Shown in pieces: positions 1 through 64,000 of a DNA stretch of 64,000 bases (within the stretch, counting starts at the first letter, position 1; each line of letters begins with the position of its first letter). A model generated the notes under the pieces. The model made no database searches. It worked only from the letters and a program-made list of their open reading frames with translations, and was not told the DNA's origin. Origin of the DNA: Beroe forskalii (Eukaryota; Ctenophora; Nuda; Beroida; Beroidae); the NCBI GenBank assembly GCA_011033025.1, contig WFMF01000365.1, positions 115,515 through 179,514 of the forward strand, given 5' to 3'. Position numbers and translations under genes: made by a program.

Positions 1-1
1 A

Positions 2-1075
2 GTAGAAGTAACGTATCATTCCGATTTCTCTGACTCAGAAGAAATCCATTACATTGAGTGTGATGTAGATTCAGATGCATCGTCCAATGCTGAGTGCCAT
101 CTTATGGACATTTGTGATATCTCCGATTTAGCTGATAACCATGGTGATGTTACTTTATTGGCAGAGCAAGATTATGAATTTGAGGGGAGTGCTATTTCGT
201 TGGATGTCAACGGCCCCGCCCTTGACGGTAGTGACGTTTCTCTTGACATTCAAGCCTCAAAAGAGTTCTCCAAGAATTTGTTGTCTTCTCCTGAACATCA
301 AACTCAAGACAATCTCGTTCAAGATAATTTAAACTGCCAACAAACCACACAGAATGGGTCTAATTCTGCTCCTCCTGCTCCTCCTGGAGTTAGCCTCGCT
401 GATTCTGCTGGATCCTCCTGTCGCTCCAGCATTGTAGATGATCTCTTAGAGCTGTATTCTCGGTCCTCTGATGAGCTGAAGGAGAATGTAGAGCCATCTC
501 CACCTCAAATTAATCAACACAATGGTACGCTTCTTCAAGCCCCCACAGAACATAACGTCGAATTCAGTGTTACCCCAGATTCTGATGAAATGTTCCTCTC
601 GTGTAGTCCCACTTCAGAGTACTTTGCTGATGCCCAGTCCTACCGAACATTCCACACTCCTCAAGGAAGCATCGCATCTGCTTCTGTGCTGTCTGGGTAC
701 TTTGACTGTAACGGAAAAGACAAACCAAGTCCAATGGACTCAAGACACAGCATCACCCACCCTATCTCCTCTCCCGAACCTAAGCCAGATACTTCGTACG
801 GTGCTGCGTACGACGACTGCGACAGTTCTGACTCTGATACGTCGGAATCTGATGCTTCTGACACCGAGACTCTGTCTGGGAAGCATCGGAAACTGTGTCG
901 CAGACTCAAGCGGCTGGGTGGGTGTTTCCAGACAGATCGGCACGGGAATATCATTGACTTGGAGTGCGATGCTCAGTCCGGCAGACCGGTCTACGAGATC
1001 AAGTTACCCTGCATCTCGGAGGAGGACGAAGGAGAAGATACGTCATCCGAGCAGATTAACAAGTCCATGCCTAAC
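2..1075 (+). CDS. Acidic Ser-rich protein, 3' part of an exon open to the left edge
   Basis: The frame is open from base 2 with no stop before the first Met at 104, so this is the inner or 3' part of a coding exon whose start lies outside the window. The peptide is rich in Ser, Asp and Glu, with acidic clusters (SDSDTSESDASDTE, EEDEGEDTSSE) and no recognisable fold. A basic patch, KHRKLCRRLKRLGGCF, lies near its end. A good donor follows at 1076 (AAC|GTGAG) at codon phase 0; without splicing the frame stops at 1177. It is on the same strand as, and just before, the coiled-coil/PDZ exons, so it is probably the N-terminal half of that protein. However, the next visible acceptor (2113) needs phase 1, so a small exon is missing between them or these are two genes. 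I do not recognise the family. Confidence 0.6.
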
Positions 1076-2113
1076 GTGAGTTGTCTCACAAAGCACCTCC
1101 AATTGTACCTTCTCTTTTTTCTTGCAAAAAACGGAGATTCGTCTCCAAAAGCACCGAACTTTCCTCAATCTTATTAGCAGCTTCTTTGACTCTATCTTTT
1201 CTACATGGAGATGATCACTGGAACAATGATTTTTTGATGCATGTAGATGATTGATCACCCAACATACATGTTGAATTCTCCATGAAAATCATCTATCATT
1301 TAACTTTCATCCAAATCATACATTTATGTTAAGGCATAATTATGATCAATTGAAAAGAAAATTCATGTTATGTCCATTGCATATAAATGTTTTCATCAAT
1401 CGCTGCCAAGGAGCCTCAGTGTAATACTCTCAACTATCAAATTTCTCATAGTAATATCCATGCCCGAAATTTGTATTATTACATAATGCATATCAGGTAC
1501 ATTGCAGTACCTAAAACCACTTTCAAACATCCTCCCGAAGCCTCAGATCCTTCCACCACACACTACACAGAATCCACCATGTTTTTAATTTGATATTACA
1601 GCCCCTGTTGCATGTCTCATGTTTCGGAACACCAAGTCATGGCATGCCACCTGTCACCTGGATGCCACCTGTCACCCAGGTGTCAGCACCAAGGTGTCTA
1701 GCTCTCCAGACCACTGCTAGCATTCACTGGTAGCTTGGGTGTAAAGAGATCCCTGGCATGTTTCGGGATACACTAATTTCTACGAATTATATAGAAGTTG
1801 CACCTCATCGTGTACAGATCATTTCGATTATTGTTGATTAACACGATATTTCACTACGACTCTTAACATTTTCTCTTAACTAACCAATCGAGCTCTTCTT
1901 CCTCACGGGAAAATTAGATTTGGGTGGCACTAAGGTGGCTTTGCTCGAATGTTGCCATGCGGATGGATAGCTATAATTTACTAAATTCTGGTCTTTTTAC
2001 GTCCTCACCTCAGCACCTCGGCTTACATTCATCCCACAATGGCACAGGACCAAAAGGTTAATTTGACTTTGTGTTCCTTTGCTTCTTCTTATTATTATTA
2101 TAATTATTGATAG

Positions 2114-5068
2114 CTGCTCCGTCTGCCATGAGCACGTCGCCCCCCGCCATCCCAGCCACCAAAGCCACTCTGGAAGTGAGGTCGCCCAAGGGGAAACGCC
2201 GACCCATCGATGTTGACATAGTCGTAAAAGTACCCCCTTCCCCTCAGGCTGACTTGAAGCGGCAGTATAAAAACCTGCTGGCTGAGATTGAGGAAACGAA
2301 GCCTAAACTCAGGCAACTTGAAGTCCTTCAATCAGAGGTTCCTATTTCAATGAATATTTGACTTCTTTACTTTTTAATTTATTTGAATTTATTTGCTACT
2401 GCTTTCCTATTACCGTCAGTAAGCATGATTCATGAGGTAATGAACTCATGAATTTACACTGCTGTCAGTTCTATGAATGATGACTGATAATTACCATTTC
2501 TCAGTTGACGTCGATGCAGAAAGCATACCATGATCTGAAGGAACAGGCTCTACGAATGAGCATCGAGCAGGATGCACAGAAATCTCAGATTGAAGATGAG
2601 ATACAGAAGCTAAAGATATCCAATCAGGATCTCATGAAGAAGACTAAGGTATGACAAATTTCAATTACATCTGCTAGAGCTTCAATAATGCTTCAGTTAG
2701 TTATAAAAATTTCAGTTTCATATTCTGCTATCATTATTCATGTATTCATTTAAACATGTTAAAGAAGCAGTGTGTTGCTCAATTTTTGCTCCCTTCATGA
2801 AAATTGTCGTTCATGTTGCAGGATAACAAGGCTGAAGCTGTAGTGTCCACCATCATGGAACTTGAGAAGTTGTATAGCAACAGGATAGCAGCTCTGGAGA
2901 AGGCGTTACAACAGAAAGATGGGATGGTCAAAGATTTGGAGGAGCAGAACAAAAACATGATGACATACTATGTTGATTCGTATGTGATGATCAAATTTGA
3001 TACCAACGTGTTCTCTGAACTCTGAAGACATAGATTGTGCAACATAGCAGACGAAACAGTGAATTATCGTACAGCCAGTGATGAAAATTGAAAATATATT
3101 AAAGGAATTATCAAAATAATGGAAGCTATGATATCAATATCATACTCATCCTTCCCTCCACCCAGATGACGCAGCTGAACGTAACGAGGCGGCAGTCTGT
3201 ACAGCTGGAGACAGCTAACCAGCTCCTCCACAAGCGGAATGAGGTGCTGGCAGTGGAGAAGCAGGACGGGGAGATCAACCCCGCCCTCTACTTCGACTCT
3301 GACGATGAGAGACTTGCCCTACTCGCTAAACAGGTACTGACGTACTGTCACTGATGGGAAGTACTGAGGGGACTGAGAAATAATGTAAGAGAGGGTTAGA
3401 AGGCAGATTTTGAGGCAATTTGAGCTTTGGTGAAGTGGTTACAGTCATGTCAGTTACTGTTCGGCTAAATCTGTCGGTACTGATCAGCTACCGGTCTGGC
3501 TGTCAATTGCTACATTCCTCATTTCAATCAGTACTCCTCACTAAACCATTCTCCGGCAGTGCGATGCTCTCCAACAGACGGTATCCTCTCTGGAAGGTAC
3601 CCTCATGTTGAGGGTCAAGGAGCTCAATGAGACTTACGAGGACTTGGACACCAACAGATCTGATCTGCGTGTTGCAGAGGTAAGAGTGTAGTGTTTTGGC
3701 CACTGTGACAACAATTTTCTCTACTCAGGTCTCAATGTCAATCTGTCAATTTCCGAATGTACTGGTCCTATAAGCAGGCTTAAAGAAATTTTCAATAATT
3801 ATGATAATTTTCAATAATTATGATATGTTCCAATCGCCCCAATTGTAATAACTATCAATCTTAGGCGTGCCTTAGTTTAAATCTTAAGAGCTTCCCCTCC
3901 AACTCGCATAATATCCATCATCTAGGTTGCCCGTATTGAGGCTGAAGCCCAACTTGACGTCAACAAAAGGGAAGTCTCACGTTTGCAAACAGTCAACGAG
4001 GAATTTGCTGAAGAAATCAAGCAGAAAATAGCTGAGAATGGTAAACTGGAACAGGACAATCGGCATATAAACGAAACCATCGAATCTCTCCAACTAGAAT
4101 ATGATGATAGCAAGGCAAGGGTTGCAAGGCTGGAAAATGCTCTGCTTGCCCAAGAAAAAGGTCTGGAAGCCATCAAGAACTCTGAGAAGTCTGCAAAGGG
4201 CGAGCTAACTAACATCGAGAAGGAGCTGGAACTAACCAACCAGAAGCTACGGAAGAAGGATGAAGAGTGCAGGAAGTTGAAGAAAGAAGTGGACAAGGCT
4301 AAGAAGGGGAGCAGTATGTACAACCTGTGCAATGTCCTGAAACCTGGTGAAACCCTCGAACTGGTGTCAGTTGACCTGCCCTCCATCACCTCCCAGATTC
4401 CCAGAGGAATCACGCTGAAGGAGGGCCAACACGGAGTCGTCATAGACTCTGTGGAGGCTAACAGTTCAGCTGGAAAGACACATCGTCTTCTGTCTGGAGA
4501 CAGGGTAGTTGAGATTAATCTCAATGACGTTTCCAACGCTGTGTTCGACGTGGTGCGGCGGGAGATTGAGTCTGTGCGGGCCATGCAGCTGGTAGTGGCC
4601 AGGGTGGCACCAGATGTCCGGGTGGAGAGCAAGCTGCGGGCTGACGCACTCAAAGACCAGATCAAAGCCATGGTAATCGACCTGGACAGGACCACGAAAC
4701 ATTGTCAGGAACTGCAGGCCGAAGCAGCCCATCTGAAGGACGACTTGGCAGGTGTGAAGGCAAAGCAGAAGAGTGAGATGAGCTCCAGGGATAACATGAA
4801 GATGGCAGAAGAGCTGCAGAACCTAAAGGCTCTCCTGGCACAGAAAGATCAGTACATGAAGACACTGGAAACGACAGTGAAGTCTAAGAACGAGTTACTG
4901 GTGACTCTGGAAATGGACAGTCATCGCACTCCCCGGTCCACGCCCAACTCTTCAATCCACCAGTCCAGCTTCAGTCCTGGACTCAGTAGCTCAGTGAGAG
5001 ACGTTAGGTCTCCGACACAGATCAAGATTAAAGAGGTCAAGGAACCTGCGGAGGATATCAACCGATAA
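2114..5068 (+). CDS. Coiled-coil and PDZ-domain protein, C-terminal exons
   Basis: Seven exons: 2114-2337, 2505-2648, 2822-2971, 3166-3333, 3560-3679, 3926-5068, with the possible upstream exon ending at 1075. All internal junctions visible here are GT-AG and phase 0. Residues encoded from about 2250 to 4310 are heptad-rich coiled coil (LKRQYKNLLAEIEETKPKL, LENALLAQEKGLEAIKNSEK). A PDZ-like domain follows at about 4342-4605 (LELVSVDL, GVVIDSVEANSSAGK, LLSGDRVVEINLNDVSN). A second coiled coil and a Ser/Thr/Pro tail end at TAA 5066-5068. The order coiled coil, PDZ, coiled coil suggests a membrane-associated scaffold; that is inference and I cannot name an orthologue. The acceptor at 2113 does not match the phase of the donor at 1076. 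An alternative start is the ATG at 2128, which would make this a separate gene or promoter isoform. Confidence 0.75.
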
Positions 5069-8000
5069 TCGGAAACGATTATTAACTAAGCGTGATGGCG
5101 CTAGGATACCACAAAACTGTTTTTATTGGGCCACGAAGAAGACGTGGCGCACAATGAATTATGACGTAATTTGCAATTGATTTGAATCTTTTTTAAAGTT
5201 TAAGCACATATCAAGCATGCCCAAATTTCCTGCTGTAAATTTAGTTAGAAAACCTTATGATCGGTTATTTTAGAAGCAGTGATAAACAGTTTCAGACTAT
5301 TCAACTTCAGTATCACATCCTCAGTTTGTTGTTACAGTGAATCACTATGAGTGTCTAAGGCACATGATTTGAAGTGTATGATAAACATGTAACATATCTA
5401 ATTTAAGATAACATGAATGTTTTTCATTGTCCCTACACGTCTTATCTTATGCTGCAAGAATATCTTTTTTATGTCTGTTCCTATGACTTTGCTTTTCCAA
5501 AGAGCTACAAATGAGGGTGCCCCACTGAGCCTTGAATCAATTTTTCATTCCCAAGATAATCATAAAGTATACCATTGCATTTTAGGTGATGACAATAAGA
5601 TTTCACTGGCCATCTTGTCGCCCTCAACTCTCAGATATCTGGAAATGACACCGGAACCCGGTGTCCTGAATATGACTCTTCATTAAAGGTTCTTCAAGGA
5701 TCATGCCTTCTCCTTGCAATGAAGGACTCAAGAAATGGTATTTATACCGTGATATAGAAATTTCAACGCTTATTATAACTGTTGACGGCCTATTATCTGT
5801 TATTCTAACTGTGTCATCTTGATCGGCCACCTTGAATGTGACACTTATTGACATGCAATATCCTCCACGCCCTCTTTTTCACTCTCACTCCAGGGCTTTA
5901 CGATTTTCAGTTTGTTTACCTCTCTTGTTTTCTCTTGTAAATTCTCCTTCTTCATCGTATCTCATAAAAGTTTTATCGAGATGGGCCGTTTATGCTTCGC
6001 TGTTTGAAGATCATCATCAATGATCAGGCTTCATTTGATTCATCGAACAAAACATATTGGACTCTTATTCAGCAGTTTTCTTTAAAACTCGAGATTTTGT
6101 TTTCACTTGCGAAATGAAGGACTCAGGCCTTCAGTTGCCTCATTTGACTTAGCAACTGATTTAAATTTTACATCACTTACGTCAGCATATTTTACTGTCG
6201 CCTAGAGTTTACGATTCGGAAGTTCACAATTCGATCTTCTAATGCCAGCTGGCAGCAAAATTTGACCACTTAATTGGATGAGGTTTCGATAATTAATTAA
6301 TTGGATTTGACTGAGTAAGTAACGTCTGATCAATTTGGTGCATGCCTCTTCAAGGTTTCTAGAGGAGTATGGGAGCATAAGATTGCAGAGTAATTTAATC
6401 TTGTGTTTGGTCAATGATAGTTACTAAAATGGTTGATGAAAGGCGTTTCATCCCATCAATTATTTCTAAAACACACAGTATGGGGACCATGATGGGTGAT
6501 GTAATTGTGCCCTTTCACAGTTCTAAACTCAAAAGTTGCTACGTAAGTCTGACGTCAGTTGGTGAAGAATCTTCACAGTGGTGTTACCATGGTTACCAAA
6601 ATTAGAACCTTCACAGAATACCCGCCATATTTTCCGCTATTCAAATAATACACAAATGAGGGGTCCCTGAGATGTTCGTAGGAGCACAATCCGCAGTGAA
6701 AATGAGAAACGTTACCCCTCCTCTGGTGTAATTTATTCCCGAACACTTTTCCCATGATGGTCCTGCATTTGAAGTTTTGAAATATGTCAGCAACGCTCAG
6801 TATCACTATCCATCACTCCCATTCCCAATATCTCCGAGTGTTTTCTAATTTCCTTGTTACCAGTGTAGCCTGAAGTTCTTTCCTCCATCTTGTCCCGGTT
6901 TAAAACTCTAATGCTCTGCGAATAAACCAATATCTAACCCAACATCCTGGATGAGAAGATGTCATGTTGGTTTATAGGACAGAGGTAGAGGCTGGAGCTA
7001 ACACAATGACTAGATAAATACCCGGCCGCTTGTTATCTCGCCCCGCCCTGCTGTGTTCAAGCCTTGCTCCAACAGTAGACGGTTTAGAATGACGTCATTG
7101 TCAAGGCTTAGAATGGCGAATTGACTTGTCGGAAGACTGCCTTTTGTTGTGTTTGTAGCATACCTAACGCACATTGTGATTGGTGTTTGACCTCGTTCCT
7201 CTCCGCAGTAAATTCACCCAGATGATCGCTAATCTAATTCTATTTGAACTATAGTTGCTGCAGCCACTCAGTGTCAGTGGGTCGGTCACGTGATCAGGTC
7301 ACGTGACTTGTTTCAAATGTGGTATTGGAAGTTGGAACAGACAAGCACAGTGAAAGTTCGCAGGTAGCGGTTTTGACTGGGATTGGCATTATTTTACTAT
7401 CTCAAACTAAATACGCGATAGGTTTCTCTTTCGGATAATTGTGATTTAATCCTGAGTTTTTCCATGTACAGCTGTTCATTAGCTTGCCAGCTTGGCCATC
7501 CTTCCTGATGATAGGGTAGCGGTAAGATTGAGATATGGATCAGCTATTTATAATTTAGAAAAAATACATCTTCAGTCAATACAGTGAAACTTTATTATGT
7601 CTTGAATCCAATGCTTGTGATACGACGTATGAATCCAAAGACTGTTGGGCGTGAGCAAAAACCGAAAACGCCTGGCTTCACCAGACCTAAGACCACTTAC
7701 AAGGCTTAGAATTACAATTGGGCGAAATAATGGAATTTTAATTGAAATTTGATTGGGTATGCCATTGTGATGTTCACTGGGTGCAGCGGGCCTGTGAAAG
7801 TCAATTAGTGCTAATTAAGGGCATGGACGCTAATTCAGATTGGGCTGCGAACGTAATTGCAGTCACAAAACACGATGGAAGACAGATGACTTGATAATAT
7901 CGACAACACTCAAAAAACATGGAAAAAAAGAAAAACAAAATATTTCAACTTATCGCCCATCCAAATTTAACCATGTTTCTTTAATAAAGCCATTGTGGCC

Positions 8001-8779
8001 CGATGTTGGATTAAAAATCAACTTTCCTCATTCTATTCATTGTTTTATTTATTCATTTCTCTATTCATATTTTTGTGATTTCCTAATCTCTTGACGTCAC
8101 ACAGGTTAGAAAATGGTTCAAGTCAAGGCTGATCTACACTCCACTGACTGCACCTGTCTGATGACGAAATGTTATTGTTTTGATGACGAATCTCAGCCGC
8201 GGTTTTTAAAAAGCGTAATCTCACTGGCTGGCCCTGAAGACTTAACCCCTGAGTTTCCCTCAAACTCACCATTGTGTGTGTGCGGACCACTGGGGTTGGC
8301 AGGTGTTTTTGTGTGACTCGTGTTTGAGAGGAATCTCTACATGAAGAGATGACAGTAATTCGTCATCAAATCACCGCTTAAAACCCTGATAATGACGTCA
8401 CTCTCAGTTGCCTGCCATCCCTTTGAAACCGCCACTCACTCGATCAGACCGACCGGAGCTGGAGAGATATGTCGCCACAAGTTACGTGTTCCCACGCTCA
8501 CTCTTTGTTTCCATTCACATCGGCAATGTTTTGATACATTCCCACGTGTCACGACCCTGACAAGCGACAACTATTTCAAAACATTCCTTCAATCGGGTTC
8601 CTCCGATGGGAATTACTTTGTTTCACAAATGTAATTCCCAGGAGTACCTCGATTTAGTTGTAAATGTTTTCAATCATTTACCAACGAGATTTTTTGGGAT
8701 TGGATCAAGAATTGACACCTAAAACCGCTGCCCTCATTTTTTGTAAAATTATCAGTTTGAGTGGAAATTACGGCGTGAG
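5069..8779. other. Gene-free interval between the PDZ gene and the SIX gene
   Basis: AT-rich DNA with only short scattered open frames that lack codon bias or splice partners. It holds the 3' UTR of the upstream gene and probable distal control DNA of the SIX gene. Two overlapping CACGTG-type E-box palindromes stand out at about 7286-7305 (GGTCACGTGATCAGGTCACGTGAC). No RNA gene or mobile element was recognised. Confidence 0.6.
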
Positions 8780-9007
8780 AGGAAGGTCACGTGTTCGCGC
8801 CTCTCCGGGAGACCCAGTCACGTGACCCAACCATCGGTAATCAGTTTATAAACATTAGCCATCAGGGCGTCAAGCTCTTCTACCTCTCTCTACGTGACGT
8901 CAGCCCTCGTTTGATCATTCTACTACCTGCTTGACTTGGTTTGCGCTGCAGTTCTCCCTCTCCGACAAGTCAATTACTGAGCTCCGGTTATTACTCTCTG
9001 CGGCATA
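8780..9007 (+). promoter_or_regulatory. Putative promoter of the SIX gene
   Basis: Two CACGTG E-boxes (about 8787 and 8819, each as TCACGTG) lie upstream of a TATA-like stretch, TTTATAAA, at about 8843, roughly 160 bases before the ATG at 9008. The leader contains ACGTGACGTCAG at about 8892, close to a CRE/ATF half-palindrome. The same E-box type recurs near 7290. E-boxes of this form bind bHLH-zip factors in animals; use here is inferred. Confidence 0.4.
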
Positions 9008-11486
9008 ATGACGTATGAAGATTCCGGGCCCCCTGTGCCCACTCCGGAAACCTGTGAGTTTCAGCTTCACGGTCTGGACATGCCCTTCCCACCTGCTGCA
9101 GTGTCCAGTTCTTGCTCCTACAGCATGTCTCCGAATGGGGAGTCCGTGTCCCCTAAAGAGGAACCTATCAGCTCCCCTTACGCCGTGGATTACACCCCCT
9201 ACCTCAACACCTCGCCTGCCGGCTCTCTGGAGATGTCTCAGCTGTCGCTGTCTGAAGCTCCGAACATCTCAGCAGCAAGCTGCTTCTACTCCCCCACTGG
9301 TTCTCCTAACCAGCCTCAGTCCTCTCACACCACCAGCCCTCCCTTCCTCACCTCCTCACCCTGCCCTCCTGCCTTCCTCACCTCCACCTCACCCTGCCCT
9401 CCTCCCTACATCACCACCTCCTATCAGACAGGGAACTTCTACCAGACTTCCACCTACCCACCCTTTACACCCACCCAGATGGTACCCAACTGCAAGGTAG
9501 AGCCCTCTTGTGAGGTGGGCTACCAACCCATCAACCTCCCCACCAAACCAGACCTCTCTCAGCTGATACCCCAGTGCAAAGTGGAGCCTGCATCCTATGG
9601 AGTGGGCTACCGACCCAACTGCCTGCTCACCAAAGCAGAACCCACCCAAATGTTGCCCACTAACCAGTTTAAGATAGAGCCGCCGTGTGGGTTCGCACCC
9701 TCCTGGGCCTACAACGGGTGGTATCCCACTTTACAGCAGTTCGGGGCGAACCAGAGTGCCGTAGTGGAACAGATCAACCAGTGGGTTAAGAACGGGGATA
9801 TTAAGGAGCTGGTGGGTCTGGTGGAGTCCCTCTACCCCCACTCACCTCTAGAGGACGAGGCTATCAGCAGAGCGAGGGTGGAGGTCAAGTTCTACCTGGG
9901 ACAGTACCAAGAGGTAGGTTCCTTTGTTTGTTTGTTTGTTTGTTTGTTTGTTTGTTTGTTTATCGTTCCAGTGAGTTTGATTTCTCAATAGACGGGCGTG
10001 CTGAACACATCTTCATCTTCTACGAAATGTTTGGTTTGGCGTTGGAACGCATAACTTCAATTAAATTCAAATCAAAATGATTATTTGAAGCCTTATCAAA
10101 TTGACATGGGGATGAAAATTATTTGAGAAATTTATAGGACGTTTATTTTGATGGATAACTATTGACTGCATTGATAAAGATCAAAAGGGGTGTGTACCAG
10201 GTCAAATTTGGCTAAAGAAATGCAAACCTGGCTTATTCAAATGATAATATGCCCGGTGCAATCGAAAATGTTCGAATTTCCTCCCAAAACACCTCAAATA
10301 TATTCTAAAAATCTTGATTTATTTGCCTCTTAACATAATTTTGCGTATTTATGATAAATACGTGATTCCTCCTTTTTCTTTTCGGTGTATTTAATGCTAT
10401 TGGGTGGCGGTATTACTCCCATTCAAATTGACAACCCTACATTTTAACTGCCCCATACCGGCACATGGTAAATTAGGTTGGCGGGTCCTTAGCCCGAATA
10501 TTTTATGCTTGTTTGGGCGCATCTGCTGCTGACACCCGTCTATTTTTAACATCCACATTCGAATTACTGAGCAACCCTGGTGCAAATAATATATTTACCG
10601 TAAATGCTAACGGGCTTTATCTTGTTTTTCAGGTTTTCAAGCTGCTACTGTCTCGAGAGTACAGTCAGCAGTTCCACGAGGAAATGCAGGAAAAGTGGTG
10701 GAAATCTCACTACAACCAGACTGAGTGGATGAAGGGTCGCACTCTTACTGCTGTGGACAGGTACACTCATTGGAGCTGCATGTTTTTTTCAGTTTTCGTT
10801 GCAAATGCAATCTTCTCTGCAGAGCTGTTTTTCATGTAATTTTGAAACAATTTGTACCTTGGTTATTGGTTTTGTTAAATACGTTGTTGGGAAGTATTTG
10901 ACGATATCTAACTTATCTTATCCACATCGTAATAGTCATGTGACGTTATTTACTATTACAAATTCAACATTTCCAGATTATCTCAACTCCTCTCCCTGAA
11001 CAGGTATAGGCTCCGTAAGAAGTTCCCTGCTCCCAGGACAATCTGGGATGGAGACGAGAAGTCCTACTGTTTCAAGGGAAAGTCTCGGAACTGTCTCAAG
11101 GACTTCTACGAGACCAACCAGTACCCCTCCCCGGCAGGTGCGTAGATACCGTCCGAATCGAATGATCGTGTTTGATTTTGTGAATCGATACTCTTGAATT
11201 CTACTAAAAGATAGGGCGGCAATAGGAAAAGGGCATGCCGTTGCTTATATAGCGACAAGCCGTTATCAGTTCTACCCCAAGTTCCTCCTGCACATCATCA
11301 TTCAGTCCATTTATTTGTGGATTTATAATCGAATTTTCAGAAAAACAAGACTTAGCAGACAAAAGTGGTCTCACAGTGACCCAAGTCAGTAACTGGTTCA
11401 AGAACAGGCGTCAGAGAGACCGAATGACCGCTAAGCAGATGTGTGGGAGTCTCCAATCTCGCGAATTCAATCGGTACACGGACTGA
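9008..11486 (+). CDS. SIX-class homeobox transcription factor
   Basis: Four exons: 9008-9913, 10633-10760, 11004-11137, 11341-11486; phases match and give 437 residues. Residues 1-245 are a Ser/Pro/Thr-rich extension. The SIX domain runs from about 248 to 352, and the homeodomain from about 356 to 415 with recognition helix [13 protein letters not shown] and the family motif [20 protein letters not shown]. Only 20 residues follow. SIX proteins bind DNA in the nucleus and use the SIX domain to recruit Eyes-absent cofactors. SYCFK and VSNWFK fit SIX1/2 or SIX4/5 rather than SIX3/6 (which usually have VGNWFK), but the SIX domain is divergent and I do not assign a subfamily. The N-terminal extension before the SIX domain is unusual, since SIX1/2 proteins begin almost directly with that domain. 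The start is the first ATG after the promoter and keeps the whole exon open. Confidence 0.9.
9923..9961 (+). repeat. (TTTG)n microsatellite in SIX intron 1
   Basis: About nine TTTG units start nine bases after the exon 1 donor. Read-through would add a Val/Cys/Leu/Phe tail, so the long open frame here is not coding. Confidence 0.9.
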
Positions 11487-11554
11487 ACTCCCGCAACCAC
11501 ACATGCCTCAATAATGCAATTCATTGGATGCAGTGCCTTTGAAGCTGAATGATG

Positions 11555-11560
11555 AATAAA
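11555..11560 (+). terminator. SIX polyadenylation signal
   Basis: AATAAA lies 69 bases after the stop codon. The left arm of the inverted duplication begins nine bases later. Confidence 0.6.
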
Positions 11561-12351
11561 CGATTGGGCTTTAGGTCAGGATATTGTAACGGAAGTGTTT
11601 CATATTTTGTTTACTTTGTGGATACAAACAATAAATGAATAGCTTTAGCCTAAGTGAATGAGAGTTGAGATCTCTATTTAGATGTCAAATTCATATGGGT
11701 AACAAGATCGTTTTTTAATCATTTTCACGCTAAGTTAAAGTAGCCATTCTCAATAAGCATTCCAGAGGTGTCGCCACGGTGTCTGAAATTTCCACAAACT
11801 GCCATTTGTACGTGCGTGATACTGATTTAAAAGTATATTCATGTACTTATACTTATAGTCGATGGCGCCGCTCGATCGTAAATTTCATTTTCAGAATGGT
11901 TCTCATTTTGTCGAAGTTGCGACACTTCTGTTGTTTTTCATTTTTAGACCAATTGAATTGTGAATTTATTGACATCAGACAAACATCACTAGACTGCTTT
12001 TCGTCCTGATTGCTTATCCTCATTCACATTGAGAAAGTGCAGTGGCTGGGTACTATAGTGATTCAACAGCGATTCTCGACCGTTGACTATCAGTTATAGG
12101 TTTGAATTCGCCGAATCTGTGAACTGTGCTTATATTTTTCGTCTGATTTCATTTCTACCTTTTTTTCTAGATTTTATTGTTGAGTATTCATAATCATATT
12201 GATAATTGTTTATGTTCTGATCACTTATATTTTTGTTTTAATTTTAACAACTTACATCATTGATTTTCTGCGTTGATTATGATCGTTCGCGTTTTCAATG
12301 TGGACTGTGGAATTCTGATTCATGGTTGTGAATATCACTATCAGCGCAGCT

Positions 12352-12860
12352 GCAGCGTGGTTTACACTTTACCGTTGCTAAGCGGCAAGCGCGCGTAGGT
12401 GTGAGTACGCGTTTCCCTTACGGGACACCGTGTTGGAGAAGTGCGCCGCGCGCGAGCCTCGACGGACGTTGCCCCGTCTATTTCTTCTGACTGGATGGGC
12501 GAGGTTGCAAAGTGACGTCCAAATGTGGAACGTTGCGCCGCGCGCGAGGGTAGGGTAACATCCTACGAGCGCGAGCCACACAGGGATATACGTCTTTTGT
12601 AACGTCTTTTTTGGATATACGTCTTTTTTAACCTTTACCTTGCTAAACACGTATATCCCTGTCTGTCTGCGTTTTGCTAAACACGTATATCCCTGTGTGG
12701 CTCGCGCGGCGCGTAAACACACCTATGCGGGCTTAAGAAACCTTTGCCAGACGTTGCCCCGACTCTGCGAGTCGGGGCGCGCGCGCGAGGGGGCCAGGCA
12801 ACGCCTGGCAAGGAAACCTTTGCCACGCACTTCTCCTTGCTAAACACGTATACCCTTGTT
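12352..12860. repeat. CpG-rich module cluster, left arm
   Basis: An island of CGCGCG runs in AT-rich DNA, made of shuffled short modules. ACACGTATATCCCTGT occurs twice directly and again in reverse form (ACAGGGATATACGT). A longer module with GCGCGCGAGGGTAGGGTAAC and CAAATGTGGAACGTTGCGC (about 12500-12570) recurs twice in the right arm at 61945-62200 in the opposite sense. No open frame has codon bias. It is probably non-autonomous transposon debris; the family is unknown. Confidence 0.6.
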
Positions 12861-14212
12861 AGAAATCACAAGAAGTGGAAGATATAAAGAAGGATAAAAT
12901 TGAACATTGAAAGCTTGTTTTGGTTTCAAATTTTGGTTTTAAATATTAGTTTCAAATTGTGAAAACTTGTTCTACAACTTGTTATACAACTTGTTATATC
13001 ATTGTTGCAGTGAAACACAATTCTCAAAAATGATTTCATACCCGCACACTATGTATACCACTAATCAACTGATAGTTTCGAAATTAAATATTTTTTCTTC
13101 AGGATCTCCACATAGTGTAACACAACATTCTCAGTTAGTTAATTTAATATGTGTTGTGTTGTATACAAGTATCTTTATTATAAAACCCCATTCTCGGTTA
13201 GTTTTTTGTACATCATAATGTCTTTTCTTTTTGTCACACATTTAATAAAACAATAGAATGTTGTTAATAAAACAATAGAATGTTATATTTTACACCATTT
13301 CAACCAAACATCATCAATGAAAATTAGGTAACATATTATGAATGTGATGAATTATAAAAAGGTTAGTACCTAACTAGGTATAAAAATAAGAACCATATAT
13401 ACAACATAAAAGCAAATATACATATATTATATCATTATAATATTAATAAGGTAACATGACGTAATAATTTAAGTAACCTAATAGAAATAAATTTTAGGTT
13501 TTAGGTAGTTATACGAACTTAATATCAATTGCTTTGCGTTGCTGGTGAGGGAAATATCTGTCTAATAACTTGAATATCACCTTTGGTACAACTTCAACAA
13601 GGTTGATTAAATTAGATTTAATTGAAATCAAATAGCACTTCGAAATAAAGTAGCTGCCAAATATCCATAGCATTACGAAATAATTTAATTAAAATTAATT
13701 AAAATTTAGGGTGTAGTTGTGCATGTAGATGGATTGCAAATGCACAGTTATTATTTTTTATTTAGATGGTTTAACTGCTATTCCAACAGCTGTAACAGCC
13801 AATGACAGGAATCGAAGGATTCAAGTGTAATCAAGCCAGTGACTGTTAAGGAAGTGTAATCCATACTTTCTTTGCCTGAGACTTTGCTGCAATGGGCAGC
13901 TCCTCATTTAACCCTCCCGTATAGTTTCCTGTATGCTCAGCCGAGTGAACCATGTGGCTGCTTAGGTGAGAGTTCTCACCCTTAGCACGATAGGCATGGC
14001 TGGGAATTGAACCACCAACCTCTCGATTGGAAGCACAACGCCCTAAACCACTGGCGCTACCTGGCGACATTGCTCCATTGTTGAACAGATTGGAATTTTT
14101 TGATGTGGTAAAAAGTATAAAGTTGATTTGAATTGTAGTCATTAAAATTTGCAAACAAGGTGTTGTGTTGGGTCTGTGGACAAAACAACACCTGGACAAA
14201 ACACCACCTTAA
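12861..14212. other. Left-arm AT-rich segment, mostly absent from the right arm
   Basis: From 12861 to about 14102 there is no counterpart in the right arm, which jumps from the module cluster (about 61795) to the sequence matching 14103. It is very AT-rich with no coding signal, and carries a tRNA-derived SINE near its end. The stretch 14103-14212 is shared again (match at 61685-61795) and has the repeated phrase GGACAAAACACCACC. Confidence 0.6.
13880..14075 (-). mobile_element. tRNA-derived SINE head
   Basis: On the minus strand, box A TAGCGCCAGTGG (14048-14059) is followed by box B GGTTCAATTCC (14003-14013) at normal tRNA spacing. The anticodon stem does not pair and no acceptor stem closes, so it is not a working tRNA gene. 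It lies in sequence private to the left arm. Pol III boxes with a degenerate cloverleaf are typical of SINE heads; the 3' limit is not clear. Confidence 0.6.
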
Positions 14213-17200
14213 TTAATTAATAGATCTAATATGCTCCTATTAATCCACCCGATTTTTGCAATGACCTGGAAATTTTTTATAACAATTCATAAACCATCTC
14301 AGGGGCTAGAACTGGGTCTCAGGAGCCCAGAAAAAAAAGTTTACCAACCTACCCCATGGGGGCGGTGGTTTTTTGGGCCACGCCCTTTTTTATATTTATA
14401 CGCTATGTCATTTTTTCATAACTCGGCTTAGGAAAGTCGTAGAGACTTCATTTTGGGCTCAAACGAATCGCAATAAACGTGTTTTTATACAATTGTTGAC
14501 ACCAATATGCCGTAGAACCCTCAGGGAAGAAGTTATGGGCCAAAAACCATTTTCGGAGTAGTCCGCGGAACATTATTTGGGCTATATTGGTATCTTGGCT
14601 CAGGAAGGTCGTAGAGACTTCATTTTGGGCTCAAACGAATCGCAACAGCCATGTTTTCATACAATTGTTGACACCAATATGCCGTAGAACCCTCAGGGAA
14701 GAAGTTATGCATCTGTGTTAAGAAAAAACTTCTGTAAACAAGTTGAACATATTTGTGGGACCAGCTCCTTTTCCGATCAGCTCCTTGGGTAATTTACAAC
14801 ATAATCCGGAATCCCAACACATATTATCATATCTGAATTTTGGACTGATGTGTTTTGTTGAATGATAGCTGTGTTATGTATCTTTTTGAGTATTTTAAGT
14901 AATGCCTTTTCACAAATGAAACTTAAAACTGGGCTATAATTTTTAAGAATGTTTTCTTAAATAACATTTTCATTTTAGCCTACAAATAGAGGCAGGTGCC
15001 ATAGGTTTTTAGGTATTTATTTAGACTGGTATATATTTTGAACTGTGTCTTAAGTATAGGTATTTAGTGTATGGCACACTTTATCTTGAGAAATAATTAA
15101 TTAATTAATTATGGGCCAAAAACCATTTTCAGAGTAGTCCGCGAACCATTATTTGGGCTATATTGGTATCGTGGCCCAGAAAGGTTGTAGAGGCTTTATC
15201 TTGGGCGCAAAAGAATCGCAACAGCCGTGTTTTTATACAATTGTTGACTCCAATATGCCGTAGAACTCTCAGGGAAGAAGTTATGGGTCAAAAACCATTT
15301 TCGGAGTAGTCCGCGAACCATTATTTGGGCTATATTGGTATCTTGGCTCAGGAAGGTCGTAGAGGCTTTATCTTGGGCGCAAACGAATCGCAATGACCAC
15401 GTTTTTATTCAATTGTCGCCACAAATATACTCGAAAACTCTCAGGGACGAAGTTATGGGCCAAAAATCATTTTTCAGAGTACTTGCAACCCATTCTTTGG
15501 GTTATAGTGGTATCTTTGCTGGGGAAGCTCGTGGAAGATTCATCTTAAAATGAAATTGGTCGCAAATTTGGCAATGTTTTTATTTGACTGCTGCCACAAA
15601 TTTGCTTTAAAACCCTCAGGAAAGAAGGTATGGATCAAAACCATGTTTTTGGCTACCCATAACCCATTGCTCAGATTTTAAATTGGTATTTCGACTCATG
15701 AACTCAGGCGGGCTCAGGCAAAAAACGCGATTTTATTTCATAGCGGCCACAAACCATTTTTCAGGGTACCCGCAACCCATTCTTGATGTGAAGTATTCAT
15801 ATATTTTGTTGATGCTTATTTGCCTAGTGCTGCTAGGCCTGCTGACTCCAGCTGTGAAGCAGCTGGTGTCGGCAGCTGGATGAACAAGACGTGTCAGCTT
15901 GTCAGTGACAGGCAAGTGCATCTATTTTCTTTCATAGAGACACCAAATGTCTTGATTATAAGGTGACTACAAATTTCAACCATTTAAGCTCCAAAGCTTA
16001 AAGTAATGAATCGTTCCCTATTGTTAAAGCTAAAGCTGTAGGATAATGTCCTAGACCTAAAGCTGTAGGACAGTGAGTGAATACCTACTAACCTACATAC
16101 AAAACTACAAAAGCTCCATGAAATCATGGGTTTTGGGTCTCTAGGAACTACCTGAGCCCACCTGAGGTCATGAGTCGAAATACCAATATATCCCGAGCAA
16201 TGGGTCATGGGTAGCTAGAAACATGGTTTTGATCCATAACTTGATTCCTGAGGGTTTTCAAGCATATTTGTGGCAACAATCAAATAAAAACATTGCCATT
16301 GTGATTCGCTTCAGTTAAAAATGAAGCTTCTTGAGTTCTATGAGCTTCCTCCGCCAAGATTCCACTATAGCCCAAATAATGGGATGCAAGTACCCTGAAA
16401 AGTGGTTTTTGGCCCATAACTTCTCTTCTGAAAGTTTTCGACTTTATATATTTGTGACGACAATCGAATAAAACATGGTCCCTTCGATTCATTTGCGCCA
16501 AAGATAAAGCCTCTACGACCTTCCTGAGCCAAGATACCAATATAGCCCAAATAATGGTTCGCAGACTACTCGGAAGATGGTTTTTGGCCCATAACTTCTT
16601 CCCTGAGGGTTCTACGGCATATTGGTGTCAACAATTGTATAAAAATATGGCTGTTGCGATTCGTTTGCGCCCAAAATGAAGTCTCTACGACCTTCCTGAG
16701 CCAAGATACCAATATAGCCCAAATAATGGTTCGCGGACTACTCCGAAGATAATTTTTGGCCCATAACTTCTTCCCTGAGGGTTCTACGGCATATTGGTGT
16801 CAACAGTTGTATAAAAACATGTTTGTTGCGATTCGTTTGAGCCCAAAATGAAGTCTCTACGACTTTCCTGAGCCAAGATACCAATATAGCCCAAATAATG
16901 TTCCGCGGACTACTCCGAAAATGGTTTTTGGCCCATAACTTCTTCCCTGAGGGTTCTACGGCATATTGGTGTCAACAGTTGTATAAAAACATGTTTGTTG
17001 CGATTCGTTTGAGCCCAAAATGAAGTCTCTACAACTTTCCTAAGCCGAGTTATGAAAAAACGACATAGCGTATAAATATAAAAAGGCGTGGCCCAAAAAC
17101 CACCGCCCCCATGGGGTGGGTTGGTAAACTTTTTTTTCTGGGCTCCTGAGACCCAGTACTAGCCCCTGAAATAGTTAATGAATTGTTATAAAAAATTTCC

Positions 17201-17256
17201 AGGTAAGCTGGAATTTTTGCAAAAATTGGGTGGATTATATATGTGAGCCCAATGTA
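14213..17256. mobile_element. Foldback-type element with long, internally repeated arms
   Basis: A 3.04-kb insertion private to the left arm. It is flanked by CACCTTAA at 14205-14212 and 17257-17264; the empty site survives once in the right arm (CACCTTAAATGCTTG, reverse strand near 61690). Two arms of about 1.3 kb are inverted copies: TAATCCACCC near 14241 pairs with GGGTGGATTA ending 17237. Each arm is built from tandem units of roughly 160-200 bases, recognisable by GGCCCATAACTTCTTCCCTG and its reverse complement. The centre (about 15650-16200) is unique and has no transposase frame. Long inverted arms made of direct subrepeats define foldback elements. The 8-base duplication fits a hAT or P-like enzyme supplied elsewhere, which is inference. 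Confidence 0.75.
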
Positions 17257-17428
17257 CACCTTAAATGCTTGTGCATAAATCTGTGACACAATTTCATGGT
17301 TAGGGTTAGGACATATGGTCCCCACAAGCAATCTCATTGCACAATTTCTGCTCTAAGGTGGTGTTATGTCTTGGTGGTGTTTTGTCTATGTAGTTTTATG
17401 TCCTACCATCCTGTGTAGCTGTGTATTT

Positions 17429-17450
17429 GCAGGCCCAATGGGCCTGCTAG
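17429..17450 (+). mobile_element. Helitron-like 3' terminus
   Basis: A perfect hairpin, GCAGGCCC-AAT-GGGCCTGC, runs straight into CTAG followed by T, the classic 3' signature of Helitrons. The right arm has the same hairpin at about 61294-61312, so it predates the split of the arms. The matching 5' end was not located. Confidence 0.5.
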
Positions 17451-18613
17451 TATATTATATTTCAATTATATTTGCAGAATGATGTCTTGAAGAAAGTTTT
17501 CTTTACAATTTGAGTAATTCATTATATTTTGTTTGTATCCCAAAGATAAATATTTTGTTTTCATTATGTATTTTTATAGATATCATAATATGAGTGAAGC
17601 TGAAAAAGACCATGATACTGAAGAATCAGACTTTGATGCTGATTTCAAGTTGGAACCCCTTCCACGTGCTGCTGATATCATAGCTGAACTTCCAGATTAT
17701 CCAGACTCTGAAGAAGAAGAGGAGGTCAGAAGTATCATGCAAATGATCAATGTCAGCAACTGTGATAAAAATGATGATAATAAAGATGACCATAAGGTTA
17801 TTGAGAATTCTGAATGTGACATGATCAAAGATGAGACAAAATCATCTGAAGATGTTCCTATGACTGGTATTAATGAATCAGTGAATGATGGTCAAGTAGT
17901 AGATGAGGCAAATGACAAGTTAAATAATGATAACAGTTGCAATGAGAATGAACTTTTGGATATGGGCTTAGAGAAGGGTTTACAAGATATTGAAGGTATT
18001 GGCATGGAGGAAAATTCTTTCATTGATGCTGATGAAGAATTTAAGCATTGACAGAAGCAATTAGAAAGTTCCTTGATAGTTAATGGTACTGTAATTGTGC
18101 TGTAAAATTATCTTTAAATCCAAATTCATAACTCTGAATTTGATTCACCTTATAGTCACCTTGCATCATATTTCTTTTTTGATTTTTAACAGAAAACTTA
18201 ACTGCCCAATGGATCATTTGGTATTACTAGGTAGTTGTACTTGTGTATTTTTAATTCCTTACTGATAACAGGAATCAAGGACAAGCCTTCCATTTGAAAC
18301 TGCAATTGGTGAAGAGAGAGAACCAAAAAAGAGATCCATTGCTAGTCCTGATTCAGGGAAAAATGTTATAGAGTATCCTTCAATTAAGAGTCCTGTTTCT
18401 AATTTGGTTAGACAATCCAAAAGGCAGCGTATTGAAGCCCCAAAAACCTCTAAGTCAAAGTTGGACAAGAAAGTCTATCTCAACAAAGCTGGTAGGTATA
18501 TGCTATACAGTTATATCAAAATTCATTGACCATACTATAGTGTATTTAATCTAAGTCTTAGCTTCCATTTTTAATGTTGTAATAAGTATGTTAGAAATAT
18601 GTGAATATATGTA

Positions 18614-21600
18614 TCTTTAATATAAAATGAATTCACACGTGAATAATGTTTGTGCCGCCGTATACAATTAAATTTGAGCTTGCCAAGAGAAAGGAAGGCG
18701 AAAGGGAGGAAAGAGGTGCCGTTAAGGAAACCAATTTTGCACGCAGATTATAATCAGTTCTATATGGTGCTTTCTATTATGCTACTACTTGTTAAATGCT
18801 GGCTGTAGTTTTTTGAAAATTTGACATTTCTTTTACTTCAAATTCAAGATCTCAAGTTGACATAACTCGAATAAAGGAGGAGAATCCAGATAGATCGTTT
18901 AAAAAAAATAACTCATAGAGGTCGGTCGATAATCAATGCCTCAGTTGGTGTAAATGTAATCGTCAGAAAGATCAATTCAAGGTTTACACTCTAACCGAGT
19001 GTGAACAATTTTAACCGAGTCGGATATAGTGTGTACCTGATAACGAAGACCAGTCCTGGCCTGGATCGATGTCAAAATGTCCAAGCTCACATTTGCCCTT
19101 CCCATGCCCGATTTGTTCTTCCAAGCCAAGGTACGGGTACAATCATACAGTTCAGGCCACAGACACTGATGCATGACAATTTGGCAACAAGATTGAAATC
19201 TCTCGAGATCGAATTGAAAAGAACGATGATATATTGATTTTTAAATATTGACCAAAGTTCAAACAATGAAATTGAAAATGGATGATTTGATTGTGAAAAA
19301 TCCTAATGCAACACAGCGCAAGTAAAAGCGAAACGCTACCAACAACTAAATAAAACAAAATGGCTCCATAGAATGCGCGCGTGAATTTAAGGTCACGTGA
19401 CTTTGGATGCAGAGTCCTACATCTCAGCTGGGCACGTATGCGCCAAGTGGGCGCCGCAGAACTCGCGGAAACACCATTCGACCTTTTATTTTATTTCGTT
19501 GCGCCACAGTTTGCTCTCTCTGTTTCTCTTGCCTCTGTACGTAGAAGTTTTCCATCAATGGCGTAGTGAAGGAAGAAAGGGAAGGGGAGAGAAGGGAAGC
19601 GAGGAAGGGAATGGATGGGAGGAAGGGAGGGGAAGGGAAGGGAGGGAGGGAATGGATGGGAGGAAGGGAAGGGAAGGGAAGATAAAGGAATGGATGGGAG
19701 GAAGGCCAGGAAGGGAAGGGAGGAAGGGAAGGGAAGGGAAGGGAGGAAGGGAAGGGACGGGAGGATCGGAAGGGAGGGGAAGGGAAGGGAGAAAGTGAAG
19801 GGACGGGAGGAAGGGAAGGGACGGGAATGGAAGGGAATGGAAGGGAAGGGAGGAAGGGAAGGGAAGGGAAGGGAAGGGAGGAAGGAAGGAGGAAGGGGAG
19901 GAAGGAAGGAGGAAGGAAGGAAGGAGGAAGGGAAAGAAGGGATGGGAAGGAAAGAGAGGAGGAAGGGGGGAAGGAAGGACGAAGGAAGGAAAGGGAGGGG
20001 AAGGGAGGAAGAGAAGGGAAGGGAAGGGAAGGGAGGGGAAGGGAAGGGAGGGGAAGGGAAGCGAAAGGAAGGGAAGGGAAGAGAAGAGAAGAGAAGAGAA
20101 GAGAAGAGAAGAGAAGGGAAGGGAGGAAGGGAAGGGAGGAAGGGAAGGGAGGAAGGAAGGAGGAAGGAAGGAGGAAGGAAGGAGGAAGGGAAGGGAGGAA
20201 GGGAAGGGAGGAAGGGAAGGGAAGGGAATGGAATGGAATGGAAGGGAAGGGAGGAAGGGAAGGGAAGGGAGGAAGGGAAGGGAAAGGAGGAAGGGAAGGG
20301 AAGGGATGGGAAGGGAAAGAGAGGGAGGGAAGGGAAGGGAAGGGAAGGGACGGAAGGGAAGGAGAAGGAAGGGAAGGGAGGGGAAGGGAAGGGAAGGGAA
20401 GCGAAAGGAAGGGAAGCGAGGAAGGGAAGGGAGGAAAGGGAGGGAGGGAAGGGAATGGATGGGAGGAAGGGAAGGGAAGGGAGGAAGGGAAGGGAAGGGA
20501 AGGGAAGGGATGAAGGGAAGGGAAGGGACGGGAGGAAGGGAAGGGAGGGGAAGCGAAAGGAAGGGAAGGGAGGGAAGGGACGAAGGGAAGGGAAGGGAGG
20601 AAAGGGAGGGAAGGGAAAGGGAGGGAGGGAAGGGAAGAGAAGAGAAGAGAAGAGAAGAGAAGAGAAGGGAAGGGAAGGGAGGAAGGGAAGGGAGGAAGGG
20701 AAGGGAATGGAATGGAATGGAAGGGAATGGATGGGAGGAAGGGAAGGGACGAAGGGAAGGGAAGGGAAGAGAAGAGAAGAGAAGAGAAGAGAAGGGAAGG
20801 GAAGGAGGAAGGGAAGGGAGAAGGGAAGGGAGGAAGGAAGGGAGAAGGAAGGGAGGAAGGAAGGGAGGAAGGAAGGAGGAAGGGAATGGATGGGAGGAAG
20901 GGAATGGATGGGAGGAAGGGAAGGGAATGGAATGGAATGGAAGGGAGGGAAGGGAATGGATGGGAGGAAGGAAGGACGAAGGAAGGAAGGGAGGAAGGAA
21001 GGGAATGGAAGGGAGGAATGGAAGGGAGGGACGGGAGGAAGGGAAGGAGGGGAAGGGAAGGGAGGAAGGTGAGAAGGAAGGAGAAGGGACGGAGGAAGGA
21101 AGGAAGGGAAGGGGAGGAAGGAGGGAGGAAGGGAGGAGTGGAAGGGAAGGGAGGAAGGAAGGAACGGAGGAAGGGAAGAAGGAAGGAGGAAGGAAGGAAG
21201 GGAGGAAGGGAAGGGACGAAGGGAAGGGAAGGGAATGGAAGGGAGGAATGGAAGGGAGGGGACGGGAGGAAGGGAAGGAATGGGAAGGGAAGGGAGGAAG
21301 GGTAGGGAAGCGAGGAAGGGACGGGAGGAAGGGAAGGGAAGGGAAGGGAGAGGAAGGGAGGGAGGGGAAGGGAGGGAGTGGAAGGGAAGGGAAGGAACGG
21401 GAGGAAGGGAAGAGAAGGGAAGGGAGGAAGGGAAGTGAAGGGAGGAAGGGAAGGGAAGGGAGGAAGGGAAGAGAGGAAGGGAACGGAGGAAGGGAACGGA
21501 GGAAGGGGACGGAGGAAGGGAACGGAGGAAGGGAACGGAGGAAGGGAAGGGGGAAAGGAAGGGAAGGGAGGATGGGAAGGGAATGGAAGGGAGGAAGGGA

Positions 21601-22377
21601 AAGGAGGAAGGGAAAGGAGGAAGGGAAAGGAGGAAGGGAAGGGAGGAAGGAAAGGGAAGGGAAGGAAAGGGAGGAAGGGAATGGAGGAAGAGAGGAAGGA
21701 AATAGGAAAAAAGAGGGTTCTTTCTAGACGTAGATAATGCTTCAAAACTCATCAGAAAAGTACCAAAACGTGACGATTCACACTTTTAATTTGTTTTCAT
21801 AAATTTTTATCATTTGAGATAAATCATATTTTTGTCGTGGATTTTTCCCAATTCATTTGTTCGAATTTTGATAGATTGTACCGCGAAGTTTTGGCGCAGC
21901 GATGCGCAGTTACGGTCTCTTGCGATGTGGTTATCGCAATTGCGCTTAGCTACCGCTAGTTGGCGCCAGCTACGATCGTTTCTAGCTATTGACTCTCCTG
22001 CGCCAGTTATCGTAGCAAAGCGCTGGCTTTCCGCCTGCGTGCGCTAGTTCCCGATAGTCTCGCTAGTCACCCGCTATTCCCGAAAGGCCCCCTGGATTTG
22101 GAAGAACTAAAATCTGCAAAATGGGCCAAATGCGGAACCGTGGTCAGTAAGTCAGTATGAGAATCAGTTGTCAGAATTAACATCATCTTTCAATCAACAG
22201 GGAACAAAACGCACATGGTTTAGCACGACTTAGATTAACCGAACTACTTTTCACTCTGCTCCTTCATAAAATTGAATATTTCGTTTTAGTCAATAATTGG
22301 ATTGCTACCTATAGTTTAATCCGTACCTTTTTCAAAATTTGCGAACGAGGTCGCGCGAAGCCCAACGGGCCTTCTAG
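18614..22377 (+). mobile_element. Non-autonomous Helitron in NCBP3 intron 2
   Basis: A 3764-base insertion private to the left arm. The 5' end reads A|TCTTTAATA and the 3' end is the hairpin GAAGCCCAACGGGCCTTC followed by CTAG|T. The right arm holds the empty site, GTATTTTAAAC (reverse strand near 59670), giving an exact A|T insertion without target duplication. These are all the Helitron hallmarks: 5' TC, 3' hairpin plus CTAG, and A|T target. No Rep/helicase frame is present. Its cargo is the purine-only array at 19567-21713. Confidence 0.8.
19567..21713 (+). repeat. 2.1-kb purine-only (GGGAA/GGAA)n array
   Basis: The plus strand is almost entirely G and A, in variants of GGGAAGGGAGGAA, with rare isolated C and T. 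Higher-order blocks recur: GAATGGATGGGAGGAA, runs of AAGAG at about 20080-20110, 20640-20665 and 20765-20792, and GGAATGGAATGG. The long open frames on both strands (Arg/Glu/Gly/Lys or Pro/Ser/Phe only) come from the repeat and are not genes. It lies inside the Helitron and is sense-strand purine in the NCBP3 transcript. Confidence 0.95.
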
Positions 22378-23996
22378 TTTTAAACTAAAATATAAGCTTA
22401 CAGATGTCGGTCAGATTTCTGAAATCTTCCAGCAGATGGTTGTCAAGTAGGTTTAAAGAATGTAATTGAAAATATTTCTTAGTTTTCCATTGTAATGATG
22501 ATGGTATAATACTTTTAGGAGAGTTCTTCACTGGTTTTGACCCTGCATCAGCTGAGGCTAAATATCGTCGACAGATGAGAATGCAACGATTTGGAAAGTA
22601 TGAAAAGATTGAAAAAAGTTCCTTTGATGATTCAAAATTAGATATCAGTGACTGTCACAGGTAAATTCAATTTGATTATACATATTATGGTTCATAAGTG
22701 CATGAACCTGGTCAATTTGTTGTTATGGTATTTTTTGTGTACTTTTAAACCTTTTGTTCCTTCCCCATTTCCCCACATATTGCCTGCTTAAGGAATATTT
22801 TGTTTTAAAAATTATGCCAGATTATTCTTCCTTCAGTGATGAAAACTCTGGACAGATGTTTGAAAAGAGACCTGAAGCAATTCATTTATTTGGCACTGAT
22901 GACCTGAGTACAGATGACATCCTTGAATACTTCTCTGAGTTTTCTCCCCATCACATAGAGTGGGTTGATGACTCTCACTGTGAGTTTTCATTTCGGGGGG
23001 GGACACAAGAGCAGGATGGATGGATTTAAGACTTAGTTGCCCTTTTCTGCCAGATCACGTCATAATTTTGGGGTGGGTCCCTACAAAAAATGACAAATTT
23101 CAGTTGGTATTTATACATGGGACAATCTACAGTGTTTTATGATCATTTTGGTTTGGTCCCTTCAAATAGTGACAAATATAAGCTAGTAAATTGGACAATC
23201 TGCAGCTTGGATAAGTTTGCATGCAAATTTTGGGGTGGGTCTTTTCAGATGATGTCAAATATAATTTAGTACATGGGCCCTACATGGGACTATCTGCAGG
23301 GGTGGTGCAATGGTGGGTGGTATTTCAAATTTGGGCAAATAATCACGTATTGAAGTCACCCTCTTGTCTTGCTCTTAGTCCATGATCCTCCCTAATTCAT
23401 TTAAGTTATTTCTTGCAAACCTTTTACATTTAAAATTCTCCTTAGTTCTGCTAATAATCACAAAGCTATGTGAGTGTTGACAAGCAATTTACAGCTCTTA
23501 TTATATTAATTCCACTGTAGAGAAGATCTGTTGATATTATCCAACTCATATTCACAAGGCATTACTGCTTGATCAGGTAACGTTGTATGGTCAGATGAAA
23601 ACAGTGTGAAACGTGCCCTTGTGAAACTCAGTAAAAAGTATACAGAAGAAGAGCTGGAGGAGAAGAAGCGAGAGCTTCGGAGGAGGGAAAAAGATGGTTT
23701 GTTTTCTAAGTTTATCTCTACGAGACGAAAGTCAACAGTCACTCTGATGCAGATTTATGAATCATGGCATGTGATCTAGATAGATAGATAGATGATATGT
23801 GATCTATTGATAACTTAGCATTTCCCATGTCAGAGGAAAATTTCTACCTGGTGCCTGGTTCATTGGACAGACCTGGCAATGACGAGTACAAAGGAATGTG
23901 GAGACTTGCCATTAAAGATAATGAAAAGGCTCACTTGATGTTCATGAGGATTGCACACACGGGTAAGTTAATTTCTTGATATAAATATTGAAAGAA

Positions 23997-26900
23997 CTAG
24001 CAGAACCCATGGCCTCCGGCCATCGTTCACAATTCGTACAGTATAATGCAGTACTGTAGTTCTTATCAATATCAGTGATGAGGTCATATTTTAATCGGGT
24101 GTGCCTACTCCTCTATGTGATGTCTTTATGTCAGGTGGTGTCAAACGTCACTGGTACTCTGGTATGAACATTCCGATCATCGGCAATCGGCATGCTTGAT
24201 TGGGTACTGAGTGGTGTCAGAAAAATCTGTGGCTATATATAAGCCACCGGACAGACAGAAATCATAAACCGGACAGACAGATATATATTTATTTATTTAT
24301 ATATTTATATATGAGGAAGAATTATAAGTAGTAAGATAAAATGAAGAAATGAAAGCTTCACGATAGATCTTCAAGAATTTTTTTACAAGAATTTTAAAAT
24401 ATAATTTGTGACAAAAGCAATGTCATTCAAATCACACACAAGTCAGTAGCTTATGTTAAACGGAGATGATATTGTGATTTGGTGATTTGGTGATGTGTTA
24501 TGGTGATGGAATTGATTTGATGCGGAGTCATCAATGTACTGATTCGAGGAAGAAAAAAGGATACAAAAAGGGGTTCACAATTTGAAATACTTGAAGGATC
24601 TAGGTGAGATTGGGGACCATAAAGCGGGCACGTACCAAAGAGCCAACAGAGAGATGCTGAAGAGAAATAAGAACTGATGAGAGCTGATGTAACAGGAGTG
24701 ATGGTGCAGGAGGAGCAAAGCAACAAGAACTCACGAAGACCTGGAGAAGGAGAATGAGAAAAAGAAGAAATGGATAGGGTTGATGTTGTCCCCCGGCCTA
24801 CGCATGCCGCATGGGACACAGTTAAGCCCAAATCGGTACGCAGCCAGGTGAGCATCGGAGGGCACCCGCTTCCCACACATATGTAGCAGGTGGCTGGATC
24901 ACTACCAGCATAAGTCGGAAACACCCCCTCTTTTCCACTCAGCCATCTGGGATCCAAACTGAGTGGGACACTTAGACAACACCCAGGCCCTAAGAGATGA
25001 GGACTCAGAAGATGAAAAGAGCAGACAAGGCTGGACAAACAAAGAGCAGGAAGCGGAAGGAGGGAAAGACTGAGGAGAGAGATTGAAGGTGGAACCACAG
25101 GAGATCTAAGATAAGCTTTCACCTTGTTGAGACAGTTCCTTTTGTACTTTAGAATGCTCTTGTACATAATTTTGATTGCCCTGGTCGTGATTTGAATATG
25201 TCTCACAAGTGCATCATTGTTTGATTCAGCAGGATCTGTTGGAGTTGTCCTGGCTATCTGAATGCCATTGAGAGGAGTATCACCATGGTTGATGTCAAGA
25301 CTGTTGATCAATGAAGCCATCTTTTGCCTTTGTGATGCTGCTAGCGGACAATTGGCAAGGATGTGTTCTTCGTCTTCAATGGCTGAGATGTCGATTCCTT
25401 TTGAAGAGCAGAAGTCACAGGTCCTTTCTGCTTTAGGAATGTTTTTGTGCCTACCAGTTTCAATATTGAGTTTGTGAGCACTACAGCGGATCCTTGCAGT
25501 AAATTTCCTGTCCTCAAAATTGCGGGCATGGTCAAGGTAATGCTCCCACGTGATCTTGTCTTTGACCTCTCTGTAAAATGAGAGCCTGCTTGATTGCTCC
25601 AAAGTAAATCTCCATGCCTCAGTGAAATGATCCTGAAGGTTCTTGACCAGTAACACGGGAGACGCAGCTTCAGCAAGATGAGTGGCCGAAACAGCTGTCA
25701 GTTGATGCTGATTATTACCGTCTGTCGCAAAACTTTCGATGATAGACTTCATGTTGGAGTACCATAATAAGCCAAGATTTACCTGTTCATTGAATGCTGC
25801 CTTGGCAAGGTTTGAATCTTCCATCTCAGCCAGTCTCTTGAAGTATTTGACGCAGAGCTTCAGACTATCGATGAGAAGTGGAAATCTGCCAGTTTCACCC
25901 CAGGCAGCAGAGTTGGATGCATTGCGCCTTATACCTAGCAGATACTTGAGGTGGCGTAGATGAACCTGCTCAAAGCGCACCTTGGCAATTTTGGAGACGC
26001 AATTGTTGATGTTACAGTCACGGTCAAAGCAAGAGATAAGGTGTTTCACAACAGGTCGGCTAGGAAGCCAGACTTGGCACCCGTAGGTTAGGATGGGTGT
26101 GACAAGGGAACCAAAGAGTTGCTGTAGGTTCTTGGGATCCACGTATCTCCTGTCAACAGTGTTCCTAAGACTGGAGTATGCCCCGAGGCCTTTCTTGTAA
26201 AGCGAGTCTTCGGCCTGGCTGAAGTTCCCTTTGTTGCTGATGATAATACCCAGGTAGCAGTAGGAGGTAACAAGCTCGATCTCATCTCCATTAATGATCG
26301 GCCTCCAGGTGGCACTTGGAGGATAGAGTCCATTCATAACCATGAACTTAGTTTTAGAGATATTAACTTCGAGACCCCAGGCATTGCAGTAGTTCTCAAT
26401 AACATTAAGTTGTTTTGAAGTGACTGGGTATCTAAAGCCAGGATAACAAGGTCATCAGCCCATGCAAGATGTGATATTTTCAGACCAGATAAGGTGGGGC
26501 AGTTGACGTCCAATTCGTTGAGCAACTTGGAAAGCTTGAGAAAATAGACTTTGAAGAGTTCAGGGCTAAGAGGGTGACCTTGTTCTGTCCCTTTGGAAAT
26601 ATCAAAGCTTTTGCTGATCTTGTTGTTGATTTTGATGTTTCCAGAAGAGTAGCTGTACATGCTTTTGATGATGTTAAAGAAACCGCCATTTATTCCATAG
26701 CAGGCAAGCTTGAAGAGCAATGCTTGACGGCAGACAAGATCAAAGGCTTTTCTCAGGTCAATGAAGACAGCATAGACCTTTTGCTTGACTCTTTTGTACT
26801 TTTCCATCAGTGTTAACAATGTAAAAATATGATCATTACACTGGCTACCCTTCTTGAAGCCTGCTTGGTTAGGAGGGTCGGGAAAGTTTGAGTCACGATG

Positions 26901-28585
26901 GTTTATCAAGCGACTCAGAAGCATCAGGGAAAGGAGTTTTCCAACACAGCTACAAACAGCAATAGCCCTGTAGTTGTCAGGGTCAGAGGTACAGCCCTTC
27001 TTGTGAAGCGGGGTAATGACACTTTGGCTCCAGAAGTAGACACCCAGTTTGAGACAGATGTTGAAAAGATTGAGCAGAAGATGGAGCATTTCAGCATTGA
27101 GTGCCTTGATGATCTCATTGCTGATGTGGTCGAATGAAGATGCTTTTCCTGATTTGAGGCTGCTAATGGCGTTTTCCAGTTCATCCATTGTGAATGGTTT
27201 GTTGAGCTCTTCATCAGGTAGACTGGAGTTGGCAGTGTCTACGGCATCATTGAGCAGAGCCTGCTTAGTCAGTTGATCAACAGTCGGGTGCTTGTCAGAA
27301 TAGAGCTGAGCATAGAACTTCGAAAGTTATCAAGGTGTTCAGTTCGTCAAGTTTGATGTCTTTTTGCTTGTATTTTTTGAGCTTCTTGAAGTCTCTCCAG
27401 GACAATACCTTTCCTGTTTTGATTTTTTCATTCAGTTTACGAATGAACTTATCTTTTTTAGACTCCACAATGGCTCGATAATCTTTGACATTGAGACGAT
27501 GTCGATCTTTTATACTTGTGTTATCAGGATTGTTGTCCATCACACGAATAGATCGTTTCAAAAGTCTCCTGGCTGTATGACAGGCAGGGTCAAACCATGC
27601 TTCATGCTTTGGCTTACTCTTATCACTTTGTTTGGGAATATCAAAGCTTTCACCAGCAACTGAATTGATAAGGGACAAGATATCCTTATTGAGAGATTCA
27701 GCTTCATTGCTGCTGATGTTATCTGATGTAAGCCGTTCGTTGAGGGTTTCTATCTGGGCTAGGATTGATTGAGTATTGAGAATGTTCTGAAACTTGTCAA
27801 GACCTTCAGGAGTGATCTTGTATTTGAAAGGAGCAGGCTCGAAGTGAGTAGGAGCTTTTTGTTGGTGTTATCACCGGGCTATGATTCCAAAGATGAAGGA
27901 TAACAGGGCTATGATCTGAAAAGAGAGTGTGACTAGCTACCACAAGATTTCTGATACGATGTGTGAAGCTACCAGAGCTGACAAAAGGTCAACAACGCTG
28001 TTTCCATTCCACTTGAAGCATGTGTACTTTCCAGCACAGTCACCAAGAGTGCGACCGTTAAGTACTATAAGGTTCTGGGATCCGACAAGGTCAAGGAGAA
28101 GCTTCTTGTGACTGTTAGTGCCTTGATCGGAGCTAGATCTGTGGATAGAGACAGGCGCAGATTCATCGATGAAGTCTGCGCTGTTTGAATTGTCAGCATC
28201 AGGGTGGAAGTCGGATCTGCTAAGAGAAGGATCGTTGTAGCCTGAAGCATCACCAATTCTGGCATTGAGGTCACCACAGAGCAGTATTTCGTCATCTGGT
28301 TGTTCACGAAGACTGCTGATAGTGGTGTGCAGATAGTCAAAATTCTGTGAGAGTCATGCTTTACCCCTTTAGTGACACTGTTGGAAGGAGGGATGTAGCA
28401 ATTCACAACAAAGGTCCGTATTTTAGTGGCTGGGTTATAAAACTTGACTACAACTAAATTTGCTGATGTGGTCTTATCATTGGGTAACTTGATGAGCTTG
28501 CAATGATGGAGCAAGTCATTACTTATCAAGGTTGTTACTCCACCACCTTTGCCCTGTTTGCGGAGGTTACTGAATGCTTTCATGA
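23997..28585 (-). mobile_element. LINE-bearing insertion in NCBP3 intron 6
   Basis: Private to the left arm; right-arm intron 6 is only 146 bases. On the minus strand an AP-endonuclease remnant (about 27780-28560; GKGGGVTTLISNDLL and a GDLNARIGD-type motif across frames) is followed by reverse transcriptase (26334-27188; SLKSGKASSFDHISNEIIKA, GTEQGHPLSPELF, catalytic WADDLVIL). Next comes the post-RT region (24451-26343; YLGIIISNKGNFSQAEDSLY, HLRHLKYLLGIRRNASNSAA). Frames are interrupted between endonuclease and RT and near 26340, so it is dead. The 5' end is truncated inside the endonuclease. The terminal 25 bases on the minus strand form a hairpin (ATGGCCGGAGGCCAT) followed by GGGTTCTGCTAG, a Helitron-like end, and the other end reads A|TC. 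The LINE may therefore be cargo of, or nested in, a Helitron. CR1/L2-like clade is my guess. Confidence 0.75.
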
Positions 28586-30290
28586 TATATGTACTTATTG
28601 CTGTAAATGTAACTAATATCATTTCTTCAGCCATCAAAGCATTATGGATCAAATTTCTATTTTCACTATCGGATAATATTGTTTACATCAGGTGATATCA
28701 AGGTTCGTGGTGCCTACAAGAACAGCCGTTACTACAGCTTGTATGGGAACCCCAATGCACCCTATCTTCAGAACAAGTTAGTGTAATTGTATGTATTGCT
28801 TCGATAGCACTGTATTTTATATAGTGCCCCTATAGTGTATACTATATGTGTTAAAATTCAGCAGTTTCCGCCAGAAAATCGATCCTGCATATTTCTCATC
28901 AAATAATTGCTATTCCATTAAGTGAAACCACTTTACCTAATTAGTTATAAATCCTAATTACCATTTTAACTTCCATAATTCGCCCCTGGTAATCATTTCT
29001 ATACTGTTGATTTGATATTCCTAACTCTACTGCCCTGTCCTGCCAGTGACTACACAAAGTTAAAGCAAAACCAGAGCAAGCGGCAGCTGGACAAGCAGAA
29101 AACAAACATGGAAATGAAGGCGATGACTACGACCAAGCCCCCTGATCTCCGGAGGTACCTGAAGAAGGGAAGCATTGACGTGGAACAGATAAAGGAGGAG
29201 TATAAGGTGGGGAAACCGCTCATCGAAACGCTCACTATTGAGGTGGACCGGAGCGAGACTGTCACTGATGTGGAGGTTTGTGAATTGTATAATCTTCTGC
29301 GGGTTGATTCCAGAATCCAAGTTTATTTCAGCAGATCTCTGAAATGTGCATAGCTGTAAATAGGAATCGAAGATACAACTAATATAATAGTTAGTTCACT
29401 TACACAAACTTTCATTGCAGGTCCGAAAAGACAACTCCGACAGTGGCTCTGAACCGGGTCAACTCAGTGAAAGCGAAGGTTCTGACACCAGAACGGTTGA
29501 GAAGAGGCAGGCTGCGGTAAACAGGAGGGGAAGAGGGGAGGTGAGACAGAAGAAGAAGAGTCCGGCAGCAGTCATCATACACAGCTCCTCCTCTTCAGAC
29601 AGCAGTTCAGGCAGTGATTCGGAGAGTAGCAGCAGTTCCAGTTCCAGTAGCTCAGACAGCAGCGACTCAGAGTCTTCTGATTCTTCTTCCTCAGGTTACA
29701 GGAGTTATTTGGACTTTGAGATATGACCAAATCGATTATCTAGAAATGTATGAAGTTGTAGAAGGATGATTTCTGATTTAGTTTATATCCTTCTGTTAAG
29801 CAGATATAATATTTATGCAGTAACATATTTAGTTTCAACTCTCATTGCAGATTCCAGTACACCACCTGAAGCCACCAAGAGGAAGAAGAAGTCTAAGAAA
29901 GTATCTAAGAAAGAGATTATACCGCCTCCGAAACTGAAGCCGCCTAGCAAGAAACGAACCATTGAGTCCGACAGAAACGCTGGCAGATCACCAAAGAAAT
30001 TCATCAGCAAATCAGTTATATCAGTTCCGCCCCGACGACCCCACTCGAGTACAAAGTCCGTGGCTGTGATCAGACCGTCCGTCAAGTCGTCAGAACGACC
30101 AGCTGTTCGGAAGCTGAGCAGTCAGATCAAACCTGTGATTAACAACGTTGCTGTGATCAGGGAAGGGGTGGAGGGGGTGTACCGGAAGAAGAGAAGGGGG
30201 CGGACCCCCATCTCACCCAACAGCAAGAGATCGAGAGTAGTGCAACCCACCCTAGATCTCAGAGCTAAAATAGCTAGTCGCTCTAGATAG

Positions 30291-31488
30291 TGAAGAGGGG
30301 AACCACCTGAAAAGGATGCATCTGACTTGTTCTAAGAATTACGATCATTATCTAATGGTTCTGCGAGGTCTTGAGAATTGAACAGTGTTGTAGTTTAGAC
30401 GTTGATAGATTTAATTTGACTCTTGTTTAGCTATTGCAGTTGCTTTTTAATGAAGAATTGGACACAGCATTTATCCGACTTTATCCTTCATTTTATTGTG
30501 ATGCTTTTAAAAATTAGATAAACGTCACAAAAATACCAAATAAAGATCTTTTTTGATGTACTTTGACTGTATTCAAGTCACTCCGCGTCTACGTAGATTA
30601 ATTAACTATAACTAATCAAGAAATGAAGCTTGAATGATTTTGTTGGCACTAATCACTACTCAGTGAGCAATGTTATTTCCTTTTTTCAAAATCGAGATGT
30701 AGGAAGCTGATAATTATTCCGGCTGTAACAGTTTTCATATTAGCTTTTCTTTCAATTTCCAGTCTCCTTGCCATCGATGTTCTGTACTCCTTGTAATTTT
30801 TGTTCATTGTGAGATAATTTGGATGATTGAAAACTCCTTTTCGTTACTTTAAAAGTATAAATTACATGATTATGATAGATGAAATGTAGCGGTCTTTGGT
30901 TTTGATTAGAAATATTCACTTGTTACAGTAATTTGAAAAAGAAAATATTTATTCAGCATTTTATAGTATGGTCGTATAAATCTTATTTTTAATGTGTTAT
31001 AAAGTTAAAGATATATTAACTCTAATTATTAGTTACTCATATATATTATTTTATATCATTATGGGAACAGTCTTTGATATTTACTATCATTAGCTCTGAA
31101 ATTCGTAGTCTATATTTCGTGATTGCTGGAACTGGTAATTTATATTATGATTTTTTCTGATTAGTTTAGCGTTGTTATTAATCAGCAAACATCTCATTTC
31201 CAAAATTGAAGAAACTCATTCCTTTAATCCTTAGACGCTTCGTTTGCTTTGATCATTAATTCGTATATTGAGTCTTTTTATCGAACTTCTGTCTTATCGA
31301 CGTATCTCAATCCTAACGGCGCAGTTTTACTTCATAGTATCAACGAAAATAAGATTGAATACTTCAGCCATTTGTCTGAATTCAGCATCCTCATTAGTAG
31401 GCACATGTACATGTGTGATTCACTAAATCCTCCTTAACTTGTAGGAAGATGGCAATGATATCATGAGGGTAGAAAACGAGGAGCTGCC
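30291..31488. other. NCBP3-MRPL19 intergenic region, left arm
   Basis: NCBP3 3' UTR with AATAAA near 30539, then AT-rich DNA up to the MRPL19 start. It is closely matched in the right arm (54900-56302). No other feature recognised. Confidence 0.6.
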
Positions 31489-34212
31489 ATGAAAGTCTGT
31501 TGCCGGAGATTATCAAGTTAGTTTGACTTTCGACTCATGATCTTTTGTTTTTCTCAAATATCCGATTTATTACGAATATATATCATTATTGCTTTGATTG
31601 TCCTACAAAATGTTGTAATCGAGAATATAACACCAATCAGGTGTCCTGCCTTGCACACGGGCTAAATCTACAAGAAGTACTACAGAACGTAGTAACAGTA
31701 AATCTACGCGATCTAAATCTACACAAACTGCTGCAGAGCTTAACAGAGAATATGACTCTCCTTACAGGTAAAGACCATCAGACACATTCATTACCGTGGT
31801 GTTTCCACATAAAAGACGGCGCGCACTGAGTGCGCGCCATTCCCACCTTGGAGATTTAATGGTGGGAATGGCGCGCACTCAGTGGCGCGCACTAAGTGCG
31901 CGCCGTTTTTATCATGTGGAAACACCACGGTTAACGTGTATTCCATCAATCATAGTCTCGAGTTTCTCACAATATGATCTCTTTTCAATGTAGCAAATAT
32001 CCTTAGACATTCGAGTCTTGAAAATTAAAATTACTCATCTCTGAAGTGGGTTTTAATATCCACTGATGGATTTGGATTCTAATACCCTCTCTACCCCTCT
32101 TTTTTACCCCTTCTTTCCAGCAATGAGGTGCGGAGTAAGAGTCGGAGGTTTGTGTTCGAGTACCCTGGGGAGAATGTGGGTAACATAGCTGCGTACATGA
32201 AGGGGCTGTACCCGGGATGGTCAGCCCACTTCCACCCTCACCTCCCAGTCAACAAGTGGCAGCGACAGGTACCTTCATTTTACAAAAATTGTACTTTATC
32301 ACTGTGATTTGCTAAGAAATGAACTGAAACATGAACAATCGATAATATAATGATGAGAGATTTAATAATGACATTTCTGCCATTCATGCACTCTTACGAA
32401 TATTGTGTCTGCAAAAATTATTTTGTCCCAGGTCATGTTTGAGCGGGAGTGTGAGAAGGCGTTGTTTGCTCAGGATCCACGGAATCATGATATGGAGTCC
32501 CTTGGATTTAGCCGGGATTTCGAAGTCCCGGATGAGATCCTGAAGATAGAGGCACAGAAACCTACGGATCACGTGCTGTATCACGATCTGGTGGAAATGT
32601 GGAAAAGGAGACAGGTCAGGAGAGGAATAGCGTCTTAGCTTTACTAAAAAACTTCTTGCGCAAGTACTCTAGAGTCTAGCAGTAGCATCCGAGAACTAAG
32701 GACTCAGAAAGAGCCTAATGTAAGAAAATTGCGAAACAACTGACACCAATTTCGAATTTTCACTTTCTGAAATTTTGTACTTCCTCAGACGATGGACGTT
32801 CCCTTTGTGAATGTGGGTAGCTACGTGGAAGTGACACTCCGATCTAAGTGGGATCTCACCCGACCTCTGACATACGGGGGTGTGGTCATCGAGAAGAGTC
32901 ACAAAGACCTCAACGCCTTCTTCATCATCAGAAAACATGTTCCCAGCTACGGTTAGCATGTTGAATAGTCACTGATTTAATTTTATATTCTGAGATTTGG
33001 TGGAATTGTGGCCTGAGGGCTATGTCTCAATTTTGCGCCTCAATTCTGTAATGATGCCTAATATTTCACCTACATTGTTGCATATCAATAAAAACGTTCG
33101 ATCTCATGTCTCACACTCTTAGGTTACGGGGTTGAGAACTACATACCGATGTACTCGCCCTTCCTCGAGTCTGTGAAGGTTATCAGCTACCAGGTCCGGG
33201 ATGATCCCTGCAAATACCGTACCCTGCACAGTCTCAGGGATCTGTCATTAGAACAGACTGAGTTACAGGATCCCGTGCCTGATCCCACCTTTGATACCCA
33301 GACCAGTGAGTCAGATGTAAAATCTTCATAATCGATAGATGTAACTGTATATGGGTTGTAGCATGTATGTAATGGCATGAATCATGTACGCCATAATGAT
33401 GACATGAGATTGTTTATCTTGCAGCTTATGTAGAATTTTATGGCTATACAATGTACTGCAGGATCATTATATTTAAGATCTTTATTCTGCAGAAGTCATA
33501 ATCATAATTAAATATAAGCAACTACGATGAATTTAACGCGTGCCTCCCTTTTTCAGACCTAGAGATCCCCTTCTTTAGACCTCTGGTTTTAGAGTACAAG
33601 CCCGAGACCAGTGTTTACAAGTGAGTAATTATAAAGCTTTTGTCGAGGGTAACAAAAGGTAGCTGCGAACAGTAAAGATTATGCTCTTTTTGGGATGAGT
33701 TCTAATAGCGTATTGTGTTATTGTACAGCGTTTCTCTGTTGTACGAGCGGGTACGGGACTAAAATGAAAACTGTTTTAAATGCACTACCTATTTTCAATA
33801 AAAATTTTATATCTTATCAATACAATGCTATGTATTGACAGCCCTGGGTTATTTTTTCCCCATTTTCTGCAAATTGAAGATTATCAGGGGGCTTTATAAA
33901 TCGTCAACTCCAAATCATTCATATGATCGCCTATTCAAAAACTGATGATCTGAACTATTAACTTTAAGCCAGGTAGTCTATCATTTCTCACTAGAAGAAC
34001 AAGTAATTACTCAATACTCCATCTACTCCTCTCCACACCATCTCTCCCTCTCACAAGCAAATCATCCCAGGAAACAGAAGAGGTTCATGGAGAGTACGAG
34101 ACACTTGAGGCCCCGGAGGGCGGATACCAACAGGAACTACAAGCTGTGGGAGAGTGACCCGGACAAACGGTACCCCCGGAAGAACGTCAAGGGGAGGAAA
34201 CACAGAGAGTGA
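31489..34212 (+). CDS. MRPL19: Mitochondrial large-subunit ribosomal protein bL19m
   Basis: Eight exons: 31489-31516, 31641-31767, 32121-32268, 32432-32614, 32789-32951, 33123-33305, 33557-33620, 34071-34212; phases agree and give 345 residues. The bL19 fold is at about 160-277: RRQTMDVPFVNVGSYVEV, YGGVVIEKSHKDLNAFFIIR and GVENYIPMYSPFLESVKVI, matching the family pattern of a GSILRV-like strand, ILR, and a Tyr-Ser/Asn-Pro core. bL19m is a structural protein of the mitochondrial 39S subunit. The short first exon (MKVCCRRLS) and a Ser/Thr/Arg-rich exon 2 look like a mitochondrial presequence. A basic tail (RYPRKNVKGRKHRE) ends the protein. This is the copy with all splice sites intact. Residues 60-160 resemble no domain I know. 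Confidence 0.85.
31794..31930. mobile_element. 137-bp hairpin MITE in MRPL19 intron 2
   Basis: A near-perfect palindrome: CCGTGGTGTTTCCACAT at the left end pairs with ATGTGGAAACACCACGG at the right, with GC-rich inner arms (GGCGCGCACT...AGTGCGCGCC). It is flanked by TTA on both sides (31791-31793, 31931-31933) and is missing from the right-arm intron. TTA/TAA 3-base duplications point to the PIF/Harbinger superfamily. Confidence 0.7.
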
Positions 34213-34917
34213 AGGAGTAGGCTTGGGTTAAATGTGATGATTTGTATGTGTTGTGAAGTTGTCGTCAAAAGTTATGGGAAGATTTCCTCATTTCTGAGCC
34301 AAGAAAGCTGTGTTTTTAATGATCTACTTTTTGGATTCTTTGAATTTATATGGGAGTTTTTTGTACATCGTTCCTTCAATGGTTTTGACGACTTTGATGT
34401 TCATCGAAGACTTGGACTGTGATGGTTTAATTCTGAATATGAGATAAATTTTTTTTATTTCAGTCTGGCACTGGTTTATATTGGCCTTTGGTATCCGATA
34501 CTCGTAGATTAATTTTTAGTTATAGTACCTTTGGTATAGTCATAGATTACAGATTTAAGTATTAACTTATTAACTTATTAACCTATGTAAACGTCTTAAG
34601 TCCATGATAATTTATTGAAAGTATCGAGTTTTATATGATCTCCATTTTATATTATGCCGTCTATAAATTTGAAGATTATTGTTTGTTTCATTCCATGCAG
34701 TTCGCGAAGTCACCACCGTCAAACTTCAAAATGTGTCATTCAATGTTTTGGGATACGATAACGTAGTCGTAAATTTTAGATGAACAACCGCTTGAACTGA
34801 TGCACTCCATTCTGATCGTTGCGCCCCTATAACAAAGTGCCTGGTAGTTTTCCAAGTAACACCTATCACTTACCACTAACGCTCTACTAACCCCTTACTC
34901 CCGCCCCTCACTGTAGG
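34213..34917. other. MRPL19 3' UTR and PSMB5 upstream region
   Basis: AT-rich DNA between MRPL19 and PSMB5, conserved in the right arm at 46167-46879. The last 60 bases before PSMB5 are pyrimidine-rich. No TATA box is evident. Confidence 0.5.
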
Positions 34918-37900
34918 ATGGCAGCACTAGCAGCAGCGTACAGGTCTCAGACCCCCGGGACCATGTTCACGTCCCCTTCTGCACCTCCTACTGGACTACC
35001 GGGGGAGGGCTTCCAATACCTGCCAAATACTGACCCTGCCTCATTCGTAGAGGAGTTCCAGAATTCCAGTAGTGTCGATAACAGGTACGAAGTTCCAGAA
35101 TTCTAGAATTCCAGTTAATGTGGATAGCAGGTTCGGGGAGTTGGCAAGTTATTTTTGTAATCTAGATGACTTATCAATCCATGATATAAACTTTATCTTG
35201 TTCTAGATCGCTGTTCTAAACTAAGTAATGACAGTGGATGCGGCACACAGGTGCCTTTGCAATCTTGTATACTTCATTGCCACTAATTGGCTGCTGTGTG
35301 ATGAGGTGGTGTACATGTAGGTACACTCAATACATTGAGTATACAATACACATGTACTCAATGTATGGTGCGACACTAATTCATGATATTATGCTAATAG
35401 GTACTTATTAAGTAATATATGCAGTGGACACGTGTACTGAGAGTATGTTTGTGTGGGTCTTTTGTACATTCTAAACCTGAAATAGAACAGCTGTTTAAAA
35501 CTTATGTTACCGACATTCGTCAACAATCCTATGTTAAAACACAGTCTAACATTAATAATAGTGGTTGACTCGTCAACGGACATTCAAATAAATAGCAGTC
35601 AAGAACCCTTATTAAAGGAGTAGGTACCTCAAGAGTACATTTAGTGTTACTGCAGTCCTTTTTAAAAAATGACTTGATTTTATCCCCGCAGGATTAAGTT
35701 CCACCAAGGTACTACTACTTTGGGCTTCAAGTTCAAGGAAGGTGTTATCATTGCTGTGGACTCAAGAGCAACTGCAGGAAGCTACATTGCTAGTCAAACT
35801 GTTCAAAAGGTGATAATAGGAGGACGATCGCGGGAGTTTTGTATCATGGGATTCATTATATTCGAGTACCTGACTTTGGTCATGGAAATCTTTTACATGA
35901 AGCCTAGTCCATCGGCCCCAAATTCTTGCTCTAAACAAAGCCACATCCCAGGTTATTGAGATAAACCCCTCCCCAGGTGATTGAGATAAACCCCATCCTA
36001 GTTCATTGAGATAAACCCCTCCCAGGTTATTGAGATAAACCCCTTCCTGCTGGGTACCATGGCGGGTGGTGCAGCTGATTGCTCGTTCTGGGAGCGTCTT
36101 CTGGCCAAGGAATGCAGGATATATCAGCTGAGGAACAGGGAAAGGATCAGTGTGGCTGCTGCCAGTAAGATACTCTCCAACATGGTCTACCAGTACAAAG
36201 GTCAAGTTTTATCATTGATTGGTTGCCTGATTTTATTTAATTCCAATAAAACCCGTTAGTTTTTCGTTATCATGTAATGTATGTTTTGATATAAATTTCT
36301 ATTGTAATCAGCTTGTCTGCAGCTTGTCTTCAGCTCATGATCTTTGAAGTCCTATTATTTGCCGTTATGTATTATGCAAACTATATTGTGAAAAGAGAAA
36401 TTCTTGCGAATTCACGTTGAACCGCACCATAGTAACCATCTGGTGACCTGCCATTTCAATATGTGATTTGTTGCTGTCACCTGGTCAATTCAATATTACA
36501 GTACACACTTCATTAATTCAGTAGGATGCTAATTAACACACAAAGGAATGTGTCAAGAGAGGGTGTAATTATGATAAAGGGTTGCAGGGGAAATGTATTG
36601 TCATTTCCTGAGCACTTTCCCATGTTAGAGTGGATTATACCCTGCTCGTGAAAAATAGGCGGTTACTTTCAACAATTTTACAGCACACACGATATAAATG
36701 ATGTCACTGTGGCCGCCTATTTATTTACACACAGCCCAACAAACGCCACTCAAATTTCACAATTACTGTCTATTGTAAGGTGCAATACCTAATCATGTAC
36801 CTTGCACACTGCGTGCAACATAGCCATGGCACTAAGTTATAGAACGGTTCGTGATGAGATACGCATATCATCAAGCATTGTCAAATGTTACTCGCGATAA
36901 GTGGGGAGAGATTTCTTGATAAATTATGGAGAGAAATTTGCTATCATTTCTATATTAATCTTAAAATGCTTGCGAGTAATTCTTGTACCAGGAAAGATTA
37001 TACCAACTCCCTATTTATGATTTATCAGTATCAAGTTCGAGTGCCGCAATATTGGTTTGAGTCACGTTCGAAATGAATTAAAAGAACGGAAGATGGAGAT
37101 TTGATAATAGGTCTCGTACTGCTAGACCTAAAAGGTCACCAACGTATCACTCACTAACTGAAACTTCGTTTCTATCTCGATGGAAAATTAAAGATGTGAC
37201 TAAAGAAGTAAGCTTACTCACCTTGATAAACTCTCCAAGATAAACCTTATTCAGTTCCATTGGATGTGCGAATGACGACTGTTTCCTCAGGCATGGGATT
37301 GTCTATGGGCACGATGGTGTGTGGGTGGGACAAGAGAGGACCAGGTCTGTACTACGTTGACGATGCAGGTCAGAGGACCACCAACTACATGTTCAGTGTG
37401 GGCTCAGGATCCACCTACGCCTACGGTGTTATGGACACGGGTGAGTACAGAAGTTTCAGTTAGTTGACATTTCCTTCATCTTGTTGAAGATTTAGTGCGA
37501 TTATTTATTCCTCTGTCAAGGAAATTTTTCAAAAAAATCCTCGCCTCCGCCCACCCCTACCTAGGATACCGGCACGACATGTCGGTGGAAGAGGCGTGTG
37601 AGCTAACTCTATCCCTATCTCAGGATACCGGTACGACATGTCGGTAGAGGAGGCGTGTGAGCTAACCCTAACCCTATCCCAGGATACCGGTACGACATGT
37701 CGGTAGAGGAGGCGTGTGAGTTAACCCTAACCCTATCCCAGGATACCGGTACGACATGTCAATAGAGGAGGCGTGTGAGCTAACTCTATCCCTATCCCAG
37801 GATACCGGACATGTCACGACATGGATACCGACCCGAGGAGGCGTGTGAGCTAACCCTAACCCTATCCCAGGATACCGGACATGACATGTCGGACATGTAG

Positions 37901-38364
37901 AGGAGGCGTGTGAGCTAACCCTAACCCTATCCCAGGATACCGGTACGACATGTCGGTAGAGAAGGCGTGTGAGCTAACCCTAACCCTATCTCAGGATACC
38001 GGTACGACATGTCGGTAGAGGAGGCGTGTGAGCTAACCCTAACCCTATCCCAGGATACCGGTACGACATGTCGGTAGAGGAGGCGTGTACGAGCTAACCC
38101 TAACCCCATCCCAGGATACAGGTACGACATGTCGGTGGAAGAGGCATGTGAGCTAACCCTAACCCTATCTCAGGATACCGGTACGACATGTCGGTGGAAG
38201 AGGCGTGTGAGCTGGGCCGCAAGGCGATCATGCACGCCGCTCACCGAGACGCCATGTCTGGCGGCGTGGTGAACCTGTACCACATGAAGGAGGACGGGTG
38301 GGTCAAGGTCTCCCAGACGGACGTGAGTCAGATGTACTACCAGAGTTTGGAGGAGAACCAGTAG
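34918..38364 (+). CDS. PSMB5: Proteasome subunit beta type-5 (chymotrypsin-like)
   Basis: Five exons: 34918-35084, 35692-35809, 36026-36200, 37291-37440, 38174-38364; 266 residues, close to the usual length. The propeptide (residues 1-62) ends in Gly before the mature start TTTLGF, so Thr63 is catalytic Thr1. Asp17 (VDSRATAG) and Lys33 (QTVQK) of the mature enzyme are in place, and [34 protein letters not shown] and [12 protein letters not shown] are all present. Beta-5 gives the 20S core its chymotrypsin-like activity. The inverted-duplication boundary falls inside exon 2, at 35730. Acceptors of exons 3 and 5 are the last members of tandem arrays of the same junction. Introns 3 (36201-37290) and 1 are otherwise plain AT-rich sequence. 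Confidence 0.95.
35945..36050 (+). repeat. Minisatellite of the PSMB5 exon 3 acceptor
   Basis: Four copies of a roughly 25-base unit, CCCAG|GTTATTGAGATAAACCC, with AG acceptors at 35951, 35976, 36001 and 36025. Only the last joins in frame to the rest of exon 3; splicing to the first reads into TGA within 11 codons. The unit is half intron pyrimidine tract and half coding sequence (VIEINP). Confidence 0.9.
37564..38213 (+). repeat. Minisatellite of the PSMB5 exon 5 acceptor
   Basis: Eleven copies of a 59-base unit: a pyrimidine tract with CTATCCCAG, then the first about 40 bases of exon 5 (GATACCGGTACGACATGTCG..., coding [13 protein letters not shown]), then CTAACCCTAACC. The last copy, from 38174, is the real exon start. 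Several copies have private changes (the fifth and sixth are scrambled around GACATGTC). The first copy has CCTAG instead of CCCAG. Unit length is not a multiple of three, and a decoy joined to exon 4 meets TAG in the next copy. Confidence 0.95.
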
Positions 38365-38934
38365 TGATACCTGAGACTGTGCAGGACTGAGAGAAGTGTG
38401 GGAGAGAGAGTAATGTTCATGCTGTGCGTGATGAGAGGCTAGCAGTGGGTCTTGTGTTGTAGAGTTTGAATAACGTTACTTATATTACATGTCTGAGGAC
38501 TGCTGAGATACTATTGCTTACTTGATAAAAGTAAATAATTTATATTTGTAGTCAATATGTCTTACTTGTGTTCTTTCTGATTGCGGAAAATTATACAATC
38601 GGTAAAGCAGATTGGAATAAAGTAGAACTGCACAATCATCAATGTTAACCATAGATATTTGAAGTTGAAAATGGTCCATACTATATTCATTCGCTTAGTT
38701 TTTAATGGCTTCAAAATGTAAAATTATATAAAGAAATAAAGGTCTTATTTAAGACTGTCCAAGGGATCAGAGTTACATTTTTATGCATAGGACGTACATT
38801 TTCTATTGTTATTTGAAATTAATGATAAGACTACAATTGTCATTGCTATTATTGTAAGCTATTTGTGTCATTGCTTACCTTCATATATCAAACATCGTTT
38901 AATTCATAGAACCATCTAAATCTAGCTGTAACCC
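38365..38934. other. PSMB5 3' UTR and GST-kappa upstream region
   Basis: AT-rich, with AATAAA at about 38735-38740 serving PSMB5. No other feature seen before the GST-kappa ATG. Confidence 0.5.
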
Positions 38935-39594
38935 ATGGCACTAAGGACTAAAGTTAACTTTTACTACGACGTCTTGTCCCCGTATGCCTGGTACGGTTTT
39001 GAGACCCTGTGCCGGTACCAAGACGTCTGGAAGCTTGACCTGATCCTCAAACCAGTGAACATAAAGCGGATTGTAGGGGAGAGTGGGAATTCACCGGCCA
39101 GTCAGAACGAGTATAAGAGAGACATGATGCTGCACGACACTCAGAGAGTTGCAGACATGATGTCGCTGCCCTACAACACCAGCAGTTACTCCATGGCAAC
39201 GCTCGAGCGGGGCTCTGCAGCTTGCATGAAAAATCTGGTAGCCTGTCAGATCTACTTTCCCGAGCACTTGGAGGAAATGTCCAGGCAATCGTGGCTCGGG
39301 TTGTACCATAAGAACATTGACATAACCGATCCGAAGAACATTAGGATGTTTGCTGAGAGCGCCAGGGTACCTAATGTGGATGAGTTGATGGAGCTAAGTC
39401 AAGGACCTGAAACCAGGTCTCAGTTTATCGCCAATACTCAGGAGGCCCTGAGAACTAAGTGTTTCGGAGTGCCGTGGATGACGGTGGAGAATCCAAATTC
39501 AGGACAAACTGAGACTCTGTTTGGACATGATAGAATCGAGATGTTAGGGTGGATCATTGGGGCACAATATCATGGGAAAAACCCAAAGTTTTAA
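38935..39594 (+). CDS. Glutathione S-transferase kappa-like protein, copy 1
   Basis: One uninterrupted frame of 219 residues, normal for the family. The N-terminus KVNFYYDVLSPYAWYGFETL matches GST-kappa, with the active-site Ser in SPYAW. The C-terminal half has CFGVPWMTV (the cis-Pro loop) and LFGHDRIEMLGWIIG. Kappa GSTs are DsbA-like thioredoxin-fold enzymes that conjugate glutathione, usually in mitochondria and peroxisomes. It ends in PKF, not a canonical peroxisomal signal. The gene has no introns, unlike its neighbours, and is followed 194 bases later by a second copy in the same orientation. Confidence 0.9.
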   Translation: MALRTKVNFYYDVLSPYAWYGFETLCRYQDVWKLDLILKPVNIKRIVGESGNSPASQNEYKRDMMLHDTQRVADMMSLPYNTSSYSMATLERGSAACMKNLVACQIYFPEHLEEMSRQSWLGLYHKNIDITDPKNIRMFAESARVPNVDELMELSQGPETRSQFIANTQEALRTKCFGVPWMTVENPNSGQTETLFGHDRIEMLGWIIGAQYHGKNPKF

Positions 39595-39788
39595 AATATA
39601 TCATCGTGTACAAGCTTGTATGAAAATTAATTAAAATTTTTATAGGGCAAAGAACAAGTTACGTGCCCTTTTTGTACGAGATTCTTTTTTTTTACAAAAT
39701 TTTTAATTTCATGATAACGGTATTTTACCTTTTAACATTTTGAATCTTGATTATCACCAATGATTATTCACGATTTAGATCCGTGTTT

Positions 39789-40454
39789 ATGGCGCTTCGG
39801 ACGAAAGTTAATTTCTATTATGACACCCTCTCCCCCTACGCTTGGTTTGGTTTTGAAACTCTGTGTCGGTATCAGAAGCCCTGGAATCTCGATCTTCAAC
39901 TAAAACCCATGAACCTGGGAAAGATAATGGGTGAGAGTGGAAACACCCCTCCCGGGATGAATCCCAGCAAAGCATCCATGCTTTCACGGGATGCTCAGCG
40001 AGTCTCTGATATGTTGAACCTTCCTTACAAACCTGTCGAACACTTCGCTAAAACAGTTTTCATACGAGGTTCCATTCCGTGTCTCAAAACGCTGGCTGCA
40101 TGCCAGATATTGTACCCTGATAATTTAGAGGAGATGAGCAGGCAAGCCTGGCTAGGTCTGTACTCTCAAGACATCGATATAACCGACAAGAACAACATCA
40201 GGGTGTTTGCTGAGAAGGCAGGGGTACCTGATATTGATAAGTTGTTGGAATTCAGCACAGGTCAGGAAGCCCGGGAACAGTTGATATCGAACACTAACGA
40301 GGCTCTGGAATCCAAGTGTTTTGGTGCTCCCTGGTACACTGTTACTAATCCGGAGTCCGGACGGACGGAGAAGTTCTTTGGACATGACAGAGTGGAGATG
40401 TTGGGGTGGGTTTTAGGGAAGGAGTACCAGGGCCCTAACCCACCTCAATCCTAG
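39789..40454 (+). CDS. Glutathione S-transferase kappa-like protein, copy 2
   Basis: A single-exon frame of 221 residues from ATG 39789, aligned with the start of copy 1 (both MALRTKVNFYYD). A further in-frame ATG at 39747 would add 14 residues but has no counterpart in copy 1. SPYAW, CFGAPWYTV and FFGHDRVEMLGWVLG are all conserved. The copies share most residues in the core (EEMSRQ-WLGLY, DITD-NIR-FAE) but differ between about 60 and 95. The end of the frame runs into a CCCACCTCAA repeat that continues past the stop. A tandem duplicate; substrate differences are unknown. Confidence 0.9.
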   Translation: MALRTKVNFYYDTLSPYAWFGFETLCRYQKPWNLDLQLKPMNLGKIMGESGNTPPGMNPSKASMLSRDAQRVSDMLNLPYKPVEHFAKTVFIRGSIPCLKTLAACQILYPDNLEEMSRQAWLGLYSQDIDITDKNNIRVFAEKAGVPDIDKLLEFSTGQEAREQLISNTNEALESKCFGAPWYTVTNPESGRTEKFFGHDRVEMLGWVLGKEYQGPNPPQS

Positions 40455-41091
40455 CCCACCTCAAGCTTAACCCACCTCAGTCGCAACTGAAACCACGATT
40501 ATTCGGTTGAAGTTGTTTCATATTTTATTGTGTTTAAGATTTAATTAAATTCCCTGAATGATTTCTTGCTCAGATTTGTAAATACCTAATAATCATTTTG
40601 AAATGAAATTTATGAGTTGAATGTATATCTAAAAAGATATCATAGTTATAACCTTGAAATGAGTAGAAGGCTAAGGAATGTTTAGAATTCTCATCATGTC
40701 ACATCTAACAACCAATTGAATTCCAGATAAAAGGACCTTTCTTGAGTTTTGATGTTTACTGATAAAGCTTGTCGTGTTGTTTTTAATTCCAGTGATGTAA
40801 TTTATAATGCTTTTATTCTTTTAAATTTCACTGCCAATTCCTTATTCATAAAATTAACATACCTGCATCTATCAGAATTCAAGAAATCAAATTATGAGAG
40901 CCAATCAGAGATTTACTTATGTTATATTTGGCTATGAATTCCTTTCATTAATCTTCTATAATGAAATTATAATAACAAAATTTCAATAACAAAATGGCAA
41001 ATGCTATTTACACCATTGACTAAGGTAGGTGAGTTCGTACATCCAACCTCTACTAACCCATCCTGAAGTTCCAAGAATTCAGTCATGTACG
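40455..41091. other. GST-kappa 3' UTR and transporter upstream region
   Basis: Begins with three copies of CCCACCTCA (about 40440-40480), then AT-rich sequence without coding signal up to the ATG at 41092. Confidence 0.5.
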
Positions 41092-44023
41092 ATGTCAGAC
41101 AGCCTTGAGATGTCCCTGTCCCGTAGATCTAACAGCATCCAACACAGCCCCAATGGGATGACAGACACCTCATCTCGGGAGTCAATAACAGCAGAAGACG
41201 CAGCTTTACTCTCATCTACCAAGACAGACAAGAAAACAAAGTTAACATGGTTTGTTGCAACTTAGTGAATCGGCTACTTTAGTGATTGCATACAGTATGC
41301 ATTGTGATTTTCTGACAAACGTTCATAGAAACTTCAAATGTTAACCGTCGCGTTCAAGTGCCAGTTGGAAATCTTTCAACAGTCTATTAAAATTTTCTAA
41401 AATAGGTTTGTGGTGGTACTGAGTTGTGTTGCTGCTATCGGGGGCTTCCTCTTTGGGTACGACACTGGGGTTGTCAGTGGGGCTCTGATCAAGCTCAAGG
41501 TCAGTTATGTGTCCTCTGTCCAGTAACAATTTGTAGTCAACGATTGTTTCGTGGAATTTGGTTGAAAAGGAACAAAGAACACGTGTTATGCGCCATTCCA
41601 ATTTCCAATAAATGGTATTATTTGGCACTCTTCTAACCCTTTCCCAACCTCCAGGCAGATTTCCATCTCTCCGACTCAGACCAGGAATGGATTGTAGGTA
41701 TCGCTGTTGCGGCTGCAGCTCTGGGTGCCATGTTAGGCGGAATAACCTCCAACTCCCTGGGCCGGAAACCCACCCTCATCCTCGCCTCCTTCTTCTTCAC
41801 CCTGGGCTCCGTGCTGCTCTTCACTGCCACCACCTTCCACCTGCTGCTAGCTGGACGTCTGGTCCTGGGTCTGGGGGTGGGCCTGGCCTCCATGGTGGTG
41901 CCTGCCTACATCGCAGAGAGCTCCCCAGCAGTGTACCGGGGTACGTTAGTGACCATGTTTGGTGCGACCATCTGCTCAGGACAGTTCATAGCCAGTGTGG
42001 TGTGCGGGGCGTTTAGTGAGGTGCATGAGGGCTGGAGGTGGATGTTGGGCATTGCTATGGTCCCCAGTGTAGCCATGGGAGTGGGGATGTTGCTGCTCCC
42101 GGAGAGTCCGCGTTATCTCGTGAGTGGACCAGATTTAGGCCTGCAATTTGTTGTTGAATTTCAATAAAATTGAAAAGAATTCATTGAACTTAGAATATGA
42201 TGCAATGATACATACGTCCGTCCAAGTAGAATAGTTGTGATTTGCTATTTTCATTTTTAATGGTCACCATATTGTCATGATTGAAATTGAAGACTTCTTT
42301 TCTAAGGTCCAGAAAGGCAAGGTAAAATTAGCCGAGACGGTTCTCGAAAAGATCAACGGTAAAGACGACATCTCCGAAGAACTGAAAGAAATCAGCGAGA
42401 CCCTCCTAGCAGAAACAGAGTACAGCAGTAACGGCTTCCTGCACATGATACGAACTATATTCCAAACTCCCCCCTGTCCTACGAGCCATGGCTATAGGGT
42501 GTGCCTTGCAAGCCTTCCAGCAACTAGGTGGCATTAACACCGTCATGTACTACAGTACCACCATGATCAAGATGGCAGGGGTGGAGAACGACTCCCTCGC
42601 TATCTGGCTGTCCTGTATTCCTTCCTTCATGAATGCCGTGTTTGCTATAGTGTCGCTGGCTATTGTCGAGAAGGTGGCAAGGAGAAAGTTACTGCTGACA
42701 ACGCTCATGGGAACGATATTTGGTAAGGACATAGGGAGCGACTGAGTTTCAGAATTAGTTACAATAGTGTAAAATCATTTTCCGAAATGATTTGATTTTA
42801 GTTCTTGTCTTCCATCCCTGTGGTACATCAGTACAACCCAGTCAATTCAGGAAGAAAAGGCTAAATCACTCAATCCTCCCCTCCCTCAGGTCTGTGCCTG
42901 CTGGGAGGAGCGTACTACAAGATCAGCAACACCACCGCTCTCGTAACCTCCTCAACCTGCCCCTCACGCGACGTCATCACGCACTGTAACGCGTGTGTGG
43001 CCGTGTCCAACTGCTCCTTCTGCTCTACCGACAAGGTGGGTGTCACTTTTACAGTTTGATTTCAACACTATCAGGATGCTGTGCCATTCTGCATTCATGA
43101 ATTTCGAACATGTTAATCAACATAGTGTGACTGCTCAATAACGCTGAGTAAAGGAAATCGATGAAATAATTTGATTGTAACTTCTGCCATTAAAGTCCTC
43201 GTCAACTTTTCATTTTCAAGCTATCCGATGGTCGGTGCTTTGTCCCCAGTCCCACAGATAACTGCACCTCTGCAGACTCCTACAGAACAGATGATATCTG
43301 TTACAGCAAGTACAGCTGGACTATCATTGCTGCTATGATCATCTACATTGCTATGTTTGCAACAGGTTAGAAGATGTTCAGCTGTTTTGGAACAGCTTCA
43401 CAAACCGCTTTAATAACCGGGAAATATTTACTCCAATTTAATTTAAAATCAAAGAAAATTTTCATATAAATTGATGCCAAATTCATGTCAAACTAGAAGA
43501 CAAAATTCCTCCGATCACGAGCATTTTATTAAATAATCCCACATATTTACAGGTATTGGTACACTGGCGTGGACTATCAACTCTGAGATATACCCAATGT
43601 GGGTGCGAGGTTACGCTCTATCTCTCTCCACCATGACTAACTGGATGTTCAACCTGGTTATTGCTTTCACCTTCCTCGACCTTACCCGACTCCTTACCAG
43701 GTGACATGTCGTGATGTCAAAAATTGAAACCTAACCACTTTACCAGGTTACAGGTCGTGATATCAACCATTGGCTTAATAGTGGATTGTATTGATTGGGA
43801 TGCGATAATTCTTACAGTAATGGGAATATGATACAATTTGTTGATAAATTGATATCACATTAATTTACAGTTGGTATTCCACAATAAAATTCCATTTGAT
43901 TTCAGTTACGGAGCATTCTGGTTGTACGCTAGTATAACAGGAGTTGGTTGGTTGGTATTCTACTTCAAGCTTCCTGAAACCAGAGGAGTTCCCTTAGAAC
44001 AAGTTGAACAACTCTTCTCCTGA
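41092..44023 (+). CDS. SLC2A13-like proton/myo-inositol transporter, with a frameshift
   Basis: Eight exons: 41092-41249, 41406-41499, 41655-42119, 42307-42722, 42890-43035, 43221-43365, 43553-43700, 43906-44023, about 562 residues. Major-facilitator sugar-transporter motifs are in order: GGFLFGYDTGVVSGAL, NSLGRKPTLI, AGRLVLGLGVGLASM, VPAYIAESSP, LPESPRYL, AFQQLGGINTVMYYS, the Cys-rich extracellular loop typical of HMIT (CNACVAVSNCSFC), WTINSEIYPMWVRG and LPETRG. HMIT proteins import myo-inositol with protons. Exon 4 is 416 bases where 415 would keep phase: the run of six C at 42469-42474 must lose one base for FQTPP to continue into VLRAMAIGC. This is probably a homopolymer error, otherwise the gene is broken at about residue 293. 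The start is the ATG at 41092 after in-frame non-ATG sequence. Confidence 0.85.
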
Positions 44024-44360
44024 TATCCGCAGATTGAGTGATCTGCGAAGCTTACTAGAACCACGGTTTAATCTTACTAGAACCGCCAATAAATAAGTAA
44101 AGCTTACTAGAATTAAGTCTTACTCTGTTGAGTCTACTAGAACCCCCAATAAACTTATACAGCTTACTAGAGTCTAGAGACTAGAAAGCTACAACCCCTG
44201 TATTACTTATTAGCTTAGTAGAACTCTATGTAAATAAAACTTAGTAGAACCAAACTCACTAGAACTTTAGGACCATGTAGTAGAACCGTATGTAAAGCTT
44301 AATAGAACCCTATGCAAAGCTTACTAAAACCACCTGTAAAGCTAATACTAGAACCTCTTT
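44024..44360 (+). repeat. CTTACTAGAACC repeats in the transporter 3' UTR
   Basis: About ten irregularly spaced variants of AAGCTTACTAGAACC, alternating with CCAATAAA and TGTAAAGCT. Spacing varies, so it is a degenerate repeat rather than a clean array. Several AATAAA motifs inside could serve for polyadenylation. Confidence 0.7.
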
Positions 44361-44573
44361 GATGGTACTTGGTAGAGATACTCCCACAGACTTCATATCA
44401 GATTCTTCGCGAATGCAACATAAAAACTAAAAACTTATTAAATACATTCTTATTTTCGAACTAAACAATTTAATTGGAATTGATTACTGACGGAATTCAA
44501 ATTGTGATTTTTTAATTTCAGCAATTTTTTACGTTTAGGTACAGAATGTATGTTTATATAGCATCCACTGTAT

Positions 44574-44760
44574 CTTACACTAAGGCCACATGCCCGGGAT
44601 TCCCGCATTTTGAAGTTCGGGAATCCCTCATTTTGGTGCCAAACTGCGATTTTTCGGGATTCCCGAGCAAAAAACCGGTCAAATTCGAATTCCGAATCTC
44701 GTGTTTTGGAACACGAGATTCGAGATTCTGAACGGAATTCCGCGGAATTTACTAGGAAGT
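44574..44760. repeat. Nested short inverted repeats
   Basis: The clearest stem is AATCTCGTGTT-TTGG-AACACGAGATT (about 44693-44718), an 11-base perfect hairpin. It is preceded by GGGATTCCCG and CGGGAATCCC pairs and followed by GGAATTCCGCGGAATT. No coding content; possibly a small foldback element. It lies in the single-copy spacer. Confidence 0.6.
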
Positions 44761-45064
44761 TCAATGGTTTCACATTACATTATAATTAGTTGCCTACACA
44801 AACACTGGAATACACTTTCATGCTAGCTTCTCTTGCTCACAATACAATGAGACAATGGTTCACGTTTGGACACTGAGAATCTGTGACTTTGGATGAAGGA
44901 ATTTTTTAGTGAGAAATTTTGAGAATGCAGGATCAATTTCGACATATACGTGCTGATGCTACTGTTAGCATTACTATTTAGCCATTAACTACCTATTATA
45001 GACCCCTAGGTACATAATTTATAAAAGCCCATAGGCAGGTTATGCCGTTATGGGCCGATAGGCA

Positions 45065-45203
45065 GGTATCACTGACGTAATCGCTGACGACATACGTGAC
45101 ACCAGTCTGACGTAGTGACGTATCTCTGACACCAGTCTGACGACACCGGTCTAACGTATCACTGACACTAGTCTTGACCTACCACTGACACCAGTCTAAC
45201 GTA
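45065..45203. repeat. Short tandem repeat abutting the right arm's inner boundary
   Basis: Diverged units of about 18-35 bases around CTGACACCAGTCTAACGTA (also GACGACACCGGTCTAACG and GACACTAGTCTTGACC). The array ends at 45203, exactly where homology to the left arm starts inside PSMB5 exon 2. Confidence 0.75.
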
Positions 45204-46166
45204 TTGAAGCCCAAAGTAGTAGTACCTTGGTGGAACTTAATCCTGCGGGGATAAAATCAAGTCATTTTAAGAAAGGACTGCAGTAACACTAAATGTACTC
45301 TAGAGTACCTACTCCTTTAATAAGGGTTCTTGACTGCTATTTATTTGAATGTCCGTTGACGAGTCAACCACTATTATTAATGTTAGACTGTGTTTTAACA
45401 TAGGATTGTTGACGAATGTCGGTAACAACATAAGTTTTAAACAGCTGTTCTATTTCAGGTTTAGAATGTACAAAAGACCCACACAAACATACTCTCAGTA
45501 CACGTGTCCACTGCATATATTACTTAATAAGTACCTATTAGCATAGTATCATGAATTAGTGTCGCACCATACATTGAGTACATGTGTATTGTGTATAGTG
45601 TAATCAATGTATTGAGTGTAACTACATGTACACCACCTCATCACACAGCAGCCAATTAGTGGCAATGAAGTATACATGATTGCAAAGGCATCTGTGTGCA
45701 GCATCCACTGTCATTACTTATTTTAGAACAGCGATCTAGAACATGATAAAATCTTCATGAATTGATAAGCCATTTGGATAACAAGAATCACTTGGCAATT
45801 CCGTTCCTGTTATCCACACTACTAGAATTCTAGAAATGTGGAGTTCCGTACCTGTTATCGACACTACTGGAATTCTGGAACTCCGTACCTGTTATCGACA
45901 CTACTGGAATACTGGAACTCCGTACCTGTTATCGACACTACTGGAATTCTGGAACTCCGTACCTGTTATCGACACTACTGGAATTCTGGAACTCCGTACC
46001 TGTTATCGACACTACTGGAATTCTGGAACTCCTCTACGAATGAGGCAGGGTCAGTGTTGGGCAGGTATTGGAAGCCCTCCCCCGGCAGTCCAGTAGGAGG
46101 AGCAGAAGGGGATGTGAACATGGTCCCGGGGGTCTGAGACCGGTACGCTGCTGCTAGTGCTGCCAT
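45204..46166 (-). pseudogene. PSMB5: Truncated PSMB5 copy (exon 1 and 39 bases of exon 2)
   Basis: Exon 1 (46000-46166) encodes the same 55-residue propeptide as the full gene; its six base differences are all synonymous. Exon 2 starts at 45242 with a proper acceptor but homology ends at 45204, after the sixth codon beyond the catalytic Thr (TTTLGF then unrelated sequence). No later exon is present on this side, so no active beta-5 can be made. The exon 1 donor sits in an expanded minisatellite. Confidence 0.9.
45840..46036 (-). repeat. Minisatellite of the PSMB5 exon 1 donor (right arm)
   Basis: Five near-perfect 37-base units plus a degenerate sixth. Each carries the exon 1 end and its donor, GTGTCGATAACAG|GTACGG on the minus strand, with donors at 45999, 45962, 45925, 45888 and 45851. 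The copy at 45999 is the natural donor. The left arm has only about two diverged copies here (35060-35135). Confidence 0.9.
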
Positions 46167-46879
46167 CCTACAGTGAGGGGCGGGAGTAAGTTTAGTAGAG
46201 CGTTAGTGGTAAGTGATAGGTGTAACTTGGAAAACTACCAGGCACTTTGTAATAGCGGCGCAACGATCAGAATGAAGTGCATCAGTTCAAGCGGTTGTTC
46301 ATCTAAAATTTACGACTACGTTATCGTATCCCAAAACATTGAATGACACATTTTGAAGTTTGACGGTGGTGACTTCGCGAACTGCATGGAATGAAACAAA
46401 CAATAATCTTCAAATTTATAGACGGCATAATATAAAATGGAGATCATATAAAACTCGATACTTTCAATATTCAATAAATTATCATGGACTTAAGACGTTT
46501 ACATAGGTTAATAAGTTAATAAGTTAATACTTAAATCTGTAATCTATGACTATACCAAAGGTACTATAACTAAAAATTAATCTACGAGTATCGGATACCA
46601 AAGGCCAATATAAACCAGTGCCAGACTGAAATAAAAAAAATTTATCTCATATTCAGAATTAAACCATCACAGTCCAAGTCTTCGATGAACATCAAAGTCG
46701 TCAAAACCATTGAAGGAACGATGTACAAAAAACTCCCATTATAAATTCAAAGAATCCAAAAAGTAGATCATTAAAAACACAGCTTATTTGGCTCAGAAAT
46801 GAGGAAATCTTCCCATAACTTTTACCCACAACTCACAACACATACAAAACATCATCACATTTAACCCAAGCCTGCTCCT
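46167..46879. other. Right-arm PSMB5-MRPL19 intergenic region
   Basis: A close match to 34213-34917 of the left arm in reverse, with small indels. No private feature seen. Confidence 0.6.
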
Positions 46880-47734
46880 TCACTCTCTGTGTTTCCTCCC
46901 CTTGACGTTCTTCCTGGGGTACCTCTTGTCCGGTTCACTCTCCCACAGCTTGTAGTTCCTGTTGGTATCCGACCTCCGGGGCCTCAAGTGTCTCGTGCTC
47001 TTCATGAACCTCTTCTGTTTCTTGGGATGATATACTTGTGAGAGGGAGAGATAGTGTGGAGTTGGTGGAGTTAAAACTTGTTTATTTAGTGAGAAATGAT
47101 AGACTACCTCGCTTAAAGTTAAAAGTTCAGATCACCAGTTTTTGAATCATATGAATGATTTGGAGTTTACGATTTATAAGGCCCCCTGATAATCTTCACC
47201 TTGCAGAAAACAAAAAAAACAAATAAACCAGGGCTGTCATTACTTAGCATTTTACTGGTAAGATACAAAATTTTCATTGAAAATAGGTAGTGCATTTAAG
47301 ACAGTTTTCATTTTAGTCCCGTACAACAGAGAAACGGGTGTACAATAACACAATACGTAATAAGAACTCATCCCAAAAAGAGCATAATCTTTACTGTTCG
47401 CTGCTACCTTTTGTTACCCTCAACAAAAGCTTCATAATTACTTACTTGTAAACACTGGTCTCGGGCTTGTACTCTAAAACCAGTGGTCTAAAGAAGGGGA
47501 TCTCTAGGTCTGAAAAAGGGATGCACGCGTTAAATTTATCGTAGTTGCATATTCCCGCCCTGGCCAGGGCGGTAACCCCCCGCGGTAAAAAGAAAACTGG
47601 CCAGGGGTATAAGTTAGAGATTTGAGTGTCACAGGGTGATATTCCCTCCCTGGCCAGGGAGGTAACCCCCCGCGGAATAAAAAAAAACTGGCCAGGGGTA
47701 TAAGTTAGAGATTTGAGTGTCACAGGGTGATATA

Positions 47735-47765
<31 letters not shown>

Positions 47766-48915
47766 TATAATATCATGATAATTGGGGCCCATCTTAAAAC
47801 GATGAGATCTCAAGAACGGGAAATGGTAGAGCCATGATCGAGGTCACGTTTTGTTCATCTAAGATGGGATTGTGGATTAGGCTATGTGAGAAGGTCTGGT
47901 GACGTCATTATGACGCCATTATGACGTCATCAACTTAGCGAAATTTCCTTTCTTTTTTGGCGGAAACAGGCCATTTTCGAGTGCATTTTTCAGCAAGAAG
48001 GAAAGGAGATAGCTCAAAAATGTTGAAAAATCGTTAGTTGGAAATTTAAAGAGCTTTCAGAAAATCATATGGATCATTGGGCTATCTCGATTTTTCATCG
48101 AGATATAAGCGATTTTATAAGGTACGGTGAAAAATTGATTTTCAAATTATTGGACAAAACTTAAACGAGTGAGATGTCAAGAACTGCGACTTATCTTGAG
48201 ATGAGACCAGCCAAAGTATGTTGTGCTAAGGCGAAATTGTGGCTTAGGCTATATGGGAAGTTGGTTTGAGCCTATTTTGGTGCTGTAATGACGTCATCAA
48301 AATCGCGTAAAACCACTAAAATAGCGTATTTTCCGATAGAACGCTATTTTGCGCTACTTTGGACATTTCTAACTCAAAGAGTTTTTATCGGATTATGTCT
48401 TACTTTAATATGCTGCTTTTAGACCTTGAGATTCAGCTGTAAAACGAGTTTCAGGGCGATTGGTCGAAGATTGTTGTCGTGGGAAGCTTCTAAAAATTGA
48501 ACTGCAAATTGATTGAATTAATGTTTATGACAAAATTTTTAACTGTAGTCCTATTCTGTGATACGATGGTGAACTGATAATGGTTTCTCCATGTCTCGCA
48601 GTGAATAGGGATGGGAAATATACGATGGACTAGTGAAGCACGTGAGTTCACGCGGACGTTTTGTAGAAATTAGGAGACTTGAAGAAATTGATATTTACAC
48701 GGGATTTTCGACATGATCACGTTGAAATGAGTTTGAATACGACTAATGCACGTGAAATAAGATCTGGTTGCTATATTTCAGCACGTGAGTACACACGGAC
48801 GTTTTGTAGAAATTAGGGGATTTGAAGAAATTGATATTTACACGGGATTTTCGACTTGGGTCCAAACTGCCTTTGGGAAAGTAACATGGTTTCAAACTAC
48901 ATACATCTTTCAAGA

Positions 48916-49066
48916 TATCACCACCAAAACCGTTGGACGGTTGGTCTAGTAACCCCCCGCGGGTTTGGATGTGACAACGGAACCTGAAAAGAGACAAAAT
49001 GGGCTGATCACATCCAAACCAGCGGGGGGTTACTAGACCAACCGTCCAACGGTTTTGGTGGTGATA
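48916..49066. repeat. Terminal hairpin of the 1.3-kb unit
   Basis: An inverted repeat with arms of about 58 bases: TATCACCACCAAAACCGTTG at the left and CAACGGTTTTGGTGGTGATA at the right, each including AACCCCCCGC or its complement, around a loop containing CCTGAAAAGAGACAAAATGG. A second copy at 51905-52049 has a decayed right arm. Confidence 0.8.
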
Positions 49067-49474
49067 ATATATAATATTAATATCATGATAATTGGGAGCA
49101 AATTTGGAAAGCCGAGATGTCAAGAACGGGAAATGGTAGAGCCATGATCGAGGTCACGTTTTGTTGATCTAAGATGGAAGTTTGGCTTAGGCTATAAGAG
49201 AAGTTCTGGTGACGTCATTTTCACGTCACTATGACGTCATCAACTTCGCAAAGTTTTATTGCTTTTTTAGCGAAAATAGGCTATTTTCGAGCGCATTTTT
49301 CACCAAGAAGGAAAGGAGATAGCTGTCTGATTTTTCAGAATGATTTTTAGCAAATTTAAAGAGCTTTCAGAAAATCATATGGATCATAGGGCTATCTTAA
49401 TTTTTCATCGAGATATACGCAATTTTCTAAGGTACGGTCAAAAATCGATTTCCAAATTATTGGACAAAACTTAA

Positions 49475-51060
49475 CACTTAAAGTGTTTGGTGGGCAAATC
49501 TTGCCCAAACTCGAAAACAAATACATTTCACACAAAACTGCAAATAGTTAGCTGCATCAGTTTTTCAGTAGCTTCCTAAATATGTCCCATTTGAGGGTAG
49601 CTCAAATGGCAATCACCGAGAGTGTTTAGATTTCAGAATATGAGAACACCACATTTTGGGCAAAATATGCCCACCAAATTTGCCGAATTTGGGTTGGGCG
49701 AATGTTGCCCAATTGGGCAAAATAATCCTTTGGGCAAGATTTGCCCAACTGTAGTGGGTAAAAAGTGCCCACTCCAAAAAAGTTTGGGCAAATTTAACCC
49801 AATTCTTGGGCAAATTGTGCACAATTCTTGGGTGAATCGTGCCCAACTCATGGGTGAATTTACCCCATTGCTTGGGTGCATAATACCCAAGTTCCCTAAT
49901 ACCAGAGAAAATGTCCCAAATATTTGACCAGTGAAGTCAAAACGTCATGAAATTACATGAAAAACTTTGAAAAATTCAATGGATTTAATCCGGTGCAATT
50001 TTTAAACAATTTTATGGCATTTGTCAATTTTCTAGCAATTGAGTTGAATTCTCAATTAAGCAATTAATTGTTTGCAACACTTATTGCTTATGTCTATGAA
50101 GAAAGTTCAAAAAGCAAGGGGTTACCAAAATACATAAAGGCATTGAAATTGAATTTGAAGGCATGTAAAATGTGGTGTCTTCAAATTTGTATAACATTGT
50201 ACCAATAATAAATTCGAATGCTTTGTGCTACAAAGCAGTTTGATGCTCAATCAGGAGATTTTTTGATTTCTAAAATTGTAGGGAAGCGGAATCGATAATA
50301 ATATGCTAATATGCATGAGATTTATTGGGTGTGGATCATGCCATCTGAGGGAGTTTTTGTGTTGAAGTCAACCATAGATGTAAATGAGGTTTTATCACTC
50401 TAGATTAGAACATCGATCAAAAGTGTATGATATATTTCTTAAAGAAATCCTGTTTTTCTCTTCATAAGTTCATAATGATCAACAAACATCGACAAACATC
50501 GTTGTCATCAATGGAAATGCACCTTTGAAGCGATTTGGGCAAACAGAACCCAAGCAATGAAATTGGATACAAATCGCCCAAAAATTTGGGCACAAAATGT
50601 CCAAATTCCTTGGGCAAAATATGACCAAACCTTCATCGAGAATATCTCTACTAATCATCCCAATTTTTTTTCCAAAATCATTGTTGTGAACTTGGAGAAC
50701 AAATTCTAATTGATGTTTTCATGCTTTCAAGTTGCAATTTGAGTAATAAAATGTTCAAAATATCAAATCCAAATTTGGTAAAAAATGATTTGGGCGAATA
50801 TTGCCCAATGGGCATTTTTTGCCCAATACAGTATCACCCATGAAAATGACCTACAGAGACTCAAAATCAAATATTGTAGCTCCATACTCCAATATGACAC
50901 CAAATTCGGTTGCAATATAATATGAAATGCCTTGTTCTATATTTTTTGCTGTTTATTTACCTCTAGCATGATTTATCTCTCTGAAATAAGAACATAAAGA
51001 TTGGGCAAAATTTACCCACCAAACACTTTACGTAAGTTTAAAAGCCAAACACTTTAAGTG
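49475..51060. mobile_element. Nested TTAA-flanked transposon with GGGCAA palindromes
   Basis: A 1586-base insertion into the second 1.3-kb unit; the first unit has the empty site (AAAACTTAAACGAG). TTAA is duplicated at 49471-49474 and 51061-51064. Ends are perfect inverted repeats CACTTAAAGTGTTTGG/CCAAACACTTTAAGTG. TTAA duplication is typical of piggyBac-type transposons, though these termini do not begin CCC as many do. No transposase frame. The left 420 bases and right 550 bases carry many TTGGGCAAAT/ATTTGCCCAA palindromes. Confidence 0.75.
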
Positions 51061-53089
51061 TTAAACGAGTGAGATGTCAAGAACTACGACTTATCTTGAG
51101 ATGAGACCAGCCAAAGTATGTTGTGCTAAGACGGAATTGTGGCTTAGGCTATATTGGAAGTTGGTTTGAGCCTATTTGGGTGCTGTGATGACGTCATCAA
51201 AATCACGTAAAACCACTAAAGTAACGCATTTTGTGGTAGAACACTATTTTGCGCTACTTTGAACATCTCTAACTCAAAGAGTTTTTATCGGATTATGTTT
51301 TACTTCAATATGCTGCTTTAAGACCTTGAGATTTAGCTATAAAACCAATTTCAGGGCGATCGGTCGAAGATTGTCATCGTGGGAGACTTCTAAAAATTAA
51401 ACTGCAAATTGATTGAAATTATGTTTATGACAAAAATTGGTACTGTAGTCCTATTCTGTGATACGAAGGTGAACTTATAATGGTTTCTCCATGTCTCGCA
51501 GTGAATAGGGATGGGAAATATATGATGGACTAGTAAAGCACGTGAGTTCACGCGGACGTTTTGTAGAAATTAGGGGATTTGAAGAAATTGATATTTACAC
51601 GGGATTTTCGCCTTGGTTACGTTGAAATGAGTTCAAATACGACTAATGCACGTGAAATTAGATCTGGTTGCTATATTTCAGCACGTTAGTTCACGTGGAC
51701 GATTTGTAGAAATTAAGAAATATATCAATTCTAGTAATTCCAAGTTAGAATAACGTAGTTTTGGACTTCGTCAAAGTGAGTTATGTGGGTTAGACTTGCG
51801 AGTGGGCTAGTAACGTGGGTTCGGACTACGTGAGGGCAAGTTACGTGGGTCCAAACTGCCTTTGGGCAAGTAACATGGGTTCAAACAACATGCATCTGTC
51901 AAGATATCACCACCAAAACCGTTGGACGGTTGGTCAAGTAACCCCCCGCGGGTTTTGGATGTGACAACGGAACCTGAAAAGAGACAAAATGGGCTGATCA
52001 CATCCAAACCAGCGGGGGTTGCCAGACAACCCGTCCTTTATTTTGTGGTAACTAATATGATTATGACTTCTACAGAATAAAGATATAATGATTCTGCAGT
52101 ACATTGTATAGCCATAAAATTTTACATAAGCTGCAAGACACACAATTTCAACATAAGGCGTACATGATTCATGCCATTACATACAGGCTACAACCCATAT
52201 ACAGTTACATCTATCGATTATGATGATTTTAAATCTGACTCACTGGTCTGGGTATCGAAGGTGGGATCAGGCACGGGATCCTGTAACTCGGTTTGTTCCA
52301 GCGACAGATCCCGGAGACTGTGCAGGGTGCGGTATTTGCAGGGATCATCCCGGACTTGGTAGCTGATAACCTTCACGGACTCGAGGAAGGGGGAATACAT
52401 CGGGATGTAGTTCTCAACCCCGTAACCTAGAGTGTTGAGAGATGGGAATTGGAAGGAGTGTTTTTATTGATATGCAATAATTTAAGCCAAATATCAGGCT
52501 TCATTACAGAATTGAGGCGTAAAATTGAGACATAGCCCTCAGGCCACAATTCCACCAAATCTCAGAATATAAACCATTCATTGACTACGCTAGATGCTGA
52601 CCGTAGCTGGGAACATGTTTTCTGATGATGAAGAAGGCGTTGAGGTCTTTATGACTCTTCTCGATGACCACACCCCCGTATGTCAGGGGTCGGGTAAGAT
52701 CCCACTTAGATCGGAGTGTAACTTCCACGTAACTACCCACGTTTACAAAGGGAACGTCCATTGTCTGAGGAAGAACAAGAATTGCGCCTGCACCGACACA
52801 ATTATTGTTGTTCCCGTGGACCGTATGCAGGCGCTTAATTTCCCTCCCCCGCGATGCTTGATGTCTTGTAACTCAACATTTTGGAAATTCTAGTCTTAAC
52901 GACCTGGGCAACATGCTTATTTGAGTATCGTGCCATCGTGTATTTCGAAATCTAATTGCTGAATTAAACTTTACTGAAAATTTTCTGTGACCTGATTTAA
53001 AACCTTTCTGATGAACTGATTGGGCTGTACAGGATCAGAAAACTGAAGATAAGCTAAGAAAATAAAAATTTGAAATTTGACTATAGTGG

Positions 53090-53167
53090 GGCTTGAACCC
53101 GTGACCTCTAGCGTGCCAGCACTACAAAGTCTGACGCGCTAACCGATTACGCTACGAAGTCATGAAA
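53090..53167 (-). mobile_element. tRNA-derived SINE head in right-arm MRPL19 intron 4
   Basis: The minus strand reads TAGCGTAATCGGTTAGCGCG (box A) and later GGGTTCAAGCCCC (box B), with GACT/AGTC at the two ends forming a partial acceptor stem. The anticodon stem is poor, so a working tRNA is unlikely. It lies in about 1 kb of sequence (52785-53870) not found in the left arm, which also has a GGACGGAGGGACGGAC simple repeat at about 53519-53560 and a spaced inverted repeat GCGCCTGCA/TGCAGGCGC at about 52786-52837. Confidence 0.6.
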
Positions 53168-54899
53168 TGACACGTTAATTATGTGTAACAATACGTGTAA
53201 AATTTCAGTTTTTTATTGTGATATTGATTCAATTTTCCACATCATTACTCAAAAGCTCAAAGAATAGTCAAATTTGGCAAGCCTTCTTCACATTTACTCA
53301 GTCAATATCTTTTTTGGCGAAAAAAAATCGTGTTTTTGTGTTTGAAATAGTTCGAAATGAAAATCAATTTCAGGACATTAGATTTGGTCGATATGAAAAC
53401 TTTAGTGGCTGGGAATTTTAAGTACGGATGGGCCTGATCAACGTATGAGATTAAAATTTTTGACAACCGAAAGCTTCATGAATTAGGAAATTCGTGATTT
53501 TGAAGATTTGTATGAAAAGGGGACGGAGGGACGGACGGACGGAGGGACGGAGGGACATTTTCGCGACTGATATTATAAAGGAGCAATCCGGGCACTTTCC
53601 AGAAATTACAGTAGTTGTATTGCAAACCTGGACCTGATATACACATATCCTATTTCTCACCTTCCCAAACCACGATCTCTGCCAACCCTCTCATTTGCCT
53701 TTTTGTATACACAAAAATGCCAATGGGGAGGGAAAAAATTAATGAGAAATTTAAATTGTCATGGCATCAGCAACTTTACTGTTTACCTCATTTTCTGATA
53801 TTCTTTAACAGCATTCCGCACCAAATTAATCAAGTCATTATTTCATTAAAGCAAGGAAGCTATTCCTCTACCGACCTGTCGCCGTTTCCACATTTCCACC
53901 AGATCGTGATACAGCACGTGATCCGTAGGTTTCTGTGCCTCTATCTTCAGGATCTCATCCGGGACTTCGAAATCCCGACTAAATCCCAGGGACTCCATAT
54001 CGTGATCCCGAGGATCCTGAGCAAACATCGCTTTCTCACACTCCCGCTCAAACATGACCTGAGAGAGAATTACTGTTGCGGACTCAAAATTTTTATGAGT
54101 GCATGAATGTCATTAAATCTCTCATCATTATGTCATCGATTGTTCATATTTTAGTCCCTTTTCTAGCAAATCACGTAGATAATGTACAAACATAAAATGA
54201 AGGTACCTGTCGCTGCCACTTGTTGACTGGGAGGTGGGGGTGGAAGTGGGCAGACCATCCCGGGTACAGCCCCTTCATGTACGCAGCGATGTTACCCACA
54301 TTCTCCCCAGGGTACTCGAACACAAACCTCCTGCTCTTACTCCGCACCCCCTCACTGAAAGGAGAAAGGGGTAAAATGGAGAGGTAGAGAGGGGTATAAG
54401 CATAGCACATCCTCGTTGGAAGAAGGGGTAAAATAGAGGTGGTATTATAGAATCCTACTCCATCAGTTGATATTGATTTCCATTTTGATGAGTCGAATAC
54501 GAAATTTCTTTGGATATGATCACTATGCTATAGCTATAAAACAATGAACACAGATCATGCGATAACCCCGGCATATAATTGGTGAAATACACGAATATGC
54601 GCTTATCTGATGGCCCAGGTTTGCCGCATAAAATTACCTGAAAGGAGAGTCATATTCTCTGTTAAGCTCTGCAGCACTTTGTGTAGATTTAGCTCGTGTA
54701 GATTCACTGTTACTACGTTCTGTTGTACTTCTTGTAGATTTAGCCCGTGTGCAAGGCAGGATACCTGTTAAATATTCTCGTTTGCAACATTTTGTTGGAC
54801 AATGAAAGGATATTTCTAATGAATCGGTTATTGAGAAAAACAAAAGATTATGAGCTGAAAACGAAACTAACTTGATAATCTCCGGCAACAGACTTTCAT

Positions 54900-56302
54900 G
54901 GCAGCTCCTCGTTTTCTACCCTCATGATATCATTGCCATCTTCCTCAAATTTAAGGAGGATTTAGTTAATCAGACAAGTGTTTCATAAAGGTGCTAATTC
55001 TGAGAAATGGTTGAAGAATTCAATCTTCATCAAGTAAAACAAGTGAGCGTTGAGAGATAAACACTAAACAGTGATGTCACAGTGAACTGGTGTCACAGTT
55101 AATTGTTGTCGATGTAAAATGGTGTCAGAGTGAGGTCCATGTGACCATGTAATGTGGGTCGATACCGAATACCGATCGTCAAAAACCACAATAAATAATT
55201 ATTCCAGAGAAATCAACGCCAGAAGGAATAATATGGAGCCTTAAAAAGATTCATTTACGTTCATAAACTAGAGAGAGCGTTACGATCGTGAAACGTCGCT
55301 AAGACAGACATTCGATCAAAAGACAAAATATACGAATGGACGCTTTAATGATCAATACTAATTTGAAGGTTCTATGAAATAAAGGAATGAGTATCTTCAA
55401 TTTTGGAGATGAAGAGATGATTGCTGATTAACAACGCTAAACTAATCAGAAAAAATCATAATATAAATTACCAGTTCCAGCAATCACAAAATATAGACTA
55501 CGAATTTCAGAGCTAATGATAGTGTATATCAAAGACTGTTCCCATAATGATATAAAATAATATATATGTAACTAATAATTAGAGTAAATATATCTTTAAC
55601 TTTATAACACATTAAAAATAAGATTTATACGACCATACTATAAAATGCTGAATAAATATTTTCTTTTTCAAATTACTGTAACATGTGAATATTTCAAATC
55701 AAAACCAAAGACCGCTACATTTCATCATAATCATGTAATTGATACTTTTAAAGTAACGAAAAGGAGTTTTTGATCATCCAAATTATCTCAAATTAAGCGA
55801 AAATTACAAGGAGTACAGAACATGATGGCAAGGAGACTGGAAATTGAAAGAAAAGCTAATTTGAAAACTGTTACAGCCGGAATAATTATCAGCTTCCTAC
55901 ATCACAATTTGGAAAAAAGGAAATAACATTGCTCACTGAGTAGTGAGTAGTGCCAATAAAATCATTCAAGCTTCAATTCTTGATTAGTTTATGGTTAATC
56001 CACAGACGCGGAGTGACTTGAATACAGTCAAAGTACATCAAAAAGATCTTTATTTGGCATTTTGTGACGTTTATCTAATTTTTAAAAGCATCACAATAAA
56101 ATGAAGGATAAAGTCGGATAAATGCTGTGTCCAATTCTTCATTAAAAAGCAACTGCAATAGCTAAATAAGAGTCAAATTAAATCTATCAACGTCTAAACT
56201 ACAACACTGTTCAATTCTCAAGACCTCGCAGAACCATTAGATAATGATCGTAATTCTTAGAACAAGTCAGATGCATCCTTTTCAGGTGGTTCCCTCTCTT
56301 CA
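54900..56302. other. Right-arm MRPL19-NCBP3 intergenic region
   Basis: Reverse match of 30291-31488, with extra sequence near 55060-55280 that the left arm lacks. No gene recognised. Confidence 0.5.
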
Positions 56303-59300
56303 CTATCTAGAACGACTAGCTATTTTAGCTCTGAGATCTAGGGTGGGTTGTACTACTCTTGACCTCTTGCTGTTGGGTGAGATGGGGGTCCGCCCCCTTC
56401 TCTTCTTCCGGTACACCCCCTCCACCCCTTCCCTGATCACTGCAACGTTGTTAATCACGGGTTTGATCTGACTGCTCAGCTTCCGGACAGCTGGTCGTTC
56501 TGAAGACTTGACGGAAGGTCTGATCACAGCCACGGACTTTGTACTCGAGTGGGGTCGTCGGGGCGGAACTGATATAACTGATTTGCTGATGAACTTCTTT
56601 GGTGATCTGCCGGTGGTTCTGTCGGACTCAATGGTTCGTTTCTTGCTAGGCGGCTTCAGTTTTGGAGGTGGTATTTCCTTCTTGGACACTTTCTTAGACT
56701 TCTTCTTCTTCTTGGTGGCTTCAGGCGGTGTACTGGAATCTGAAATGAGAGTTGATATTAAATGCTACTGCATAAATATTAAATCTGCTAACTGTAACGG
56801 AATGATATAAAATAAATCAGAAATCCATCTACAAACTTATTCTTCTAGAGGATCGATTTGGTCATCTCATAAAAGAAAAGCTTTCTGAATTATGTCTTAA
56901 AGCTTATCTGGCACCAAAGAACTCCTATAATAACCTGAAGAAGAAGAATCAGAAGACTCTGAGTCACTGCTGTCCGAGCTACTGGAGCTAGAACTGCTGC
57001 TACTCTCCGAATCACTGCCTGAACTGCTGTCTGAGGAGGAGGAACTGTGTATGATGACTGCTGCCGGACTCTTCTTCTTCTGCCTCACATCCCCTCTTCC
57101 CCTCCTGTTAACCGCAGCCTGCCTCTTCTCAACCGTTCTGGTGTCAGACCCTTCGCTTTCACTGAGTTGACCCGGTTCAGAGCCACTGTCAGAGTTGTCT
57201 TTTCGGACCTGCAATGAAAAGCTTGTGTTAGTGAACTTACAATTGATTGCAGCTTCGATTCCTATTTACAGCTATGCACGTTTCAGATATCGGCTGAAAT
57301 AAACCTGGATTCTGGAATCAACCCACAGAAGAGTACAATACACAAACCTCCACATCAGTGACAGTCTCGCTCCGGTCCACCTCAATAGTGAGCGTCTCAA
57401 TGAGCGGCTTCCCCACCTTATACTCCTCCTTTATCTGCTCCACGTCAATGCTTCCTTTCTTCAGGTACCTCCGGAGATCAGGGGGCTTGGTTGTAGTCAT
57501 TGCCTTCATTTCCATGTTCGTTTTCTGCTTTTCCAGCTGCCGCTTGCTCTGGTTTTGCTTTAACTTTGTGTAGTCACTGGCAGGACAGGGCAGTAGAGTT
57601 AGGAATATCAAATCGACAGCACAGAAATGATTACCAGGGTTGAATTTTGGAAGTTAAAATGGTAATTGAGATTTTTAACTAATTAGGTAAAGTGGTTTCA
57701 TTTATTGAAACGGCAATTATTTGATGAGAAATATGCGGGATCGATTTACCAGCGGAAACGGCTGAATTGTAGCACATACTCTATAGCACTATAGACCGTT
57801 ATATACAGTATACAGTGTTACCGAAGCAATGCATGCAATTACACTAACTTGTTCTGAAGATAGGGTGCATTGGGGTTCCCATACAAGCTGTAGTAACGGC
57901 TGTTCTTGTAGGCACCGCGCACCTTGATGTCACCTGATGTATGATTAAATAGTGAAAAAAGAAATTTCATCCTTAATAATTTGGTAGGTAAAGAAATGAT
58001 ATCCTTAATACATTTTCAGCAATAAGTACATAATTATTATGAATACCCATCTTGAAGCTTAATCAAAAAATTAACTTACCCGTGTGCGCAATCCTCATGA
58101 ACATCAAGTGAGCCTTTTCATTATCTTTAATGGCAAGTCTCCACATTCCTTTGTACTCGTCATTGCCAGGTCTGTCCAGAGAACCAGGTACCAGGTAGAA
58201 GTTTTCCTCTGAAATGGGAAATGTCAAGTTATTAATAGATCACATACTTAGTATTTTGAAACCTATTATGGATTATTCCAGATCATTTTTGACAAGATTT
58301 TCTCATTTCATGATTCATAAATCTGAGTCAGAGTGACTGTTGACTGAAGTCTTCATGAGGAAATAAACATGGAAAACAAACCATCTTTTTCCCTCCTCCG
58401 AAGCTCTCGCTTCTTCTCCTCCAGCTCTTCTTCTGTATACTTCTTACTGAGTTTCACAAGGGCACGTTTCACACTGTTTTCATCTGACCATACAACGTTA
58501 CCTGATTAAGCAGTAATGCCTTGTGAATATGAGTTGGATAATATCAACAGATCTTCTCTACAGTGGAATTTATATAATAAAAGCTGTAAAATTGCTTGTC
58601 AACACTCACATTGCTTCGTGATTATTAGGAGAACTAAGATTTGTAAGAAAAACTTAAATGAATGGGGGAGGATCATGGACTAAGAGCAAGACACAAGGGT
58701 GACATCAGTACGTGATTATTCCCCCAATTTTGAAATACCACCCACCATTGCACCACCCCTGCAGATAGTCCCATGTACTAAATGATATTTGACATCATTT
58801 GAAAAGACCCACCTCAAAATTCGCATACAAACTTATCCAAGCTGCAGAATGTCCCATTTACTAGCTTATATTTGTCACTATTTGAAGAGACCAAACCAAA
58901 ATTATCATAAAACACTGTAGATTGTCCCATGTATAAGTACTAACTGAAATTTGTCATGTTTTGTAGGAACCCACCCCAAAATTATGACGTGATCTGGCAG
59001 AAAAGGGCAACTAAGTCTTAACTCCATCCATCCCGCTCTTGTGCCCCCCAGGAATGAAAACTCACAGTGAGAGTCATCAACCCACTCTATGTGATGGGGA
59101 GAAAACTCAGAGAAGTATTCAAGGATGTCATCTGTACTCAGGTCATCAGTGCCAAATAAATGAATTGCTTCAGGTCTCTTTTCAAACATCTGTCCAGAGT
59201 TTTCATCACTGAAGGAAGAATAATCTGGCATAATTTTTAAAACAAAAAATTCCTTAAGCAGGGGATGTGGGGTAGGAACAAAAGGTTTAAAAGTACACAA

Positions 59301-60703
59301 AAAATACCATAACAACAAATTGACCAGGTTCATGCTCTTATGAACCATAATATGTATAATCAAAGTGAATTTACCTGTGACAGTCACTGATATCTAATTT
59401 TGAATCATCAAAGGAACTTTTTTCAATCTTTTCATACTTTCCAAATCGTTGCATTCTCATCTGTCGACGATATTTAGCCTCAGCTGATGCAGGGTCAAAA
59501 CCAGTGAAGAACTCTCCTGAAAGTATTATACCATCATCATTACAATGGAAAACTAAGAAATATTTTCAATTACATTCTTTAAACCTACTTGACAACCATC
59601 TGCTGGATGATTTCAGAAATCTGACAGACATCTGTAAGCTTATATTTTACATTAGCTTTAGTTTAAAATACATATATTCACATATTTCTAACATACTTAT
59701 TACTTAAACATTGAAAATGGAAGCTAAGACTCAGGTTAAATACACTATAGTATGGTCAATGAATTTTGATATAACTGTATAGCATTTACCTACCAGCTTT
59801 GTTGAGATATACTTTCTTGTCCAACTTTGACTTAGAGGTTTTTGGGGCTTCAATACGCTGCCTTTTGGATTGTCTAACCAAATTAGAAACAGGGCTCTTA
59901 ATTGAAGGATACTCTATAACATTTTTCCCTGAATCAGGACTAGCAATGGATCTCTTTTTTGGTTCTCTCTCTTCACCAATTGCAGTTTCAAATGGAGGGC
60001 TTGCCCTTGATTCCTGTTATCAGTAAGGAATTAAAAATACACAAGTACAACTACCCAGTAATACCAAATGATCCATTGGGCTGTTAAGTTTTCTGTTAAA
60101 AATCAAAAAAGAAATATGATGCAAGGTGACTATAAGGTGAATCAGAATTCAGAGTTATGAATTTGAATTTAAAAATAATTTTTACAGCACAATTACAGTA
60201 CTTACATTAACTATCAAGGAACTTTCTAATTGGCTTCTGTCAATGCTTAAATTCACTTCATCAGCATCAATGAAAGAATTTTCCTCCATGCCAATACCTT
60301 CAATATCTTGTAAACCCTTCTCTAAGCCCATATCCAAAAGTTCATTTTCATTGCAACTGTTATCATTATTTAACTTATCATTCGCCTCATCTACTACTTG
60401 ACCATCATTCACTGATTCATTGATATCAGTCATAGGAACATCTTCAGATGATTTTGTCTCATCTTTGATCATGTCACATTCAGAATTCTCAATGACCTTA
60501 TGGTCATCTTTATTATCATCATTTTTATCACAGTTGCTGACATTGATCATTTGCATGATACTTCTGACCTCCTCTTCTTCTTCAGAGTCTGGATAATCTG
60601 GAAGTTCAGCAATGATATCAGCAGCACGTGGAAGGGGTTCCAACTTGAAATCAGCATCAAAGTCTGATTCTTCAGTATCATGGTCTTTTTCAGCTTCACT
60701 CAT
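56303..60703 (-). CDS. NCBP3: Nuclear cap-binding protein subunit 3
   Basis: Ten exons on the minus strand: 60206-60703, 59794-60013, 59375-59516, 59066-59208, 58382-58501, 58080-58208, 57849-57933, 57348-57576, 56935-57208, 56303-56739; all GT-AG, phases agree, 758 residues. After an acidic N-terminus, an RRM-like domain at about 298-350 reads RPEAIHLFGTDDLSTDDILE, then HIEWVDDSHCNVVW. WVDD (329-332) corresponds to the WLDD cap-binding motif of human NCBP3. Later RGAYKNSRYYSLYGNPN matches the conserved block RGAAKRSKYYMKYGNPN. The C-terminus is a poly-Ser/Asp stretch and a basic Lys/Arg-rich tail. NCBP3 pairs with NCBP1 in an alternative cap-binding complex for mRNA export. The start is the only in-frame Met before the acidic region, with stops upstream. 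This is the intact copy in the window. Confidence 0.9.
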
Positions 60704-61429
60704 ATTATGATATCTATAAAATTACATAATGAAAACGCAATATGTATCTTTGGGATACAAACAAAATATAATGAATTACTTTCATTATTATTTTCATTTA
60801 AGTCTCTAGTTAAAATTTACTTTATCTACCTTATCCAACACCTCAAAACTGTCTATCCTAGTGAATCTTACACAGTAGCCACTTAGAATCAACTCCTCAC
60901 CTTGCTTAACATATAACTATTGGCTTGACTTAGTCTTACATTCTCTGTTTCGGTTCACACAATAGCCCCAGCAAGTGTGATTCCTATGCCCCAGACTTTG
61001 TAATAATTGGCTACATGTAAGATTACACTATGGGATAATTGTTGACCATTATACATAATAGTCTATAAACCTTGCCCAGAAAAACCATATTAACCACCTT
61101 AAGGCAACAATTAATTAATTATTCCATCCCATATTTGCTCTGATATTGAATTATTCAATGTTTTTGTTAAATGGCATGAAATTTCAATTTTTGTTTTATT
61201 CAAAAAATTTTTGTTTTTATTCATACTCAAATTGTAAAGAAAACTTTCTTCAAGACATCATTCTGCAAATATAATTAAAATATAATATAGTAGCAGGCCC
61301 ATTGGGCCTGCAAATACACAGCTACACAGGACAAAACACCACCAAGACATAACACCACCTTAGAGCAGAAATTGTGCAATGAAGTTGCTTGAGGGGACCA
61401 TATGTCCTAACCCTAACCAGGAAATTGTG
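60704..61429. other. NCBP3 upstream region, right arm
   Basis: AT-rich 5' flank. Up to about 61400 it partly matches 17250-17589 of the left arm, including the Helitron-like hairpin (61294-61312) and a TAACCCTAACC pair near 61411. Confidence 0.5.
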
Positions 61430-61650
61430 TGGTGCGCGGACAAAACACCACCCGGACAAAACCCCACCCAGACATAACCCCACCTTAGAGCACAAATTGC
61501 ACGAAAGGGACGCTCGTGCGTAATCCTGTGACGCAATGTTACGGTTAGGGTTAGGACGTATGGTTCGCACGAACGTTTCCATCACCCAATTTGTGCTCTA
61601 AGGTGGGGTTATGTCCGGGTGGGGTTTTGTCCGGGTGGGGTTTTGTCCTA
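61430..61650. mobile_element. Imperfect hairpin element built on GGACAAAACCCCACC
   Basis: The left side (GGACAAAACCCCACC, CCACCTTAGAGCACAAATTG) is mirrored by the right (CAATTTGTGCTCTAAGGTGG, GGTGGGGTTTTGTCC), giving arms of about 75 bases around a loop with GGTTAGGGTTAGG. The left arm has only a simplified version here, so it is MITE-like or a local inverted duplication. Confidence 0.55.
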
Positions 61651-61794
61651 CCATCAATTGTGTCACAGATTTACGCACAAGCATTTAAGGTGGTGTTTTG
61701 TCCAGGTGTTGTTTGGTCCACAGACCCAACACAATGCCTTGTTTGCAAATTTTAATCACCACAATTCAAATCAACTTTATCCTTTTTACCACAT

Positions 61795-62545
61795 CGTGCG
61801 CGAAACCAAAGCGCTGGTTAGGGCAACACTTTTCAGTCGTCGCCGACTCGCGGGTAGCGCGCCACGCAACACGAACAGGGATATACTTGTTAAACGTTGT
61901 CTGACCACTTCACCGGGCGCGCACGTCCGCCGAAGTTCCTTCGTAGGATGTTACCCTACCCTCGCGCGCGCGGCGCAACGTTCCACATTTGGACGTCACT
62001 TAGCTTTGCGCCTTGTCCAACAACAAGTCAGAAGAAAGGGACGGACATCGTCCGTCGAAAGTTCTTAAGCCCGCAATCCGCATAGGTGTGTGTACGCGCG
62101 CCGCGCAACTAGAACTGGCAACGCAGACAGGGATATACGTCGTAGGATGTTACCCTACCCTCGCGCGCGGCGCAACGTTCCACATTTGGACGTCACTTTG
62201 CAACCTCGCCATCCAGTCAGAAGAAATAGACGGGGCAACGTCCGTCGAGGATATACGTGTTTAGCAACCGCCGAAGGCCAAACAACGTCTGACAAGGGTA
62301 TACGTGTTTAGTAAGGAGAAGTGCGCGGTAAAGGTTGCAAAACACGTATATGTCGTATATCCCTGTGTGGCTCGCGCGCGGCGCACTTATCCACCACAGT
62401 GTTTACCGTAGCGTGGTTTACACTTTAGCCGCAGCGTGGCTACACTTTACCGTTGCTAAGCGCGCGTAAGTGTGTGTACGCGCTTCCCTACGCGTAGGGA
62501 AGCGCGTACACATACTTACGCGCGCAACGGTAAAGCGTAATCCAC
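61795..62545. repeat. CpG-rich module cluster, right arm
   Basis: Counterpart of 12352-12860 but longer and reshuffled. The module with GCGCGGCGCAACGTTCCACA occurs at about 61969 and 62164. ACAGGGATATAC occurs at about 61876 and 62128. A palindrome, CGCGCTTCCCTACGCGTAGGGAAGCGCG, spans about 62478-62505. No coding signal. Confidence 0.6.
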
Positions 62546-63013
62546 GCTGCAGCTGCGCTGATAGTGATATTCACAACCATGAATCAGAATTCCAAAGTCC
62601 ACATTGAAAATGAAAACGATCATAATCAACGCAGAAAATCAATGATGTAAGTTGTTAAAATTAAAACAAAAATATAAGTGATCAGAACATAAAGTTAAAC
62701 AATTATCAATATGATTATGAATACTCAACAATATAATCTAGAAGTAGAAAAAAAGGTAGAAATGAAATCAGGCGAAAAATATAAGCACAGTTCACAGATT
62801 CGGCGAATTCAAACCTATAACTGATAGTCAACGGTCGAGAATCGCTAGTACCCACTTTCTCAATGAGGATAAGCAATCAGGACGAAAAGCATTCTAGTGA
62901 TGTTTGTCTGATGCCAATAAATTCACAATTCAATTGGTCTAAAAATGAAAAACAACAGAAGTGTCGCAACTTTGACTTCGAGAAAATGAGAACCATTCTG
63001 GAAATGAAATTTA

Positions 63014-63252
63014 GGCGGCCGTAATGTTCGTCGGTCGATCGAATGGAATTGGTCGATCGATCAACTCCATTTGATTTTGAACGAATGATGTGTTTTACTG
63101 GTCCCTAATGACTTGAATTGTGTTTAAATGAGCAATATTTAGCTGCTTCCCTACTAGCTCTAAGATTTTATATTTAAAACACATCAGTCGTTCAAATGAA
63201 GTTGATCGATCGACCAATTTCATTCGATCGACCGTTGTTCTATGCATGGGCC
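63014..63252. mobile_element. Harbinger-like MITE A
   Basis: 239 bases with TTA on both sides (63011-63013, 63253-63255). Ends are GGCGGCCGTAATGTTCG and, in reverse, GGCCCATGCATAGAACAAC, leading into inner inverted repeats CGGTCGATCGAATGG. The left arm keeps the empty site TCGTAAATTTC near 11879. TWA duplication and GG-starting ends fit PIF/Harbinger. Confidence 0.75.
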
Positions 63253-63289
63253 TTACGATCGAGCGGCGCCATCGACTATATAACTATAA

Positions 63290-63529
63290 GGCGCATGTAT
63301 AGAACATTGCTCGATCGAATGGAATTGGTCGATCGATAAACTTCATTTGATCAACTGGGGTGTTTTACACAGAAAATTTTTGAGCTAGTAGGGGAACAAC
63401 TATGATATTGCTTATTCGACCATAATTCCAGTCATTTGGGACCAGTAAAACACATCAGTCGGTCAAATGGAGCTGATCGATCGACCAATTCCATTCGATC
63501 GACCGATGCAGTTGTACTATACATGCCCC
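63290..63529. mobile_element. Harbinger-like MITE B
   Basis: 240 bases with TAA on both sides (63287-63289, 63530-63532), the same family as MITE A. Ends are GGCGCATGTATAGAAC and, in reverse, GGGGCATGTATAGTAC. The left arm has the empty site near 11853. Confidence 0.75.
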
Positions 63530-63789
63530 TAAGTAAAAGTACATGAATATACTTTTAAATCAGTATAACGCACGCACAAATGGCAGTTTGTGGAAATTTC
63601 AGACACCGTGGCGACACCTCTGGCTACTTTAACTTAGCGTGAAAATGATTAAAAACGATCTTGTTACCCACATGAATTTGACATCTGAATAGAGATCTCA
63701 ACTCTCATTCACTTAGCTATTCGTTTATCGTCTGTAATCACAAAACAAACAAATATGAAACACTTCCATTACAATATCCTGACCTTAAA

Positions 63790-64000
63790 GGGATGGTGTA
63801 GTTTTGGGCTCAAAAATAGATTTTGTTTATTTTAGCCTGAATGGTACCGGAATATCATATCGACAAGTATGTGATGTGTTTCATTCCACAATATGCGCCC
63901 TGTGACCACTAATTAATAGATTTGTAACGGGAAATTTATCATACAATATACATAACCGCAAGCCGAGAAGGCATGGGGTCCACCTTTCAATATGATCTAA
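63790..64000. other. Unassigned end of window
   Basis: AT-rich sequence outside the inverted duplication, with no similarity to the SIX flank beyond the other arm. No feature recognised. Confidence 0.5.

Follow-up and report, generated by a model that had tools for sequence, protein, structure and literature searches.

Assemblies of highly polymorphic animals are known to retain both alleles of a locus as apparent duplicates. In three earlier vertebrate assemblies, false duplications are put at 4-16% of the assembly, arising mostly from divergent haplotypes, and 7-24% of these false duplications are on the same scaffold (PMC9516828). In the polymorphic assembly of Ciona savignyi, tandem misassembly of alleles is called a common error (PMC1868934). 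Artificial palindromes can result from scaffolding errors, as a survey of genomes of parthenogenetic species cautions (PMC7953838). In Botryllus schlosseri, at 3.63% heterozygosity, palindromes were checked by depth and errors, and the authors take them as real (PMC12448946). Here we describe a palindromic locus in a 64,000-nucleotide stretch of the ctenophore Beroe forskalii (the window; bases 115515-179514 of contig WFMF01000365.1), which we compared with the whole assembly of 216 Mb in 1134 contigs. We propose, with a probability of about 70%, that its two arms are alternative haplotypes of a single locus, which the assembly of a highly heterozygous diploid has fused at the end of a contig.

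The mirror structure itself is present in the sequence. An inverted self-match (minus-strand comparison) resolves into 18 blastn blocks that form a single colinear chain from 11569/63790 to 35730/45204, with single blocks reaching 2294 bits, and this chain, far above what chance would give, bears out the imperfect palindrome with a 9.5-kb spacer proposed in the initial annotation. Arm A spans 24.2 kb on the plus strand (11569-35730), arm B is its reverse complement and spans 18.6 kb on the minus strand (45204-63790), and a spacer of 9.5 kb lies between them on the plus strand (35731-45203). To the left of arm A is a flank (1-11568) that includes an open frame at 8981-9991 that resembles an exon of a SIX-type homeobox protein. 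The window contains no N's. The arm-versus-arm alignment comprises 10,412 columns with 525 mismatches (5.0%), and covers 43% of arm A and 56% of arm B. Private insertions make up a large part of the unaligned remainder, which amounts to about half of each arm, the largest unaligned gaps being 3.0, 3.8 and 4.6 kb in arm A and 4.5 kb in arm B.

These comparisons already bear on two trivial explanations. Mobile elements are found in both arms, which would favour similarity between members of a repeat family, but the coding exons match in order and orientation and the inner arm piece is found in this contig alone; the self-comparison chain rejects chance, and we regard similarity by chance or through a repeat family as negligible. 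A single-molecule fold-back, such as a hairpin read or an amplification chimera, would derive both arms from one haplotype, and artefacts of this kind commonly take the form of inverted chimeras with a spacer. Two copies of one molecule should be identical apart from read error, however, whereas here 5.0% of aligned columns are mismatched and each arm has private insertions, many in all. This divergence leads us to reject the fold-back, which we consider scarcely credible.

Several of the insertions have an empty site as their counterpart in the opposite arm, with short repeats resembling target sites at the junctions, in keeping with the arm-specific insertions and empty partner sites described earlier. 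The private insertions of arm A include a 3.0-kb segment (14213-17256) with inverted ends of about 446 bp and CACCTTAA flanking both sides, a segment that holds a purine-rich array of about 2 kb (18621-22385), and a LINE-like retroelement on the minus strand with a reverse transcriptase match (23985-28578). The arm comparison also places a private insertion of 4.5 kb in arm B (47553-52052). The purine array (19707-21720) is itself about 2 kb of near-pure G/A on the plus strand and produces spurious open frames of great length on either strand. We further note that a 476-base stretch of arm B (63031-63506) forms an imperfect inverted repeat of its own, at 81%.

The sharp endpoints claimed in the initial annotation hold for the inner edges. 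The inner edge of arm A (35730) falls inside a coding exon of PSMB5 (proteasome beta-5), whose exons run on the plus strand from arm A into the spacer (35702-38283), with matches at 35702-35815, 36020-36208 and 37284-37442, followed by a weak final match at about 38170-38283. For the first exon, the solved relatives are proteasome beta subunits, chiefly beta-5. Because PSMB5 crosses 35730 unbroken, the junction between arm A and the spacer is native. Beyond it, the plus-strand spacer sequence up to 44572 (from 35731) carries the rest of PSMB5, two kappa-class glutathione transferase frames and one sugar transporter gene. The two glutathione transferase frames are adjacent and each consists of a single exon (38932-40454), and a protein search with the second finds 18 relatives in public contigs at 53-84% identity.

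The opposite junction, between the spacer and arm B, is derived. Here the first 630 bases or so of a repeat element on the plus strand (44573-45203), which begins CACTAAGGCC and carries 22-base tandem units, are truncated at 45203, and at 45203/45204 the interior of the element abuts the PSMB5 exon of arm B midway along that exon. Elements of this type, which begin with CACTA, contain arrays of the 22-base unit in both orientations. All 11 fetched copies (L012-L022) have 17-31 forward units each versus 4 in the window, and the units continue past the break point in all seven copies aligned there; the 11 are the best-scoring of 40 scored among 574 candidates and so a non-random set, and shortened copies may exist elsewhere. 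On these counts we reject 45204 as the end of the mobile element. The remainder of the arm B PSMB5 exon, sought beyond the far side of the element, does not follow there. As judged by eye, the sequence shared across 45203/45204 amounts to about one base, with no evident overlap beyond it. A plain overlap misjoin therefore fails to explain this junction, which calls for a chimeric molecule or a real rearrangement and in this respect weighs against the haplotype reading.

Such a rearrangement could be a real inverted segmental duplication, in which at least 18-24 kb was copied up to the middle of the PSMB5 exon and inserted in inverted orientation into the CACTA-beginning element 9.5 kb downstream. 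The duplication would be old, the NCBP3 and L19 copies would have stayed functional, and gene conversion would have made the near-identical patches. This explanation is favoured by the observation that both inner breaks are sharp and lack evident shared homology, as in end joining. We nevertheless consider it unlikely, though a serious competitor, for reasons that lie in the outer edge and in the genes.

The outer edge of arm B is of a different nature from the inner ones, and here the endpoint given in the initial annotation did not stand. A TTAA-flanked, high-copy element of about 538 bp starts on the plus strand at 63785 and runs past the end of the contig, so that 63789 is rejected as a demonstrated end of a duplication. 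Indeed, the contig is 179,514 bases long, which makes the right edge of the window coincide with the contig end; the contig stops about 210 bases into the element, and the last 216 bases of the window (63785-64000) are the start of it. With 40 of 441 candidates scored, the element is listed in at least 39 further places, at 93-100% identity, and the fetched copies, compared with one another, have about 538 bases in common that start at or adjacent to TTAA. Homology between the arms may thus extend past the contig end. Defined ends on both sides within continuous sequence, as a duplication might present, are not what we observe, since the outer end lies within a mobile element that the contig end cuts off; this reflects missing data rather than disproof. 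The part of the left flank tested for copy number (10300-11568, 1.3 kb) is single in the assembly, with just two matches beyond itself, of 77 and 44 bases, and no second copy of this piece was found elsewhere. It follows that a real duplication must either stop inside the outer element, so that its end happens to fall in the mobile element where the contig also ends, or have lost its continuation. In favour of a duplication, duplicated sequences often break contigs.

The copy number of the locus within the assembly points to retained alleles. A search of the assembly with the inner arm piece (34000-35700) returns this piece and three pieces of arm B, and nothing else. The spacer piece 38900-42200 is single-copy, and no second copy of it was found on another contig; the rest of the spacer was covered by one search, in which repeat matches took up the 40 of 574 candidates scored. 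As a control, we searched for the proteasome family and obtained 25 exon matches, distributed over 13 places. From all 13 we fetched 18 pieces in total, of which 15 have a readable frame and cover 12 places; named by eye, these read as 12 different subunits, and the thirteenth place is PSMB5 itself. At this sensitivity each of the 13 places is unique, and no two of them are more alike in DNA than 51 bases at 80%, in a control that is a small sample and misses small fragments, as the short PSMB5 piece of arm B itself escaped listing. A fourteenth proteasome subunit would be expected, and none was seen in this search. No N's occur among 70 loci, which leaves no scaffold gap to account for the join and counts against the haplotype reading. 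The proteasome control and the single-copy pieces suggest an assembly that looks close to haploid where tested, in which the present locus, as seen with the inner arm piece, stands in two copies.

Other candidate pairs did not provide a comparison. C227 and C241 are alike over 939 bases (95.8%), but in longer sequence the likeness stops on both sides, on one side with inverted ends, and we read the pair as a repeat. Two equally spaced copies of the C636 element, considered as a duplication within a contig, have nothing in common in the 3 kb to one side of each. No other retained allelic pair for calibrating heterozygosity was found, and this lack weighs against the haplotype reading.

The coding exons correspond in order and orientation through the two arms, in agreement with the earlier claim that the arms carry the same genes in mirrored arrangement. 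Exons of NCBP3 (nuclear cap-binding subunit 3) on the plus strand of arm A (17590-30287) have partners on the minus strand in arm B (60703-56306). The Pfam match to NCBP3 comes from the exon at about 22820-22993 only, the other exons being assigned from position and conservation, and searching structures with the NCBP3 frame yielded no match. A gene of the ribosomal protein L19 family on the plus strand of arm A (32789-33316), which we would guess to be mitochondrial L19, likewise has a minus-strand partner in arm B (52764-52233). Across seven hand-trimmed coding cores from NCBP3 and the L19-family gene, the arms differ at 69 of 1842 bases and 5 of 614 amino acids, a replacement rate that is biased downward because the cores were trimmed by eye, one of them with a one-codon in-frame gap. 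None of the seven trimmed cores contains a stop in arm B. The untrimmed open frames, which include flanking non-coding sequence with stops, give a dN/dS of 0.17. Three of eight such frames have stops in arm B: two of these fall outside the trimmed cores, and the third is the PSMB5 piece, which had been translated in an incorrect frame, with a stop in each arm, and was left out. The NCBP3 and L19-family copies look constrained in both arms. For an inverted duplication this would mean two genes kept under nearly full constraint in both copies, which speaks against it; NCBP3 and the L19-family gene are usually single-copy.

Silent differences between the arms are more numerous. Fourfold sites differ at 33 of 247 positions in the seven cores (13%), with 2 of 55 in the outer two cores and 31 of 192 in the inner five (16%). 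Divergence at this level, both overall and in the inner cores, is very high for alleles; it weighs against the haplotype reading and supports an inverted duplication.

Divergence is also uneven along the arms. Divided into 20 windows of 500 columns each, the alignment has between 1 and 48 mismatches per window (up to 9.6%), with a variance-to-mean ratio of 7.8, and in 16 windows outside the guessed coding stretches they range from 3 to 53, with a ratio of 7.9. We count this unevenness in favour of haplotypes, since it is expected of haplotypes that recombine. The arms also share one identical run of 502 aligned bases with no differences (34305-34806), compared with a longest run of 239 in 500 shuffles and a mean divergence of about 5% elsewhere. 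No recognised coding sequence or RNA family lies within 34305-34806, and an RNA family was rejected as the cause of the run, as the window gives no match at gathering scores. Set beside far higher divergence, the run would also suit a gene-conversion tract and fits an inverted duplication in this respect. The overall pattern is in line with a pair of alleles that differ in ancestry from one part of the chromosome to another, and functional duplicates with gene conversion could fit it too. The same applies to the differences as a whole: they are allele-like, with intact coding, silent changes and uneven divergence, and long-kept duplicates subject to gene conversion could look alike.

Fused haplotypes are favoured here because arm B lies at the contig end, the assembly is haploid-looking, the proteins are near-identical and the divergence is patchy. 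The initial annotation had offered an inverted duplication and a head-to-head joining of haplotypes as alternatives; the second is better supported, without the outer end as a real boundary. Direct evidence comes from the native junction of arm A with the spacer, the derived junction of the spacer with arm B, and an outer edge made up of an element start and a contig end, whereas allelism and the origin of the turn are what we infer. Under fused haplotypes, the assembly path would start in the left flank, follow haplotype 1 along arm A into the native spacer, and then return on haplotype 2 along arm B to the contig end. The second haplotype would have been removed or merged elsewhere, and would survive here through its fusion to the primary contig. 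The turn may be a chimeric read or a join in the assembly graph. Alternatively, a heterozygous inversion of the 9.5-kb spacer would yield exactly the 45203/45204 junction on haplotype 2, and would offer the assembler a path from the left arm of one haplotype through the spacer to the left arm of the other. It is possible, if doubtful, that both inner junctions are real DNA, either as a heterozygous 9.5-kb inversion that splits PSMB5 and appears as a hairpin path, or as an old inverted duplication in which gene conversion keeps two functional copies of NCBP3 and L19.

The choice between these readings matters for gene content. If the locus is an artefact, the copy counts of NCBP3 and the L19 family are inflated in the assembly and the broken PSMB5 copy is false. 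The contig would then provide a signature by which fused haplotypes can be recognised from sequence alone: one native and one derived junction, a second arm that ends with the contig, single-copy pieces of flank and spacer, and allele-like differences. If it is real, the locus represents either an inverted duplication of considerable size or an inversion by which a proteasome gene is broken.

Among described systems, the heterotype false duplications reported in PMC9516828 resemble this locus in that two divergent haplotypes of one locus are kept as two copies, some of them on the same scaffold, and are commoner at high heterozygosity. The copies here differ in being inverted around a 9.5-kb spacer; the term 'inverted' is absent from the main text of that paper (PMC9516828). 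The tandem allele misassemblies of Ciona savignyi likewise set allelic copies side by side within a single assembled unit of a hyperpolymorphic animal, but those described are in tandem, with medians of 0.7-3.5 kb by class, whereas the present copies are inverted and extend over 18-24 kb (PMC1868934). The palindromes reported for Adineta vaga and Folsomia candida share with our locus the reverse-complementary gene blocks on one contig, which here comprise only a few genes (PMC7953838). As in Botryllus schlosseri, where uncollapsed haplotypes were the suspected artefact, the suspicion here falls on two retained haplotypes; the palindromes of that species are reported with depth and error checks, in contrast to the sequence comparison on which the present reading is built (PMC12448946).
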